Source of the DNA: Amycolatopsis cihanbeyliensis
GTDB lineage: Bacteria; Actinomycetota; Actinomycetes; Mycobacteriales; Pseudonocardiaceae
Reading direction: 5' to 3'
NCBI RefSeq assembly: GCF_006715045.1
Contig: NZ_VFML01000001.1
Coordinates: 2,944,501-3,008,500, forward strand
DNA: 64,000 bases
A program made the translations under genes and the position numbers. Below, one piece after another: positions 1-64,000 of the stretch. The notes below the pieces were generated by a model that made no database searches, was not told the DNA's origin, and saw nothing but the letters and a program-made list of their open reading frames with translations. Position 1 is the first letter of the stretch; every line of letters starts with the position of its first letter.

Positions 1-2274
<2,274 letters not shown>

Positions 2275-2578
2275 CGCAAGACCGTAACCTGCCTGCCATC
2301 GACACCGGCCCCCGACCGGGTGACGTCATTCATCAAGATCACAAATAGATCGGGTGAAGGCTCGGCGCGCCTCGCGCGTCAAGTCGACGCGCCGCCCTAA
2401 CCTAGGCACCCACAGCGGTGATACGGAGTCTTATGTAAATGAGGGTTATGCACAGCGGTAGGTGTGGCTGTCGTCCATGCTTCGCGTCGGATCCAGGCGC
2501 CACGAGCCACCCTCCGCAAGCTCCGGGCGGCCCCCGTCGCCTGGATGTGCACAACCCTCCCGGTCGGGAGGCGGAGCA
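2275..2578. other. 304-bp divergent intergenic region between the glycosyltransferase and sepH
   Basis: This holds the leaderless promoter of the glycosyltransferase at its left end and the sepH upstream region at its right end. A short hairpin (6-bp stem, CCTCCC pairing with GGGAGG, 2556-2571) encloses the purine-rich ribosome-binding region of sepH, 8 bases before its ATG. The middle is somewhat A/T-richer than its surroundings (around 2430-2455). I see no gene in it. Confidence 0.5.
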
Positions 2579-3466
2579 ATGCGAGCGCTGCGGGTAGTCG
2601 GGTTGCACGAGGACGGCGAGTCCATCGTGTGTGAAGACCCGGCACGCCGTGAGCGCTTCCTACTACCGGCCGACGAGCGCCTGCGCGCGGCCGCGCGCGG
2701 TGACGTGACCCGTCTCGGCCAGATCGAAATCGAGCTGGAGAGCCAGATGCGTCCACGCGAGATCCAGAGCCGTATCCGCGCAGGGGAGTCGGTCGAGCAG
2801 GTGGCCACCACCGCCGGCGTTCCGGTGCAGCGGGTCGAGCGCTTCGCCTACCCCGTGCTGCTCGAGCGGTCCCGTACCGCCGAACTCGCCCAGCGAGCGC
2901 ACCCGGTGCGCGAGGACGGGCCGGATGTGCAGACCCTCGGCGAGGTGGTCGCGCACTCCTTCGGCGTACTCGGGCAGGACTACGGCCAGGCCGGCTGGGA
3001 CTCCTGGCGCGGCGAGGACGGCAAGTGGGTGGTCTGCCTGCACTGGAAGGCCGGCCGTTCGGACAACCGCGCCCACTGGTCCTTCGCTCCGGGAGCACAC
3101 GGCGGCACGGTGGCCGCGCTGGACGAGCTCGCCGAGGACCTGCTCAACCCGCATGCCAACCGCGCGCCACGCACGCTGCGCTCGATCGGGCAGGCCGAGC
3201 AGGAGCCGGACGCCGAGCAGCCGATGCTGGACTACGGCACGGCGGGCGGTGCGGTCGCCTCCGGCGGCACGGTGATCGAAGCCCCGATCCCGGAGCCGGA
3301 GGAGGACGACACCACCGAGCTCCCGCAGGTGCCGACCGAGGACACCGGCGCGGACCGGCAGCCGAGCCAGGCACCGCCACCCCGGCCTGCGAAGGGTAAG
3401 AAGAATCACCCCGTCGTACCTGCCTGGGAGGACGTCCTGCTCGGGGTCCGCTCACAACGCGGCTAG
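2579..3466 (+). CDS. sepH: Septation protein SepH (DUF3071)
   Basis: 295 residues. SepH stimulates FtsZ assembly at division sites in actinobacteria. The N-terminal DUF3071 domain (about 1-165) starts MRALRVVGLHEDGES and contains a helix-turn-helix-like segment at about residues 60-92. A conserved core follows near residues 115-165 (WDSWRGEDGKWVV). The C-terminal 130 residues are acidic, Pro-rich and probably disordered, ending in a basic patch and a short conserved-looking tail. An upstream in-frame ATG at 2462 was rejected: the ATG at 2579 matches the family N-terminus and has GGGAGG-GGAG just before it. That ribosome site can fold into a hairpin. A terminator-like stem follows at 3487-3505. 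Confidence 0.93.
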   Translation: MRALRVVGLHEDGESIVCEDPARRERFLLPADERLRAAARGDVTRLGQIEIELESQMRPREIQSRIRAGESVEQVATTAGVPVQRVERFAYPVLLERSRTAELAQRAHPVREDGPDVQTLGEVVAHSFGVLGQDYGQAGWDSWRGEDGKWVVCLHWKAGRSDNRAHWSFAPGAHGGTVAALDELAEDLLNPHANRAPRTLRSIGQAEQEPDAEQPMLDYGTAGGAVASGGTVIEAPIPEPEEDDTTELPQVPTEDTGADRQPSQAPPPRPAKGKKNHPVVPAWEDVLLGVRSQRG

Positions 3467-3486
3467 GAGCGGGCTGCGCGCCCTTC

Positions 3487-3505
3487 CCGACCCGTGGAGG
3501 GTCGG
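3487..3505 (+). terminator. Probable sepH terminator hairpin
   Basis: A perfect 7-bp stem (CCGACCC / GGGTCGG, 5-base loop) lies 21 bases after the sepH stop codon. Only a weak T-rich tail follows, so termination strength is uncertain. Confidence 0.5.
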
Positions 3506-3560
3506 TGCTTGATCGACCCCTCACCGTCGGTAGGTAGTATTACTTCCGGTTACACACGAT

Positions 3561-3691
3561 GCGGTGGCCGGGCGTGGGGACGGGACCCGCCACCGCGGAA
3601 GAACCGCATGGGGGTACCCCCGCCAGCTTGTGCCGCGTGGGGCCGTGGCTCGCGGGCGTCGTGCCTCCCGTGTGGGGAGGGAAGGACAACG
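3561..3691 (+). other. Structured leader upstream of the 75-residue acidic protein
   Basis: Two strong dyads lie in the 130 bases before the small gene. The first has 8-bp arms GCGGTGGC (3561-3568) and GCCACCGC (3589-3596). The second is a perfect 12-base palindrome, GGGGGTACCCCC (3610-3621). Together they suggest a folded 5' leader. No known riboswitch class was recognised. Confidence 0.4.
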
Positions 3692-3919
3692 ATGGGCACA
3701 ATCGACGAGGCCACCGCCGAGCACGGGGGAACCCCGATCTTCGCCGCCATCCGGGACGAGTTCGGTTTCACACCGCCGAGCCAGGAGCCGGAAGCCGCGG
3801 AAGCCGCGGCGGACTCGGAGTCCTCCGCCGAGGCCACCGACGCCACGGAGGACGACGAAGAAGCCACCGACGGCGAGGAGGACGACGGCGAGGAGGCGGG
3901 CAGACACCGCGGTGACTGA
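3692..3919 (+). CDS. Small acidic protein of unknown function
   Basis: 75 residues. The start is an ATG at 3692, with a GGGAGGGAAGGA ribosome site about 6 bases upstream; longer in-frame readings lack a good start. The first 35 residues (MGTIDEATAEHGGTPIFAAI followed by RDEFGF) look like a folded or amphipathic segment. The rest is almost entirely Glu, Asp and Ala and is certainly low complexity. I do not recognise a family. It is transcribed alone, after the sepH terminator and a structured leader, and is convergent with the desaturase gene 23 bases away. A short acidic partner protein or an unrecognised precursor peptide are both possible, but neither is shown. Confidence 0.7.
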   Translation: MGTIDEATAEHGGTPIFAAIRDEFGFTPPSQEPEAAEAAADSESSAEATDATEDDEEATDGEEDDGEEAGRHRGD

Positions 3920-3942
3920 CCGGGCGTCCGGGACCCGCCCGG

Positions 3943-4887
3943 TCAGTCGCGGGTCAGTGCGGCCACCCGCTTCGATGTCGGCCAGCGCACGTGGGACACC
4001 CAGCCCAACTTCTCGAACAGCCAGATCAGCCTGGCCGAGGTGTCGATCTGGCCCCGCCGCACACCGTGGCGGGCGCAGGTCGGGTCGGCATGATGCAGGT
4101 TGTGCCAGGACTCGCCGAAGGAGAGCACGGCCAGCGGCCAGAAGTTCGCCGCCTTGTCCCTGCTCTTGAACGGCCGCTCGCCGATCATGTGGCAGATCGA
4201 GTTGGTCGACCAGGTGACGTGGTGCAGCACCCCCACCCGGACCAGCCCGGCCCAGAAGAACGCGGTCAGCGCCCCCCACCAGGACCAGGTGGCCAGCCCG
4301 CCGATCACGGCGGGCAGCAGCAGGGTCAGCACCGTCCACAGCCAGAACAGCTTGTTCACCCGGACCATGTCCTTGTCTATCAGCAGGTCCGGGGTGAACC
4401 GCTGCTTGTTGGTCAGGTTCCGGCTGAAGTTCCAGCCGATATGCGCGTGCCAGAACCCCTTGAGCACCGCGAGCGGCGAGGTGCCGAACAGCCACGGCGA
4501 GTGCGGGTCGCCCTCCCGGTCGGCGAAGGCGTGGTGCCTGCGGTGGTTGGCGACCCAGGTGATCGGCGGGCCCTGCACTGCCATGCTGCCGGCGATCGCC
4601 AGCGCGATTCGCATCGGCCGGGTCGCCTTGAACGAGCCGTGCGTCAGGTATCGGTGGTACCCCACGGTCACGCCGAGCCCGGTCAGGTAGAAGAACCCGA
4701 CCGCCAACGCGATGTCCAGCCAGCTGAGCCCCCAGCCCCAGAGGAACGGTACGGCGGCGAGCAACGCGAGGAACGGCAACCCGATGAACACGTACACCGC
4801 TACCTGCCGCACGACACCGGCCCTGCCCTCCAGAATCGGCTTCGTTCCACCGCTGGATCCGGTGGTCCGGTCAAGGGTCGAGGTCAT
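3943..4887 (-). CDS. Membrane fatty-acid (acyl-CoA/acyl-lipid) desaturase
   Basis: 314 residues. It is a di-iron integral-membrane desaturase that introduces a double bond (probably delta-9) into acyl chains. The three histidine boxes are intact: HRYLTH at 78-83, HRRHH at 115-119 and HNLHH at 262-266. Four membrane helices sit between them, in the order expected for the stearoyl-CoA desaturase family. The ATG at 4887 was preferred over a GTG two codons earlier because an AGGAG lies 6 bases upstream. The nearby ferredoxin/P450 pair is on the same strand but is upstream and separated by 120 bases, so functional coupling is only an inference. Confidence 0.92.
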   Translation of the reverse strand: MTSTLDRTTGSSGGTKPILEGRAGVVRQVAVYVFIGLPFLALLAAVPFLWGWGLSWLDIALAVGFFYLTGLGVTVGYHRYLTHGSFKATRPMRIALAIAGSMAVQGPPITWVANHRRHHAFADREGDPHSPWLFGTSPLAVLKGFWHAHIGWNFSRNLTNKQRFTPDLLIDKDMVRVNKLFWLWTVLTLLLPAVIGGLATWSWWGALTAFFWAGLVRVGVLHHVTWSTNSICHMIGERPFKSRDKAANFWPLAVLSFGESWHNLHHADPTCARHGVRRGQIDTSARLIWLFEKLGWVSHVRWPTSKRVAALTRD

Positions 4888-5007
4888 GCACACTCCTACT
4901 CCGCGTCAGCCCATTGCGGCGAGTGACCGTCTCACCCGTCTTCCGTCACCACCCAGACGGAGACGCTCCGCGTCACTGTGTTCACCGCATCCTTCGCCGG
5001 TAACGGG

Positions 5008-5211
5008 TCACCCGCCGTCGTCGTTCACGGTGATCGCGCCGGAGGGGCACAGCTCGGCCGCCTCCCTGGCCGCCGCGTGGTGCTGCGCGGCAGGGGCCGG
5101 TTCGAGCAGCATCACGGTCCCGTCGGCCTCGTCCTGATCGAAGACCTCCGGCGCGGTGAGGGCACACATCCCAGCCGCGCAGCAGACCTCCTTGTCCACC
5201 TCGATCTTCAT
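5008..5211 (-). CDS. [3Fe-4S] ferredoxin, P450 redox partner
   Basis: 67 residues. Cluster cysteines are C10 (or C11), C16 and C55-Pro, with alanine where the second cysteine of a 4Fe cluster would stand, which indicates a [3Fe-4S] type. The LTAPEVFDQD stretch is typical of ferredoxins paired with actinobacterial P450s. The ATG at 5211 has AGGAGG 8 bases upstream. It follows the P450 gene with an 11-base gap on the same strand, so it should be co-transcribed and donate electrons to that enzyme. No ferredoxin reductase is nearby. Confidence 0.93.
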   Translation of the reverse strand: MKIEVDKEVCCAAGMCALTAPEVFDQDEADGTVMLLEPAPAAQHHAAAREAAELCPSGAITVNDDGG

Positions 5212-5222
5212 CGTCGATCCTC

Positions 5223-6422
5223 CTACCAACTAATGGGCAACTGGTGCACCCCATAGATACCGCGATCTGTCCGCATAGGCACATCTTCCCGTGCCACCTC
5301 CAGGCGTAAACCTGGGAAGCGGCGCACCAGGGCCGCGTACCCGATCCGCATCTCCGCCCTGGCCAACTGCTGGCCGAGACACTGGTGCACCCCGTGCCCG
5401 AAGGCCAGGTGCTGCCGTGCCTGCGAGGCGGTGACGTCCAGCTCGTCCGGCCGGTCGAACCGAGCAGGGTCGCGGTTGGCGCCGGGCAGGGACACGGTGA
5501 CCGGCTCCCCCGCCCTGATCAGTTGCCCGTCCAGCTCCACGTCCTCCAAGGCGGTGCGGTTGATCTCATACTGCACGATACTCAGGTACCGCAACAGTTC
5601 CTCGACCGCGCCGTCGATCAGCCCGGGATCGGCGCGCAGCGCCGCGAGCTGCTCGGGGTGCTCCAGCAGCGCGAAAGTACCGAGACCGAGCATGTTCGCG
5701 GTGGTCTCGTGCCCGGCAACCAGCAGGATCGTGACCATCCCCATGGCCTCGTCGTCGGAAAGCTCGTCCTCGACCAGCAGCCCGCTGAGGATGTCGTCGG
5801 TCGGCGCGGCCCGCTTGCGCGCGACCAACTCGCCGAGGAACCCGAACACCACCCGGTCGATCTCGGCGGACTGCTCGGGGGAGAGATCCGGCCGGACCAT
5901 CTCCGCGGTGTAGTGCTGGAAGAACTCCCGCTGCTCGCTCGGGATACCGAGCAGTTCGCAGATCACCAGCGAGGGCAGCGGCAGCGCGAAGTGCCGCACC
6001 AGGTCGGCCGGTGCGCCGTGCCGTTCCATCTCGTCCAGCAGCCCCTCCGCGAACTCGGCGATCCGCGGTTCGAGCTGGCGCATCCGGCGCAGGGTGAACT
6101 GGCCGGTGAGCAGCTTCCGGTACCGGGTGTGCTCCGGTGGGTCCATGAAGATGAACATCCCCGGCGGCGTGGGCTCCGGTTCCGGGGTGCGGATCGGCGA
6201 GTGCTGCAGCTCCAGCCGCGAGCTGAACCGGCTGTCGGCCAGCAGCCGCCGCGCGGTGGCGTATTCGGTCACCAACCAGCCTTGCGCGCCGTCCGGGTAG
6301 GCCAGCCTGCTGATCGGCTGCTCGGCACGCAGCCGCCCCACCTCCTCCGGCGGGTCGAAGGGACAACGGCGTTCGGTCGGTATCGGGCGCGCCGCGGGCT
6401 CGGCGGGCGTGGTGTCGGTCAT
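5223..6422 (-). CDS. Cytochrome P450 (CYP105/107-like)
   Basis: 399 residues, a standard soluble bacterial P450 monooxygenase length. The I-helix oxygen-activation motif AGHETT is at 236-241, the ExxR pair is E275/R278, and the heme loop FGHGVHQCLG is at 341-350 with Cys348 as thiolate ligand. The ATG at 6422 lies just after a GGAGAT ribosome site; the longer open frame upstream is an artefact. It heads a two-gene unit with its ferredoxin. The substrate is unknown. The style resembles secondary-metabolism or xenobiotic hydroxylases, but no biosynthetic cluster surrounds it. Confidence 0.94.
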   Translation of the reverse strand: MTDTTPAEPAARPIPTERRCPFDPPEEVGRLRAEQPISRLAYPDGAQGWLVTEYATARRLLADSRFSSRLELQHSPIRTPEPEPTPPGMFIFMDPPEHTRYRKLLTGQFTLRRMRQLEPRIAEFAEGLLDEMERHGAPADLVRHFALPLPSLVICELLGIPSEQREFFQHYTAEMVRPDLSPEQSAEIDRVVFGFLGELVARKRAAPTDDILSGLLVEDELSDDEAMGMVTILLVAGHETTANMLGLGTFALLEHPEQLAALRADPGLIDGAVEELLRYLSIVQYEINRTALEDVELDGQLIRAGEPVTVSLPGANRDPARFDRPDELDVTASQARQHLAFGHGVHQCLGQQLARAEMRIGYAALVRRFPGLRLEVAREDVPMRTDRGIYGVHQLPISW

Positions 6423-6499
6423 TCGGGATCTCCTCTCCTCGTAGGGGCGAGGCTCCCCGCGCCCGCGCACCGCCCGCTGACCGCGCGCTGACGACCGGG

Positions 6500-7372
6500 T
6501 CACGCGCTGGGCAGCAGCGGTTCGATGGCCGAGGCCGCGGCGGTGACCGCGGCGCGCAGCGGGGTCCAGCGGGTGCCCGCAGGCGCTTCGGTGAGCAGCA
6601 CGACCACGTACCGCCAGCCCGGGCCGGCTAGGCCGGTGCTGTGCACCACGTTGTTGTCCGGGCTGTCCGACCAGCCCTGCTTCACCGCCCAGCGCAGCGA
6701 CATGCCGCTCGGGATACCGAAGTGCTGGTTCCAGCCGTCCGCGGCGATCCGGCGCGCCGTGGCCAGCGCGGACACGATCAGCTCGCGTTGCCGCGCGGGC
6801 AGCTCCTCGAGGACGTAGCGATAGGTCCGCACCACGTCCCGCGGGGTTGTCAGCGTGTCGCCCCAGCGGGCGGGGTCTCGCGGCGGGCTGGTGTCGGACA
6901 GCCCGACACGCCGCGCCGTCCTGGTCACGATCGCGCCGCGGCCGTACTCCACCCACAGGTCACTGGCGATGCCGTCGTCACTGGATGCCAGCATCCGGCG
7001 CAGCTTGCCGTCGATCCGAGCGTTCCGGCCACCAGCCCTGTCCAGCGCTTCGATGGTGATCAGGAGCTTGGTCAGCGAGGCGGCCCGGAACCGTCGGCCG
7101 CCGTTGGCCTCCAGCAGCCGCACCTCGCTCTCCCGGTCGAAGACGACCAGGCCGGGAGTGACCGCGGGGGCGGCCGCCCGCACCGCTTCGACCACGGTCG
7201 AGGGGTCGATTACATAAGGTGACTGATCGGGTTGCCCTGCCGCACTGGAGAGGGGCGGTTCAGGTGGCTGCGCGGCGGGTTGCCGCGAGTAGAGCGTCGT
7301 GGCGCAGCTGGTTGACGCGAGCGCGAGACAGAGCGCCGACACCCCCATTGTGGCTGCTCGGAAACGTTTCAT
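6500..7372 (-). CDS. Beta-lactamase-fold serine hydrolase lipoprotein
   Basis: 290 residues. The N-terminus is a lipoprotein signal with Cys23 as the likely lipidated residue. The mature part has the penicillin-recognising fold: SLTK at 99-102 supplies the nucleophile and lysine, SDD near 131-133 stands where SDN is expected, and KQG near residue 230 replaces KTG. The omega-loop ExxLN glutamate of class A beta-lactamases is not evident, so it is more likely a carboxypeptidase-like or degenerate enzyme than a resistance determinant. It lies 77 bases upstream of the P450 on the same strand and is divergent from the sigma factor gene. Confidence 0.8.
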   Translation of the reverse strand: MKRFRAATMGVSALCLALASTSCATTLYSRQPAAQPPEPPLSSAAGQPDQSPYVIDPSTVVEAVRAAAPAVTPGLVVFDRESEVRLLEANGGRRFRAASLTKLLITIEALDRAGGRNARIDGKLRRMLASSDDGIASDLWVEYGRGAIVTRTARRVGLSDTSPPRDPARWGDTLTTPRDVVRTYRYVLEELPARQRELIVSALATARRIAADGWNQHFGIPSGMSLRWAVKQGWSDSPDNNVVHSTGLAGPGWRYVVVLLTEAPAGTRWTPLRAAVTAAASAIEPLLPSA

Positions 7373-7510
7373 GCCCCCGGTACGCCGGCCAGGACGGCAT
7401 TGTTGTGGCCTGCGGGACTCAACTTTCCGGGCGGGGCGGGCGTACGGCCACCAGCCGGGCAGGGTTGCGGAGTGTGACGGCAGCCATAATTTCGATCATT
7501 CTTCCCAGCG

Positions 7511-7546
7511 GTCTCAACATCTCGCGGCCCTCGCGCGTAGTAAGTC
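7511..7546 (+). promoter_or_regulatory. Candidate ECF-type promoter of the sigma factor operon
   Basis: GTCTCAAC at 7511-7518 is followed, 17 bases later, by CGTAG at 7536-7540. This fits the AAC/CGT pattern of ECF-dependent promoters and would allow autoregulation of the downstream sigma gene. It was read by eye and is not validated. Confidence 0.4.
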
Positions 7547-7590
7547 GAGAGCCACGGATGTGGTGGCCGCACGAAGGAGCAAGGAGCGGG

Positions 7591-8130
7591 GTGCAGTCAC
7601 GATCGGCACGGGACCGGGAGTTCGCCGAGTTCTTCGAGCACCGGTTCGACATGGCGTGCCGGTACGCCTATGCCCTGTGCGGCAACCGGGCGGAGAGCGA
7701 GGAGATCGCGCAGGCCGCGTTCGTACGGATCTACCCGCGCTGGCCCAAGGTCCGCAAGGCCACCGCGGACGCCTACCTGCGCACGGTGGTGACCAGGTTG
7801 TTTCTCGACAACCGGCGCCGCGGTCGGAGCAGGGAACGGGTGATGGCCGAACCGCCGGAGGTGGCGATCGCGGCGGACCTGACCGAGGTCGAGCGGCAAC
7901 CGCTGCACGCCGCGCTGCTCGATCTGCCACCGCGGCAACGGGCGGTGGTGCTGCTGCGGTTCGGCTACGACCTGTCCCTCGAGCAGGTGGCCAAGGTGCT
8001 GGGCTGCTCGGTGGGCACGGTCAAGAGCCAGGCCTCCCGCGGCCTGGATGCGCTGCGGGAGCGCTACCAGGGACTTTTCGGGGAACTCGAGGGGAAGGCG
8101 GTGGGTCGGCCATGTTCGACGACGAGCTGA
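7591..8130 (+). CDS. ECF sigma factor, SigE family
   Basis: 179 residues. Region 2 (FAEFFEHRFDMACRYAYALC through the RIYPRWPKV segment) and region 4 (LPPRQRAVVLLRFGYDLSLE with the GCSVGTVKSQASRGL recognition helix) are both clear, with no extra C-terminal domain. The GTG at 7591 was chosen because AAGGAG precedes it; an ATG at 7558 is possible. Its stop overlaps the next gene by 19 bases, implying translational coupling to a membrane partner that probably controls it. A candidate self-recognised promoter lies at 7511-7546. Confidence 0.92.
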   Translation: MQSRSARDREFAEFFEHRFDMACRYAYALCGNRAESEEIAQAAFVRIYPRWPKVRKATADAYLRTVVTRLFLDNRRRGRSRERVMAEPPEVAIAADLTEVERQPLHAALLDLPPRQRAVVLLRFGYDLSLEQVAKVLGCSVGTVKSQASRGLDALRERYQGLFGELEGKAVGRPCSTTS

Positions 8131-8960
8131 GGGCGTTGCTACGCCGTATCGGCGAGGACCATCGGCCGGCCGCCGCGGCGGAGGAGGAGGTCCTGGACGC
8201 GATACTCGCCCGTGGCCGGCGCCGCCTGCGCTACCAGCGTATGGGTGCGGCCGCGGCGGTGATCGCGCTGATCGGCGGGCTCGGCACCGGGGTCGCTGCG
8301 CTCCAGCCGGAAGGCTCCGGTACCGCCGAGCGGGTGCCGGCCGCGTCCGGGCTGCAACGCGGTGAGTCCCGGCCAGGGGGGCTACCGGGTTGGGAGCCGG
8401 TGGACGACAGCGTGTCCTGCACGCGCCCCGGGGAGTTACCACCGCCGTACAGCGGCATCGAGACCACCGAACCCGGTCTGCACGGACCGGCACTCGCCCC
8501 GAAGGTGATCTCCAGCGCGGAGTTTCGCACCCTCGTGCGCCATACCCTGCCGGACACTCACCTCGAACTCCTCGAACTGGAATACGAGAAGTACCCCCCA
8601 AGGGGTTCGGTGCTCACGGAGGTGGTACTGGATACGGCACCGGTCGGCACAACGGCCCTGATCGGCATGCGGGCTTCCCGGGCGTACGACGATGCCGCGG
8701 CGGAGGCCGATCGTCACCTGGTGTGCGACTCGTGGCGCCTGCGGCTGGCCCCGGACATCGTGCTCCAGCTCCCGCCCCGATCCGCGCCGGCCGACAGACC
8801 GGCCTACCAACAGCTCGAGATCTACCGGACCGGCTACCCGACCTACCTGATATGGACGAGTAGCTGGATCGACTCCGAGGACGAACACGGGTCCGTTCCG
8901 CCCGCGCTGACCACTGAACAACTCACCGAGCTGGGCAGGAGGCTGGCTACGGCCCGCTAG
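8112..8960 (+). CDS. Single-pass membrane protein, probable sigma-factor partner (anti-sigma-like)
   Basis: 282 residues. A cytosolic N-terminus of about 45 residues with basic stretches is followed by one membrane helix (about 46-66, AAAAVIALIGGLGTGVAAL). An extracytoplasmic domain of about 210 residues has two or three cysteines and no motif I recognise. Overlap with the sigma gene and the topology match anti-sigma or accessory proteins of SigE-family ECF factors. A zinc-binding HxxxCxxC anti-sigma motif is absent, so the regulatory role is inferred from context. The stop codon lies inside the inverted repeat that bounds the downstream repeat array. Confidence 0.75.
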   Translation: MFDDELRALLRRIGEDHRPAAAAEEEVLDAILARGRRRLRYQRMGAAAAVIALIGGLGTGVAALQPEGSGTAERVPAASGLQRGESRPGGLPGWEPVDDSVSCTRPGELPPPYSGIETTEPGLHGPALAPKVISSAEFRTLVRHTLPDTHLELLELEYEKYPPRGSVLTEVVLDTAPVGTTALIGMRASRAYDDAAAEADRHLVCDSWRLRLAPDIVLQLPPRSAPADRPAYQQLEIYRTGYPTYLIWTSSWIDSEDEHGSVPPALTTEQLTELGRRLATAR

Positions 8961-9108
8961 TACTACAGGGGCTGAGCCCGGCGTGTTGGCCGTCCAGGTA
9001 ACCGTGTTGGCCGTCCAGGTAACCGAGTTTGCTGTTCGCGTAACCGAGTTGGCGACTCCGGTAACCGGGTTGGCCGTCCACGTGGGCAACTTTCCCCTGT
9101 AGTACTAG
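8957..9108. repeat. 21-bp tandem repeat array bounded by perfect 15-bp inverted repeats
   Basis: Five contiguous 21-bp units fill 8983-9087. On the minus strand they share a core GC(C/A)AAC(A/T)CG followed by GGTTAC. The array is flanked by CTAGTACTACAGGGG (8957-8971) and its exact reverse complement (9094-9108). The flanking repeats contain the stop codons of both converging genes. There are no spacers, so it is not a CRISPR array. Related 21-bp arrays occur at 18341-18424 and 31501-31605. Confidence 0.85.
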
Positions 9109-9743
9109 AGAACGATCGCGAGGACGCCGACCCAGGAGAAGGCGACCCCGGCGGCGGCTCCGAGCACGACCCACCGCACGATCGGCAGCTTGCGGGCGAG
9201 CCACAACGACGGCGAGAGGCCCGCGGTCACCATCACCGCCGCACCCAAGGTCAGCCAGTTCGTGGTCTCGGCGGCCAGGGTGCTCGTCAGCGCGAGCATC
9301 GCCACCGCCACCACCACACCGACGAACGCGGCGACGATCAGGCCGGTCCCCCACGGCGTGGGCTCGGTGCCCTGCGGATCGCCCCCGAGCAACCGGCGGG
9401 CCAGCACGGTCACCCCGCCATTGCGCGGAGGGTGGACGAGCTGCTCGGTCGCGGTCACCGGATCCACGTAGTTCACCGGCTCACCGACGGTGCCCGCGAC
9501 CCGCGCGGCGAGTTGCCTGCCCCGCTGCGACACCACCGCGGCCGCCTCGTCCTCGGGACCGGTGCCTGCCCGGATGAAGGCTGCCGCGACCCGAGCCCAT
9601 TCCTGGAGCGCCTCGGTCAGTTCGGCGCCGACCACCCCGTCCGGGTACTCGGTGTCCGCGTCGTATCCGGCCAGCACCACCCGCTCGCCCTGGACCCGCA
9701 ACTCCACGTGAAGGCCTCCGTTGATCGCCCGACTCCCGGCCAC
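9105..9743 (-). CDS. DUF2537 membrane protein
   Basis: 212 residues. The N-terminal half (about 1-120) is soluble, and the C-terminal 90 residues form three predicted membrane helices, corresponding to the DUF2537 domain seen in the mycobacterial neighbour of sepH (Rv0882, from memory). The function is unknown. The GTG at 9743 lies 15 bases after the upstream methyltransferase stop, so the two are probably co-transcribed. The mycobacterial protein is shorter, so the N-terminal soluble part is an extension. The stop codon lies inside the inverted repeat bounding the 21-bp array. Confidence 0.75.
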   Translation of the reverse strand: MAGSRAINGGLHVELRVQGERVVLAGYDADTEYPDGVVGAELTEALQEWARVAAAFIRAGTGPEDEAAAVVSQRGRQLAARVAGTVGEPVNYVDPVTATEQLVHPPRNGGVTVLARRLLGGDPQGTEPTPWGTGLIVAAFVGVVVAVAMLALTSTLAAETTNWLTLGAAVMVTAGLSPSLWLARKLPIVRWVVLGAAAGVAFSWVGVLAIVL

Positions 9744-9758
9744 GAGGCATCAATGTAC

Positions 9759-10565
9759 TCACGGAACGCCCATCTCGTAGAAGGCCACGGCCGCGGATGT
9801 CGCCACGTTGAGCGAATCGACCCCGGTGGCCATCGGGATGCGGACCGCCAGATCGGCGGCGGCCAGCGCCGCCTCGGACAGCCCGTACCCCTCCGAGCCG
9901 AGCAGCAACGCCACCCGCTCCGGTCGCCGGTCGCGCAGCGCGCGCAGCTCGATGGCCTCCGCGCGCGGGGTGAGCGCCGCGATCCGGAACCCCTGCGCAC
10001 GCAACTGCTCGAGGCCGCACGGCCACGGGTCGAGGGTGCCGAACGGGACCCGCAGCACATGCCCCATCGACACCCGCACGCTGCGCCGGTACAGCGGATC
10101 CGAGCACCCGGAGCCGAGCAGCACCCCATCCACGCCCAGCGCCGCCGCGTTGCGGAACAGCGCGCCGAGGTTCTCGTGATCGCCGACCCCCTCCAGCACG
10201 GCGAGCGCCCGTGCCCCGGCGGCGATCCCGCTCGCCGGTGGTCTCGGCACCCGGTCGGCGACCGCCAGCACCCCGCGGTTGAGGTGGAAACCGACCACCT
10301 CGGCCATGGTCTCCGCGGACGCGACATAGGCGGGCGCCGCCGTTCCGGCAAGATCACCCGCCAGCTCGCGGATGCGGCGTTCTACTCCGAGTAGCGCCCG
10401 TACGGGGTACGGCGACTCGAGCAACCGCCGTACCACCACGGTGCCTTCGGCGATCACCAAACCCCTGCCACCGGGCCGGTCCGGACGCCGGTCGGCGGTG
10501 GTCAGATCGCGGAAATCCGTCAGCCGCTCGTCGCCGGAGTCGTCGATGAAAACCTCGCGTGCCAC
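9759..10565 (-). CDS. TrmH/SpoU-family RNA 2'-O-methyltransferase
   Basis: 268 residues. The C-terminal SPOUT domain carries the three family motifs: ENLGALFRNAA near 155-165, LLLGSEGYGLS near 220-230 and the knot strand SLNVATSAAVAFYE at the end. The N-terminal 110 residues form the substrate-binding domain of rRNA-type enzymes. The likely role is SAM-dependent ribose methylation of rRNA or tRNA; the target nucleotide is not predictable from sequence. The start is a GTG at 10565. It is syntenic with Rv0881 beside DUF2537. Confidence 0.9.
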   Translation of the reverse strand: MAREVFIDDSGDERLTDFRDLTTADRRPDRPGGRGLVIAEGTVVVRRLLESPYPVRALLGVERRIRELAGDLAGTAAPAYVASAETMAEVVGFHLNRGVLAVADRVPRPPASGIAAGARALAVLEGVGDHENLGALFRNAAALGVDGVLLGSGCSDPLYRRSVRVSMGHVLRVPFGTLDPWPCGLEQLRAQGFRIAALTPRAEAIELRALRDRRPERVALLLGSEGYGLSEAALAAADLAVRIPMATGVDSLNVATSAAVAFYEMGVP

Positions 10566-10790
10566 CGCCGGAGTGTGTCACCCGCTCCCGCGGGGAGCCC
10601 GCGCTACTCCGAACGCGCGGGGCCACCGCGCGGTGCACACGGCACGGTCGCACAAAGTTAGACACCGGTGACGGACGGCACCAGTTTGGCCGCTAGCCGT
10701 AGGGGAAAACCCTGTGTCACGGTTGTCCGCCGGCAGTTCCGCGAGAACAAAAGGCGCGTCAGTTATGGCCGAGCAGAACGGGGACACGCC

Positions 10791-12287
10791 ATGGGCAAGG
10801 ACCTGTTGTCGGATCCGTTCAAGCCACGCGATCGCGGAAAGTACCGGCGTAAGGTACAGCGTTGCCTGGACACCCTGGCACGCATGCTGTCCGACGGCAG
10901 TTTTTCCTTTCCCCGCAAGCACATCGGCTTCGAACTAGAACTCAACCTCGTGGACGACACCATGCGGCCCGCGATGAGCAACGCCGCGGTGCTGGAGGCA
11001 CTGGACGATCCCTCGTTCACCACCGAGCTCAGCCAGCACAACCTCGAGCTGAACGTCCCGCCCCGCCCGCTGGCAGGCGATTCGGCGCTGCGACTGGAAG
11101 ACGAGCTGCGGGACTACCTGGCAGCCGCCGGCGGTAAGGCGCGGACCGCGGGAGCCTCGGTGGCGATGATCGGGATCCTGCCCACGCTCGTCCGGGAACA
11201 CTTCGACCAGAAATGGTTGACCAACAATGCCAGATACTCGTTACTGAACGACGAGATTTTCGCGGCGCGCGGTGAGCGGACCGTGCTCTCCATGGAAGGC
11301 GCGGGCCTCGCCGGCCAGCAGCCCGAACGATTGCGCAGCTTTGCCGAGTCGATTCTGCCCGAGGCGGCCTGCACCTCGATGCAATTGCACCTGCAGGTGC
11401 CGCCGGAAGAGTTCGCCGCACACTGGAACGCGGCCCAGTGCCTGGCGGGCATCCAAGTCGCGCTCGGCGCCAACTCCCCGTTCCTGCTGGGTAAGGCCCT
11501 GTGGCACGAGACCCGGATCCCGCTGTTCCTGCAGGCGACCGACACCCGTCCGGAAGAGCTGAAGAACCAGGGTGTGCGGCCACGTGTGTGGTTCGGCGAG
11601 CGCTGGATCACCTCGATCTTCGACCTGTTCGAGGAGAACGTCCGCTACTTCCCCGGGCTGCTGCCGGAGACCGACTCCGAGGACCCGATCGAGGCGCTGG
11701 AGTCCGGGCTGGCCCCGAAGCTGACCGAGCTACGCCTGCACAACGGCACCGTCTGGCGGTGGAATCGCCCGGTGTACGACGTGGTGGACGGGAAACCGCA
11801 CCTGCGGGTGGAGAACCGGGTGCTGCCCGCCGGACCGACCGTGCTGGACATGATGGCGAACGCCGCCTTCTTCTACGGCGCCCAGCGGGCCCTGGCCGAA
11901 GCCGACCGTCCGGTGTGGACTCAAATGTCCTTCCAGGCCGCGGAGGAGAACCTGTACGCGGGGGCGCGCAACGGGTTCGACGCCCAGCTGTACTGGCCGG
12001 GCATCGGTTGGCTCCCGCCGGACGAGTTGGCCCTGCGCGTGCTGCTGCCGCTGGCCTACGAGGGGCTGCGGCGGTCGGAGGTGTCCGAGCAGGCCAGTGC
12101 CCGCTATCTCGGGGTGATCGAGCAACGCTGCCTGGCCAAACGCACCGGATCGACCTGGCAGCGGCAGGCGGTGGCGCGGGCACAGGAACGCGGCATCGAC
12201 CGGGACACCGCACTGGCCGGGATGCTGGCGCGCTACCTGGAGCTCTCCCGATCGGAGCGGCCGGTACACGAGTGGCCGGTGGAGTGA
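10791..12287 (+). CDS. Glutamate-cysteine ligase family 2 (GCS2) protein
   Basis: 498 residues. The carboxylate-amine ligase fold of GCS2 is recognisable: the metal/glutamate segment FPRKHIGFELELNLVDD near 45-60, the SQHNLELNVPP acidic strand, and the later LRVENRVLPAGPTVLDMMAN stretch. Such enzymes ligate glutamate to an amine or cysteine with ATP. Since actinomycetes use mycothiol rather than glutathione, the physiological substrate is uncertain. The ATG at 10791 (after a GGGGACACGCC leader) matches the family start, and the longer reading from 10668 is not supported. It precedes tetR by 41 bases. Confidence 0.82.
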   Translation: MGKDLLSDPFKPRDRGKYRRKVQRCLDTLARMLSDGSFSFPRKHIGFELELNLVDDTMRPAMSNAAVLEALDDPSFTTELSQHNLELNVPPRPLAGDSALRLEDELRDYLAAAGGKARTAGASVAMIGILPTLVREHFDQKWLTNNARYSLLNDEIFAARGERTVLSMEGAGLAGQQPERLRSFAESILPEAACTSMQLHLQVPPEEFAAHWNAAQCLAGIQVALGANSPFLLGKALWHETRIPLFLQATDTRPEELKNQGVRPRVWFGERWITSIFDLFEENVRYFPGLLPETDSEDPIEALESGLAPKLTELRLHNGTVWRWNRPVYDVVDGKPHLRVENRVLPAGPTVLDMMANAAFFYGAQRALAEADRPVWTQMSFQAAEENLYAGARNGFDAQLYWPGIGWLPPDELALRVLLPLAYEGLRRSEVSEQASARYLGVIEQRCLAKRTGSTWQRQAVARAQERGIDRDTALAGMLARYLELSRSERPVHEWPVE

Positions 12288-12328
12288 GACCATAGGCGCC
12301 TACCTGTTCCCGGTGGGAGGTCTCGCGC

Positions 12329-12940
12329 ATGCCAAAGATCATCGGAGGTTCCCTCGCCGCGCACCGCGAGCAGGTGCGGGCCAGGGTGTTCGAGGCACTG
12401 CGCAACCAGCTCTACGAGCGGGGTTTCGACGCGATCACGCTGTCCGGGGTGGCCGCCGAGGCCAAGCTGGGCCGGACCGCGATGTACAACCACTTCCCGG
12501 ACAAGGAGCACCTGCTGATCGCCTTCGTCGAGGACGAGGCGACCCGGTACGTGGCCAGGCTGACCGAGGCGGTCGCGGCCGCGACGGACCCGATCGGCAA
12601 GCTCGAGGCCTTCGTCCGGCTTCAGCTGCGCGCCCTCGCCGACTACCACCTGCCGCCCGGCAACGCGCTCGCCTCCACCCTGGCGCCGAGCGCCTACCGG
12701 AAGGTGGCCGCGCACGCGGACCCGATCACCGAGAAGCTGCGCGAGATCGTCACCGCGGGGGTGCGGCAGGGCTGCCTCCCCGGAGAGGATCCGGACCTGC
12801 TGGTTCCCATGATCAGCGCGGCACTGGCCAGCCGCGAGGTGGTCGACGTGCCGCCGGAGCAGTTGGACAAGGCGATCGAAGGCGCGGTGCGGTTCGTGCT
12901 ACGGGCGGTCGGCGCGAACCCCAGCCGGGATCGAATTTAG
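12329..12940 (+). CDS. TetR-family transcriptional regulator
   Basis: 203 residues. The N-terminal HTH (about 18-62, with the recognition segment KLGRTAMYNHFPDKEHLL) is classic TetR. The C-terminal ligand domain is not assignable. The ATG at 12329 has GGGAGG 8 bases upstream. A 10-base palindrome TAGGCGCCTA at 12293-12302 lies just before the gene and could be an autoregulatory operator. The last codons overlap an iron box serving the next gene. It may regulate the upstream ligase or the heme oxygenase; which one is unknown. Confidence 0.9.
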   Translation: MPKIIGGSLAAHREQVRARVFEALRNQLYERGFDAITLSGVAAEAKLGRTAMYNHFPDKEHLLIAFVEDEATRYVARLTEAVAAATDPIGKLEAFVRLQLRALADYHLPPGNALASTLAPSAYRKVAAHADPITEKLREIVTAGVRQGCLPGEDPDLLVPMISAALASREVVDVPPEQLDKAIEGAVRFVLRAVGANPSRDRI

Positions 12941-12955
12941 GGTAGCCTAACCACG
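12937..12955 (+). promoter_or_regulatory. IdeR/DmdR-type iron box upstream of heme oxygenase
   Basis: TTAGGGTAGCCTAACCACG matches about 14-15 of 19 positions of the actinobacterial iron box (TTAGGTTAGGCTAACCTAA). It lies 54 bases before the heme oxygenase start and overlaps the stop codon of the preceding tetR gene. Iron-loaded repressor would silence the gene when iron is plentiful. Confidence 0.75.
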
Positions 12956-13009
12956 AGATCTGCCGTACCCTCTTTCTGACAGGTTGTCATATCGACGGAG
13001 GGTGTCCCC

Positions 13010-13699
13010 ATGGCAGCACCGACGGCAGCAACCTCGCCGGACCTCGACGAGTCCACGACGTTCGCCCGGACCCTGCGCGAGTCGACTCGCGAGGTGCATG
13101 ACCGCGCGCACCACTCCGCCTATATGGACGCGCTGCTGGAAGGCAGGCTGAGCCTGCACGGCTACGCGCAGCTCGCGGCCCAGTACTACTTCATCTACCA
13201 GGCGCTGGAGCAGGCCAGCGACGCCATGGCCGACGACCCGGTCGGCGCGCCGTTCGTGATCGACGAACTGCGCAGGATGCCCGCGTTGCGGGCGGACCTG
13301 GAGTTCCTGCTCGGTCCGGACTGGGAGGCGCGGCTACACCCGGTCGAGGCGACGAAGACCTACGTGCGGCGAATGCACGCGGTGGCCTTCGACTGGCCGG
13401 GCGGCTACGTCGCGCACCACTACACCCGCTACCTCGGCGACCTCGCGGGCGGTCAGGTGGTGCGGTCGCTGCTGCGCAAGACCTACGGGGTGGAGGGTGC
13501 GGGCGCGCTGTTCTACGACTTCAGCACACTGGGCAGCCCGAGCGCGTTCCGCGGGCGCTATCGCGAGTTGCTGAACACCGCCGGCTGGGACGCGGCCGAG
13601 CGGGAACGCATCATCGCGGAGACACTGACCGCGTTCGAGCTGAACATCGACGTACTCACCGAACTCGCGGAAGCTGTGGTTCCGGCAACATCACGTTGA
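13010..13699 (+). CDS. hmuO: Heme oxygenase (biliverdin-producing, HmuO type)
   Basis: 229 residues. It opens heme to biliverdin, CO and ferrous iron, allowing heme to be used as an iron source. The proximal heme histidine is H30 in RESTREVHDRAHHS. The distal-helix signature HHYTRYLGDLAGGQ near 140-153 is intact, and the length equals that of corynebacterial HmuO. The ATG at 13010 follows GGAGGGTG. The upstream iron box implies induction by iron starvation. Its neighbour sodA would deal with oxidative stress from released iron, though the two genes are separated by 174 bases and appear to have separate promoters. Confidence 0.95.
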   Translation: MAAPTAATSPDLDESTTFARTLRESTREVHDRAHHSAYMDALLEGRLSLHGYAQLAAQYYFIYQALEQASDAMADDPVGAPFVIDELRRMPALRADLEFLLGPDWEARLHPVEATKTYVRRMHAVAFDWPGGYVAHHYTRYLGDLAGGQVVRSLLRKTYGVEGAGALFYDFSTLGSPSAFRGRYRELLNTAGWDAAERERIIAETLTAFELNIDVLTELAEAVVPATSR

Positions 13700-13873
13700 C
13701 CTCAACCGGACTCGAACTTGCAGGATCGACACGGAAGCAGGGGCCCGTTTTTCGGGAGGACACAGCGAATTCTTCGCCGTGCCGAAAAGTGTCCCCGGTT
13801 CGCCGGGCCACACCGCTGCTACTAGGTTTGGGTAAGACAACAGACTTTGTGTCGAAACTAAAGAGGAGGGCTG

Positions 13874-14497
13874 ATGGCCCGGTACGAGCTTCCGGATCTC
13901 GACTACGACTACGGCGCCCTGGCTCCGCACATTTCCGGCGAGATCAACGAGCTGCACCACAGCAAGCACCACGCGACCTACGTCAAGGGTGCCAACGACA
14001 CGCTCGAGAAGCTTGCCGCGGCCCGCGAGGCCGACGACTTCGGCTCGATCGTCGGGTTGGAGACCACGCTGGCGTTCAATCTCGCCGGGCACGCCAACCA
14101 CGTGGTGTGGTGGAAGATCCTGTCCCCCAACGGCGGCGACAAGCCGACCGGTGAGCTCGCGGCCGCGATCGACGACGCCTTCGGCTCGTTCGACAAGTTC
14201 AAGGCACAGTTCACCGCGGTGTGCACCACGATCCAGGGCAACGGCTGGGGCGCCCTGTCCTGGGACCCGATCGGCAAGACGCTGATCACCCAGCAACTGC
14301 GCGACCACCACAACAACCTGGTGCTGCCCACCCAGCCGATCCTGCTGGTGGATGTCTGGGAGCACGCGTTCTACCTGGACTACAAGAACGTGAAGCCGGA
14401 CTACGTCAAGGCGCTGTGGAACGTCTTCAACTGGGAGGAGATCGGCAAGCGGTTCGAGAACGCCCGCAACGGCGGCAACGGGCTGCTGCTGAGCTGA
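13874..14497 (+). CDS. sodA: Superoxide dismutase, Fe/Mn type
   Basis: 207 residues. It dismutates superoxide in the cytosol. All four metal ligands are in family motifs: the histidine of [10 protein letters not shown] (H28), the second histidine of GHANH, and the Asp and His of [13 protein letters not shown]. The ATG at 13874 has GAGGAGG 5-6 bases upstream. The metal preference (Mn or Fe) cannot be decided from these residues. A strong intrinsic terminator follows at 14516-14546, and a strong iron box lies 184 bases beyond the stop. Confidence 0.97.
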
Positions 14498-14515
14498 ACA
14501 CCACGAACGCTCGAG

Positions 14516-14546
14516 CGGGGCTCTTCCCTCGGGAAGGGCCCCGTTT
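14516..14546 (+). terminator. sodA intrinsic terminator
   Basis: A 12-13-bp GC-rich stem runs from CGGGGC at 14516 to GCCCCG ending at 14543, with one wobble pair in the middle. TTT follows immediately. It lies 19 bases after the sodA stop. Confidence 0.8.
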
Positions 14547-14593
14547 CCGCGCGCCCGGCACCCGCGGTCGGTGCCGCCGGCCGGAGCACACGT

Positions 14594-14641
14594 GAACGGG
14601 GCCCCGCCGCCGGTCTCCCGGCCGCGGGGCCCCGCCCGTTC
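14594..14641. terminator. Second strong hairpin between sodA and the MFS gene
   Basis: Arms beginning GAACGGG (14594-14600) and ending CCCGTTC (14635-14641) enclose further GC pairing (GGCCCC.. with GGGGCC..). There is no T-run on either strand. It could terminate transcripts of the convergent MFS gene or a short transcript starting at the iron box to its right. Confidence 0.55.
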
Positions 14642-14680
14642 CCGAACTGACTGCCGCTCCCACCACGAAGCGGACAAGAA

Positions 14681-14699
14681 TGAGGTTAGCCTAACCTGA
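14681..14699. promoter_or_regulatory. Orphan IdeR/DmdR iron box
   Basis: TGAGGTTAGCCTAACCTGA is a near-perfect palindrome and matches 16 of 19 iron-box positions, better than the box of the heme oxygenase. It lies in the convergent gap between sodA (ends 14497) and the MFS gene (ends 14751), so no annotated gene starts beside it in either direction. Confidence 0.75.
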
Positions 14700-14750
14700 A
14701 TCACGGAAGCAAGGGCGTGGCGGAAGAGAACGCGATCTCACCCGATCGAG

Positions 14751-16043
14751 TTACCGCTGCCGCCGCGACCGCGCCAGCAGGGCCGCGCAGACCACCGCGG
14801 CCAGCACCGAGACGGTCCCGCCGATGAAGAACGGGGAGCGGCCACCGAACACGTCGGCCATCCAGCCCGTCAGCGGACCGCCGATCGGGTTGCCGCCGAC
14901 CAGCACCAGGACGTACAGCCCCATCACCCGACCGCGCATCTCCGGGCTGACCGAGGTCTGCACCAGGGCGTTGGCCGTGTTCAGGAAGGTGATGGTGGCG
15001 AAACCGAGTGGTACGAGGGCGATGCCGAACGCGAGGTAGGTCGGCATGAACGCGGCACCGAACTCGATGGTGCCGAGCGCGCACGCGGAGACCAGCAGCA
15101 GGCGCAGCCGGGGACGGCCGCGGGAGCCACGCCGGGCGGACAGCAGCGCGCCGGTGAACGTGCCCGCCGCAAGCAGGGTGGACAGCAGGCCGTAGCCGTC
15201 GGCCTTGGTGCCGAACACCTTGGCCGCCACGATCGCCAGCGAGGTGAAGAAGGTGATCCCGAAGGTGCTGACGAAGAACACCAGCACCATCAGGATGCTC
15301 AGGTCGCGGCGACCACGCACGTAACGCAGGCCCGCACGTAGCTGGCCCTTGCCGCGGCCGAGCGCGGGGACGCGGAACAGCTTGGCCGGATTCATCATGG
15401 CCAACGCGGCGATCACCGCCAGCGTGCTCGCCGCGTTGGCGAGGAACAGCCAGCCGGTGCCCACCCAGATGATCACGTACCCGGCCACGGCCGGGCCGAC
15501 GATCCTGGCCATGTTGAAGATCGAGGAGTTCAGCGCCACGGCGTTGGCGACCTGGTCCTTGCCGACCATCTCGGCGACGAAGGACTGCCGAGTGGGCACC
15601 TCGAGGGCGGCGAGACAGCCGAGCACGAAGCACAGCACGTACACCTGCGGGAGCGTGACCAGCCCGGTCACCTCCAGCAGGCCGAGCACCACGGCCTGCA
15701 CCCCGGTGCCGGCCTGGATGGCGATGAGCAGCTTCCGCTTGTCCACCCGGTCGGCGAGCACGCCGCCCCACAAGGACAGCAGCAGGATCGGGGTGAACTG
15801 CAGCGCGACGGCCAGCCCGAGCGCGATCGGATCGTTCCCGCTGAGGGTGAGCACCAGCCAGTCCTGGGCGATGCGCTGCATCCAGGTGCCGATGTTGGAG
15901 ATCACCTGGCCGGTGAAGAACAACCGGTAGTTCCGTACCCGCAGCGAGGAGAAAGTGCCCCACCGCGGCCGGGAGCCCGCGGCCGGTTCCCGGGTAGCGG
16001 CTAGTCCTGGATCGGCCTGCGCGCTACCCGGTGTACTCGGCAT
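14751..16043 (-). CDS. MFS efflux transporter (EntS-like)
   Basis: 430 residues with twelve predicted membrane helices. The MFS loop motif is present (GGVLADRVDKRK near 95-105), as is the NSSIFNMARIVGPAVAGYV segment characteristic of the EntS/multidrug DHA3 group. It probably exports a drug or siderophore-like compound. The start at 16043 lies 7 bases after the marR stop, so the two form an operon in which MarR likely controls efflux. Despite EntS resemblance, the iron box at 14681 is at its 3' end, not its promoter. Confidence 0.9.
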   Translation of the reverse strand: MPSTPGSAQADPGLAATREPAAGSRPRWGTFSSLRVRNYRLFFTGQVISNIGTWMQRIAQDWLVLTLSGNDPIALGLAVALQFTPILLLSLWGGVLADRVDKRKLLIAIQAGTGVQAVVLGLLEVTGLVTLPQVYVLCFVLGCLAALEVPTRQSFVAEMVGKDQVANAVALNSSIFNMARIVGPAVAGYVIIWVGTGWLFLANAASTLAVIAALAMMNPAKLFRVPALGRGKGQLRAGLRYVRGRRDLSILMVLVFFVSTFGITFFTSLAIVAAKVFGTKADGYGLLSTLLAAGTFTGALLSARRGSRGRPRLRLLLVSACALGTIEFGAAFMPTYLAFGIALVPLGFATITFLNTANALVQTSVSPEMRGRVMGLYVLVLVGGNPIGGPLTGWMADVFGGRSPFFIGGTVSVLAAVVCAALLARSRRQR

Positions 16044-16050
16044 CTGTGTG

Positions 16051-16482
16051 TTACTGCTCCGCCATTCTGTCGATGATCTCCGCCGCCTCGGCGAGCACGG
16101 CGCGTTCCTCGTCGCTCAGTTTGGTGAGCTGCTCGTCCAGCCAGGCCTCGCGCGCCGAGATGGTGGCGTGCACGTGCTCCAGCCCCCGCGCGGACAGCGC
16201 GACGATCGCCTGCCTGCCGTCGGTCGGATGGGCGTTGCGCTCGACGTAGCCCAGCCCCTCCAGTGCGCTGATCACCCTGGTCATCGAGGGCGGTCGGACA
16301 CCCTCCTTGCCCGCGAGCTGCCCCGGGGTGAGCGCCCCGCATTTGTGCAGCGTGGACAGGGCCGAGAGCTGGGTGAGCGAGACGTCCTCGTCGGTACGCT
16401 GCGCCCGTAACCTGCGGTTGAGGCGCACCACGGCCAGCCGCAGCCGGCTGGCCAGCGATCGCTCAGGCACGCGTTCCGACAT
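16051..16482 (-). CDS. MarR-family transcriptional regulator
   Basis: 143 residues with a typical MarR winged helix: LTPGQLAGKEGVRPPSMTRV forms the HTH, and the wing is RNAHPTDGRQAIVALS. The start is an ATG at 16482; the promoter region at 16483-16500 is A/T-rich and partly palindromic. It is first gene of a two-gene unit with the MFS pump and is positionally equivalent to Rv0880. The ligand is unknown. Confidence 0.93.
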   Translation of the reverse strand: MSERVPERSLASRLRLAVVRLNRRLRAQRTDEDVSLTQLSALSTLHKCGALTPGQLAGKEGVRPPSMTRVISALEGLGYVERNAHPTDGRQAIVALSARGLEHVHATISAREAWLDEQLTKLSDEERAVLAEAAEIIDRMAEQ

Positions 16483-16548
16483 ATCGTTAGCATACCTTAC
16501 GATCTGAGCCTCATCCGGGTGAATCTGGCCACCCGGTGTCCGTGCCGA

Positions 16549-18006
16549 TCAGCCGAGCGCGGCCTCGATCGGCCCGATGCCGAAGTAGACCACGAAGGCG
16601 GCGGCCACGATCCACAGCAGCGGGTGCACCTGGCGCGCCTTGCCGGTGGCCGCGCGCAGCAGCACGAAGCTGACGAAGCCCGCACCGATCCCGTTGGCGA
16701 TGGAGAAGGTGAACGGCATGACCACGATGGTCAGGAAGGCCGGGAGTGCCATCGAGAAGTCCCGGAAGTCGATCTCGGCGACCTGCCGGATCATCAGCGC
16801 GCCGACCACCACCAGCGCGGGCGCGGCCGCCTCGATCGGCACCACCTCGTACAGCGGGGTGAGGAACATCGCGGCCAGGAACAGCAGGCCGGTGACCAGG
16901 TTGGCGAGGCCGGTTCGCGCGCCTTCGGCGATGCCGGAAGCGGACTCCACGAAGACCGTGTTCGAGCTGGACGAGGCCGCGCCGCCGGCCACCGCGCCGA
17001 GACCGTCCACGAACAGCGCCTTACCCACCCTCGGCAGCTTGCCGTCCCTGCCGATCAGGTTGGCCTCCTTGCCGAGCCCGGTCATGGTGCCGATGGTGTC
17101 GAAGAAGTCGGTGAGCACCAGGGTGAACACCAGCAGGGCCGCGGTGATCGCAGGTACCTGCGCCCAGGCGTCGAAGGACACCTCGCCGACCAGGGAGAGG
17201 TCCGGGACACTCACGACGTCCTCGGGCAGCGCGGGGTAGGCGAGGTTCCAGCCCTTGGGGTTCACCCCCTGCGAGGGTCCGGCCTCGACAATCGCCTCCA
17301 CCACGATGGACAGCACCGTCCCGGCGAGCACGCCGAGCAGGATCGCGCCCTTGACGTTCCTGGCGACCAGGATGCCGGTGATGATCAAGCCGACCACGAA
17401 CACCGCTGTCGGCCAGGAGGCGATCGAGCCGTCGATACCGAGCCCGACCGGGACCGTGGTGTCCGCCGCGTCCGGGATCCGGCGCACGAAACCGGCGTCG
17501 ACCAGGCCGATCAGGCAGATGAACAGGCCGATCCCCGCCGCGATGGCCGCCTTGAGTTGCGGCGGCACCGCGTTGAACACCATCGTGCGCACCCCGGTGA
17601 CCACCAGTAGCAGCACGACCAGCCCGTTCACCGCGACCAGCCCCATCGCCGCGGGCCAACTCATCTGCGGCGCGATGGTCACCGCCACCAGCGCGTTGAT
17701 GCCGAGCCCCGCGGCCATCGCGAACGGGTAGTTGGCGACGAGGCCGAACAGGATGGTCATCACCCCGGCGACCAGCGCGGTCACCGCGGCCACCTGGCCC
17801 ACCGGCAGGATGTCGCCGAAGGCATCGGTCTTGGCCCCGGTGTCCTCGGCCGAGAAGCTGCCCAGGATGAGCGGATTCAGCACGATGATGTAGGCCATCG
17901 TGACGAAGGTGACCAGCCCCCCGCGGATCTCCGTGCCTGGCGTCGAGCCACGTTCGCTGATCTTGAAAAACCGGTCCAGAGTCGCCGGTACCGTCCTGCG
18001 TGCCAT
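16549..18006 (-). CDS. NCS2-family purine (adenine/guanine/hypoxanthine) permease
   Basis: 485 residues. It belongs to the AzgA/PbuG branch of NCS2: the N-terminal RGGLVTFVTMAYIIVLNPLIL signature, the PFAMAAGLGINALVA substrate segment and the LTDFFDTIGTMTGLG motif are all present, with about 12-14 membrane helices. It should import purine bases by proton symport. The ATG at 18006 was preferred (GCAGG 5 bases upstream) over a GTG two codons earlier. It is divergent from the DUF2530 gene across 49 bases. I saw no purine riboswitch in that short gap. Confidence 0.93.
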   Translation of the reverse strand: MARRTVPATLDRFFKISERGSTPGTEIRGGLVTFVTMAYIIVLNPLILGSFSAEDTGAKTDAFGDILPVGQVAAVTALVAGVMTILFGLVANYPFAMAAGLGINALVAVTIAPQMSWPAAMGLVAVNGLVVLLLVVTGVRTMVFNAVPPQLKAAIAAGIGLFICLIGLVDAGFVRRIPDAADTTVPVGLGIDGSIASWPTAVFVVGLIITGILVARNVKGAILLGVLAGTVLSIVVEAIVEAGPSQGVNPKGWNLAYPALPEDVVSVPDLSLVGEVSFDAWAQVPAITAALLVFTLVLTDFFDTIGTMTGLGKEANLIGRDGKLPRVGKALFVDGLGAVAGGAASSSSNTVFVESASGIAEGARTGLANLVTGLLFLAAMFLTPLYEVVPIEAAAPALVVVGALMIRQVAEIDFRDFSMALPAFLTIVVMPFTFSIANGIGAGFVSFVLLRAATGKARQVHPLLWIVAAAFVVYFGIGPIEAALG

Positions 18007-18055
18007 CGTCACCTGCCGGGAATGCGTGTTCCGTGCCGCGGGTAGCCTTCCTCAG

Positions 18056-18328
18056 GTGGAGGAACCGAGCAACGATGCCGGGGGCACGGGCGGGTTGTCC
18101 GCGCCGCCGGAGCTGCCGACACGGCTGCTCGAGCTGTGGCCGGTGGTCGTGGTGGGCACCGGACTGTGGCTGGCCGCGTTCCTCGTGTTGCTGCTGACCG
18201 GGCAGGACGGCGTGTGGTTGTGGACCACCCTGGCCGGGTGGGTACTCGGGCTGATCGGCTTCGGGGTCATGGCCTGGCAGCGCGTCGCCGCCCGGCGCGG
18301 CGCCCGGGGAGCGCAGCGGGGTCTCTGA
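18056..18328 (+). CDS. DUF2530 small membrane protein
   Basis: 90 residues with two membrane helices (about 33-52 and 58-78) and a basic C-terminus. It matches the DUF2530 family, which includes the mycobacterial Rv0879c of nearly equal length. The function is unknown. The GTG at 18056 is probably the first base of the mRNA: TAGCCT (18043-18048) ends 7 bases before it and there is no ribosome site. The long upstream in-frame extension overlaps the permease gene and was rejected. A 21-bp repeat array follows. Confidence 0.82.
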   Translation: MEEPSNDAGGTGGLSAPPELPTRLLELWPVVVVGTGLWLAAFLVLLLTGQDGVWLWTTLAGWVLGLIGFGVMAWQRVAARRGARGAQRGL

Positions 18329-18340
18329 CGCACGCGAACG

Positions 18341-18424
18341 GCAAACTCGTGCGCGTGGCGGGCAAACTCGTGCACGTGGGGAGCAAACTCGTGCGCGTGG
18401 GGAGCAAACACGCCGCGAGCACGG
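18341..18424. repeat. 21-bp tandem repeat array (second locus)
   Basis: Three close copies at 18341-18361, 18362-18382 and 18383-18403, and a degenerate fourth at 18404-18424, share the core GCAAACTCG plus GTGC(G/A)CGTGG. The array fills the gap between two converging genes and abuts the stop codon of the right-hand one. Confidence 0.85.
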
Positions 18425-21301
18425 TCAGGTGAGCAGGGTGGTGGCCGTGGGGTCGTCCAGCAGGGCGGCGAGCAGGTGCCGGTCCGGCCAGCGGTCGGCG
18501 GCCCAGGCCAGCGCGTTGGCCAGGCCCGCCGAGCTGTCCTCCGCATGCGGGTGCTCGGCGCACCACCAGGTCACCTCGTGCGGCTGCCCTTCGACGGTGA
18601 CGGTCAGCCGGTCGTGCACCACCACCCCGCCCGCGGGAAGCTCGAGAGCCAGCAGCTCGGCGGCGAGTCGCACCGCGCCCAGCTCGGCCCAGTCCACGTA
18701 CTCGCCGTCCGCGGGTGGCACGGCCGCCACGCACTCGCTCGCGGCCGGCAGGTCCAGCAGCTCGGCCAGCCTGCCTGCGCGGTCCCAGCCGGGCACCGCG
18801 ACCAGCCGCCGCGCGGGCAGCACCGCGGCGAGCCACGGCCGGTCCAGCACCATGGCCCGCTCCGCGTCGGCCACCGCGCCCTCCAGGGTGCGCACCCGCT
18901 CGGGTGGGTCGAGCTCGGGCAGCGGCAGCTCCGCGTCGGCCAGCGCGGCATGCGCGCGGGCGGCGGGCCCCGGTGCCACCGCGCGCTCCGGATCACCGAG
19001 CCGGTCCAGCAACTCGGCCGCGTCCGCCGCATCGGCGATGACCAGTTCGGCCAGCACCCCGGCCGCCCGCAGCAGGTCGGCGCGCACCCCGAGGTCGGGC
19101 ACCGGGTCGTACAGCCCGGCCAGCGCGGTGGCCTCGGGCAGCCGCCACTGCGCGGGGGCCCGCCCGGCCAGCAGCGCGTACCGGGCGATCCACCAGCCGG
19201 TATGCCCGCCCGGCTCGGTCAGCGCCCGCCAGGTATCCGGGCTCGCGGCGAGCAGCCGCAAGGCGGCCGGCCAGGCGTCGTCGGCGACCAGATCGAGGTC
19301 GCGCACGGCATGCACCCGGCAGGGGGCGACCGCGTCCCACCAGTCAGCCTCCTCGGGCAGGTCGTGCTCGGGGCCGGCCGGTTCCTCGTCGGTGAGCACG
19401 GTGAAGGAGTCGAGTACCCCGACGCCGGCGAGCACCTCGGCAGGCCAGCGGCCGGCGAACTCCGCGTCCAGCACCTCCAGCGGCGCGTCCGGGCCGAGTG
19501 CCTCCGGGTCCAGCACCTCCAGCAGCTCGGCTCCGGGCAGCACCAGCTCCTCGGCCCGCCGCCAACCCGATTCGCCCGGCAGGGCCAGCCCGGCGAGCCC
19601 GCCCGCGGCCCCGGGGCCGGACTCGGAAACCAGGCGCAGTAGCACCTCGGCCAGTGGTCCGGTGTCCATTCCGGACAGCGCGTCGGCGAGGCTGCGCTCG
19701 ACCGCCTCGCGCAGCTCCGGCGCGGCGAGCAGGTCGGCGGGACCCGCCTTCCGCGCGCCCAGCCGCTCCAGCAGCGGGTGCGCGGCCTCCGGGTGCACCA
19801 CGCGCAGCCCGACGATGTCCACTTCGGACAGCAGGCCCGGCAGCCCGGTACCGGTGTCGGCAAGCAGCGCCCCGCGCGGGCCCGGCAGGGTGCGCCCGTC
19901 CACCAGTGGAACCGGCAGCGCGCCCAGTTCGTCCAGCGCGAGCCGCCCACCGTCCACCGCGGCCAGCAGCGCCCCGTAGAGCCGGTACCACCAGCCCACC
20001 GGCCGCGCGATCCCGGTGACGGCCTCGATCAGCTCGGCGGTGCCGACCGGGGTGGCGCCCACCCGCGCGGCCACCCTGGCCCGCGGATGGCCGCACAGCG
20101 GAGCGGCCACCAGGCCGGGCAACACCTCCGCCAGCGGCTCGACCAGGTCGGGAGCGTCGGCCTCGAGCAGCCTGGCCCGCCCACCGGGTAGATCCGGCCC
20201 ACCGGAGGCGGCGGGCAGCCACGGATCGGCACGCAGTGCCGCGCGCACCAGCTCGCGCACGGACTCATCTACTTCGGACAGCGGGAAGCCCGCGGCGGGG
20301 ACCAGCGCGAGCCGGTGCTCCGGCGCGACCGCGCGCACCAGCTCGGGATAGCCTCGCGCGGCGGACTCCAGCACCGCGGTAGCCGCCTCGCCGGGCAGCA
20401 CCCTGCGGCGGGAGGGCTCGATCGGCAGGGTCGCGATCAGCCTTGCGGGCAGGGACAGCCGCTCGTCGGTGGGGGTGGGCGCGTGCAGCACATCGGCCTC
20501 CAGCGGCCGTGGCACACCCGCCTCGTCCACCGGGAGCGCCCAGCGGGCGGCCGCACCCGGCACGGCGTGGGTCAGCCAGCGCAGCGTGGTGCCGTCCGGC
20601 CCGGTCAGCTCGAGCAGGCCCGCACCGAAGTCGGTGCGCCGCCACTCCTTGCCTTCCACCTCGATCGCGCCGAGCCAGGGCAGGGCCAGCAGCAGCTCGG
20701 GTACCTCGGCGGCGAGCCGGTCCACCAGCCCCGCCGTGTCCACCCCCTCGGCCAGCGGCAGCCGCACCTCGGTGTCGAAGCCCTCCGGTGGGGGCGGCTC
20801 CCCTGGCGGCAGCGGCCAGGGGAGCCGCAGTACCGGGACGGCCCCATCAGCGCCGGTGGCCGCCACGGTTCGGGCCGCGGAGAAGGCGACCCCGCCGTCG
20901 CGGGAGACCACCCGGGGTTCGGTGCAGACCGCGAGCACGGCGGCGAACCCCACGCCGAACCGGCCGACCGTGCGGCCCTCGGGCTTCGCCGAGGCCCGCA
21001 GGGAGGCCAGCGCGGCGACCCCGGCGGCATCCAGCGGGGCGCCGGTGTTGGCCACCCGCAGCTCGCGCCCGGCGAGCGTGACCCGCAGCCTCCCCGGGGT
21101 CCCCGCCAGTGCCGCGGCGTCCGCGGCGTTCTGCGCGAGCTCGACGAGCAGCCGGTCGCGGTAGCCGCCGACGCGCAGGTCGTGCTCGGCGTTGGTGTCC
21201 TCGGTGAACCGGGTCGGCGAGTCCCGCCAGGCCCGCAGTACCGAGGAGCGCAGCCCGTCGATCCCGAAGGACTCGGCGGGTTCAGCGGCCCGCGGATGCA
21301 C
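18425..21301 (-). CDS. Sacsin-like GHKL ATPase protein
   Basis: 958 residues. The N-terminal 200 residues form an Hsp90-like (GHKL) ATPase module as in sacsin N-terminal domains: the N-box LVELAQNAADAAALAG near 53-68, VANTGAPLD for the G1 region and GRFGVGFAAVLAV for the glycine-rich lid. The remaining 750 residues are Ala/Leu/Glu-rich, with no domain I can name. The start is a GTG at 21301. It begins within the last 20 bases of the DUF3027 gene, so the two are translationally coupled. Function in bacteria is not established; chaperone-like activity is only an analogy to sacsin. Confidence 0.82.
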   Translation of the reverse strand: MHPRAAEPAESFGIDGLRSSVLRAWRDSPTRFTEDTNAEHDLRVGGYRDRLLVELAQNAADAAALAGTPGRLRVTLAGRELRVANTGAPLDAAGVAALASLRASAKPEGRTVGRFGVGFAAVLAVCTEPRVVSRDGGVAFSAARTVAATGADGAVPVLRLPWPLPPGEPPPPEGFDTEVRLPLAEGVDTAGLVDRLAAEVPELLLALPWLGAIEVEGKEWRRTDFGAGLLELTGPDGTTLRWLTHAVPGAAARWALPVDEAGVPRPLEADVLHAPTPTDERLSLPARLIATLPIEPSRRRVLPGEAATAVLESAARGYPELVRAVAPEHRLALVPAAGFPLSEVDESVRELVRAALRADPWLPAASGGPDLPGGRARLLEADAPDLVEPLAEVLPGLVAAPLCGHPRARVAARVGATPVGTAELIEAVTGIARPVGWWYRLYGALLAAVDGGRLALDELGALPVPLVDGRTLPGPRGALLADTGTGLPGLLSEVDIVGLRVVHPEAAHPLLERLGARKAGPADLLAAPELREAVERSLADALSGMDTGPLAEVLLRLVSESGPGAAGGLAGLALPGESGWRRAEELVLPGAELLEVLDPEALGPDAPLEVLDAEFAGRWPAEVLAGVGVLDSFTVLTDEEPAGPEHDLPEEADWWDAVAPCRVHAVRDLDLVADDAWPAALRLLAASPDTWRALTEPGGHTGWWIARYALLAGRAPAQWRLPEATALAGLYDPVPDLGVRADLLRAAGVLAELVIADAADAAELLDRLGDPERAVAPGPAARAHAALADAELPLPELDPPERVRTLEGAVADAERAMVLDRPWLAAVLPARRLVAVPGWDRAGRLAELLDLPAASECVAAVPPADGEYVDWAELGAVRLAAELLALELPAGGVVVHDRLTVTVEGQPHEVTWWCAEHPHAEDSSAGLANALAWAADRWPDRHLLAALLDDPTATTLLT

Positions 21302-22070
21302 TCGGCGCCTCGGTCAGTGGCGCGGAGTCCAGCAGGGAGTCGTCGTAGACCAGCTCGGCCACCGGCACCGAGGAGGCGGAGTCGACCCGCACCTCGGAAT
21401 GCGCCCCGCAGCCGTACTCGACGTGCACCACATGCCCGTCCGCGGGCGCGATCTCGTTGCCGCACACTCCGAAGGCCGCGCTCAGCGAGCCGGCGAGGGA
21501 AAGGTAGAACCCGCAGGTGCCGCAGACGTCCGGCGCGCTGCGCGCCATATCGGAGCGCGGCCCGAACTCGCTCGCGCGCCACCGGCTCGCGGCCTCCTGC
21601 CTGCCGTACCTGGACAGCACCCGCTTGCGACCGAGGCCGATCTCGGTAACGACCTCCTCGACCTCCGGGTCGTCGGAGTCCAGGTAGGCGGGCACCAACC
21701 GCAGGTCGTCCTCCTCGGTGGGGAAGATGTCGCCGACCCCGAGGTCACCGGCCCGCACCCGGCGTTCCCACGGCACCCACCGTGGCGCGACCAGCGCGTC
21801 CGGCCCCGGCCGCAGCACCACCTCGCTGACCGTCACCGGCTCCTCCCTGCCCGCCGTGGCCACGGTGACCGACCACCGCCAGCCCCGGTAGCCGGGCAGG
21901 GTGGCCTCGAAGAGATGGCTGACCGAGACCGCGTCCTCCCGTTCGACGCCGACGTGCCCGCCGACCTGCTCGGTATCGGTATCGGCCACCGCCGCCTCCC
22001 TGGCGAGCTCCACCGCGCCCGCCAGAGCGTCCTGGATCGCACCGTCGTCGGCAGTCAGCAGCAGGGTCAT
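21282..22070 (-). CDS. DUF3027 protein with a zinc-ribbon-like region
   Basis: 262 residues. DUF3027 is an actinobacterial family of unknown function, and the mycobacterial Rv0877 occupies the same place. The middle (about 55-130) includes PGYRGWRWSVTVATAG and WVPWERRVRAGDLGVGD, which I associate with this family. Towards the C-terminus CGTCGFYL, VCGNEIAP and YGCGAHSEV supply a cysteine/histidine set that could hold zinc. The ATG at 22070 is likely; a GTG eight codons earlier is possible. Its stop overlaps the start of the sacsin-like ATPase, suggesting that the two products act together. Confidence 0.85.
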   Translation of the reverse strand: MTLLLTADDGAIQDALAGAVELAREAAVADTDTEQVGGHVGVEREDAVSVSHLFEATLPGYRGWRWSVTVATAGREEPVTVSEVVLRPGPDALVAPRWVPWERRVRAGDLGVGDIFPTEEDDLRLVPAYLDSDDPEVEEVVTEIGLGRKRVLSRYGRQEAASRWRASEFGPRSDMARSAPDVCGTCGFYLSLAGSLSAAFGVCGNEIAPADGHVVHVEYGCGAHSEVRVDSASSVPVAELVYDDSLLDSAPLTEAPSASAGR

Positions 22071-22119
22071 GCCCCAATTGTGCAGCACGACCACGGCGAA
22101 CTCGTGTCAGGCTGTCGGA

Positions 22120-22908
22120 GTGCGTACCGTCACCGCCTTGCTGATCACGGCCGGCGTGCTCGCCGCCTGCACGGGCACACCGGCACCGGGGCAGACCTCC
22201 GAGCGGGCCGTCGACCGGCTGCGGGTCGAGGTGCTCGAGGTGCTGCGGCACGACCCCGAGGCGTTCACCCAAGGACTCGAGTTGCACGGCGACACCCTGT
22301 TCGAGGGGACCGGGTTGGTCGGCGAATCCTCGGTGCGGGCCGGGCCGCTCGGCGCGGCGCCCCCGGTACGGGTGGACCTGCCGCCCCCGCTGTTCGGTGA
22401 GGGGATCACCGTGGTCGGTTCCCGGTTGTGGCAGCTGACCTGGAAGGGGGAGGTCGCCGTCGAACGCGACCGGGACACCCTCGCCGAGCTGCGCAGGGTC
22501 GAGTACTCCGGTGAGGGCTGGGGACTGTGCCACCAGCCGGAGCGGGGCAGGCTGGTGATGAGCGACGGCTCGGCCGAGCTCACCTTCCGCGATCCACGCA
22601 CCTTCGCCGAGACCGGTTCGGTGCGGGTCGCCGCGGGCGGGCAGCCGGTGACCGAGCTGAACGAGCTCGAGTGCGTCGGCGACACCGTGTACGCCAACGT
22701 GTGGCGGAGCGACCGGATCCTGCGGATCGACCCCGGCAGCGGGGAGGTCACCGCCGAGATCGACGCCTCCGGCCTGCTCGATCCGGCCGAGCGCGCGGAG
22801 GCGGACGTGCTGAACGGTATCGCCGCGGTAGCGGGCACCGACCAGCTTCTGCTCACCGGGAAGCTATGGCCCAAGATGTTCCGGGTGAGACTGGTCGCGT
22901 CCGGCTGA
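22120..22908 (+). CDS. Glutaminyl-peptide cyclotransferase (plant/bacterial type) lipoprotein
   Basis: 262 residues. The lipoprotein signal ends in VLAAC (Cys17). The mature part is the five-bladed glutamine cyclotransferase propeller: FTQGLELHGDTLFEGTGLVG, WQLTWKGEVAV, EGWGLCHQPERGRLVMSDGS and LNELECVGDTVYANVW are consecutive blade motifs. It would convert N-terminal glutamine of exported peptides to pyroglutamate on the outer face of the membrane. The GTG at 22120 gives the complete signal peptide; the longer reading from 21901 overlaps DUF3027. It is divergent from DUF3027 by 49 bases. Confidence 0.92.
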   Translation: MRTVTALLITAGVLAACTGTPAPGQTSERAVDRLRVEVLEVLRHDPEAFTQGLELHGDTLFEGTGLVGESSVRAGPLGAAPPVRVDLPPPLFGEGITVVGSRLWQLTWKGEVAVERDRDTLAELRRVEYSGEGWGLCHQPERGRLVMSDGSAELTFRDPRTFAETGSVRVAAGGQPVTELNELECVGDTVYANVWRSDRILRIDPGSGEVTAEIDASGLLDPAERAEADVLNGIAAVAGTDQLLLTGKLWPKMFRVRLVASG

Positions 22909-22948
22909 GACGCGACCAGACCGACCTCGAGTACGGCAGGATTGACAC

Positions 22949-24913
22949 ATGCGCTTCGGTCCCCAGTCCGACCCGGACGGTACCCGGTCCGGCCGGCAGG
23001 GCAAGGGGCGCCGAAAAGGCAAGCGCAAGTGGACGCCCGAGCCCGGTTCGGACCGGCCGAGCCCGGTGGACCGCACCCGGGTCGAGCAGCCGCCCCCGCA
23101 GTCGCCCCCGCAGCCGACCCGGCAGGCCTACCCCGCGCAGTCCCGCGGCTACCCGCCCCCTCCCGCAGGGAACCCCGCCCCGACCGCGGACGACGCGCCC
23201 ACCGGAGCGGTGCCCACGCAAGGGCCGCCGGCCGCGCCACCCCCGCCACAGCGGGGGGCGCGCCCGTATCCCCCGCCACCGCCGCCACCCCCGGACGACC
23301 GGTGGCGCAGCCGGCCCGCCTACCGCGAATCCGCGCCGCCCCCACCCCCGCCGGCCGCCGGCGATTACGAGCGGTACGGCACGGACGGCTACGAGCGTCG
23401 CCGACCGCCGCACCAGCCACCACCACCGACTCCACCGCCACCGCCACCTCCACCGCAGCCGGAGGATGACGAGCGGCCCGAGGCCAGGTCGGGTTTCGAA
23501 CCGCCGCAGCAGGGCAGCGTGCCGAAGCTGCCGAAGAAGATCACCGTGACCAGGGTGGCCGCGCTGCGCGGCAGGCAGCTGACCGGGCAGGCCGTGGGAG
23601 CCTTCCACCGGGCGACCAGGGCGGACGGCGCGGACAAGTCCGGGCTGACCTCGATGACCTACGCGACCATGCTGAACTACGCCAGCGACGCCGCGATGGC
23701 GGTGGCACTGGCCAACACCCTGTTCTTCGCGGCGAGCACCGGGGAGAGCCGGGGCAGGGTCGCGCTGTACCTGCTCATCACGATCGCCCCGTTCGCGCTA
23801 GTGGCACCGGTGATCGGGCCGGCGTTGGATCGGCTCCAGCGCGGTCGGCGGCTGGCGATCTGCGTCACCTCGGCCGGTTCCGCGCTGATGTGCGTGATCA
23901 TGGCGCTGCACTTCGACGACTGGGGCCTGTATCCGGCCGCGCTCGGCAAGATGGTGCTGTCCAAGTCGTTCATGGTGCTCAAGGCGGCGGTCGCGCCGAG
24001 AGTGGTGCCGCCGGACATCACCCTCTCCAAGACGAACGCGCGGCTGACCGTGTTCGGCCTCGGCGCGATGGGCGCTTCCGGCGCGATCGCCAGCGGGTTC
24101 AACTGGGCTTTCGGCTCCCCCGGCGCGCTCTGGTTCGCCGCGGTGATCTGCGTGGCGGGCGCGGTGCAGGCGATGCGCATCCCCGCCTGGGTGGAGGTCA
24201 CCGAGGGCGAGGTGCCCGCTTCGCTGTCCGCGCACCCCGAGCGCGGGGCGAAGAAGAAACGGCAGCCGATGGGCCGGCATGTGGTGGTCGCGCTGTGGGG
24301 CAACGGCACGATCCGGGTGCTCACCGGGTTCCTGATGATGTTCGCCGCGTTCGCGGTGAAGGCGCAGACCGAGAACAGCGGGCAGAGCCCGTTCATGCAG
24401 TTGCTGATGCTGGGCGCGATCGGCGCGGCGGCCGGTACCGGCGGTTTCCTCGGCAACGCGCTGGGTTCCCGGCTTCATCTCGGCCGCCCGGACCAGGTGA
24501 TCGTCGGCTGCGTCGCGGGTGTGCTGCTGGCCACCCTGCTGGCCACCGTGCTGGCCGGGCTCGGCACCGCGGCGATCGTCGGCCTGGTCGGGGCCACCGC
24601 CAGCGCGCTCGCCAAGATCAGCCTGGACGCGGTGATCCAGGACGACCTGCCGGACGCCTCCCGCGCCTCGGCGTTCGGGCGTTCGGAGACGGTGCTGCAG
24701 CTGTCCTGGTGCGGTGGCGGCGCGATCGGGCTGTTGCTGCCGCCGACGTACTGGATCGGCTTCCTCGTGGTGTCCGTGCTGCTGGCCGTCGGCCTCGCGC
24801 AGACCCACCTGGTGCGCAAGGGCAGCTCGCTGATCCCCGGACTCGGCGGCGACCGCCCGCTGCGCCCCGGCGCCACCGGCAACGGCGCCCCGCACGCGCA
24901 GTCCCACCGCTGA
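22949..24913 (+). CDS. MFS-like membrane protein with a long Pro-rich N-terminal extension
   Basis: 654 residues. The first 190 residues are basic (RKGKRK) then extremely rich in proline, including several runs of four to eight prolines, and are surely disordered and cytosolic. The rest has about twelve membrane helices resembling MFS carriers and corresponds to the conserved Rv0876c protein of mycobacteria. The substrate is unknown. It starts 40 bases after the cyclotransferase and is followed by the DUF2771 lipoprotein gene, matching the mycobacterial order. Confidence 0.85.
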   Translation: MRFGPQSDPDGTRSGRQGKGRRKGKRKWTPEPGSDRPSPVDRTRVEQPPPQSPPQPTRQAYPAQSRGYPPPPAGNPAPTADDAPTGAVPTQGPPAAPPPPQRGARPYPPPPPPPPDDRWRSRPAYRESAPPPPPPAAGDYERYGTDGYERRRPPHQPPPPTPPPPPPPPQPEDDERPEARSGFEPPQQGSVPKLPKKITVTRVAALRGRQLTGQAVGAFHRATRADGADKSGLTSMTYATMLNYASDAAMAVALANTLFFAASTGESRGRVALYLLITIAPFALVAPVIGPALDRLQRGRRLAICVTSAGSALMCVIMALHFDDWGLYPAALGKMVLSKSFMVLKAAVAPRVVPPDITLSKTNARLTVFGLGAMGASGAIASGFNWAFGSPGALWFAAVICVAGAVQAMRIPAWVEVTEGEVPASLSAHPERGAKKKRQPMGRHVVVALWGNGTIRVLTGFLMMFAAFAVKAQTENSGQSPFMQLLMLGAIGAAAGTGGFLGNALGSRLHLGRPDQVIVGCVAGVLLATLLATVLAGLGTAAIVGLVGATASALAKISLDAVIQDDLPDASRASAFGRSETVLQLSWCGGGAIGLLLPPTYWIGFLVVSVLLAVGLAQTHLVRKGSSLIPGLGGDRPLRPGATGNGAPHAQSHR

Positions 24914-24945
24914 CCACCGGGTGGGGAGGCTTTAGGCTCAGGCGC

Positions 24946-25437
24946 ATGCTGCGTCGCCTGGCCGTTGTCGTTGCCTGTGCCGCGTTCGTGGCGGCCGGTT
25001 GCTCGGCCCCCGGCGCGCCCCAGGTCACCTTCTTCGTCGACGGGGACTCCGTCCAAGCGGCCCCGCTAATGCACTGTGACGTACGGGTACGTTCGTGCGA
25101 ACAGGGCGGAACCGCGACACTACCCGCACGGCCCGGCTACCCGGTGCAGGTTTCGGTGCCGGCCGAGGTCAGCGATGCACCGTGGGTTGTGATAACCCAG
25201 TACGCCAATGCCTCGGGCGAGCGACAGGAACCCAAATGGCGGTTCTTCAGCCCCGGAACGCGGCACGCCTACACCGTCACCGGGGATCGCCCCGGTGACC
25301 AGGTACTGACCGTCGAGATACAGCAGGTCGGCGCCGCCTACGCGGCCGACCAAGCCGGTGATCCGCTCCTGGACGATTCGGGCGACCCACAACTGGTCAC
25401 CCGCGGGATCTGGATACTCCGGATCGAGCCGGTCTAG
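24946..25437 (+). CDS. DUF2771 lipoprotein
   Basis: 163 residues. The signal peptide MLRRLAVVVACAAFVAAGC ends in a lipobox with Cys19. The mature domain fits DUF2771 (Rv0875c in the same position in mycobacteria): paired cysteines in MHCDVRVRSCEQGG and the C-terminal TRGIWILRIEPV. The role is unknown. The ATG at 24946 lies 7 bases after TAGGCT (24933-24938), pointing to a leaderless transcript. It is convergent with the cold-shock gene 7 bases downstream. Confidence 0.85.
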   Translation: MLRRLAVVVACAAFVAAGCSAPGAPQVTFFVDGDSVQAAPLMHCDVRVRSCEQGGTATLPARPGYPVQVSVPAEVSDAPWVVITQYANASGERQEPKWRFFSPGTRHAYTVTGDRPGDQVLTVEIQQVGAAYAADQAGDPLLDDSGDPQLVTRGIWILRIEPV

Positions 25438-25444
25438 GGGCGCA

Positions 25445-25831
25445 TCACGGGTCAAGGTCGCGGGCCACCGCGCGCATCACCTCGGCGATTCGCTTGGTGT
25501 GCTTGCGGTCGGGGTAACGGCCACGGCGCAGGTCCGGCTGAACCCGGCTCTCCAGCAGCTTGATCATGTCGTCGACCAGCCCGTGCAGCTCCTCGGCGGG
25601 ACGGCGCCGCGCCTCGGCCACCGAAGGCGGCGGGTCGAGCAGGCGGACCGAGAGGGCCTGCGGGCCACGCCGCCCGTCGGCGACGCCGAACTCCAGCCGC
25701 TGGCCGGCCTTGAGCCCCTCCACCCCCTGCGGTAGCGCGGCCTTGCGGATATAGACGTCCTCACCGCCGTCCTGGGTGACGAAGCCGAATCCCTTCTCCG
25801 CGTCGTACCACTTGACCTTGCCGGTCGGCAC
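25445..25831 (-). CDS. cspB: Cold-shock domain protein with C-terminal extension (CspB-like)
   Basis: 128 residues. Residues 1-66 are a cold-shock domain with the RNA-binding motif [17 protein letters not shown]. About 60 extra residues follow, containing a helical, basic [20 protein letters not shown] segment. The same two-part form exists in the mycobacterial protein at this locus (Rv0871). It probably binds single-stranded RNA or DNA. The GTG at 25831 aligns with the family start; a GTG three codons earlier is equally close to a GAAGGA site. Confidence 0.9.
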
Positions 25832-25994
25832 TGCCCTCACCGTTCCTTCACTGTGCTCACGAGTCCGCATGACCAGGCGGGCCATGCACGACGAAACGCG
25901 TCCTAGGGCGTACCCAGGACGCGCAGGCACCAAGCCTATCCCGGCTGCTGCACTGGGGAGAAGCAGATACCCGGCACCGCACTAGGATGGCGGC

Positions 25995-26243
25995 ATGGAG
26001 ACAGCCGTTCGCCCGAACACGCCGCCCGGACCCGGTGGGCCACGGCGCAAGTCCGTGCTGATGCGACTGGGCATCGGGCTGTTCGCGCTCGGGATGCTCG
26101 CCGTGGTCGCCGTGTTCGTGATGTTCGCCGCCGGGTGGCAGAACCTGCCGGTCTGGCTCAGCGCCGCGGCCGGGGTGATCACCCCACTCGGCCTGGCCTT
26201 CGGCCTGATCGCACTGGTCCGGGAGGCGAAGCGGACCAGCTAG
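25995..26243 (+). CDS. Small two-helix membrane protein of unknown function
   Basis: 82 residues: a basic, Pro-rich N-terminus, two membrane helices (about 27-47 and 53-72), and a short basic tail. I do not recognise a family. TAGGAT at 25983-25988 ends 6 bases before the ATG, so expression is probably leaderless. Its stop overlaps, tail to tail, the HAD phosphatase stop by 4 bases. Confidence 0.75.
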   Translation: METAVRPNTPPGPGGPRRKSVLMRLGIGLFALGMLAVVAVFVMFAAGWQNLPVWLSAAAGVITPLGLAFGLIALVREAKRTS

Positions 26244-26866
26244 GGCACGCCGGCCAGCCGGTCCGCGTTGGCCGTGAGCCAGCCGGGGAACTCCTCCAGT
26301 GAGTCCAGCACCACCTCCGCACCGGCGTCCGACAACTCGGCCCGCGTGCACGGGCCGGTGGTCACCCCGACCGCGACCACACCCGCCGCCAGCGCACCCC
26401 GGACATCGCCGACGTGGTCCCCGACGTAGGCGAGCGCCCCGTGCTCGATCAGGGCCCGCGCCTTCTCCGCCGACCACAGCTCACCCACCAGCATGCCCAC
26501 CTCGAGGCCGAGCGCACGCAGATGCAGGGCGGCGTTCGGGCCGTACTTCCCGGTGACGACCAGGGTGCCGCGCCCGGCCTCGCCGACGGCACGCAGCGCC
26601 GCCGCCGCGCCCGGCAAGGCCACCGTCCTCGGCACCACGATCTCCGGGTAGATCTCCCGGAACCGGGCAACCAGGCCCGGCACCCGCTCCTCGGGCACCC
26701 CGAACCCGCGCAGCACGTCCTCCAGCGGCGGCCCCAGGTTCGCCGCGAAGTGCTCCCCGTCCAGCGTGAGCCCGGCCTCGGCGCCCAGCGCGTCCATCGC
26801 CGCGACCATGCCGGGGCGAGGGTCGATCAGCGTCATGTCCAGGTCGAAGCCGATGGTGATGGTCAC
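26240..26866 (-). CDS. HAD-superfamily hydrolase (phosphoglycolate phosphatase-like)
   Basis: 208 residues. Motif I is FDLDMTLID at the N-terminus, motif II the threonine/serine of LVVTGKYG, motif III the lysine of AEKARAL and motif IV YVGDHVGDVRGA. The small alpha cap places it in the Gph/PGMB-like subfamily, but the substrate is undetermined. A GTG at 26866 was selected: TACCGT (minus strand, 26873-26878) lies 6 bases upstream and supports leaderless transcription; an earlier in-frame start at 26899 has no support. Confidence 0.88.
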   Translation of the reverse strand: MTITIGFDLDMTLIDPRPGMVAAMDALGAEAGLTLDGEHFAANLGPPLEDVLRGFGVPEERVPGLVARFREIYPEIVVPRTVALPGAAAALRAVGEAGRGTLVVTGKYGPNAALHLRALGLEVGMLVGELWSAEKARALIEHGALAYVGDHVGDVRGALAAGVVAVGVTTGPCTRAELSDAGAEVVLDSLEEFPGWLTANADRLAGVP

Positions 26867-26922
26867 CCCGCCACGGTAGCCCGGACGGCAATTGGACACA
26901 GGAACATCTCACGTCCATCTGC

Positions 26923-26947
26923 TTGACAAATAGGACCACTGTGTCAA
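26923..26947. promoter_or_regulatory. Candidate TetR operator / promoter of the tetR-R2lox operon
   Basis: TTGACA (26923-26928) and TGTCAA (26942-26947) form a perfect dyad with a 13-base spacer. The left arm doubles as a consensus -35 box, and CAAACT at 26945-26950 could be the -10, placing the start point at or next to the GTG of tetR. Confidence 0.55.
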
Positions 26948-26956
26948 ACTCGACCT

Positions 26957-27574
26957 GTGTCGAATATCACTCGATTCGCGGTGCGTGCTCGTGCCTCGCT
27001 GCGTGAGGAACTCCTCGAAGCCGCCGCCGACCTGCTGCCGGACAAGGGGTACGCGGGCCTGCGGATGGCGGACGTGGCGACCCGGGTGGGCGTGAGCAGG
27101 CAGACCGTCTACAACGAGTTCGGCAACAAGGCCGAGCTCGCGCAGGCGGTGGTCCTGCGCACGACCTCGACCTTCCTGGACGGGGTGAACCAGCGGCTGA
27201 CCGAGGCCGAGGACCTGCTCACCGGCGTCCATCACGCCGTGACGTTCACCATCGAGCACGCGCAGGCCGACCGGCTTGTCGCCGCCGCACTGGGCACCGG
27301 AACCGCCGCCGACCTGCTGCCGTTGCTGACCACCCGAGGCGAGCCGGTATTGCGCGCGGCCATGGACCTGGTGCGCACCCACTACCGCAGCAGGCTGCCG
27401 GACCTGGAGGAGGCCACCACCGAACTGCTCGCCGAAACCGCGGTGCGACTCACCCTGAGCCATCTGGTGCTACCGACCCACCCCGCCGCCGGGACCGCCG
27501 ACGCCGTCTGCGCGGTGCTCGGTCCGGCCCTCCGGCACGCCGGGCAACAACCTCCCGGTGAACCCTCCCAGTGA
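26957..27574 (+). CDS. TetR-family regulator of the R2lox operon
   Basis: 205 residues. The TetR HTH is clear ([20 protein letters not shown], about 38-57). The start is a GTG at 26957. It lies 19 bases before the R2lox gene on the same strand. Mycobacteria carry the same pair (Rv0232-Rv0233), which supports a dedicated regulator. The TTGACA/TGTCAA dyad in its promoter is a natural autoregulatory site. The ligand is unknown. Confidence 0.93.
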
Positions 27575-27593
27575 ACACAGAAAGGTCGCGGAT

Positions 27594-28571
27594 ATGACTG
27601 CCAGCGCCGCCAGCACCACCCCGCACCGCACCGGCTTCCGCTCCCTCAGCAGCGGCGGCCTGAACTGGGACTCCTTCCCGCTGCGGCTGTTCGTCAAGGG
27701 GAACGGCAAGTTCTGGAACCCCGCCGATCTCGACTTCAGCCGCGAGGCCGCGGACTGGGCGAGCCTGAACGACGAGGAGCGGCGCTCGGCGACCTTCCTG
27801 TGCGCCCAGTTCATCGCGGGTGAGGAGGCCGTCACCGAGGACATCCAGCCGTTCATGGGCGCGATGGCCGCCGAGGGCAGGCTCGCCGACGAGATGTACC
27901 TCACCCAGTTCTGCTTCGAGGAGGCCAAGCACACCGAGGTCTTCCGGCGCTGGATGGACGCGGTGGGACTGAACGAGGACCTGCACCCGTTCGTGGCGGA
28001 CAACCCGCACTACCGCACGCTGTTCTACGAGGAGCTGCCGTCCTCACTCGGGGTGCTCGCCACCGATCCCAGCCCGGCCAACCAGATCAGGGCCAGCGTG
28101 ACCTACAACCACGTGATCGAGGGCTGCCTGGCGCTGACCGGGTACTACGCGTGGCAGAAGGTCTGCACCGCCCGCGGGATCCTGCCCGGGATGCAGGAAC
28201 TGGTCCGCCGGATCGGCGACGACGAGCGCAGGCACATGGCCTGGGGCACCTTCACCTGCCGCAGGCACATCGCCGCGAACGACGCGCTGTGGGACGTGGT
28301 GCAGCGGCGGATGGGCGAGTTGCTTCCGGTCGCGCTGGACATGATCCAGTGGGTCACCGACCAGTTCGACGAACCGCCCTTCGGCATCGACTCCGAGGAG
28401 TTCACCCGGTACGCGGCCGATCGCGCGCAACGGCGACTCGGCGCCATCGCCTCGGCCCGCGGCATGCCGGTCGAGCAGGTCGATGTGGACTACTCCCCGG
28501 AACGGCTGGAGGACACCTTCGGCGAGGAGGACGCCAGGGAGTTCGCCGAGGCCGCCCGCCCCACCGGCTGA
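27594..28571 (+). CDS. R2-like ligand-binding oxidase (R2lox)
   Basis: 325 residues. It has a ferritin-like Mn/Fe protein fold related to ribonucleotide reductase R2 but is an oxidase with a bound fatty-acid-like ligand. All metal ligands known from the M. tuberculosis enzyme are present with a constant offset of 9: E77, E110, H113, E176, E211 and H214. The valine and tyrosine that form the self-generated ether crosslink are also kept (V80 and Y171). The ATG at 27594 follows AAAGG. Co-transcription with tetR is expected. The natural substrate is unknown in any organism as far as I know. Confidence 0.95.
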
Positions 28572-28629
28572 TCACCGGTTGGACACACCCGGCTGCCACG
28601 CACCCTGCCCCGGGTTACTGTGCCGGTAG

Positions 28630-28699
28630 ATACCAATCCGACCGAAAGCAGCCGGTCAGCTGGCCGGCTTGAGCGGGCGGCTTTCGGTCTTCTTGGTAT
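28630..28699 (+). other. Long structured inverted repeat upstream of the K+ channel gene
   Basis: Outer arms ATACCAA (28630-28636) and TTGGTAT (28693-28699), a 3+3 internal loop, then GACCGAAAGC (28640-28649) and GCTTTCGGTC (28680-28689) give 17 perfect pairs. A nested AGCCGG/CCGGCT hairpin sits inside (28650-28669). It lies between the R2lox stop and the channel start. It may be an R2lox terminator, a regulatory leader or a small mobile element. Confidence 0.6.
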
Positions 28700-28746
28700 T
28701 GTCGCGCGACCAGACGAACCGACCCAGTCGTACGGCGGGGAGCAGC

Positions 28747-29775
28747 GTGCCCTTCTTTCTGACCCGGTTACTGGCCAGGATGACGTTCCTGCGCAGCTGG
28801 GTGACTCCGGTGGTGGTGGCCGTCTTCGTGTCCGCGACGGCATGGCCGCTGCTGGCGCTCGCCGAGGGTTGGGGCAGCGAGATCGTCCAGCCCGCCAACT
28901 ACTGGTGGTGGTTCGTGGTCACCGCCTCCACCGTCGGCTACGGCGACTTCTATCCGGAGTCGGCGGGGGGCCATATCGTCGGCGTCTACGTCATCGTCGG
29001 CGGTATCGCCACGCTCACCACGATCTTCACCAGGCTGGCGACAGTGCTCGAGAACGCGAGGGGACGACGGATGCAGGGCGCGATCACCGTGGACGCCTCC
29101 GGCCACACCGTACTGCTCGGCTACACGGCCGGACGGACCGAACGCATCGTCGACCAGCTGCTCGCCGAGGACGCCGGGCAGGTGGTGGTCTGCGTATGGG
29201 ACGACGTCGGGAGCCATCCGATGCCGGACCGCGAGGTCGACTTCGTGCGCGGTGAGCTGACCGAGCGCGAGGTACTGGAACGCGCGGGTGTGCACCGGGC
29301 GCGCTGCGTGCTGGTGGACGCGCGGGACGACAACGAGGCGCTCGCCGTGGCGGTGACCGTGGATCATGTGACCGACGGCGCCCACGTCGTGGTGACCCTG
29401 CGGGATATGGCCAGGGTGTCGCTGATCCAGTACGTGGACGAGAGCATCCGGTGCGTGCAGTGGCACACCCCGCGCATGATCACCGAGGAGCTGCAGTCCC
29501 CCGGCATCGCGGAGGTCTACGCCGAGCTGATGACGCACGGCGGAACCAACACCTACTCGGCGACGCTGCCGGAGTCGCTGGGGTCGGTGCGGGTCGGTGA
29601 CTGCCAGACCGCGCTCGGCCGCACGCACGGCGCGATCGTGCTCGCCGCCAGGGCGGACGGGGAACTGATGGTCAACCCGTCCTGGCAGACCGAGCTGCCC
29701 GCGGGCGCGATCCTCTACTACGTCGCTCCCCGGCGCCTGGCCCCCGACCAGATCGCCACCACGCTCCGCTCCTAG
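28747..29775 (+). CDS. Two-helix potassium channel with RCK (TrkA-N/TrkA-C) domains
   Basis: 342 residues. TM1 is about 17-38, the pore helix ends in the selectivity filter TVGYGD at 62-67, and TM2 is about 74-95. A cytosolic NAD/nucleotide-binding TrkA-N domain follows (about 105-225) and a TrkA-C-like domain (about 260-335). This is the layout of MthK/Kch-type channels that open on ligand binding. The GTG at 28747 has GGGGAG 4 bases upstream. The stop overlaps the convergent acyl-CoA synthetase by 4 bases. A strongly folded element precedes it. Confidence 0.93.
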
Positions 29776-31394
29776 CGACCGAGCAGGGCGCGGGACTGCT
29801 CGCGCATGTCCACCTTGCGGACCTTGCCGGTCACGGTCATCGGGAACTCGTCCACCACATGCACGTAGCGCGGGATCTTGTAGTGCGCCAGCGTGCCATG
29901 GCAGAACTCGCGCAGCCGCTGCGCCGTCAGCTCCTCGGCGCCCTCGCGCAGCCGCACCCAGGCCATCAGCTCCTCGCCGTACTTCTCATCCGGCACGCCG
30001 ATGACCTGCGCGTCCAGGATGTCCGGATGGGTGTACAGGAACTCCTCGATCTCCCGGGGGTAGATGTTCTCCCCGCCACGGATCACCATGTCCTTGATCC
30101 GGCCGGTGATGGTCACATAGCCGTCCTCGTCCAGCACCGCCAGATCGCCGGTGTGCATCCACCGCGCGGCGTCGATCACCTCGGCGGTCTTGTCCGGCTG
30201 CTGCCAGTACCCCAGCATCACCGAGTACCCGCGGGTGCACAGCTCTCCCGGCGTGCCGCGCGGCACGGTGCGCCCCGTCTCCGGGTCGACGACCTTGACC
30301 TCGAGGTGCGGCCCCACCCTGCCCACGGTGGACACCCTGCGTTCGACGGAGTCGTCCGCACGGGTCTGGGTGGACACCGGCGAGGTCTCGGTCATCCCGT
30401 AGCAGATGGAAACCTCCGCCATGCCCATCCGCTCGATGACCTGCTTCATCACCTCGACCGGGCAGGGTGAACCCGCCATGATCCCGGTGCGCAGGCTGGA
30501 AAGGTCGTAGGCGTCCACCTCCGGCTCGGCCAGCTCGGCGATGAACATCGTCGGCACCCCGTACAGCGAGGTGCAGCGCTCGGCCTGCACGGCGTCCAAC
30601 GTGGCCTTCGGATCGAAGGAAGGCGCCGGGATCACCATGCAGGCCCCGTGGCTCGTACAGGCCAGGTTGCCCATCACCATGCCGAAGCAGTGGTAGAAGG
30701 GCACCGGGATGCACACCCGGTCGGCCGCGGTGTACCCGCACAGCTCGCCGACGAAGAAGCCGTTGTTCAGGATGTTGTGGTGGGACAGCGTGGCGCCCTT
30801 GGGGAAACCGGTGGTGCCCGAGGTGTACTGGATGTTGATCGGGTCGTCGGCGCTGAGCCCGCCGGCCACCTCGGCCAGCCGCGCCGGATCGGCCCGCCTT
30901 CCGCCAGCCAGCAGCCGGTCCCACGACTCGCCGCCGAGCAGGACCACCCGCGCCAGGTCCGGGCAGCGCGGGCGCACCTGCTTGATCATCGCGGCGTAGT
31001 CCGACGTCTTGAACGACTCGGCGGCGACCAGCAGGGACACCCCGGCCTGGTTCAGCACGAACTCCAGCTCGTGCGAGCGGTAGGCCGGGTTGATGTTCAC
31101 CAGGATCGCGCCGATCTTGGCCGTGGCGTACTGCAGAAAGGTCCACTCTGCACGGTTGGGCGACCAGATACCCACCCGGTCCCCCTTGCCGACGCCGAGG
31201 TCCAGCAGGCCCAGCGCCAGCGCGTCCACCTCGGCGGCCAGCTCGCGATAGGTCCAGCGCAGGCCCGCGGCCCGATCCACCAGCGCGTCCCGGTCCGGGT
31301 GTGCGGTCACGGTCCGGTCCAGGTTGTCCCCGATGGTGTCGCCGATCAGCGGGACCTCGGCGGTCCCGGACACGTAACTCGGTACGGCGGGCAT
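29772..31394 (-). CDS. AMP-forming fatty-acyl-CoA synthetase (FadD-like)
   Basis: 540 residues. The ANL-superfamily P-loop motif [12 protein letters not shown] is near residue 195, the A5 motif YGMTETSP near 340, the hinge [16 protein letters not shown] near 430, and the catalytic lysine lies in the C-terminal TVTGKVRK. It should activate fatty acids to acyl-CoA through acyl-AMP. The ATG at 31394 has AGGAGG 6 bases upstream. The chain-length preference is not predictable. The promoter side contains the third 21-bp repeat array. Confidence 0.93.
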
Positions 31395-31500
31395 GGTGTC
31401 CTCCTGCGCCGACGACGGTGGCAACCCGGCCCGAGTCTAGGAAGCCGGGCCGGAGGCGGCCATCTGCGAATGGAGAGGTCTGGGCCGGTTGGTCCGCTCG

Positions 31501-31605
31501 CTCGCGAACCCGACGTGAGCAGCAAACTCGCCGACGTGAGCAGCAAACTCGCCGACGTGAGCGGCCAACTCGGGCGCGTGAGCAGCAAACTCGCGGATGT
31601 GGCCG
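31501..31605. repeat. 21-bp tandem repeat array (third locus)
   Basis: Four good units at 31522-31542, 31543-31563, 31564-31584 and 31585-31605, plus a partial one at 31501-31521, share GC(A/C)AACTCG followed by a GACGTGAGC-like second half. Unlike the other two arrays it lies between divergent genes (acyl-CoA synthetase and yccF), close to the yccF promoter. Confidence 0.85.
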
Positions 31606-31624
31606 GCCCGGGACAATGGGCGCC

Positions 31625-32002
31625 ATGAACGCGATCCTGAACGTGCTGTGGCTCGTCCTTTCCGGATTCTGGCTGGCGATCGGTTACCTGGTGGCCGGGA
31701 TCATCTGCTGCATCCTGATCATCACCATCCCGTTCGGCCTGGCCTCGTTCCGGATCGCGAACTACGCGTTCTGGCCGTTCGGGCGCACCCTCACCGATCG
31801 GCACGGCGCCGGGGTGGCCTCGCTGCTCGGGAACATCCTCTGGATCATCTTCGCCGGCTCGTGGCTGGCGCTGACCCACCTCGTCACCGGGATCCTGCTG
31901 TGCATCACGATCATCGGGATCCCGCTCGGCATCGCGAACGTCAAGCTGGTGCCGGTGGCGCTGGTGCCACTGGGCAGGGAGATCGTGCCGGTCCAGCGGT
32001 GA
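31625..32002 (+). CDS. yccF: YccF-domain inner membrane protein
   Basis: 125 residues. Two YccF repeats are evident: SGFWLAIGYLVAGIICCILI with IPFGLASFRIANYAFWPFGR, then AGSWLALTHLVTGILLCITI with IGIPLGIANVKL. About four membrane helices. The function is unknown. The ATG at 31625 lies 7 bases after GACAAT (31612-31617), suggesting a leaderless transcript. It is convergent with the protease gene 24 bases downstream. Confidence 0.9.
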   Translation: MNAILNVLWLVLSGFWLAIGYLVAGIICCILIITIPFGLASFRIANYAFWPFGRTLTDRHGAGVASLLGNILWIIFAGSWLALTHLVTGILLCITIIGIPLGIANVKLVPVALVPLGREIVPVQR

Positions 32003-32026
32003 ACCGGCACGATCCCGGCAAACCGG

Positions 32027-32584
32027 TTACCGGACGGCCAGTTCCCGCTCCGGGAAGAAGCCGCGGAAGGACTCCGCGGGGCGCCAGCCGCCGAAGTTGC
32101 GCTCCACCTCGGCCCGCTCGGCCCGGTTCGGGTACGGGTTGGTGCAGCTCGTGCCCGCGCTGGCGCCGGACATCAGGTCCTCGCACAGCCCGGTCCTGCG
32201 GTCCGGCAGGCCGAGCAGGTGACCGAACTCGTGCGCGGCGATCCGGATCTCGTCGTGGCCCTGGTTGACCGCCTGCCTACCCATCCAGATGGTGCCGGAA
32301 CCGAGCCTGCGCACCTGCGCCCTCGGCCAGCCGTTGTCGGCGATGATGGTGATCGAGGCGGGCGACCCGCGCTCGAGCCGGACGTTGCTGACGCTCTCGT
32401 TCCAGATCCGGGCGCCCTCGTCCATCGCGTCCCGGAACTCCGCGGCCCGGCTGGAGTCGTAGTACAGGGTGCGTACCTGCTGGGTCTCCGGTGCCGGTGC
32501 GGCCGTGGCGGCCGGGACACCGACCAGCTGCGCGAGCGCCAGCGAGAACAGCAGGGTGAGCGCTGCGAAAAGCTTGCGTGACAC
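32027..32584 (-). CDS. Secreted snapalysin-like zinc metalloprotease (M7)
   Basis: 185 residues. A Sec signal peptide (about 1-29, ending ATAAPA) is followed by a small metzincin domain. The zinc site is HEFGHLLGLPD, with the aspartate in third-ligand position that distinguishes snapalysins. Conserved cysteines in GLCEDLM and GTSCTNPYPN should form a disulfide, and YPNRAERAEVERNF closes the domain. The GTG at 32584 has AAGGAG 6 bases upstream. Such enzymes are small secreted milk-hydrolysing proteases; the natural substrate is unknown. Confidence 0.93.
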   Translation of the reverse strand: MSRKLFAALTLLFSLALAQLVGVPAATAAPAPETQQVRTLYYDSSRAAEFRDAMDEGARIWNESVSNVRLERGSPASITIIADNGWPRAQVRRLGSGTIWMGRQAVNQGHDEIRIAAHEFGHLLGLPDRRTGLCEDLMSGASAGTSCTNPYPNRAERAEVERNFGGWRPAESFRGFFPERELAVR

Positions 32585-32769
32585 GTCGAGCTCCTTACTA
32601 TATGCAGGGTTCTCTGCGTCTCGCGAAGTTAACGGGGGCACGCGGCACGGCGGGGCGCCGGATTTTCACACCCACCGCCCGGTCCCCGGAAATCGCAGTT
32701 CAGCTCGCCGGCGGCGGACCGGGCTGGGAACGTCCGCCGACGAAAGTAGCGGGCAGGTTACCCGGTCGG

Positions 32770-33582
32770 CTACTCGGTTGGTTCCCATGGCAGCGGCACG
32801 ACAAGGCAGGGGCCGCCGGCGAACAGCCCGCCGTCCACGCCGAGCACGGTGCCACCCGCGTACAGGTACGGCTCCTCGATCTGGCTGGGATGGATACCGA
32901 GCTGATCGGCGATCACGCTGTGCCCGTGCACGATCCGGCTGCCGCCGAGCAGGCTCAGCATGGCCCCGGCCACCTCGGCGCCGTTCGGGCCGCGGAAGGC
33001 GTACCTGGTGGTCATCCGCCGCCAGACCTCCCACCACTCCGCGAGGTCGTCCCCGGCGAGCACCTCGTGCACGCCGGCGTTGATCTCCTCGGCGTCGTCG
33101 CCCCAGTCCAGGTACTCCAGGGTGTCGGAGTGCAGCAGCAGGTGGTCGGCGGCATGCGCGACCAGTGGCCGGGTGGACAGCCACTCCACATGCTCCTCGG
33201 TGAGCCGCTCCTGGTCCGCCTGCTGGCCGCCGTTGATCTCCCAGCTCCGGGCGAAGCTGCGCGGGCCGAAGTCCGAGGGCACGTCGGTGTCGCCGAAGTG
33301 GTACATCCCGAGCAGCAGGACCTCGTGGTTGCCGAGCAGGGTCTCCACCGAGCCACCGGCCTCCGGCGCCTGCTCCTGCAGCCGCATCACCAGATCGACC
33401 GCACCGATCCCGTCCGGACCGCGATCCACGAAGTCGCCGAGGAACCACACCCGCGCCGTGCCGCCCGCCCAGTCCTCGGACTCGTCGACCAGGCCACGGG
33501 CGCGCAGCCGCTCGACCAGCTCCTCGCGGTGCCCGTGCACGTCACCGACGACGTAGGTCGCGGGCCCCTGCTCGTCACTCAC
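32770..33582 (-). CDS. Calcineurin-like metallophosphoesterase
   Basis: 270 residues. The metallophosphatase motifs are in order: GDVHGH near residue 13, GDFVDRG near 49, GNHE near 86, and a later GGSRIVHGHS with the final metal histidines. The layout resembles PPP-type serine/threonine or diadenosine tetraphosphate phosphatases; the substrate cannot be decided. The GTG at 33582 was preferred over a GTG two codons earlier because TATCGT (minus strand, 33590-33595) lies exactly 7 bases upstream, as in other leaderless genes here. Confidence 0.9.
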   Translation of the reverse strand: MSDEQGPATYVVGDVHGHREELVERLRARGLVDESEDWAGGTARVWFLGDFVDRGPDGIGAVDLVMRLQEQAPEAGGSVETLLGNHEVLLLGMYHFGDTDVPSDFGPRSFARSWEINGGQQADQERLTEEHVEWLSTRPLVAHAADHLLLHSDTLEYLDWGDDAEEINAGVHEVLAGDDLAEWWEVWRRMTTRYAFRGPNGAEVAGAMLSLLGGSRIVHGHSVIADQLGIHPSQIEEPYLYAGGTVLGVDGGLFAGGPCLVVPLPWEPTE

Positions 33583-33620
33583 CCCCACGACGATAAGCCC
33601 CGGCCGCGCGCCGCACCGGT

Positions 33621-34415
33621 TCAGGCCGCCTGGAACGGATCTCCGGTGCGTCCGACCAGGTCAGCGATGGAATCCACGACCAGGGTCGGCCGGTAGGGGT
33701 AGCGCTCGGCCGTCTCGGCGGTGGAGATCCCGGTGAGCACCAGGACGGTCTCCAGCCCGGCCTCGATCCCGGAGTGCACGTCGGTGTCCATCCGGTCGCC
33801 GATCATCAACGTGTGCTCGGAGTGCGCGCCCAGCGCCCGCAGCGCCGAACGCATCATCAGCGGGTTCGGCTTGCCGACGTAGTAGGGCTGGCGGCCGGTG
33901 GCCCGCTCGATCAGGGCGGCGATCGAGCCGGTCGCGGGCAGGATGCCCTCCCGGCTCGGCCCGGTGGCGTCCGGGTTGGTCGCGATGAACCGCGCCCCGT
34001 CCCCGATCATCCGGATGGCCCTGGTGATCGCGGTGAAGCTGTAGGTGCGAGTCTCGCCGAGCACCACGTAGTCCGGATCCCGGTCGGTGAGCACGTAACC
34101 GGCCTCGTGCAGCGCGGTGGTCAACCCCGCCTCGCCGATCACGAAGGCCGAGCCGTTCGGCCGTTGCGAGTCGAGGAACTTGGCGGTGGCCAGCGCGGAG
34201 GTCCAGATGGCCGACTCGGGCACGTCCAGCCCGGTGCGCAGCAACCTCGCCCGCAGGTCGCGCGGGGTGTAGATGGAGTTGTTGGTCAGGACGAGGAACT
34301 TGGTCCCGTTCGCCCTGAGCTCCCCGAGGAACTCGTCGGCGCCCGGCACAAGGTGCTCCTCCTGCACCAGCACGCCGTCCATATCGGTCAGGTAGTTCCA
34401 CCGCTGCTCGGTCAT
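33621..34415 (-). CDS. HAD-IIA sugar phosphatase (NagD-like)
   Basis: 264 residues. It starts with the IIA form of motif I (DMDGVL), continues with LTNNS (motif II), and has GKPNPLMM and [10 protein letters not shown] as motifs III and IV. The C2 cap between motifs II and III is the NagD/p-nitrophenyl phosphatase type. It follows modC by 5 bases on the same strand and is probably the last gene of the molybdate uptake operon, although a link to molybdenum is not obvious and may be accidental. Confidence 0.92.
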
Positions 34416-34420
34416 GGCGC

Positions 34421-35503
34421 CTATGGTGCCGGATGGATCAGTACCGTGGTGGCCTTGATCGCCAGGCGGACCGGGCTGCCGGGGTCCAGCCCCAGCTCGG
34501 CGACCGCGGCCGGGGTGAGATCGGCGGCGATCCCGGCGGCCCAGCCCGCGCCGGTGGCTCGCAGCCGCACCAGGGAACCATGCGGTTCGAGGGTGCCCAC
34601 CGTGGCCGGCACGGTGTTGCGCGGGCTTCCCACCGGCGCCTGCCCTTCCGGGTAGACCGCCACCGTGCCCGGTGCGAACACGGCCACCGCGGGCTCGCCG
34701 GGCACGGCGTCCTCGGCGAGCATCCCGGTGATCGGCTCACCCGCCGCGGTGCGCAGCCCCGTTCCGGTCGCCGTGCCCTCGACCAGGTTCAGCCCGGCGA
34801 TCCGCGCGGTGAACGCGGTCCGGGGCGCGGACAGCACCGCCCTGGTCGGTCCGGCCTCCACCACCCGGCCGCCGGACAGCACCGCCACCTGGTCGGCGAG
34901 GGTGAGTGCGTCCAGCGGATCGTGGGTGACCAGCACGGCGGTGCGGGCCTCCGCGCGCAGCACCCGGCGCAGCAGCCCGCGCAGCGCCGGGGCGGCGTCC
35001 ACGTCCAGCGCGGCCAGCGGCTCGTCCAGCAGCAGCAGGCCGGGTTCCCCGGCGAGCGCGCGGGCCACCGCCACCCGCTGCGCCTGCCCACCGGAGAGCT
35101 GGGCGGGCCCGCGGCCGGCCAGCTCGGCCGCGCCCACCTCCGCCAGCCAGTGCCGGGCGACCCGCGCGGCCTCGGCCCGGCGCGCCCCGCGCGAGCGCGG
35201 CCCGAAGGCGACGTTGTCCAGCACGGACAGGTGCGGGAACAGCAGCGGGTCCTGGGCGAGCAGGCCGACCCCGCGCTGGTGCGGGGGCACGCGCACGCCT
35301 CGGGTGGAGTCGGTCAGGATGCGGCCGGCCAGGGTGATCCGGGCGGTGTCCGGGTCCAGCAGCCCGGCGAGGCAGCCGAGCACGGTGGACTTGCCGGAGC
35401 CGTTCGGCCCGAGGATCGCCAGCACACCCCCTGCCGGCACGTCCACGGTGGCCGTGAGGTGGAAGGCGCCGCGAGTCAGGTCCAGCTCGGCATGCAGGGT
35501 CAC
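34421..35503 (-). CDS. modC: Molybdate ABC transporter ATPase ModC
   Basis: 360 residues. Walker A is GPNGSGKST near residue 33, the Q-loop is [14 protein letters not shown], the signature is [15 protein letters not shown] and Walker B is [12 protein letters not shown]. The C-terminal 110 residues form a TOBE/Mop-type regulatory domain ([13 protein letters not shown] onward) that binds oxyanions. The GTG at 35503 overlaps the modB stop (GTGA). Energises molybdate import together with ModB and ModA. The longer open frame upstream is an out-of-frame reading of modB. Confidence 0.94.
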
Positions 35504-36300
35504 CGGGCACCCTCCCAGGCCCGCGGCCGGGCGATCGCGATCACCAGCACCGCCACCGCGACCAGCAGCAGGGCGAGCGCGACGGCGCTGTCGGTGTCCA
35601 CCTCGGCCTGGGTGTAGACCTCCAGCGGGAGCGTCCTGGTCACCCCCTGCAGGCTGCCGGCGAAGGTGATGGTCGCGCCGAACTCGCCGAGCGCCCTGGC
35701 GAAGCTGAGCACCGCCCCCGAGCCGATCGCGGGCAGCAGCAGCGGGACGGTGACCCTGCGGAAGGTGGTCAGCGGGCGCGCGCCGAGGGTGGCCGCGACC
35801 CGCTCGTAGGCATCCCCGGCGCCGCGCAGCGCACCCTCCAGGCTGACCACGAGGAAGGGCATGGCGACGAAGGTCTGCGCGATCACCACGGCCGCGGTGG
35901 TGAACGGCACCCGCACCCCGGCGGTGACCTCCAGCAGGTAGCCGAGGAAGCCGTTGCGGCCGAGCAGGTACAGCAGCGCCAACCCGCCGACCACCGGCGG
36001 CAGCACCAGCGGCAGCAGCACCACGGCGCGCAGCAGCCGCACCCCGCGCAGCCGCGCGCGGGCCAGCACCACCGCGAGCGGCACCCCCAGCAGCAGGCAG
36101 GCGACCGTGGAAAGGGCGGCGGTCAGCAGGGACAGCCGCAGCGCGTGCAGGGCGGCCGGGGTGGTCAGCAGTTCGGGAAGGCGGGCGAGGTCGGCACGCA
36201 GCAGCAACCCGGCGACCGGGAGCACGACCAGCGCCAGCCCGAGTGCCGCCGGAATCCACAGTGGCCACGGCACCCGGCCGCCAGGGCGCTCAGGGCGCAC
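35500..36300 (-). CDS. modB: Molybdate ABC transporter permease ModB
   Basis: 266 residues with about six membrane helices. The EAA loop that docks on ModC is the segment around [24 protein letters not shown], followed by [16 protein letters not shown], a signature of molybdate/tungstate permeases. The GTG at 36300 overlaps the modA stop by 11 bases and the gene ends in a 4-base overlap with modC. Translation of the three genes is therefore coupled. Confidence 0.94.
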
Positions 36301-37036
36301 CGAACCCGGCCCCGTTGAGCTGTTTCCTGACTGCCGGGCCGAGCACGAACTCGGTGAACCACCGGGCTGGCTCCGGCTGCCCGGTGCCGGTGAGCACGGC
36401 GATCGGGTAGTGGTTGACCGCCCGGCCCGCCTCGGGGAACCGCACCGTGGACACCTGGTCGCCCGCGGCGCGCACATCGGTGCCGTACACCACGCCCGCA
36501 TCGGCCTCGCCGGCCTGGACCTTGGTCAGCACGGCCTTGACGTCCTGCTCCTCGCTGGCCGGGCGCAGGGTCACGCCACTGGCCCGCTCCACCCGCTCGG
36601 TGGCCGCGCCACACGGGACCTGCGGGGCGCAGACCACCACGGTCAGCCCCGCCCCGGCCAGGTCGGCGAAGGAGGTGATGCCATGCGGGTTGCCCGGCGC
36701 CACGGCGATCGCCAGCTCGTTGGTGGCGAAGACCCGCGGCTCACCCTCGACGCGGCCCGCCTCGGTCACCGTGCGCATGGTCGCCTCGCTCGCCGAGGCG
36801 AACACGTCGGCAGGCGCCCCCGCCACGATCTGCTGGGCCAGCCTGCTCGAGCCGGCCAGGTTCAGCCGCACGCGGGTGCGCGGGTGCTCGGCCTCGAACT
36901 CGTCCACGATCTCGCCGAAGGACTCGGTGAGCGAGGCGGCGGCGAACACGGTCACCGTGCGGTCCCCGTGCCCCGCCGCGGTGCAGGCGCCCACCGCGAG
37001 GCAGACGCACAGTAACAAGGAGGCCACCTTCTTCAT
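36290..37036 (-). CDS. modA: Molybdate-binding lipoprotein ModA
   Basis: 248 residues. The signal is [18 protein letters not shown], with the lipidated cysteine at residue 18. The mature protein carries [13 protein letters not shown] and [13 protein letters not shown], which contribute the serine ligands of the oxyanion pocket, [10 protein letters not shown], and [10 protein letters not shown] near the C-terminus. It captures molybdate outside the membrane. The ATG overlaps the stop of the HTH-TOBE gene (ATGA). Confidence 0.95.
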
Positions 37037-37437
37037 CGGGAGCCTCCCGGGGTCTCCACCACGACGTGGGTCGCCTTGACCACCGCGACCGCGAGCACTC
37101 CCGGCCGCAGGTCCAGTTCGCGCACGGCGTCCGCGGTCATCAGGGAGACCAACCGGTGCATCCCGCACTGCAGCTCCACCTTGGCCATCACCGTGTCGGC
37201 GACCACCTCGGTGACCAGCCCGACGAACCGGTTGCGCGCCGAGCGGCCCACCCCGGAGGGGTCGGGTGGATCCTCGGCCTGCCGCTTGGCGAACGCGGCC
37301 AGCTCGGCGCCGTCCACCACCTTGCGGCCCGCCGCGTCCGTGCCCGCGGACAGCTGCCCTGCGCGCACCCACCTGCGCACCGTGTCATCGCTGACGCCGA
37401 GCAACCGGGAGGCCTCAGAGAACCGAAAATACGGCAT
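37033..37437 (-). CDS. HTH-TOBE (Mop) protein, probable molybdate-responsive regulator
   Basis: 134 residues. The N-terminus is a MerR/excisionase-type helix-turn-helix (FRFSEASRLLGVSDDTVRRW, about 4-23). The C-terminal 67 residues are one Mop/TOBE oxyanion-binding domain (SARNRFVGLVTEVVADTVMA). This arrangement can replace ModE as a molybdate sensor. It is the gene immediately upstream of modA with a 4-base overlap. Only one Mop domain is present, so oligomerisation would be needed to form binding sites. Regulatory function is inferred. Confidence 0.88.
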   Translation of the reverse strand: MPYFRFSEASRLLGVSDDTVRRWVRAGQLSAGTDAAGRKVVDGAELAAFAKRQAEDPPDPSGVGRSARNRFVGLVTEVVADTVMAKVELQCGMHRLVSLMTADAVRELDLRPGVLAVAVVKATHVVVETPGGSR

Positions 37438-37447
37438 AAACAGGAGG

Positions 37448-37948
37448 CTATCTCCGCAGATGCGGAATCTCCATCCCGCCGAAGGCCTCCGTCTCGATCA
37501 GCTCGAGTCGCCGGACCAGGAACCGCTCCACCACCTCGAGCTCACCGGGTGAGAACTCGGCCAGCACCCGCTCGGTGAGTCGCAGCGGCAACCCCGCGGC
37601 GGGCGCCGCCCTCTCCTCGCCCTCGGCCGGCACCTCCACCAGCACCTTGCGCCGGTCGGCGGGGTCGCGCACGCGTCGCGCGAACCCCGCGCGCTCCAGC
37701 CGGTCGATCACCCCGGTCACCGCTCCGGTGGACAACCCGGTCAGTTCGGCGAGCCGCCCCGCGGTCAGCGGGCGTCGCCAGTGGCCGAGCAGTTCGAGCG
37801 CCTTGTGGTCGGTGGCGGAGAGCCCGATCCGTTCGGCCAGCCTGGCGTGCAGCAGCACGGTGACGGCGCTCTCCGCACGCCCGAGCTCGGCGAAGCGGGC
37901 CAGCACCGCGGGCGGCACCGGATGGCAGGCACCCTCCTCCGTGTTCAC
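37448..37948 (-). CDS. MarR-family regulator at the head of the mod operon
   Basis: 166 residues. The MarR winged helix is clear: LTAGRLAELTGLSTGAVTGV for the HTH and VRDPADRRKVLVEVP for the wing. The GTG at 37948 has GGAGAGGGG upstream. The stop is 10 bases before the HTH-TOBE gene, so it probably leads a marR-hth/TOBE-modABC-HAD transcript. It is divergent from moaA across 80 bases, which contain a candidate operator, and could co-control uptake and cofactor synthesis. Confidence 0.9.
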   Translation of the reverse strand: MNTEEGACHPVPPAVLARFAELGRAESAVTVLLHARLAERIGLSATDHKALELLGHWRRPLTAGRLAELTGLSTGAVTGVIDRLERAGFARRVRDPADRRKVLVEVPAEGEERAAPAAGLPLRLTERVLAEFSPGELEVVERFLVRRLELIETEAFGGMEIPHLRR

Positions 37949-37983
37949 CGATCCCCTCTCCGTGGTTCCGGATATTTTGGTAT

Positions 37984-37997
37984 GTAAGACATTTTAC
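37984..37997. promoter_or_regulatory. Candidate MarR operator between marR and moaA
   Basis: GTAAGACATTTTAC is an imperfect 14-base palindrome (5 of 7 pairs) in the only A/T-rich part of the 80-base divergent promoter, 19 bases upstream of the moaA -10 hexamer. Assignment is by position only. Confidence 0.4.
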
Positions 37998-38028
37998 GAG
38001 TGGCCCGAGTGCGGCTACGCTGGGATGG

Positions 38029-39093
38029 GTGACAGCGGTTGATCTCGGACTTCCCAGGGTTCCGGGCACGCGCGTGGCGCACTCGACACCGCGTCCGGAC
38101 ACACCGGCACTGCTCGACACCTACGGCCGCGTCGCGACCGACCTGCGGGTCTCGCTGACCGACAAGTGCAACCTGCGTTGCACGTACTGCATGCCGGAGG
38201 AAGGGCTGGAGTGGGCCGCGGACGAGCAGGTGCTCACCGATGACGAGCTGGTGCGGCTGCTGCGGATCGCGGTGGAACGGCTCGGCGTCACCGACATCCG
38301 GCTGACCGGGGGCGAGCCGTTGCTGCGCCCCGGGCTGGAAGGACTGGTCGGCCGGATCGCCGCGCTGCGCCCCCGCCCCCGGCTCGCGATGACCACCAAC
38401 GGCATCGGGCTGGCCAAACGGGCCACGGCCTTCGCCGCGGCGGGCCTGGACCGGATCAACATCTCGCTGGACTCGATCGACCGGGACACCTTCCAGCGGC
38501 TCGCACGCCGCGACCGGCTGCCGCACGTACTGGCCGGGCTCGCCGCGAGCCACGCGGCCGGGTTGGACCCGGTGAAGATCAACGCGGTGCTGATCCGGGG
38601 CGTGAACGAGCACGAGGCACCCGGGCTGCTGCGGTTCTGCCTCGAACGGGGCTACCACCTGCGGTTCATCGAGCAGATGCCGCTGGATGCCCAGCACGGG
38701 TGGAACCGGGCCGAGATGATCACCGCCGCGGAGATCCTCGAGTTGCTACGTACCGAGTTCGAGCTCACCCCGAGCCCCGCCGAACGCGGTGGCGCGCCGG
38801 CCGAGCGATGGCTGGTGGACGGCGGTCCGCAGGAGGTCGGCGTGATCGCCTCGGTGACCAGGCCGTTCTGCGCCGCCTGCGAGCGGACCAGGCTCACGGC
38901 GGACGGCGCGGTCCGGTCCTGCCTGTTCAGCACCGACGAGACCGACCTGCGCGGGCTGCTGCGCGGTGGCGCGAGCGACGAGGACGTGGCCGTGGCCTGG
39001 CGGGACACCATGTGGGGCAAACTCGCGGGCCACGAGATCAACGAGGCCGGGTTCGCGCAGCCGATCCGGCCGATGAGCGCGATCGGGGGCTGA
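38029..39093 (+). CDS. moaA: GTP 3',8-cyclase MoaA
   Basis: 354 residues. It is a radical-SAM enzyme that converts GTP to 3',8-cyclo-GTP, the first step of molybdenum cofactor synthesis. The N-terminal cluster is C47-x3-C51-x2-C54 (CNLRCTYC). The C-terminal cluster and GTP-binding segment is FCAACERTRLTADGAVRSCLF, and the protein ends in the essential GG. The GTG at 38029 is exactly 7 bases after TACGCT (38016-38021), indicating a leaderless transcript; hence no room for a Moco riboswitch. moaD follows after 3 bases. Confidence 0.96.
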   Translation: MTAVDLGLPRVPGTRVAHSTPRPDTPALLDTYGRVATDLRVSLTDKCNLRCTYCMPEEGLEWAADEQVLTDDELVRLLRIAVERLGVTDIRLTGGEPLLRPGLEGLVGRIAALRPRPRLAMTTNGIGLAKRATAFAAAGLDRINISLDSIDRDTFQRLARRDRLPHVLAGLAASHAAGLDPVKINAVLIRGVNEHEAPGLLRFCLERGYHLRFIEQMPLDAQHGWNRAEMITAAEILELLRTEFELTPSPAERGGAPAERWLVDGGPQEVGVIASVTRPFCAACERTRLTADGAVRSCLFSTDETDLRGLLRGGASDEDVAVAWRDTMWGKLAGHEINEAGFAQPIRPMSAIGG

Positions 39094-39096
39094 CCC

Positions 39097-39396
39097 GTGG
39101 ACCTGCCGTCCAGCGCGGCACCGGAGGAGATCCAGCGGCACGAGGCCACGGTGGTGGTCCGCTTCTTCGCTTCGGCGCGGGCCGCGGCCGGCCAGGATGA
39201 GGAGACGCTCACCCTGCCGCCCGGTGCGACCGTGTCGGACGCGGTACGGGCGCTGCGTGACGGGCATCCCGGCGACCTCGGCCGCGTCCTGGACGCCGCG
39301 AGCTTCCTGCTGGACGGGATCGCCGTGCGGGACGTCACCCTGCCCCTTCCGGACGGCGCCGAGCTCGATGTGCTGCCGCCGTTCGCGGGAGGCTGA
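39097..39396 (+). CDS. moaD: Molybdopterin synthase small subunit MoaD (ThiS/MoaD fold)
   Basis: 99 residues. The ubiquitin-like fold ends in FAGG, the double glycine that is adenylated and thiocarboxylated to deliver sulfur to cyclic pyranopterin monophosphate. The first 18 residues are an extension before VVVRFFASARAAAG. The start is a GTG at 39097, 3 bases after moaA. The partner MoaE is encoded 4.3 kb away as part of the mog-moaE fusion. A perfect hairpin terminator follows at 39420-39436. Confidence 0.92.
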   Translation: MDLPSSAAPEEIQRHEATVVVRFFASARAAAGQDEETLTLPPGATVSDAVRALRDGHPGDLGRVLDAASFLLDGIAVRDVTLPLPDGAELDVLPPFAGG

Positions 39397-39419
39397 AAAC
39401 CGGGCAAACGCGCTGCGTA

Positions 39420-39436
39420 CCCCCGATGTTCGGGGG
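39420..39436 (+). terminator. Terminator of the moaA-moaD operon
   Basis: A perfect 7-bp stem, CCCCCGA / TCGGGGG, with a 3-base loop lies 24 bases after the moaD stop and is followed by TTCG. Confidence 0.65.
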
Positions 39437-39500
39437 TTCGTGACCGCGGCGCGATGAGCCGTTCACCGGGTGGCCGTGCCCGGCATCCAGGCTGGCCGCC

Positions 39501-40385
39501 ATGACGACCTCGCGCCGCCTCGGTGCCCTCCTGCTCGGCATGACGGCCGCACTCGGCCTGCTGAGCGCGCCTGCCGCGGCCGAGCGTCGTCCATCCCAGC
39601 CGGTCCCCCGGCCCCTCGCCCAGGCACACGCACACAACGACTACGAGCACGCGCGCCCCCTGCTGGACGCGCTGGAGCACGGGTTCACCAGCGTGGAGGC
39701 GGACATCCACCTGGTCGACGGGGAGTTACTGGTCGGCCACGACCCCGAGGACCTGCGGCCGGGACGCACCCTGGAGTCGCTGTACCTCGACCCGCTGCGC
39801 CGCAGGGTGCTGGCCAACCACGGCCGGGTGTACCGCAAGCCCGCGGCCGGCGGCGAGCGGGGCTTCCAGCTACTGGTGGACATCAAGAGCGGGGCCGACG
39901 ACACCTACGCGGCCCTGCGCGAGCGGCTGCACCACCCGCGCTACTCCTTCCTGTTCAGCACCTACCTGGCCGGCCATGTGCGGAACCGGGCGGTGACCGT
40001 CGTGCTGTCCGGCAACCGGCCACGGGAGGTGCTGCGCGGCCAGTGGTACCGCAAGGCGTTCTACGACGGCCGGATCGCCGACCCTGGTGACCTCGGCCCC
40101 GGCGCCGACGCGCGGCTGGCACCGCTGGTCTCGGACAACTGGACCAGGTTGTTCTCCTGGCGGGGCGAGGGCCCCTTCCCCGCGACGGAGCGGGCCCGGC
40201 TGCGGAGCATCGTGGCCGCCGCGCACCGGGCGGGACAGCGGGTCCGGTTCTGGGCCACCCCGGACGCTCCCGGCGCCGCCCGCACGGCGGTCTGGACCGA
40301 GCTCGCGGCGGCCGGCGTGGACCACATCAACACCGACGACCTGAGCGGACTCGAGGGCTTTCTGAGAGAGGTTACCGATCAGTAG
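39501..40385 (+). CDS. Secreted GDPD/PI-PLC-like phosphodiesterase (AIM6-like)
   Basis: 294 residues. A Sec signal peptide (about 1-27) is followed by a TIM-barrel phosphodiesterase of the GDPD superfamily. The catalytic motifs are HAHNDYEH near 43-50 and SVEADIHLVDGELLVGHD near 67-84, with an LLVDIKSG segment further on. The AIM6-type group cleaves phosphodiester headgroups; the substrate is unknown. The start is an ATG at 39501. It lies between the moa operon terminator and the rpfA promoter and has its own transcript. Confidence 0.85.
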   Translation: MTTSRRLGALLLGMTAALGLLSAPAAAERRPSQPVPRPLAQAHAHNDYEHARPLLDALEHGFTSVEADIHLVDGELLVGHDPEDLRPGRTLESLYLDPLRRRVLANHGRVYRKPAAGGERGFQLLVDIKSGADDTYAALRERLHHPRYSFLFSTYLAGHVRNRAVTVVLSGNRPREVLRGQWYRKAFYDGRIADPGDLGPGADARLAPLVSDNWTRLFSWRGEGPFPATERARLRSIVAAAHRAGQRVRFWATPDAPGAARTAVWTELAAAGVDHINTDDLSGLEGFLREVTDQ

Positions 40386-40530
40386 ACGCGACACGCGAAT
40401 AGCCCTTTCGCGTCAAAAACACGTGACTCAAGCCTCACGATCCGTGCTTTATCTCGGGCAGGAAACGGCTCGATAACGACGCTTTGACCAGCCAAAATGG
40501 CTGGATCGCTGGAGTTTCCGAGCTGTTACA

Positions 40531-40545
40531 GTGACACAGGTCACA
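40531..40545 (+). promoter_or_regulatory. CRP/Cmr-type binding site upstream of rpfA
   Basis: GTGACACAGGTCACA contains both half sites of the TGTGA-N6-TCACA consensus except for the first T; GTGAC/GTCAC is a perfect dyad. In M. tuberculosis the CRP homologue Rv3676 is reported to control rpfA, so conservation here is meaningful. Confidence 0.75.
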
Positions 40546-40621
40546 TCCCCAATAATTTCCGATCACGGTCGTTGTTACGTACCGTCGCTTCTCGGTTGGC
40601 CCCGACCGACCACAGCAAGAC

Positions 40622-40700
40622 CCGAGATTCCGTAGCGCCGAACCTTGTCCGGCGGAATCTCGGACCAGTACCCCGAGCGAAAGAAAACCTCCGGACAAGG
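40622..40700 (+). other. Interlocked 11-bp and 10-bp helices (pseudoknot or switch) in the rpfA leader
   Basis: Helix A pairs CCGAGATTCCG (40622-40632) with CGGAATCTCGG (40653-40663), 11 perfect pairs. Helix B pairs CCTTGTCCGG (40643-40652), which lies in the loop of A and directly abuts its 3' arm, with CCGGACAAGG (40691-40700), 10 perfect pairs. The order A-B-A'-B' means an H-type pseudoknot or two exclusive folds. Confidence 0.65.
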
Positions 40701-40705
40701 ACTAG

Positions 40706-41506
<801 letters not shown>

Positions 41507-41550
41507 TCTCGGCTTAGCCGAGTCACTCGGTCGATCAGGCCGGCGCGAGG

Positions 41551-41583
41551 GCCCCACCGCATATCCCCCGGGCGGTGGGGCCT
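41551..41583. terminator. Bidirectional terminator between rpfA and the convergent membrane protein gene
   Basis: GGCCCCACCG (41551-41560) pairs perfectly with CGGTGGGGCC (41574-41583), followed by TTCG. A smaller CTCGGC/GCCGAG hairpin lies at 41509-41523. Confidence 0.85.
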
Positions 41584-41595
41584 TCGCATTCGAGT

Positions 41596-42342
41596 TCACC
41601 AGCTGGTCAGCCGCTCGGCGACGGCCCACAGCACACCGATGCTGGCCAGCCCGAGCCCAATCACCACCGGCAGCGCGAAGTACAGGCCGAACACCGTATG
41701 CGCCAGCCCGACCAAGGCCAGCACCAGCGAGAACGCGTTACCGAACACCCACCGCAGCACCCGGCGACTGCCGGTACCGCGGTACGGGAACGGCTCCTCG
41801 ACCGGCGACGGCTCGCGCGCGAGGGACAGCAGCCAGGCGAACGCGGCCGCCCAGGGCAGGAACACACACAACACGCTGAAGTACGCGGACAGCAACGACA
41901 TGGCGGCTGGAGCGACCAGGTACACCGCATCCTGCTGCCCGGTCTCGGCCCACTCCGCGGGCAGGATCCCCGCCTCCACCAGCTTCCTGTTGATACCGAA
42001 CGCCATCAGGACGAACGCCGCGAACAAGCCGGTACCGGCGCAGGCCAGGATCTGCAACGCCCGCAGCCAGCGCAGCCTGCCCAGACGGATCAGCACCCGC
42101 TCCATCCATCCGGCGATGCCGGCGGTGGTCCCGAGGACCACCATCATGAACAGGCCATACCCCACAGCACTGAGCAAAGCCGTCGTGCGGTCCGAACCCT
42201 TCGCCAGCGCCGTCTCGAACATGCCGTAGCACGCGACGACCAGTAGTGTGCCGATGACCAGGACGTATGCCGAGCCCCGCCCGGGCCCACCCCGCGCCCG
42301 GGGAGCGGAAACCACGCCACTCGGATAACCACCGCCGTACAT
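41596..42342 (-). CDS. Multi-pass membrane protein of unknown function
   Basis: 248 residues with about six membrane helices and a short Gly-rich N-terminus (MYGGGYPSG). No family is recognised. The ATG at 42342 has GAAGGG about 10 bases upstream, while the longer frame from 42399 lacks a start signal. It is convergent with rpfA across the terminator. On its promoter side are an A/T-richer stretch and the first 30-bp repeat array, bordering a patch of decayed genes, so it may belong to the same foreign or degenerating segment. Confidence 0.75.
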   Translation of the reverse strand: MYGGGYPSGVVSAPRARGGPGRGSAYVLVIGTLLVVACYGMFETALAKGSDRTTALLSAVGYGLFMMVVLGTTAGIAGWMERVLIRLGRLRWLRALQILACAGTGLFAAFVLMAFGINRKLVEAGILPAEWAETGQQDAVYLVAPAAMSLLSAYFSVLCVFLPWAAAFAWLLSLAREPSPVEEPFPYRGTGSRRVLRWVFGNAFSLVLALVGLAHTVFGLYFALPVVIGLGLASIGVLWAVAERLTSW

Positions 42343-42476
42343 GCCCCATGTCCCTTCGCCGATTCCCAAGGTGAAAATCGAGCACAAAAGCGGTGGCATT
42401 ACTCACCGAGCACGAAACGTTACCCTTTTCTTCTCCCCGCACAACGCGCCGGTAAGACAATTCCCGCCCACCAAAA

Positions 42477-42559
42477 GCCCTGAACGTGGCGTTCCGGATG
42501 TCAGGCGTCGCGAACGTGGCGTTCGGGACGTCCACCGTCTCGAACGCCACGTTCAGGGC
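42477..42559. repeat. 30-bp repeat array bounded by perfect 18-bp inverted repeats
   Basis: GCCCTGAACGTGGCGTTC (42477-42494) and its exact reverse complement (42542-42559) enclose the array. Inside, GAACGTGGCGTTC recurs every 30 bases (42482, 42512) and then appears inverted (42542). Each is itself GAACG-N3-CGTTC. The same family occurs at 50940-51020. Confidence 0.85.
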
Positions 42560-42570
42560 ACTCGGGCGGA

Positions 42571-42990
42571 TTACGCAGAAGGCTCGGACTCGCGGTCCTT
42601 GACCCCAGTCAGGAAGCGGCCAACGGCCCGTTCATCGAGGCCCCGGTCCCGCCACCACCCATACCGGGGCTCCCCCTCGAGCCGTGCGCACCGGGGCAGA
42701 CACAAGCCCTCTCGCAGGAGAACCTGGAGGCCATGGCCGCGCACAACGCCCTGGTCGACAAGTACAACGCCAAGGCGGCCGTCTACAACGAGTGCAAGGC
42801 CATCGTTTCCACCGCCCGCACCATGAAGGAGAACGCCCACCGCGCGCTACGAGAGGTGATGGGCAAGATCGAGTCCGGGCTCACCGAAATGATGAACCTC
42901 ACGCGGCATTGTCGATGGCGGCGCGCTCGGCGCGGCAGGCGCGGACGCACACACCGGTGAGCCCTTCCCGCCGCACGGCCCCGGGTTCAG
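42571..42990 (+). pseudogene. Truncated and frameshifted remnant of a secreted or effector-like protein
   Basis: Reading frame 1 from about 42571 is open through a Pro-rich linker and a helical stretch (QENLEAMAAHNALVDKYNAK and on to MGKIESGLTEMMN). It runs into unlikely Arg-rich sequence after about 42897. Frame 2 from 42902 continues plausibly as RGIVDGGALGAAGADAHTGE and PFPPHGPGFRNDKGV. A +1-type frameshift near 42897-42902 would join them. No start codon with a ribosome site is seen at the 5' side, where the repeat array lies, so the N-terminus appears lost. The HNALVDKYNA style recalls WXG/LXG-type exported proteins; the family is not certain. Confidence 0.55.
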
Positions 42991-43003
42991 GAACGACAAG
43001 GGC

Positions 43004-43659
43004 GTGGCGACCGAGCACGACCCCGGCCGCTCCACCAAGCTCTCGCGCAAACCCCGACCGCTGGAGAGCATGGGGCCAGTGCTCGCTTGGCATCGGCACA
43101 GCCGCCTCGCCAACATCAAGGTCTACTTCGTGTCACTCGGGATTCTTGCCGTCGGATTCACACTTATCTCGCTGTTCCGCGGAAGCGGCCTTGACATGTT
43201 GACCGCTTGGCCGGTGTGGGTAGTCGCGGCCATCGGCGCTTACCTCATGTCCAACCCGTTCAGCTACCAGACGACATCGGCGGGGGCGGACTGGATCACA
43301 TAGGACTACAACCGGCGCTGGTACCAGCGCCGTGCCCGATCGAACCACCTCAGGACCTACGAGCTCACCCGCGTCGAGGGCTACGCCGCCGGCGGGATGC
43401 TGCACATCCGGTTCGAGGACCTGGAGGGACGTGGCGCCGACCGGCAGGTCGGCGACCTCCAACGCGTCCGGCGGATCCGGGATCTCTTCTACAACGGGGT
43501 ACTCCACTCCGTCGCCAACGGGGCCGAGATCAACCGGACCGCCGTCGAACTGCTCAGCCTGGCCAGACGCCCGCGCTGCGGTTGCGCGACCAGCGCACCG
43601 AGCAAACCGGTGCCGACGGTGGCGCAACACACCCGCAGGATTCGGACGCGAGCCAGTAG
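43004..43659 (+). pseudogene. Membrane protein gene broken by an in-frame TAG and a frameshift
   Basis: From the GTG at 43004 the frame encodes two membrane helices (about VYFVSLGILAVGFTLISLF and LTAWPVWVVAAIGAYLM) and stops at TAG 43301-43303. The same frame continues directly after the stop as convincing protein (DYNRRWYQRRARSNHLRTYE, then the segment ending DLFYNGVLHSVANGAEINRT). Around 43570 it degenerates, while the +1 frame continues as PALRLRDQRTEQTGADGG to a stop at 43659. One nonsense and one frameshift change would restore a protein of about 218 residues. Sequencing error could also explain either lesion. Confidence 0.6.
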
Positions 43660-43668
43660 CCGACGTCG

Positions 43669-44613
43669 TCAGGGGGAGTTGACCCATTCGTCGCTGCCGT
43701 CGGTGAAGCGCTGGTGCTTCCACACCGGCAGCCGTGCCTTGACCTCGTCCACGAGTTCGGCGCAGGCGGCGAACGCCTCGGCGCGGTGGTCTCCGGCGAC
43801 CGCGCAGGCCAGCGCCACGTCACCGACCTGGAGCGCGCCGAGCCGGTGGCTCACGGCCACCGCGCGCAGGCCCTGCCTGCGGCCGGCGACCTCGGAGACC
43901 ACCCTGGCCAGCACGTCGCCCGCGCTCGGGTGGCCCTCGTAGTAGAGCGAGGTGACCGCGCGGCCCTCGTCGTGATCCCGTACCACCCCGCCGAAGGTCA
44001 CCACGGCGCCCGCGGCGGGGTCCTCCACCATGGCCGCGTGCTCGTCCACGGACAGGGTCGCCTCGGTCACCGCGGCCAGCGCGACCCGGACCGGGGCCCC
44101 CGCGGGCTCCGGTTCGTCGGGCCCGCCCGAGCCATGCACGGCGTGGTCGCCCCCGGCGAGTTGGTCCACCGCGTGCTCGAGCACCTCGGCCAGCACCTCG
44201 AGCCCGTCCTGCACCCCGCCCCGGGAGCCGGGCAGGTTGACCACCACGGTCCGGCCGGCGACCCCGGCAAGACCGCGGGACAGTATGGCGGTGGGCACCT
44301 TGTCGCTGCCCGCCGCGCGCACGGCGTCGGCCACCCCCGGCAGTTCGTAGTCCAGCAGCGGCGCGGTCGCCTCCGGCGTGCGGTCGGTCGGCGCCACCCC
44401 TGTTCCCCCGGTGGTGATGATGACCTGCGGCTCCCGCTCGAGGCAGTCCCGCAGCGCCGCGGCCACCGGCTCGCCGTCCGCCACCACCAGCGGCTCGGGA
44501 ACCGCGTAGGAGCGCTCGCTGAGCCATTTCGCGATCACCGGACCGGTCCGGTCGGCGTAGACACCGGTGGCGGCCCGGTTGGACGCGACGATCACGCGCG
44601 CCGTCCTCTTCAT
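43669..44613 (-). CDS. MogA/MoaB-MoaE fusion protein
   Basis: 314 residues. Residues 1-160 form a MoaB/Mog domain (ASNRAATGVYADRTGP; IITTGGTGVAPTDRTPEAT; VNLPGSRGGVQDGLEV), which adenylates molybdopterin. Residues 175-314 form MoaE, the large subunit of molybdopterin synthase, with GAVVTFGGVVRDHDEGRAV, LYYEGHPSAG, the catalytic-lysine region VSHRLGALQVGD and PVWKHQRFTDGSDEWVN. In mycobacteria these are separate neighbours (mog, moaE2). The start overlaps the moaC stop (ATGA), so the two are translated together. Confidence 0.94.
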   Translation of the reverse strand: MKRTARVIVASNRAATGVYADRTGPVIAKWLSERSYAVPEPLVVADGEPVAAALRDCLEREPQVIITTGGTGVAPTDRTPEATAPLLDYELPGVADAVRAAGSDKVPTAILSRGLAGVAGRTVVVNLPGSRGGVQDGLEVLAEVLEHAVDQLAGGDHAVHGSGGPDEPEPAGAPVRVALAAVTEATLSVDEHAAMVEDPAAGAVVTFGGVVRDHDEGRAVTSLYYEGHPSAGDVLARVVSEVAGRRQGLRAVAVSHRLGALQVGDVALACAVAGDHRAEAFAACAELVDEVKARLPVWKHQRFTDGSDEWVNSP

Positions 44614-45095
44614 CGCTCATCCCCTTCCGGACGCCGCCAGGGGCCCGCCTTGCCGCCGTCCTTGCTCTCCAGCCGCACCCCGTCCAGCGTGGCGGCCGGG
44701 TCGACCGCCTTGATCATGTCGTGCACCGTCAGGCCGGCCACGGCCACGGCGGTCAGCGCCTCCATCTCCACCCCCGTGCGATCGGTGGTACGCGCCGTCG
44801 CCCGGATCTCCACCGCTCGCTCGCCCAGTGTGAAGTCCACGTCCACCCCGGAAAGGGCGATCGAGTGGCACAGCGGGATCAGGTCCGGCGTGTGCTTGGC
44901 ACCCATGATGCCCGCGATCCGGGCCGTCGCGAGGGCGTCGCCCTTGGCAAGACCGCCCTCGGCGAGCAGGCCGATCACCTCCGCCGTGGTCCGCAGCACG
45001 CCACTGGCGACCGCGGTCCGCGCGGTGGCCTCCTTGCCCGACACGTCGACCATCCGGGCCGCACCCTCGTCGTCGAGGTGACTCAGTTCTGCCAT
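44610..45095 (-). CDS. moaC: Cyclic pyranopterin monophosphate synthase MoaC
   Basis: 161 residues, the standard length. Conserved segments are MVDVSGKEATARTAVA, IMGAKHTPDLIPLCHSIALS and TGVEMEALTAVAVAGLTVHDMIKAVD, including the catalytic lysine and histidine positions. It converts 3',8-cyclo-GTP to cPMP after MoaA. The ATG at 45095 is exactly 7 bases downstream of TAGCCT (minus strand, 45103-45108), so the mRNA is probably leaderless. It is followed by mog-moaE with a 4-base overlap. Confidence 0.95.
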   Translation of the reverse strand: MAELSHLDDEGAARMVDVSGKEATARTAVASGVLRTTAEVIGLLAEGGLAKGDALATARIAGIMGAKHTPDLIPLCHSIALSGVDVDFTLGERAVEIRATARTTDRTGVEMEALTAVAVAGLTVHDMIKAVDPAATLDGVRLESKDGGKAGPWRRPEGDER

Positions 45096-45105
45096 ACCGA
45101 GAAGG

Positions 45106-45684
45106 CTAGAGGTCCGGCCATGGTGAACGCTTGGCCAGTGCGACCAGGTACCGGCAGGGCTCGGTGGCCGGGTTTCCGAACGAGGTCGGGGCCGGCGGGC
45201 CGAGCTGGAGGCAGTCGCCCGCTTCGAGCTCGTGCACCACCTCGCCCTCCTGGAAACGCAGGTGGCCGCGCAGGATCCAGAGCTGCTGGTACTTGAAGAC
45301 ATAGGCCTCGGCGCCGTAGCGGACCTCCGCGCCCGGCGGCAGCTCCACCTCGACCAGCTCGAGCGGGCCGCCCGCGGGCGGGGACACCGCGCGGCGCCGG
45401 TAACCGCTGTCCGGGTCGGTCCAGGTGGGCTGGTCCGCGGCGCGCATCAACCGGTCGCCCTCGGTGCCCTCGGCGCGGGCGATGAGCTCGGACAGTGTCA
45501 GGCCGAGGGCTCCGGAGAGCCGACCGAGCAGCGCGGCCGTCGGCTGCGCCGCGCCGCGTTCGATCTTGCCGATCATCGCCCTGGAGACCCCGGAACGCTC
45601 GGCAAGCGCCCCGGCGGAGAGATTGCGGGCGAGCCGGGCGGCGTGCACGGTCGCCGCCAGCGAGGCGGAGAGTGGATCCGACAT
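45106..45684 (-). CDS. XRE-cupin transcriptional regulator
   Basis: 192 residues. An N-terminal XRE helix-turn-helix (about 12-62, NLSAGALAERSGVSRAMIGK) is joined to a C-terminal cupin (about 105-180; PPGAEVRYGAEAYVFKYQQLW, HELEAGDCLQLG). The start is an ATG at 45684 with TATAGT 6 bases upstream, so leaderless. It is divergent from the GNAT gene, and both -10 hexamers sit inside one dyad at 45689-45721. It probably represses itself and the acetyltransferase until a ligand binds the cupin. Confidence 0.92.
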   Translation of the reverse strand: MSDPLSASLAATVHAARLARNLSAGALAERSGVSRAMIGKIERGAAQPTAALLGRLSGALGLTLSELIARAEGTEGDRLMRAADQPTWTDPDSGYRRRAVSPPAGGPLELVEVELPPGAEVRYGAEAYVFKYQQLWILRGHLRFQEGEVVHELEAGDCLQLGPPAPTSFGNPATEPCRYLVALAKRSPWPDL

Positions 45685-45688
45685 GCGC

Positions 45689-45723
45689 CTACTATAGTGC
45701 CACCAAAGGCTATGATAGTAGCC
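45689..45723. promoter_or_regulatory. Shared operator between xre-cupin and GNAT genes
   Basis: CTACTAT (45689-45695) and ATAGTAG (45715-45721) form a perfect dyad with a 19-base spacer. A second dyad GGCTA-N6-TAGCC covers 45708-45723. The two divergent leaderless -10 hexamers, TATAGT (minus) and TATGAT (plus, 45711-45716), overlap these arms. Confidence 0.65.
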
Positions 45724-46257
45724 ATGGACGCCGGAAGTTGGAAGATCCGCGACGCCTCCGCCCGGGACGCCGAGGCCTGCGCGGCGATCTACGCCCCCTA
45801 TGTCACCGATACCGCGATCTCGTTCGAGAGCGAGCCGCCCTCGGTCGCCGAGATGGCCGAACGCATCGCGGCCGCGACCCGCACGCATGCCTGGCTGGTG
45901 TTGGAGCACGCGGGCACGATCGTCGGATACGCCTACGGTGGCCCGTTCAAGTCCCGCGCGGCCTACCGCTGGTCCTGCGAGGTCAGCGTCTACCTCGACG
46001 CGGGGCGGCGGCGTGCCGGCGGGGGCCGCGCGCTCTACCGGGCGCTGCTCGACCGCCTGGCGGAGCGCGGTTTTCGCACCGCCGTCGCCGGGATGACCCT
46101 GCCGAACGAGGCGAGCACGGGCCTGCATCACGCGATGGGCTTCGAACCGGTCGGGACCTGCCGGCGGATCGGCTGGAAACACGGCGCCTGGCGCGACGTC
46201 GCCTGGATGCAGCGGTCACTGACTCCGAGCGAGGAACCGCCCGTCGAACTCCGGTGA
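45724..46257 (+). CDS. GNAT N-acetyltransferase (phosphinothricin acetyltransferase-like)
   Basis: 177 residues. The family layout of PAT/Bar-type enzymes is clear: AAIYAPYVTDTAISFESEPP near the N-terminus, AWLVLEHAGTIVGYAYGGPF, EVSVYLDAGRRRAGGGRALY as the acetyl-CoA loop, and GFEPVGTCRRIGWKHGAW at the end. It likely acetylates a small amine or methionine-derivative; the true substrate is unknown. The ATG at 45724 lies 7 bases after TATGAT and shares a promoter dyad with the divergent XRE-cupin regulator, which probably controls it. Confidence 0.92.
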   Translation: MDAGSWKIRDASARDAEACAAIYAPYVTDTAISFESEPPSVAEMAERIAAATRTHAWLVLEHAGTIVGYAYGGPFKSRAAYRWSCEVSVYLDAGRRRAGGGRALYRALLDRLAERGFRTAVAGMTLPNEASTGLHHAMGFEPVGTCRRIGWKHGAWRDVAWMQRSLTPSEEPPVELR

Positions 46258-46379
46258 ACCGCTCAGCGAGTGGTCGGTATCGAAATTGACCGAAAGCCCA
46301 CATGGCGACCCGCCGTGCGATAGAACACGGGGCCGCGCATAAAAATCTCTGAAGTGCCCGAAAACTCGAAAGGAACCGG

Positions 46380-46886
46380 ATGTCCCAGAATCCCTACGAG
46401 CAGCCAGCGCAACCGATGCCGCCGGACGGCGGTCTGCCGCAGGCGCCCATGCCCGGCCCCACCGGCCCTGCACACCAGGAACCGGTGGCCTCCGGAATCG
46501 CGATGAAGCAGCGGCACCCGGTGACGGTGTGGCTGCTGTGGCCGCTGATCACGCTGGGGATCTACCACCTGGTGTGGTACTACAAGATCCACAAGGAGAT
46601 GGCCGAGTTCGACCGGCGGCGCGCGGTCCCGGTGGCCGGGCCGATGCTGGTCCTGCTACTGCTCGGCTGGACCGTCATCGCCCCGCTGGTCAGCTACTAC
46701 AACTGTGGCAACCGGATCCGCAACGCGCAGCGCGCGGCCGGGCTGCACGCGAGTTGCTCGCCGGGAATCGGCACCCTGCTGATGATCGTATTCGGGCTCG
46801 GCATTCTCTATTACCAGATCGAACTGAACAAGATCGCCAGCTCCTACGGCGTTCCCGAGGGGCAGCAGGTCCCGCTCTGGGTGTGA
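46380..46886 (+). CDS. DUF4234 membrane protein
   Basis: 168 residues. A Pro-rich cytosolic N-terminus (about 1-40) precedes a DUF4234 domain with about three membrane helices: HPVTVWLLWPLITLGIYHLV, WYYKIHKEMAEFDRR, and two further hydrophobic segments ending in GILYYQIELNKI. The function is unknown. The start is an ATG at 46380 with AAAGGAA upstream. It is convergent with the malic enzyme gene 9 bases away. Confidence 0.87.
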   Translation: MSQNPYEQPAQPMPPDGGLPQAPMPGPTGPAHQEPVASGIAMKQRHPVTVWLLWPLITLGIYHLVWYYKIHKEMAEFDRRRAVPVAGPMLVLLLLGWTVIAPLVSYYNCGNRIRNAQRAAGLHASCSPGIGTLLMIVFGLGILYYQIELNKIASSYGVPEGQQVPLWV

Positions 46887-46895
46887 CCGGGACGC

Positions 46896-48293
<1,398 letters not shown>

Positions 48294-48392
48294 GGGCTCA
48301 AACCCCCGCATGGATGCTTCGGCTGGTTGCCGCCAAACACTAGCGCGGGCCACCGACGCCACGAGCAGCGCATATGCCCGACTCGCGAGTAA

Positions 48393-48584
48393 CTACTCCC
48401 GCCAGTTGATCTCGGTGTCAGGGTGCACGTACGGCACGCGCTTCAGCGGGAAGGTCATGTCCCCGAACGGGGACAGCGCGCCCTGCCGGTCGGCGGCCAG
48501 CTCGGAGACGGGGTGCTCGCCCTCGGCCGCGTTCGGCCACGTGGGGTCGATCCGGTCCTGCTTTCCGTTGTCGGCCTTGGCCAC
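48393..48584 (-). CDS. Small conserved-looking protein of unknown function
   Basis: 63 residues, complete, with no membrane helix. The C-terminal half (GALSPFGDMTFPLKRVPYVH) is rich in aromatic and proline residues and looks like a folded or binding motif rather than random sequence. GGAGGATGACGTGGCC places the ribosome site 6 bases before the GTG at 48584. It is divergent from the helicase-domain gene. Rv0863 lies between moaC2 and Rv0862c in mycobacteria, but I cannot confirm that it is homologous. Confidence 0.7.
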   Translation of the reverse strand: MAKADNGKQDRIDPTWPNAAEGEHPVSELAADRQGALSPFGDMTFPLKRVPYVHPDTEINWRE

Positions 48585-48674
48585 GTCATCCTCCCGAACG
48601 AGTGTGGTGAACCAGGTCCAGTGTGCACGACCAGCGGGCGACGAGCACCACCGACCACCCCCGTATCCTCGGGC

Positions 48675-50927
48675 ATGATGCCCGCGACCTCACTTGCGGA
48701 CTGGCTGCGCTCGGTCTCCGACGAGGCGCTGGCCACGCTGCTGCGCAACCGGCGCGACCTGGCTACGCCGCCACCGGCGGACGCAGGCGTGCTCGCGACC
48801 CGCGCCGGTACCCCTGGCTCGATCGCCCGCGCCTGCGAGGACCTGGACACCTTCACCCTGGCCGTGCTGGAAGCCCTGCTGGTGGCCGATGCCGATACCG
48901 AGCCCACCACCCGCGACCACCTCGGCGAGTTGCTCGGCAGGCAGCCGGGCCCGGCGCTGGACCGGCTGCGGGCGCGGGCACTGGCCTGGGGCGAGGACGG
49001 CGCACTGCGGGTCGCCCCGGCCCTGCGCGAGGTACTCGGCTCCTTCCCCGCCGGGGTCGGGGCCTCGGCACCGGCCCTCGCCGCGGCCGATCGCGCCGAG
49101 CTGGACGGCCTGCTCGAGCAGGTCGGGGCGGATGAGCGTGCGCTGCTCGGCAAGCTGGCCGACGGGCCGCCGGTCGGCCGCACCAGGGACGCCGCGGCCG
49201 AGGTCCCGCTGGCCGAGGCCGGTACCCCGGTGCAGCGCCTGCTGGCCCGCGGGCTGCTGCTGCGCCGCGACGCGGAGACCGTGGAGCTGCCGAGGGAGGT
49301 GGCGATCGCCCTGCGCGGTGGGCGGCTGTTCACTGCGGAGACCCTGGACGAGCCGGAGCTGCCGATCACCGCGCACGAGCGCACCACGGTGGACGAGGCG
49401 GGCGCGGGCGAGGCCATGGAGCTGCTGCGCCGAATGGAGAGCCTGCTGCTGGCGTGGTCCGCGCAGCCACCGCCGGTGCTGAAGTCCGGCGGGCTCGGCG
49501 TGCGGGAGCTGCGCAGGCTGGCCCGCGACCTCGAGGTGCCGGAGCCCACGGCGACGCTGCTGGTCGAGCTGGCCGCGGGCGCCGGGCTGGTCGCCGACAG
49601 CGCCGCCGGCACCCCGGAGTGGGTGCCGACCACGCTCACCGACAGCTGGCTGGCCTCCCCGCCCGCCCAACGCTGGGCCACGCTGGCGCAGGCATGGTTG
49701 GACCTGCCGCGGCTGCCAGGGCTGGCCGGGCAGCGGGACGCGAAGGACAAGCCGCTGGTCCCGCTCGCCGAGGAGCTGCGCAGGCCGCAGGCGCCGGTGG
49801 GGCGGCGCCGGGTGCTGAACGTGCTGGCCGAGCTGCCCGCCGGGGCGGGCGTGGACAGCGTGGAGGCACTGGTGCGGGTGCTCGCCTGGCGCGCCCCGCG
49901 CCGCGGCGGCAGGCTGCGGGACGAGGTGGTGCGGCAGACCATGGCCGAGGGCACCGCGCTGGGGCTGGTGGCGCACGGTGCCCTGTGCACCGCCACCGGC
50001 GCGCTGCTGGCGGACGACCGGCCCGGCGCGGTGGAGGCGATGGTCGAGGCACTGCCGACGCCGGTGGACCACATCCTGGTGCAGGCGGACAACACGGTGG
50101 TCGCGCCGGGACCGCTGGAACCCGACCTGGCCGCCGAGGTGGCGGGCGTCGCCGAGGTGGAGTCGGCGGGGCACGCCACGGTCTACCGGGTCACCGAGAC
50201 CTCGGTGCGGCGGGCACTGGACACCGGGCGCACCGCGGCCGAGCTGCACGAGCTGTTCGCCACCCGCTCGGCGACGCCCGTCCCGCAGTCGCTCACCTAC
50301 CTGATCGATGATGTGGCCCGCAGGCACGGCCGGCTACGCGGCGGCGCCGCGGGCTCGTTCCTTCGCTGTGACGACGAGGTACTGGTGGCGGAGGTGCTGA
50401 ACAGCGCCGCGGCCAGGGAGGTGGAGCTACGCCGGATCGCCCCGACCGTGCTGATCAGCCCGTTCCCGCTGGCCGAGGTGCTGGACGAGCTGCGCAAGGT
50501 CGGGTTCGCCCCGGCCGCCGAGGGCCCCGACGGCCGGGTGATGGACCTGCGCCCCGCGGGCAGGCGGATCCCGCCGAACGCGCCCCGGTCCCGCCCGGTG
50601 ACCACCGAGCAGGCCGGGATCAGCCAGGAACAGCTCACCGCCGTGCTCGCGCACCTGCGCGCCGGTGACCGCGCGGCGAGCAGCAGGCGTGGTTCCGTGA
50701 CGCGGCTGCCGGGTGGCGGTGGCGCCGACACCTCGGCCACCCTGGCGCTGCTGTCCCGGGCCACCAGGGAACAGCGCGAGGTCTGGATCGGGCTGGTCGA
50801 CTCGCACGGCACCGCGAGCCAACGGGTGGTCACCCCGGTGCGGGTCGGCGGCGGGGTGCTGGAGGGCGCCGACAGCGAGCGGTACCCGCTGCACCGGATC
50901 ACCTCGGCCGCGCTGGTGGAGGATTGA
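48675..50927 (+). CDS. XPB/Ssl2-like helicase-associated domain protein (Rv0862c-like)
   Basis: 750 residues. The gene occupies the place of Rv0862c next to the XPB helicase in mycobacteria. It is rich in Ala/Leu/Glu, begins with a winged-helix-like repeat (TSLADWLRSVSDEALATLLR), and has a C-terminal XPB/Ssl2-type domain (ILVQADNTVVAPGPLEPDLA and on to SYRVTETSVRRALDTG-like sequence, then WIGLVDSHGTASQRVVTPVR). No Walker A motif is visible, so it is not an active helicase by itself. TATCCT at 48664-48669 suggests a near-leaderless start. ATG at 48675 or 48678. Confidence 0.85.
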   Translation: MMPATSLADWLRSVSDEALATLLRNRRDLATPPPADAGVLATRAGTPGSIARACEDLDTFTLAVLEALLVADADTEPTTRDHLGELLGRQPGPALDRLRARALAWGEDGALRVAPALREVLGSFPAGVGASAPALAAADRAELDGLLEQVGADERALLGKLADGPPVGRTRDAAAEVPLAEAGTPVQRLLARGLLLRRDAETVELPREVAIALRGGRLFTAETLDEPELPITAHERTTVDEAGAGEAMELLRRMESLLLAWSAQPPPVLKSGGLGVRELRRLARDLEVPEPTATLLVELAAGAGLVADSAAGTPEWVPTTLTDSWLASPPAQRWATLAQAWLDLPRLPGLAGQRDAKDKPLVPLAEELRRPQAPVGRRRVLNVLAELPAGAGVDSVEALVRVLAWRAPRRGGRLRDEVVRQTMAEGTALGLVAHGALCTATGALLADDRPGAVEAMVEALPTPVDHILVQADNTVVAPGPLEPDLAAEVAGVAEVESAGHATVYRVTETSVRRALDTGRTAAELHELFATRSATPVPQSLTYLIDDVARRHGRLRGGAAGSFLRCDDEVLVAEVLNSAAAREVELRRIAPTVLISPFPLAEVLDELRKVGFAPAAEGPDGRVMDLRPAGRRIPPNAPRSRPVTTEQAGISQEQLTAVLAHLRAGDRAASSRRGSVTRLPGGGGADTSATLALLSRATREQREVWIGLVDSHGTASQRVVTPVRVGGGVLEGADSERYPLHRITSAALVED

Positions 50928-50939
50928 CCCACTGACATG

Positions 50940-51020
50940 CCCTGAACGTGGCTTTCGAGACGCTAGGCGCCGCGAACGGCACGATTGAGACGTTGAACGC
51001 CCGGAACGCCACGTTCAGGG
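50940..51020. repeat. 30-bp repeat array with terminal inverted repeats (second locus)
   Basis: CCCTGAACGTGGC (50940-50952) and GCCACGTTCAGGG (51008-51020) are perfect inverted repeats; allowing one mismatch the arms extend to 17 bases. Units starting GAACG recur every 30 bases (50944, 50974, 51004). It lies between converging genes (ends 50927 and 51028) and is likely to act as a two-way terminator. Confidence 0.85.
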
Positions 51021-51027
51021 AACTCGG

Positions 51028-51390
51028 TTAGAGGGCGCGCAGGCCGGCGAGCACACGCTCGAGGAACTCCTGGGAGGAGCGGTCGCCGACGAAAAGCCCC
51101 GGCTGGTGGATGAGCACGAGCCCGGCGTCGGCGAGGTCGCCGATCAGCACCTTCACGACGCCGAGCGGCAGCGCGAGGTGGGCCGCGACCTCGGCCACCG
51201 AGCGCGTCTCGGTGCACAGGTCGCAGATGCCGCGATGCGCCACCGAGGTCGCGCCCTCGTGCCGCCTGCCCTGCTCACTGGTGGACACCAGCGCCTCGAT
51301 CTCGAGATCGCGGTCCGGCCGGGTACGCCCGCCGGTGCGGGTGTAGGGCCGTACCAGCGAGCGCTGCTCGGCGCGTCTCGGCATCTCCAT
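51028..51390 (-). CDS. DUF742 protein (CvnC type), orphan conservon component
   Basis: 120 residues. DUF742 proteins act with roadblock proteins and a small GTPase in conservons. The domain is compact: SLVRPYTRTGGRTRPDRDLE, a CDLC pair, and a winged-helix-like RSVAEVAAHLALPLGVVKVL segment ending in FLERVLAGLRAL. Compared with the CvnC of the complete operon at 52918, it lacks the 135-residue N-terminal extension. It follows the roadblock gene by 6 bases. No GTPase or kinase gene belongs directly to this pair. Confidence 0.92.
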   Translation of the reverse strand: MEMPRRAEQRSLVRPYTRTGGRTRPDRDLEIEALVSTSEQGRRHEGATSVAHRGICDLCTETRSVAEVAAHLALPLGVVKVLIGDLADAGLVLIHQPGLFVGDRSSQEFLERVLAGLRAL

Positions 51391-51396
51391 CGGCGG

Positions 51397-51819
51397 CTAC
51401 CCGCGCACGCCGCCCTGGAGCTGCTCGCGCAGCTCCGGCGTCATCTGCTGGCCCACCCGGTCCACCAGCATGGTCATCTCGTAGGCGACGGTGCCGATGT
51501 CGCAGGTCGGGGCGGCCAGCACGGCCAGGCAGGAACCGTCACTGATGGACATCAGGAACAGGTAGCCCCGCTCCATCTCCACCACGGTCTGGTTCACGTT
51601 GCCCGCCTCGAAACAGCGGGCCGCGCCCTGGGTGAGACTGATCAGCCCGGAGGCGACGGCGGAGAGCTGCTCGGCACGCTCCTGTGGCAGGCCCTCGGAG
51701 TTCGCCAGCAGCAGGCCGTCCGCGGACACCACGACGGCGTGCGCCGCGCCGGGTACCCTGCGTACGAAGTCGGTGATCAGCCAGCCGAAGTTGCCCGCCT
51801 GCTGGGCCGAACCTGCCAC
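51397..51819 (-). CDS. Roadblock/LC7 protein (CvnB type), orphan conservon component
   Basis: 140 residues. The roadblock/LC7 fold is clear: [33 protein letters not shown], and [20 protein letters not shown]. Such proteins regulate Ras-like GTPases in actinobacterial conservons. The GTG at 51819 has GGAGGA upstream. It is paired with the DUF742 gene downstream but with no sensor kinase before it; the upstream 500 bases are non-coding. It is highly similar in sequence to the CvnB at 53731, consistent with duplication. Confidence 0.93.
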
Positions 51820-52328
51820 TGTTCCTCCATCGTTCGTTCGGCGCCGGACAAGCGTGGCCGTACCCGGAGACGCCTGTGCTCTATTCCAGTGTCGGGCTAT
51901 TCAGCTGGTACCGGGCGTCACCTCGTACGGTGACCCGCACCGACCGCTCGCGCGGGCCTGGCGGCCCGGGGTCGCTGGGTCGGTCCTGAACAGCCCTCCT
52001 TCGCTCGCTGGATCCCCTCGGCAAGGGTATTCATCAGGACAACACTGTCGAGCCCACTCCCCTTGAAATGATCGACACCAAGGGTGTATGAACCAGCGCG
52101 GACCGCAGCACAATGACCTGGATCACAGGTGTGGTCCAACCGGGTGACGGCTAGGTTTCAGCAGGTCAGCACGGAAAAACAGCGGGGACAGTGCGGGGTC
52201 GGCGCCGCAGACCGGGCAGATCATGCACGGCGGAGGCGGCTGTTCGGCCCACGGAAGGGATCACCCCGAATTCTCGGAGTTCACCCCAACGGCCGCACCC
52301 ATCCGGGAGGTGACCCCGGCAGGCCGGG
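51820..52328. other. 509-bp gap between the orphan conservon pair and the cvn operon
   Basis: This holds the promoter of the orphan roadblock gene and the 3' side of cvnD. Open frames at 51901-52113 and 51918-52139 (minus) have no coding character I trust. Some short dyads occur (for example TGATCCAGGTCA near 52112-52123 on the minus strand), but nothing I can assign. A lost GTPase or kinase gene could once have occupied it; I see no clear remnant. Confidence 0.4.
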
Positions 52329-52937
52329 TCAACCGGCGCTGAGTGCGGTGTCGTGCGCGATGGCGTGCTGCACGACCGAGATGAGCACCTGCTTGGTCGA
52401 CTCCCGGTCCCGCGCGTCGCAGGCCATGATCGGCACCGAGGGCGCGATGGTCAGCGCGTGCCGCACGTCCTCGATCTGGTGGTGCAGCAACCGGTCGAAG
52501 CAGTTGATCGCGACGATGTAGGGCAGCTTGCGGTTCTCGAAGAAGTCGATCGAGGCGAACGCGTCGGACAGCCGCCGCGTGTCCACCAGCACGACCGCCC
52601 CGATGGCGCCGAGCGCGAGGTCGTCCCACATGAACCAGAACCGGTGCTGCCCCGGCGTCCCGAACACGTAGAGCACCAGGTCGGAGTCCAGCGAGATCCG
52701 GCCGAAGTCCATCGCCACCGTGGTGGTGACCTTGTTCGGCGTCGCCGAGACGTCGTCGACCGACACGCTCGCCTCGGTCATCGAAGCCTCGGTGGTCAGC
52801 GGGTCGATCTCGGAGACCGCTCCGACCAACGTGGTCTTGCCAACCCCGAACCCGCCGGCAACCACGATCTTGGCCGATGAGGTGGGTCCTGCCGCTGCCG
52901 ACGTGTTCGCGTCGGAGTCAAACTCTCCGAAGCCCAC
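52329..52937 (-). CDS. cvnD: Conservon GTPase CvnD
   Basis: 202 residues. It is a Ras-like small GTPase: the P-loop is GGFGVGKTTLVG near residue 28, the switch II region is VFGTPGQHRFWFMW, and the usual NKxD is replaced by NCFD. The GTG at 52937 overlaps the end of cvnC by 20 bases. It is last in the order cvnA-cvnB-cvnC-cvnD. In Streptomyces, such modules behave like membrane-associated G-protein signalling systems controlling development and metabolism; the signal here is unknown. Confidence 0.94.
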   Translation of the reverse strand: MGFGEFDSDANTSAAAGPTSSAKIVVAGGFGVGKTTLVGAVSEIDPLTTEASMTEASVSVDDVSATPNKVTTTVAMDFGRISLDSDLVLYVFGTPGQHRFWFMWDDLALGAIGAVVLVDTRRLSDAFASIDFFENRKLPYIVAINCFDRLLHHQIEDVRHALTIAPSVPIMACDARDRESTKQVLISVVQHAIAHDTALSAG

Positions 52938-53694
52938 TGAGCACCCTTTCCATGAACTCGATACTCGGCCGGTCACCGGAGGCGGCGCTCGCGGTATGCA
53001 CGAGCACCAGCCCGAGGCCGGCCACATCACCAACCAGCACGCGCACGACACCGAGCGGAAGCCGCAGCAGCGCGGCGACCTCGGCGACCGAGCGCGTATC
53101 CAGGCACAGGTCACAGATCGACCGGTGTTCCGGGACACGAACGCTCCCGGTGAACCGGCCCCGCTCGCTCGTCTGCACCAGTGCCTCGATGGCGAGGTCG
53201 TATGTCGGCCGCGTGCGGCCGCGTGTGCGAAAGTACGGTCGGACCAGTCCCGAGCTGGGCTCGGGTTCCTGGCTGGCCTGGCGTGGAAAGCCGGGGATGG
53301 ACTGCTCCGGTGGCTCCGGGTCGAGGGAGCGCTCGCCGAAGGCGACGAACCCCTCGCGCGGCTCGTCGAAGCGACCCTCGAGCTCGCCGTCCCTGCCACG
53401 GGAGACGCCGTACAACTCGGCACCGGGACCGCTGAGCAGCCGATCCCGGTAGTCACCAACGTCGAAGCTCGCCGGGTCGCCTGCCGTGCCCGATTCGGCG
53501 TGGTACAACCAGTCCTCGCTGCCGCTTACCGAGCCGTAGGCCTGGTCCTGGTCGTAGCCACGCGCCCGCCACGACCGGTCCCGCCAGTCGTCCCAGTCTT
53601 CCCCAGCCATGTCGTTGTCCGATTCGTCCGGCCACCGTGCCACGGAATGGCCACCACCGAGCTGTCGATTACCGCGGAAACGCCCTGAATCCAC
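52918..53694 (-). CDS. cvnC: Conservon DUF742 protein CvnC with long N-terminal extension
   Basis: 258 residues. Residues about 145-258 are the DUF742 domain (SSGLVRPYFRTRGRTRPTYD; SICDLCLDTRSVAEVAALLR). The first 140 residues are acidic, Tyr/Trp/Gly-rich and probably disordered, unlike the orphan copy at 51028. The start is a GTG at 53694; an internal ATG at 53610 is possible. It lies 36 bases after cvnB and overlaps cvnD. Confidence 0.92.
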   Translation of the reverse strand: MDSGRFRGNRQLGGGHSVARWPDESDNDMAGEDWDDWRDRSWRARGYDQDQAYGSVSGSEDWLYHAESGTAGDPASFDVGDYRDRLLSGPGAELYGVSRGRDGELEGRFDEPREGFVAFGERSLDPEPPEQSIPGFPRQASQEPEPSSGLVRPYFRTRGRTRPTYDLAIEALVQTSERGRFTGSVRVPEHRSICDLCLDTRSVAEVAALLRLPLGVVRVLVGDVAGLGLVLVHTASAASGDRPSIEFMERVLSGLRRV

Positions 53695-53730
53695 ATCCTT
53701 CTCCTCGGCCGCGCTCGACCGGCACGCCTG

Positions 53731-54198
53731 TCATCGCCGCACCGAACCCTGCAACTGCGCCCGCAGTTCGGGCGTCATCTGCTGGCCGACCCGGTCGACC
53801 AGCAGGGTCATCTCGTAGACGACGAGACCGATATCGCTGTCCGGCGAGCCGAGCACCGCGAGGCAGGACCCGTCCGAAACCGACATCAGGAACAGGAACC
53901 CGTTGGCCATCTCGACCACGGTCTGCGCCACCGAGCCACCCTCGAACACCTGCGCGGCACCCCTGGCCAGGCTGGTCAGGCCGGAAGCCACCGCGGCGAG
54001 CTGATCGGCCCGGTCCTTGGGCAAACCGCGGGAGGCCGCCAGCAGCAATCCGTCCGCGGAGACCACGACGGCATGCGCCGCGCCAGGAACACGATGAACG
54101 AAATCCGTGATGAGCCAAGCAAAACTGCCCTGCTGTGCCGGCTTGCCCTGCTGTTTCGGCCCACCCGGCTGCGCTGCACCCGCCCGTTGCACACTCAC
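53731..54198 (-). CDS. cvnB: Conservon roadblock/LC7 protein CvnB
   Basis: 155 residues. It is the roadblock domain with a 25-residue Gln/Gly-rich N-terminal extension. Motifs are [33 protein letters not shown] and [20 protein letters not shown]. The GTG overlaps the cvnA stop (GTGA), so it is translated with the kinase. It is presumed to control CvnD's nucleotide state. Confidence 0.94.
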
Positions 54199-57100
54199 TC
54201 CTTAGCCCCGTGTTCGGCAGATCGATCGCCCGTGCCCTGGACGCCGCCCCGCCCGTTGACACCCACGGCATCGGGCCGGTAGGTGGAGTCGGTCACGTCA
54301 TCGTCCTCTCGGAGCGCATGCCTGCCGCTCTGGTAGCCACGCTGGAAACTCACCATCCGGTTCCGTGCCGCCGCCGCGGACCTGGCGATAGCGCCCTCAC
54401 CCGGCTGTGCCGACGTGGTATCGGTGAAGGCATTGCTCTCCGAGGGAGACACCGAGCCCGGCACCAAGTATGCGTTGGGCACCCGCTTGGGCAGCCCGGC
54501 CGGGGTGACCTCCTCGTTCTTCGACTCGAGCAGCGACTGCGCCGCCTGCCAGCCGTTGTCGGACACGCTGGTCCACTCCGACGCCACGGCCGCTCCCTCC
54601 GGTTCCTCCGCCGCGTCGGCCCGCTGCTGCTCCTGCTCGGGTTCGGCATCGGCGTAATCGTCCTGCTCGACCGGTTCCTCTCCCTCCTCGCTGAACCAGC
54701 GCGACAGCACCGACTGGTAGATCGGCAACCGTTTGGTCGGGACGTCGTCGTCCAGCGCGCTGCCGTCCCCGTCCACCTCGTCCTTGGGCCACTCCGGCGC
54801 CACCGGGACGTAGCGGGGTTCGTCCGCGGGCAGCGACAGCATGTACGACGTGTCCTCCGCGGACAAGTCCGTCGCTTCCTCCCTCGCGTCCTCCCTGCGA
54901 TGGGCACCGGACGGCCGCTCCTCGTACTCCGCCGGCTCCCTCGGCCTGCGCGGCGGCGGCAGCGGTGGTGGAGCGGGCGCGTCGTCCGGCGCCGAGCTCA
55001 GGAACGGGCCCGCCGCCTTGGACGCGCCCCCGCCGACCAGGTCGTCCAGGCTGATCGGCTGGTCCAGCGGCTTCAGCCCGGCCTGCTCGACGACCTGGGT
55101 CTGTTCCTCCGGATCCGGTTCGGGGACCGGCGGCAGGGTCGCGGGCGGGGAGGAGGGCGGCCCGCCCGGGTCCGGCGACGCCTGCGGTGCGGGCGGCTCG
55201 GTGGGCAGGGAGGACACCGACCGCACCGGGGGGATCGAGGGCAGTGACGGCGAGGAGGACTCCTCGGGCCGCTCCGGCGCCGGCGCGCGTAGCTGCTCGG
55301 GGCCGAAGGACTCGGTGGAAGGCGTGGCGCTGAGCAGTTCGGCCGGCACCACGATCCGGGCGATCACCCCGCCCTCGATGTCCTCGTTCTCCCGCAGCCG
55401 CACCTCGATGCCGTGCCGCTGGGCCAGCCGGGCGACCACGTAGAGGCCCATCCGCCTGGTCACCGACACGTCCAGGTCCGGGGGGTCGGCGAGGCGCTCG
55501 TTGGCCTCGGAGATCTGGTCCTCGCTCATCCCGACGCCCCGGTCGGTGATCTGGACGGCGAGCGCCTTACGCCTCGTCACCACGGCGCGCACGCTGACCT
55601 TGGTCTCCGGCTCGGAGAAGTAGGTCGCGTTGTCCAGCAACTCGGCCAGCAGGTGCACCAGGTCGTGAATGGTGCGGCCCTGGACGGCGACCTCCGGCAC
55701 GGTGCCGACCTCGACCCGCGCGTACTGCTCGATCTCCGACACCGCGGCGCCGATCACGTCCGCGGACGGGACCGACCTGGTGACCGACTTGGCGAGGCCG
55801 GCACCGGAAAGCACCAGCAGGCTCTCGCCGTTGCGCCGCAACCGGGTGGCAAGGTGGTCCAGCTCGAACAGGCTGGCCAGCTGGTCCGGGTCCTGTTCCT
55901 CGGCCTCCAGCCGGTCGATCACACCGAGCTGCCGTTCCACCAGCCGCTGGCTGCGCCGGGAAAGGTTGACGAAGATGCGGTTCACGTTCTCCCGCAGCAG
56001 GGCCTGCTCGGCGGCCATCCGGATGGCTCGCTCGTGCACCACGTCGAAGGAGCGGGCGACCTCGCCGATCTCCTCGCGGGTCTGCACCGGGACCGGGTCC
56101 ACCGCGCCCCGGGACGCCTCCATCGGGTTCGGGTCGGCGAGGATCCGGCGCACCGTCTCCGGCAGCCGGACGTAGGCGACCTCCAGCGCGTTGGTCCGCA
56201 GCGTCCGCAGCGGGCTGAGCAGCGAACGCGCGATGATCAGCATCAGCGCGAGCGCCGCGATCAGCGCCGCCAGCACGATGCCGGAGAAGACCCAGGCCGA
56301 CTCGGTCGCGTTCGCGGCGAGGGTCTCGGCCCGGCCACGCAGCTGGCCGAGCAGCTCGGACTCGACCTCGCGCATCTTGTCCCTGGTGGCGGCGCCGTCG
56401 TTGGTGAGGGCCTCGTTGTTGATGTTGAGCTGTTCGCCCTCCGCGTCGCGGACGAAGGCGGCCAGCTTGATCCGCTCGCGGTTGTCCACCTCGGTACCGC
56501 TGACCGTGTCCGAGTACAGCTGCTGCTGCGCCGGGCTGGCGTTGGCCAGGAAGTCGTCGATCCCGGCCCGCGCGCCCGCCTGCGCGGCGAAGGTCCGTTC
56601 CAGCAGGTCCGCGGGGAACTGGTTACGCCCGGCCGCGATGTGCAGCGCGGCGTTCTCCTTCGCGGTGGCCTCCTTGGCCTCGCTGAGCGACTGGACCAGG
56701 GTGCCCTGCCGGAGCAGCTCCCGCTCGGTGACCGCGGCGTTCACCTCCCGGCCGAGCTGGACCAGCGCGTCCAGGATCGAGTTGTACGCCACGAAGGCGG
56801 CCATGTCCGGGTAGTTGGTGTTGCTGATGGCGTTGCGCAGCGCCGAAAGCGCGTCCAGTCGTTGCAGGCCCCGCGCGTATCGCGCGTTGGCCGCCGGGTC
56901 GTCGGTGTCCAGCTCGTCGGCCGCCGACCGCAGGTCGCGCACGGCCGCGTCGACCCTGGCGATCTGCGAGTCCAGCGCGGCGCGCTCGAGGGAGCCGCTC
57001 GCGACCCGGTCCACGGCGAGGGTGCGCTCCGCCTGCAGGGCGTGCACCACCGCGGTCAGCCTTGCGGCGACGTCGACCTGGTCGACGGTCTGGCCGAACT

Positions 57101-57374
57101 CCTCCGCCCGGTTCAGCTCGTCCGCCGTGCGCAGGCCACCGAGGATCACCGCGGTGACCATCGGCACGATCAGCACCGCGGCGAGCTTGGAACGTAGTCG
57201 CCAGTTACGCAGCTTCCATCGGGAGCCACCCGGCTCCGTTTCATGCGCACGGTCGTCCTGCTCGGTCGCGGGAGTCCCGCCTACCTCCGCGGCTTCTGTC
57301 CTCGGCACCGCTCTATCACCATCGTTCTCCGAGCTGGATACGAACCCGGGTTCGCCACCAGGCACTAGCAGCAC
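54195..57374 (-). CDS. cvnA: Conservon sensor histidine kinase CvnA (nitrate/nitrite-sensing type)
   Basis: 1059 residues. TM1 is about 60-82, followed by an extracytoplasmic four-helix NIT-type sensor (about 83-360), TM2 (about 362-385) and a HAMP-like linker. The dimerisation helices contain [20 protein letters not shown], with the likely phospho-accepting histidine. The ATPase domain has the N-box [14 protein letters not shown] and the G-box DRGVGMS. The last 370 residues are Pro/Glu-rich and disordered, ending in conserved short motifs shared with a second kinase at the right edge. The start is a GTG at 57374. Confidence 0.93.
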
Positions 57375-57806
57375 ACTCCCTGCATGCGAGCCGACCGCCG
57401 GTCACGTGGACGGGATCGGTTCAGCGGCAGCATTGCGTCGCGGGCGCGCGCCGGTCAACCTGGCGCCGTCATACGCGTTCACCGGTTAGGGCCATCCCTC
57501 CGAAAGCGTCCAAGGATGGACCGACGACACGCACGTCCACGGCGTCGCTGGGCCATTCAGTCACTCTCTTATCACTACATTGGTGGTCTATACCTGGCTG
57601 CAGGTACAGAAGGTAGCGAAGTCCGCGCGGTGATGTAACCCTCACAGGTTCGTCACCGAACATCACAGTGACCGTCCAAGACCGTCCAGGGACGCATCGC
57701 GCTGCAGTCCTCGCCAACTTCAAGCCAGCCGAGAGTAAAGCAGATCACATCCAAGTGCATCCGATCGAGTGATGCAAGATACCGAGAGAATTAGTGTAGG
57801 CACCGA

Positions 57807-57835
57807 TTGTGATGGGGACCTCCGGTCTTTAGAGT
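57807..57835 (+). promoter_or_regulatory. Promoter of the ABC transporter-flavoprotein operon
   Basis: TTGTGA (57807-57812), a 17-base spacer and TAGAGT (57830-57835) fit a housekeeping actinobacterial promoter. The predicted start point at about 57842 would give a leader of roughly 95 bases. Confidence 0.6.
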
Positions 57836-57856
57836 GTCCCGCGTGGTCCCCCGGGA

Positions 57857-57872
57857 AGCACTGGCCAGTGCT
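57857..57872. promoter_or_regulatory. 16-base perfect palindrome, candidate operator
   Basis: AGCACTGGCCAGTGCT is a perfect palindrome placed about 15-30 bases downstream of the predicted start point, where a bound repressor would block transcription. No regulator gene is adjacent, so its binding protein is unknown. Confidence 0.5.
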
Positions 57873-57937
57873 GTCCGGAACCCGCAAAATCCAACCCATC
57901 CCCACCTCATCTCATCTCATCCCACGAGGAGTTGGCT

Positions 57938-58966
57938 TTGCTTCGAAACGCCACCAGGACCGTGCGGTCCCGCAGCCGCCGCACCAGACTGGGCATACTC
58001 GCGACCTCGCTCGTCATGCTGGCCTCGGTCAGTGGCTGCGGCCTACTCGGTGGTGAGTCCGACGATTCCTCCGGTGGTGGCGACGGCCCGCTGGAGCAGT
58101 CCAAGCTCACCGTCTCGATCATGCCGACCATCGACCTCGCGCCCCTGCACCTGGCGATGAAGAACGGCTACTTCAAGGAAGAAGGCCTCGAGATCGAGAC
58201 GGTCAGCGCGAAGAGCGGGCAGGCCTCGCTGGCCAAGCTGATCGGCGGTGAGGTGGATATCGCCTACAGCAGCTACAGCCCGTTCTTCCTTGCGCAGTCG
58301 AAGGGAGCCGCGAACCTCAAGTTCGTGGCCGACGCCTCCTCCGCCGCGCCGAACAGCACGCTGATCATGGCCATGCCGGACTCCAAGGTCCAGTCGGTGC
58401 AGGACCTCGAGGGCAAGCGGGTTGGCATCACCGCGCTGGGCACCATCATCGAGGTGCTGGTGAAGTCGACCATGCAGGCCAACGGCGTGGACTTCAACAA
58501 CGTGGAGTGGGTGGAGATCCCCTTCCCGGACACCGCGGCCGCGCTGCAGAACGACCAGGTCGACGCGGCCTTCCTCACCGAGCCGTTCATCACCCAGGCG
58601 GAGAAGAGCGTCGGGGCGGTGCCGGTGGCGGACACCGCCAAGGGGCCGACCAAGGACTTCCCCACCGCGGGCTACGGCTCCTCGGCCGACTTCGCGGACA
58701 AGAACCCGGAGACCATCGCCGCGTTCCAGCGGGTGATGCAGAAGGCGACGAACGAGGCGCTGGCCGACCGGAGCAAGATCGAGCCGCTGCTGGTCGAGCA
58801 CAGCAAGATCGACGCGGACACAGCCTCGCTGGCCACCCTGCTGACCTTCCAGTCCGCGCTGGACCCGCAGCGGCTGCAGCGCGTGCCCGACCTGCTGCTG
58901 GAGTTCGGGATCATCGAGCAGGCCGTGGACGCTTCGCAGATGATCGCCCAGCCGTCGGCGGACTGA
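57938..58966 (+). CDS. NitT/TauT/SsuA-family substrate-binding lipoprotein
   Basis: 342 residues. A basic N-terminus and hydrophobic segment end in the lipobox SVSGC, followed by a Gly/Ser/Asp linker. The binding protein is SsuA/THI5-like: LAPLHLAMKNGYFKEEGLEI, GQASLAKLIGGEVDIAYSSY, and AFLTEPFITQAEK. The TTG at 57938 was chosen because GAGGAG ends 6 bases upstream; a TTG two codons earlier abuts the ribosome site. Together with the operon flavoprotein it suggests an organosulfur or aromatic sulfonate ligand. Confidence 0.9.
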   Translation: MLRNATRTVRSRSRRTRLGILATSLVMLASVSGCGLLGGESDDSSGGGDGPLEQSKLTVSIMPTIDLAPLHLAMKNGYFKEEGLEIETVSAKSGQASLAKLIGGEVDIAYSSYSPFFLAQSKGAANLKFVADASSAAPNSTLIMAMPDSKVQSVQDLEGKRVGITALGTIIEVLVKSTMQANGVDFNNVEWVEIPFPDTAAALQNDQVDAAFLTEPFITQAEKSVGAVPVADTAKGPTKDFPTAGYGSSADFADKNPETIAAFQRVMQKATNEALADRSKIEPLLVEHSKIDADTASLATLLTFQSALDPQRLQRVPDLLLEFGIIEQAVDASQMIAQPSAD

Positions 58967-58990
58967 CCCGAGACAGGCGCTGACGCTGAC

Positions 58991-59758
58991 GTGCGACCGT
59001 TCTACCGAAATCTGGCCGGCCTGATCGGCTTCTTCGCGATCTGGGAAGCAGTCGTTCGGGCCGGCCTGGTGCGGGAGGTCTTCCTGCCGCCACCGACCGT
59101 CGTGTTGACCAGCCTGGTGGAGTTGATCGGCCGGGAGTCCTTCCTGCGCGACATCATCGCCAGCCTGCTCGCCTGGGCGATCGCCATGTTCGTCGCGATC
59201 GCCGTCGCCGTCCCGGCCGGGTTGCTGCTCGGCAGCATCCCCGGGCTGCGGGTCGCCACCAGGGCGATCGTGGAGTTCCTGCGCCCGATCCCCTCGGTGG
59301 CGCTGATCCCGCTGGTGATCCTGGTGATCGGCGGCGGGCCGGAGGCCAAGATCACGCTGGCCGTGTACGCCTCGCTGTGGCCGATCCTCTACAACACCAT
59401 CTACGCCTTCGACGAGATCGACCCGTTGCTCATCGACACCGCGCGCTCCTGCGGCACCAGCAGGGTGCGGATCCTGCGCACGGTGGCGCTGCCGCACGCG
59501 GCGCCGTTCATCTTCACCGGGATCAGGATGTCCGGCGCGATCGCGCTCATCCTGGTGGTGAGCACCGAGTTCATCGCCGGGGCGCATCGCGGGATCGGCA
59601 ACTTCATCCTGGAGGCAAGCGGTGGCGCGGGCCGGATGGACCTCGTGCTGGCCGGGACCGTGGTGGCCGGGCTGGCGGGCTACCTGATCAACGAGGGCCT
59701 CGAACGCGTCGGCAGGCGGCTCTTCCGCTGGAACACGGCCGAAACGGAGGCGACGTGA
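58991..59758 (+). CDS. NitT/TauT-family ABC transporter permease 1
   Basis: 255 residues with about six membrane helices. The SsuC-type signature FLRPIPSVALIPLVILVIGG is at 97-116, and the EAA loop lies in DTARSCGTSRVRILRTVALP. The start is a GTG at 58991, 24 bases after the binding protein. It ends in a 4-base overlap (GTGA) with the second permease. Two different permease genes indicate a heterodimeric channel. Confidence 0.93.
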   Translation: MRPFYRNLAGLIGFFAIWEAVVRAGLVREVFLPPPTVVLTSLVELIGRESFLRDIIASLLAWAIAMFVAIAVAVPAGLLLGSIPGLRVATRAIVEFLRPIPSVALIPLVILVIGGGPEAKITLAVYASLWPILYNTIYAFDEIDPLLIDTARSCGTSRVRILRTVALPHAAPFIFTGIRMSGAIALILVVSTEFIAGAHRGIGNFILEASGGAGRMDLVLAGTVVAGLAGYLINEGLERVGRRLFRWNTAETEAT

Positions 59759-60564
59759 GGTACGTTCTCGGCTTCCTGCGCCGCTGGTCGCTCTTCATCG
59801 GTGCGGCGGTGCTGTGGGAGCTGGCCACCCGGGCCGCGGGCAGCACGTTCTTCCCCCCGCCGACCAGCATCCTGGCCAGCGCGGCCGAGCTGTGGTTCTC
59901 CGGTCCGGCAGCCCAGTTGTTCCTCGGCGACCACGTCTTCGAGGACATCCTGCCCAGCCTGAGCCGGGTGCTCGGCGGCTGGGCGATCGCGGTGGTGCTC
60001 GGGGTGGGGCTGGGCACCGCGCTCGGCCGCTCGCGCACCGGGATGGACTACGTGGGCCCCCTGTTCGGTTTCATCAGGGCGATCCCGCCGCCGACCCTGA
60101 TCCCGGTGTTCCTCCTGCTGTTCGGGCTCGGCACCGGCATGCAGCTGATCACCATCGTCTTCGGCGCGTTGTGGCCGATCCTGCTGAACACCGTGGACGG
60201 GGTCCGCTCGGTGGACCGGACCAAGCAGGAGACCGCCCGCTCCTTCGGCACGCCCCGGCACTACTGGATCGGCGGGGTGGTGCTGCCCGCCGCGCTGCCG
60301 AAGATCTTCGCCGGGCTGCGGCTGAGCCTTTCCATCGCCTTGATCCTGATGGTCATCTCGGAGATGGTCGGACCACCGCACGGGATCGGCGCCCAGCTGA
60401 TCGCCGCCAAGCAACACTTCGAGTTCCCGGCCATGTGGTCGTGGATCGTGCTGCTCGGCGCCCTCGGCTACGGGCTGAACGCACTACTGCTCGTGGTGGA
60501 GCGCCAGGTGCTCAGCTGGCAACCGAGCCGCGGCGCGGAACAAACCCAGACCAGGGGAGGATGA
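59755..60564 (+). CDS. NitT/TauT-family ABC transporter permease 2
   Basis: 269 residues, about six helices. The parallel signature is FIRAIPPPTLIPVFLLLFGL and the EAA loop QETARSFGTPRHYWIGGVVL. It starts at a GTG overlapping the stop of permease 1 and precedes the ATPase gene. It is clearly homologous to permease 1 but well diverged from it, so this is not a recent duplication. Confidence 0.93.
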   Translation: MRYVLGFLRRWSLFIGAAVLWELATRAAGSTFFPPPTSILASAAELWFSGPAAQLFLGDHVFEDILPSLSRVLGGWAIAVVLGVGLGTALGRSRTGMDYVGPLFGFIRAIPPPTLIPVFLLLFGLGTGMQLITIVFGALWPILLNTVDGVRSVDRTKQETARSFGTPRHYWIGGVVLPAALPKIFAGLRLSLSIALILMVISEMVGPPHGIGAQLIAAKQHFEFPAMWSWIVLLGALGYGLNALLLVVERQVLSWQPSRGAEQTQTRGG

Positions 60565-60566
60565 AC

Positions 60567-61454
60567 ATGCCGACCATGCTGGAGGTGCAAGGCCTCGGCC
60601 ACCGCTACGGCGCCGGCGAGAACGCGCACGTGGCCGTGGACGACCTCTCGTTCACCGTCGAGGCCGGGCAGTTGGCCTGCATCGTCGGGCCGTCCGGCTG
60701 CGGCAAGTCGACCCTGCTGCGCTGCGTGGCCGGGCTGCTCCAGCCCACCGGCGGCGAGGTGAAGCTGCACGGCGACCTGGTGTCCGGGGTGCCCGCGGAT
60801 CTCGCGGTGGTGTTCCAGGACTACAGCCGCTCGCTGTTCCCGTGGCTTTCGGTGCGCAAGAACGTCGAGTTCCCGCTGCGCTGGATGGACCTCGGCCGCG
60901 CCGAGCGCAGGGATCGGGCCCAGGAGGCGCTGGAGTGGGTCGGTCTCGGCGAGGCGGGCGGGAAGTACCCGGCGCAGCTGTCCGGCGGGATGCAGCAGCG
61001 GGTGTCGATCGCGCGGGCGCTGGCCCGCCGTCCCTCCCTGCTGCTGATGGACGAGCCCTTCGCCTCGGTGGACGCGCAGACCCGGTTCGAGCTGGAGGAC
61101 CTGCTGCTACAGGTGCGGAAACAGCACGGGAGCACCGTGCTGCTGGTCACCCACGACATCGACGAGAGCGTGTACCTCGGCGACCGGGTGCTGGTGCTGT
61201 GCAAGTCGCCCGCCTCGATCATCGCGGACCTGCCCGTGGACCTGCCAGCCGAGCGGGACCAGATCACCACCCGGGCCTCCGCCGGGTTCGTGTCCATGCG
61301 CAGCGAGGTGGCGCGGCTGCTGCACGGCGGCGAGCCCGGCGCGCGCAAGGCGAGCGCGGCCGAGGTCGCCGCGGCGGATCTCGAGGAGACCGACACCGCA
61401 ACCGAGCTCGCCGGCTCCGCGGCCAGGGACACCGAGGCGGAGCTGCGCAAGTGA
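60567..61454 (+). CDS. NitT/TauT-family ABC transporter ATPase
   Basis: 295 residues. Walker A is GPSGCGKSTLL, the Q-loop is VVFQDYSRSLFPWLSV, the signature is LSGGMQQRVSIARAL and Walker B is LLLMDEPFASVD. A C-terminal extension of about 50 residues is acidic and Ala-rich. The ATG at 60567 is favoured because GGGGAGG ends 6 bases upstream; an ATG two codons earlier overlaps the permease stop. The stop overlaps the flavoprotein start. Confidence 0.94.
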   Translation: MPTMLEVQGLGHRYGAGENAHVAVDDLSFTVEAGQLACIVGPSGCGKSTLLRCVAGLLQPTGGEVKLHGDLVSGVPADLAVVFQDYSRSLFPWLSVRKNVEFPLRWMDLGRAERRDRAQEALEWVGLGEAGGKYPAQLSGGMQQRVSIARALARRPSLLLMDEPFASVDAQTRFELEDLLLQVRKQHGSTVLLVTHDIDESVYLGDRVLVLCKSPASIIADLPVDLPAERDQITTRASAGFVSMRSEVARLLHGGEPGARKASAAEVAAADLEETDTATELAGSAARDTEAELRK

Positions 61455-62638
61455 CAGAGGATCCGCAAACGGCTGACCCGGTCGCGATCGCGGGCAGGCT
61501 CGCGGACACCTTCGCCGAGCGCGCCGCCGAGCACGACAGCGGCAACACCTTCCCGTTCCGCAACTACGCGGACCTTGCCGAGGCCGGCCTGCTACGGCTG
61601 TCGGTTCCCACCGAGCTGGGCGGCCTCGGCGCGGGGCTGCCCGAGATCCTGCCGGTGCTGGAGCGGCTGGCGATGGGCGACGGCGCCACCGCGCTCGCGG
61701 TGACCATGCACATCTCCCCGTTGGGGCAGTGGGCGAGCGTGTGGCGCCGCACGAAGAGCCCGCGCCTGGAGGAGCTGCTACGGATGGCGGCCGCGGGCAA
61801 GCTGATCTGGGCCTCGGTCACCGGGGAAATGGGCCTGGCCAACAACATGACCGACGCGCGCACCACGGCGACGCGGGTGCCGGGCGGCTTCACGCTGAGC
61901 GGAAGGAAGAGCTTCGCCACCAACACCTCCGTCGCCACGCACTGCTCGACCACCGCGCGGTACGAGGAGGCCGAGGGCGGGCCGCGGCTGTTGCTCTGCC
62001 AGATCGCGCTGGACCAGCCCGGGGTGCGGGTGCACGACACCTGGAACACCATGGGCATGCGAGCGACCCGCAGCGACGACCTCGAGCTGACCGAGGTCTT
62101 CGTCCCGGACGACCGGGTGGTGCACTCGCTGCCGGTCGGGCACCTGGACGCGCGCGTGCTGGAGACGGTGTGGGCGTGGGCGATGCCGGCGTTCTCCGCG
62201 GTGTACACCGGCATCGCAGCGGGGGCACTGGACTGGGCCGCGCGGCAGCTCGTCCGGCGTGGGCGGGAGACCGACCCGGTGCTGCAGGACCTCATCGGTG
62301 AGTGCCAGATCCTGGTGGAGAGCTCGCGCGCGCTGATCCACCGGCACGCGGGCGAGGTGACCGGCCGCGAGCTGTTCGAGCACGGGGTGCAGCAGGGCAT
62401 CGCCCGGTGCGCCCTGGTGAAGTACACCGCGAGCAACAACGCGACGAAGGTGCTGCAGCGGCTGGTCGACGCCCTCGGCGGTGCGGCCTACAGCAAGGAC
62501 CTGCCGTTCGAGCGGATGTGGCGGGACGTGCAGGCCGGCACGTTCATGCCGATGGGCAACCTCGCGGCGCGCAAGCTCATCGGCGCCAGCGTGCTCGGGG
62601 TGCGGACCGCCCCCACCGTCGACTTCGACACCCCCTAG
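61451..62638 (+). CDS. Acyl-CoA dehydrogenase-fold flavoprotein (possible SfnB/DszC-like monooxygenase)
   Basis: 395 residues. The three-domain acyl-CoA dehydrogenase fold is recognisable: YADLAEAGLLRLSVPTELGG near the N-terminus, the FAD-binding WASVTGEMGLANN and FTLSGRKSFATNTS region, and a C-terminal helical bundle ending in QRLVDALGGAAYSKDLPFER. The usual catalytic glutamate is not obvious. The operon partner transporter suggests an FMN-dependent desulfurising or monooxygenase-like role rather than beta-oxidation. The GTG at 61451 overlaps the ATPase stop (GTGA). Confidence 0.87.
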   Translation: MTEDPQTADPVAIAGRLADTFAERAAEHDSGNTFPFRNYADLAEAGLLRLSVPTELGGLGAGLPEILPVLERLAMGDGATALAVTMHISPLGQWASVWRRTKSPRLEELLRMAAAGKLIWASVTGEMGLANNMTDARTTATRVPGGFTLSGRKSFATNTSVATHCSTTARYEEAEGGPRLLLCQIALDQPGVRVHDTWNTMGMRATRSDDLELTEVFVPDDRVVHSLPVGHLDARVLETVWAWAMPAFSAVYTGIAAGALDWAARQLVRRGRETDPVLQDLIGECQILVESSRALIHRHAGEVTGRELFEHGVQQGIARCALVKYTASNNATKVLQRLVDALGGAAYSKDLPFERMWRDVQAGTFMPMGNLAARKLIGASVLGVRTAPTVDFDTP

Positions 62639-62663
62639 CGAACCGTGGAGGTACCGGTCCGGC

Positions 62664-63401
62664 CTAGGAACTGCTGACCAGCTCCGCCCAGCGGCGCACC
62701 GCCTCCGCGTCGAGCGATTCGGTCCAGCCACCCTGCCGGACGGCGCCGCCCACGTGGAATGCGGTGACTCCGGCGGCGCGCAGCGGGGCGATGTGCTCGG
62801 CGCGCAGGCCGCCCCCGGCCAGCAGCCGCGGCCCCTCCCGCCGCGCGGCCAGCTCCCGCAACAGCGTCCGGCCGCGCTCGACGCCCTCCGGATGGCCCGC
62901 GGTGAGCACGGTGTCGCATTCCGCCTCGACCAGCATGGCGTGTGCGGCACGGGGATCGGCGGCATGGTCCACCGCGCGGTGGAAGGTCCACCGGCAGCCG
63001 GGGACGCTCTCCGCGAGCGCTCGGCAGGCGGCCAGGTCGGGCTCACCGCCTGGGGTGAGGAAACCGAACACGAACTCGGCGGCGCCGGCCTCGGCCAGGT
63101 CGGCGGCGCGCGAGCGCAACCCGTCCAGCCCCACGGGCCGGAACGAGTCCTCCGCCCGCAGCATCACCCGGACCGGAAGGTCGGTCGCGCCGAGCACCTC
63201 CCGCACCACCGCGGCGCTCGGGGTGAGCCCGGCCACCGCCATGTCGGTGACCAGCTCCAGCCGATCCGCGCCGCCCTTCTGGGCCCGTTCGGCGTCCTCC
63301 GGCCCGAGCGCGATCACCTCGAGCAAGGCTTCGGTGCTTGCCCGGAAACGCGCGGCACGATCCTCGTTCGGCACGGGCTCGGGCGCCCTACCACTGGTCA
63401 C
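62664..63401 (-). CDS. cutC: CutC-family protein
   Basis: 245 residues. The TIM-barrel CutC fold is recognisable: LLEVIALGPEDAERAQKGGA, DRLELVTDMAVAGLTPSAAV, PVRVMLRAEDSF, and FTFHRAVD-like WTFHRAVDHAADP, then VLTAGHPEGVERG. It was named for copper homeostasis in E. coli, but a metal role in actinobacteria is uncertain. The GTG at 63401 (GGTGAG 6 bases upstream) is favoured over longer readings that overlap the kinase gene. It follows the truncated kinase by 7 bases on the same strand, taking the place where cvnB would be expected. Confidence 0.9.
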   Translation of the reverse strand: MTSGRAPEPVPNEDRAARFRASTEALLEVIALGPEDAERAQKGGADRLELVTDMAVAGLTPSAAVVREVLGATDLPVRVMLRAEDSFRPVGLDGLRSRAADLAEAGAAEFVFGFLTPGGEPDLAACRALAESVPGCRWTFHRAVDHAADPRAAHAMLVEAECDTVLTAGHPEGVERGRTLLRELAARREGPRLLAGGGLRAEHIAPLRAAGVTAFHVGGAVRQGGWTESLDAEAVRRWAELVSSS

Positions 63402-63408
63402 GAACAGC

Positions 63409-64000
63409 TCACCGTCCCTGTCCTCTCGTCGACCGCTCCACGGCCCGCTGGTGCCGGCCGCGCTGCCGGCCACTCTGCAGGCTCGCCATGCGCAGCCGTA
63501 CCGCCTCCGGTGCCATGGAGATGACCGGACCCTCGTCCATGGCCGGGGTATCGGTCGCGCTCGGGATCCGTCCCTCGCGCGGCACCCGCCGCGGCAGCCC
63601 CGCCGCGGTCAGGCCGCCGTCCTGGACAGTCTCCCCGGTGTCCGCGGCGGGCCGCTCCGCGGGCACCGCTCCGGCTGCCGCGGAATCCTCCGGCCAGGCG
63701 TACGACTCCGGGTCGTCCTCCGCACCGGGCCACCGGCGCGGCTCCTGCCACAGTTGCTCGGGCACCGTGATCGGGTCGGATGGCCGCGGCAACCGCTCGA
63801 TCTCCTCGGTGTCCGCCTCGGCGAGGTCCTCTGCCTCGCCCCCGGTGTCCTCCGCGGCGGGCTCGCCCCGGATCCGGGTGAGCGCGTCCAGCCCGGACCT
63901 GTCCGCGTCCTCCTCCCCCGCGGCGACCGCCTGGAACCACTGGGCCAGGACGGCCTGGTAGGCAGGCATCCGCTCGGTCGGGACGTCGTCCTCGAGCGGG
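63409..64000 (-). CDS. C-terminal tail of a second CvnA-type sensor kinase (cut by the window edge)
   Basis: At least 197 codons, open to the right edge. The visible part is only the disordered acidic tail, but it shares three short motifs with the tail of the CvnA at 54195. These are DDVPTxRxPxYQxVLxxWF, GLPxRVP, and RxRMxSxQxGxxxGR close to the end. That identifies it as another conservon kinase. Unlike the complete operon, no roadblock, DUF742 or GTPase genes follow; cutC does. Confidence 0.8.
   Translation of the reverse strand, partial: PLEDDVPTERMPAYQAVLAQWFQAVAAGEEDADRSGLDALTRIRGEPAAEDTGGEAEDLAEADTEEIERLPRPSDPITVPEQLWQEPRRWPGAEDDPESYAWPEDSAAAGAVPAERPAADTGETVQDGGLTAAGLPRRVPREGRIPSATDTPAMDEGPVISMAPEAVRLRMASLQSGRQRGRHQRAVERSTRGQGR

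Follow-up and report, generated by a model that had tools for sequence, protein, structure and literature searches.

The genome of Amycolatopsis cihanbeyliensis carries a dispersed family of tandem arrays built on a constant 21-bp period and located mostly between converging genes. Each unit keeps its core while the remainder drifts; convergent gaps with a single array usually lack the stem-loop found in other such gaps, and the arms of diverging double arrays are phased on the helix. Our preferred reading, which we give about an even chance, takes the arrays for dispersed docking sites, similar to iterons, of a putative sequence-specific DNA-binding protein that acts mostly between converging genes; the binding of this protein and its effect on transcription are what we infer from the observed features.

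Three arrays and their neighboring genes

The window (the whole stretch of 64,000 nucleotides that was analyzed) contains three arrays, placed as follows.

8112..8960, plus strand: gene left of array 1, without a Pfam match
8957..8971, plus strand: left arm of a perfect 15-bp inverted repeat (CTAGTACTACAGGGG) around array 1, containing the left gene's stop codon
8982..9086, minus strand: array 1, five 21-bp units with a leading 12-base half, in a convergent gap
9094..9108, minus strand: right arm of the same inverted repeat, containing the stop codon of the right (minus-strand) gene
9105..9707, minus strand: gene right of array 1, DUF2537 (PF10801)
18026..18328, plus strand: gene left of array 2, DUF2530 (PF10745)
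18329..18412, plus strand: array 2, a leading 12-base half (18329-18340) and four cores (18341-18412), the final core being ACACG
18425..21301, minus strand: gene right of array 2, 958 aa, without a Pfam match
29772..31394, minus strand: gene left of array 3, AMP-binding enzyme (PF00501, PF13193)
31510..31593, plus strand: array 3, a leading half and four cores (31522-31593), in the divergent gap between the AMP-binding and YccF genes
31625..32002, plus strand: gene right of array 3, YccF (PF03733)

The first-pass annotation described four to five contiguous units at each of these loci. All three arrays are present, but in array 3 the supposed fifth unit (GCGAACCCG at 31504) lies 18 bp upstream and out of register. 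The five cores of array 1 (8982-9074, minus strand) are in register, one of them with one mismatch, and the array is framed by CTAG-ended arms whose inner 14 bases occur exactly nowhere else in the genome, with one extra site at one mismatch. The DUF2530 gene and the 958-aa gene converge on a gap that array 2 fills for the most part. Of the three gaps, two are convergent and the third, that of array 3, is divergent, in line with the first description; the placement at a divergent promoter is true of array 3 but is the exception overall, array 3 being one of only two divergent cases among 41 array gaps. A Pfam scan of eight window genes adjoining or near the arrays found no replication or transposase gene, and the window has no Rfam match at gathering score.

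A genome-wide family with a strict 21-bp period

The core GC[AC]AAC[AT]CG paired at 21 bp has 267 matches in the 7.4-Mb genome and the reversed-pattern control has none, so that chance is excluded for the paired pattern and the proposed dispersed family is borne out. Within 2.0 Mb of this genome we found 50 arrays, holding 124 of the 267 pairs; scaled from this sample, the whole genome has an estimated ~110 arrays, nearer a hundred than the "hundreds" first supposed. Three to five units per array is usual. Neighboring exact cores within 34 bp of one another are spaced exactly 21 bp apart in 124/125 cases in the 2.0 Mb and in 263/272 cases at 94 named loci of relatives. The genome-wide search and the period check, which had been named as grounds for refutation, thus returned neither three loci alone nor another period.

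A logo of 105 internal units shows a direct, non-palindromic unit with the core GC[AC]AAC[AT]CG. Where exact cores lie 42 bp apart, the middle core is also exact in 76/80 cases, in a test that set no condition on the tested core itself. The 12-base halves share a pattern between different loci and are 65% alike within arrays and 57% between them (0/1000 permutations), so the array-specific half proposed earlier holds only weakly. Units have turned over locally relative to a related genome (G085); four array sites were found in 0.4 Mb of G085, and all four also have an array here. We also observed four loci of this genome that share a duplicated 350-440-bp piece with an array in it.

Two readings of the unit were rejected. 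A protein-coding one (seven codons per unit) fits poorly, as the arrays typically follow stop codons and the best-conserved positions do not suit codon degeneracy. A mini-hairpin, CACG-N4-CGTG, inside the units was discarded because the inner cores are mostly ACTCG with CGTG unchanged.

Arrays stand at gene ends where a stem-loop is usual

In the 2.0 Mb, 26/41 array gaps are convergent compared with 134/907 of all gaps (p 2.6e-13), and divergent gaps are avoided (2/41 versus 284/907); the remaining 13/41 are codirectional. At the 94 loci in other Pseudonocardiaceae, convergent gaps make up 40/72 of array gaps versus 20/229 of other gaps. An array is present in 26 of the 134 sampled convergent gaps, a share to be read with the fact that the sampled regions were partly picked for arrays. 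The arrays typically lie after stop codons, and in codirectional gaps they have no strand polarity, being sense in 7 and antisense in 9 cases in this genome, and 15 and 19, respectively, in the other Pseudonocardiaceae.

A strong stem-loop is found in only 2/16 convergent gaps with a single array, whereas 47/75 of the convergent gaps without one have it (p 0.0014 in a rank test; p 0.013 against 27 length-matched gaps), and one of these two single arrays is half of a double array. Single arrays are barely more structured than mononucleotide shuffles (median dE -1.4 kcal/mol). Inverted double arrays in this genome have a strong stem-loop in 5/5 scored gaps, as central hairpins.

The arms of diverging double arrays are helically phased

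Among 30 distinct linkers between diverging arms, the shortest has 10 bp and the longest 103 bp; their lengths are best fitted by a period of 10.5 (R 0.54, p 1.5e-4). Equal linker phase was seen in 10 genomes (27 genome-by-distance classes, p 2e-4) and also after two genomes, G167 and G176, were left out for overlap with the first linker set (16 classes, p 0.007); all of these p values treat the linkers as independent of one another. Should the long ones be decayed 21-bp units, the real evidence is the recurrence of the ~10- and ~20-bp center classes in several lineages. We note that diverging double arrays with short linkers are scarce in two array-rich genomes (none in G170, two in G182). 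Two arms of the same locus resemble each other no more than arms of different loci do, which disfavors RNA pairing of arms; a hairpin between arms is unsupported, with no co-variation of arms, and comparison did not confirm an apparent agreement of the two arms at the A/C position. The convergent bias, the missing stem-loop in single-array gaps and the arm phasing had not been foreseen by the first-pass annotation.

Distribution and array-bearing elements in relatives

The family is patchy within Pseudonocardiaceae: at least three matches were counted in 34/390 genomes, compared with none of 318 sampled genomes from other families of the order. Of the 390, a further 19 have one match and 337 have none. 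Because 66/80 genomes of the organism's own genus are without a match, the function of the arrays cannot be essential in general. In relatives, orthologous gaps variously contain an array, a stem-loop, another element, as in G085, or nothing; the DUF2530 gap, for example, has an array in one relative (G115). Kinship with 21-bp repeats of other phyla was considered and rejected, with 22/27 stray loci examined lying inside a mechanical ORF; stray matches would be expected given the many 21-bp tandem repeats in 85,000 genomes. No account of the family was found among the literature matches listed, from a search outside which most subscription papers and all preprints fell.

In two relatives, G167 and G164, an element of ~230 bp, inverted at its ends and edged by CTAG, has the arrays as its body; neither these elements nor the patchiness had been anticipated. 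G167 has 30 near-identical double arrays listed, in two subtypes; among 20 fetched copies, 13 by eye have both ends, which are inverted, of TAGTGTNNNGTGATC type and ~230 bp apart, with CTAG mostly at the edge. This genome has linkers in common with A. alkalitolerans loci. An element of like design occurs in G164, which has linkers in common with A. acidicola loci; at one locus there, CTAG overlaps the stop codons of both genes. Seven elements have inverted ends, the terminal inverted repeats of a MITE, and 6/7 have CTAG on both edges, which fits a target-site duplication; neither an empty site nor a parent element was found for them. These element bodies indicate that mobility accounts for part of the spread.

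It is possible, although improbable, that the arrays as a whole are mobile or selfish DNA, namely repeats inside small nonautonomous elements, such as iterons that bind a transposase, for which convergent gaps would be the least harmful insertion sites. The G167 and G164 elements, the CTAG-ended 15-bp repeat framing array 1, the patchy distribution and the array-bearing piece at four loci are all consistent with this. In this genome, however, inverted repeats of at least 9 bp flank 3/41 array gaps, with no excess over the 5.4 expected from shuffled flanks, array 1 (15-bp pair) being an exception to a lack of MITE-like terminal repeats; CTAG lies at both stop codons in just 1/26 convergent array gaps; and different loci are generally not near-copies (halves 57% alike), yet their cores stay intact. 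Genes resembling DUF222/13E12, recognized by eye, were considered as a spreading agent; just the duplicated ~350-440-bp piece at the four loci was found.

Comparison with known systems

REP/BIME sequences are RAYT-associated dispersed extragenic elements, often at gene 3' ends. The arrays are likewise a dispersed extragenic family that at times alternates in orientation, but their unit is a direct 21-bp repeat and not a palindrome, with a stem-loop in only 2/16 single-array gaps. The RAYT family PF01797 was not found in 20/21 genomes tested, including this one, the positive being an array-bearing genome (G186); an RAYT/REP origin is thus unsupported. Iterons of plasmid origins and Tn7/Mu-type ends are direct repeats of 19-22 bp on the same helix face that bind one protein each, whereas the arrays are scattered over chromosomal gaps with no replication or transposase gene among the eight scanned neighbors. 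At eukaryotic rRNA genes, tandem protein sites downstream of the genes (Sal box/TTF-I) halt polymerase in one orientation. The likeness lies in the manner of working under our preferred reading, without any claim of kinship in sequence or protein; TTF-I is unidirectional, whereas the arrays lack polarity.

The layout is not that of CRISPR, in agreement with the initial assessment: unique spacers between repeats are lacking, and the 12-base halves share a pattern between loci. Nor do most single arrays have the stable stem-loop of an intrinsic terminator (2/16), which double-array gaps do have (5/5). Close in form is STAR of Staphylococcus aureus, described in passages of PMC3532100 as a 14-bp motif, T(G/A/T)TGTTG(G/T)GGCCC(C/A), with ~40-bp spacers and mostly one motif per locus. 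As described there, STAR resembles the arrays in being built of direct repeats in intergenic DNA, each repeat joining a short conserved motif to a spacer specific to the locus; the two also share a distinct final ("anchor") spacer, a very uneven copy number across related species, and positions kept within but not between species. The arrays differ in their 21-bp period (124/125, rather than spacers of at least 40 bp), their usual three to five units, convergent preference and phased diverging arms; the word "convergent" is absent from the main text of PMC3532100, and the conserved GGCCC block of the STAR motif is absent from the 105-unit logo in either orientation.

A protein-docking model and its remaining alternatives

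In the docking-site model, one molecule or dimer of the putative protein would occupy each 21-bp unit, and all units would therefore lie on one side of the helix, 21 bp being two helix turns. The resulting patch, mostly in convergent gaps where a stem-loop is usual, would act bidirectionally at the level of the DNA duplex, either blocking or insulating against read-through from both genes or serving as a topological site between converging genes; the protein may perhaps keep neighboring genes apart. The protein-binding or transcript-end role raised at the outset is plausible on these grounds. Against the model stand the stem-loops of double arrays (5/5), the codirectional cases (13/41) and the mobile-looking element in two relatives.

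An unlikely alternative is that the arrays draw DNA gyrase or a nucleoid protein handling positive supercoils between converging genes, as proposed for Escherichia coli BIME-2, which passages of PMC6379681 describe as intergenic strong gyrase sites. Convergent placement, the two-turn period and phased arms suit such sites. However, the 9-bp core appears stricter than a bending or wrapping signal would need, and, in the A+T content of the unit, the strongest harmonic is not the one at 10.5 bp; moreover, the gyrase signal at BIME-2 does not depend on transcription (PMC6379681, same passages), so the link to supercoiling is not simple even there.

Still less probable is that the array transcript folds or recruits Rho and so ends transcription at the RNA level. 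The location after stop codons, the stem-loops in 47/75 other convergent gaps and the strong central hairpins of double arrays in this genome agree with this, but single arrays fold near the shuffled level, the family has neither strand polarity nor arm co-variation, and exact 21-bp spacing and helical phasing would be useless in RNA. Functionless tandem duplication by slippage, already disfavored, is very improbable: unit turnover between close species and the somewhat greater likeness of units within arrays would follow from it, but not the keeping of cores as halves diverge, the strict spacing, the convergent bias or the phasing.

Implications for gene ends in Pseudonocardiaceae

U-tract terminators are rare in high-GC actinobacteria, in which the ending of transcription is poorly understood, and the arrays stand at the usual places of stem-loops. 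Extending the docking-site model, we raise tentatively, as a proposal more likely wrong than right, that a bidirectional, protein-dependent barrier to RNA polymerase has replaced stem-loop terminators at many convergent gene pairs in some Pseudonocardiaceae, spread and renewed partly by small mobile elements, and, under the same reservation for the two taken jointly, that this barrier of tandem two-turn sites is equivalent in function to the repeated sites for terminator proteins at eukaryotic rRNA genes. The readable binding code of the arrays and the orthologous gaps that serve as natural controls allow a direct test of protein-dependent termination or insulation, and would show a repeat family taking over a gene-end function in species after species.

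Distribution of the arrays

The three intergenic loci of 21-bp units reported in the first-pass annotation are present as described, although their coordinates and unit counts need small corrections once in-register cores, GC[AC]AAC[AT]CG at the head of each 12-base half, are mapped:

8982-9074, minus strand, array 1, five cores, in a convergent gap
18341-18412, plus strand, array 2, four cores, in a convergent gap with a DUF2530 gene on its left
31522-31593, plus strand, array 3, four cores, in a divergent gap between AMP-binding and YccF genes

Across the complete A. cihanbeyliensis genome (7.435 Mb in two contigs, with the window at C1:2944501-3008500), a two-core 21-bp pattern matches 145 times on the forward strand and 122 times on the reverse strand, and the reversed pattern used as a control never does. 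Within the family, 53 of 390 genomes, this one counted, have at least one match, with three or more in 34 and exactly one in 19, but single matches carry little meaning because in a number of genomes one or two matches appear for the reversed control as well. No match is found in 66 of the 80 genomes of the genus, and a genome from another genus of the family has 327. In an even sample of the order (397 genomes), a three-core match occurs in six, all from this family, and in none of the 318 genomes from other families. A scan with one genome per species gave at least 120 stretches; 94 were used as named Pseudonocardiaceae loci, and 26 of the 120 listed, from other or unclear taxa, were excluded. 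Together with one viral stretch these make 27 strays, 22 of which lie inside a mechanical ORF. Several Lentibacillus (Bacillota) loci (L066, L087, L125, L153, and L166) contain tandem arrays of 21-bp period that are rich in G+C and include a GCMAACTCG stretch; four of the five are inside a mechanical ORF, and coding is therefore possible.

Unit anatomy and conservation

We surveyed 2.0 Mb of A. cihanbeyliensis (600001-1000000, 2150001-2550000, 2840001-3640000, and 5620001-6020000), regions that, except around the window, were picked partly for arrays already seen there. Of the 50 arrays found there, three-unit arrays account for 15, four-unit arrays for 16, and five-unit arrays for 15; the other 4 have different numbers. 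In a logo built from the first 1.2 Mb (105 internal units), G1, C2, A4, A5, C6, and C8 are invariant, G9 and C14 are nearly so, positions 3 (A/C), 13, 18, and 19 (A/G) use two letters, and 10-12 are free; this logo is somewhat biased, because up to two core mismatches were permitted when extending arrays. Core position 7 is A in 74% of last cores and T in 70% of inner cores. With no mismatch condition, the middle core between exact cores 42 bp apart is itself exact in 76 of 80 cases, and in 146 of 170 for the named relatives. Neighboring exact cores within 34 bp are spaced by 21 bp in 124 of 125 cases across the 2.0 Mb, and identity of the 12-base halves is 65% within arrays versus 57% between them. 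Cores and spacing are thus maintained, whereas the remainder drifts.

A comparison with the close relative G085 covered 0.4 Mb, with 310 reciprocal best hits at a median identity of 92.5%. All four array sites seen there are also occupied in A. cihanbeyliensis; at alignable sites the last unit is identical or nearly so, and inner units vary in number and sequence. Three of the seven arrays in the matching A. cihanbeyliensis stretch have no G085 counterpart, and these are the three window arrays; the G085 gene calls do not place the genes flanking arrays 1 and 3 next to each other.

Gene context and stem-loops

Genes were called by a purpose-made script with a hexamer model trained on A. cihanbeyliensis (83-88% of bases coding), so individual gaps may be misassigned among the 41 array gaps (26 convergent, 13 codirectional, 2 divergent) and the 907 gaps of at least 60 bp (134 convergent, 284 divergent). 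For the 94 named loci, 40 of 72 array gaps are convergent versus 20 of 229 other gaps, excluding 32 arrays outside any clean gap. Arrays often abut stop codons in the first 1.2 Mb: 15 of 22 with an upstream gene in the array sense start -8 to 18 bp from its stop, and 13 of 24 with a converging next gene end -20 to 21 bp from its stop. In codirectional gaps, array orientation is balanced relative to the genes, both in this genome and in the named loci.

A hairpin was called strong if its best 44-nt energy was lower than that of mononucleotide shuffles by 8 kcal/mol or more. The comparison covered convergent gaps 45-300 bp long, a range beyond which 5 of the 26 convergent array gaps fall. Strong hairpins occur in 47 of 75 gaps lacking arrays and the F3 family, versus 2 of 16 single-array gaps (rank test, p = 0.0014; p = 0.013 against 27 length-matched gaps), one of the two being half of a double array, that is, of two inverted arrays. 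All five double-array gaps and 5 of 13 F3 gaps have one. F3, a second dispersed family, is an ~79-bp sequence with inverted ends (CCTGAACGTGGC ... GCCACGTTCAGG), with two copies in the window:

42479-42557, F3 copy
50941-51019, F3 copy

Convergent gaps hold 12 of 16 F3 motif matches in 1.2 Mb of A. cihanbeyliensis and 8 of 12 in G085, and arrays (26) and F3 (14) never share any of the 134 convergent gaps. The gap orthologous to that of array 2, readable in 27 of 30 relatives, holds an inverted double array in one (G115), F3 without a hairpin in G085, a hairpin passing the threshold in five (G389, G154, G086, G163, and G186) and nearing it in G146 (-6.7), and a 4-base gene overlap in six; the remainder are short or unremarkable.

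Other sequences are dispersed too. A third family, GGTTAGCCCGCTAAACGCAC (e.g., C1:3195946-3196020 and C1:3218035), is present in two or three copies at some places and recurs in G085, there with GGTTTGCCCGCTAAACGCAC; 14 of its 19 matches are in divergent or codirectional gaps. Two further sequences, one with GGGCCGCCAGGCCC and one with TGTTCCTGAAC, have 12 and 10 copies, respectively, in 1.2 Mb of A. cihanbeyliensis, versus none and 1 in 0.4 Mb of G085; examples are at C1:764332, 906416, 949728, 985193, 2316095, and 2521718.

Helical phasing of double arrays

Of the ten inverted double arrays in the surveyed 2.0 Mb, nine have arms that point at each other and inner cores 9-11 bp apart. Diverging arms are the usual arrangement in A. 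acidicola, A. alkalitolerans, and others, and the linkers between them, 10-103 bp long, have a best period of 10.5 bp (R = 0.55, 37 pairs). Collapsing similar linkers, in either direction, leaves 30 (R = 0.54, p = 1.5e-4 at 10.5 bp; p = 0.001 allowing for period choice from 8 to 14). A second set from ten genomes, taken among the matches listed (none of G186's 79 was used, for example), with amplified near-identical copies counted once and G164 omitted because it resembles A. acidicola, gave 45 exact-core linkers with R = 0.60 and the same phase. With one linker per genome and distance, n = 27 and p = 2e-4. Leaving out G167 and G176, some of whose linkers recur in the first set, gives n = 16 and p = 0.007; a single G320 linker among these overlaps as well. 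In both sets linkers possibly hold decayed units, so that their independence is uncertain. Diverging pairs at 5-35 bp number two in the array-rich genome G182 and none in another, G170 (reversed control, two). Arms of one locus are no more alike than arms across loci (p = 0.3-0.8; 9 from A. cihanbeyliensis, 15 from A. acidicola, 7 from A. alkalitolerans, and 4 others). G186 has 13 inverted double cores, every linker being 21 bp and partly palindromic.

Mobile-looking elements

Genome G167 carries two subtypes of near-identical double array, 30 copies in all, and in 20 fetched copies (L310-L329) similarity is sharply bounded over ~230 bp. Both ends, of the TAGTGTNNNGTGATC type and edged mostly by CTAG, were seen by eye in 13; the others have one end changed, absent, or out of view. 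Such an ~230-bp element carrying two inverted arrays is also present in L331-L340. Seven of these elements, from loci fetched for G164, G167, and A. acidicola, measure 209-231 bp. Four occupy convergent gaps, and the CTAG of L338 contributes to the stop codons of both genes. Matches to the end pattern number 50 in G167 and 11 in G164; the reversed control gives 26 and 2, because one end form satisfies it too. Some end copies lie at contig ends (G167 C2:9-23 and C6:14-28), hinting at a longer multicopy element.

Arrays in A. cihanbeyliensis generally lack these ends. Array 1 is framed by a perfect 15-bp inverted repeat (8957-9108) with ends of its own, CTAG outermost, which includes both neighboring stop codons and has no exact copy elsewhere in the whole genome. 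A piece of ~350-440 bp with an array is found at four loci (C1:939307, 961467, 2477829, and 2871907), 78-97% alike pairwise.

Interpretation

Strictly spaced at two turns and conserved in their cores, the arrays lack polarity, have phased arms and, when single, are free of RNA structure, all of which fits a putative protein-binding site on double-stranded DNA. Sequence alone does not set this apart from the arrays being topological sites, which we consider unlikely. STAR elements are closest in style (PMC3532100) and REP/BIME nearest in placement (PMC6379681), but on the features tested the arrays belong to neither; one passage of PMC12306157 does not mention the array family. As a protein-binding site, an array would, we infer from its placement and the missing stem-loops, act on transcription at gene ends. 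The spread of the arrays is probably due in part to mobile-looking elements, but the A. cihanbeyliensis arrays look kept in place rather than freshly inserted.
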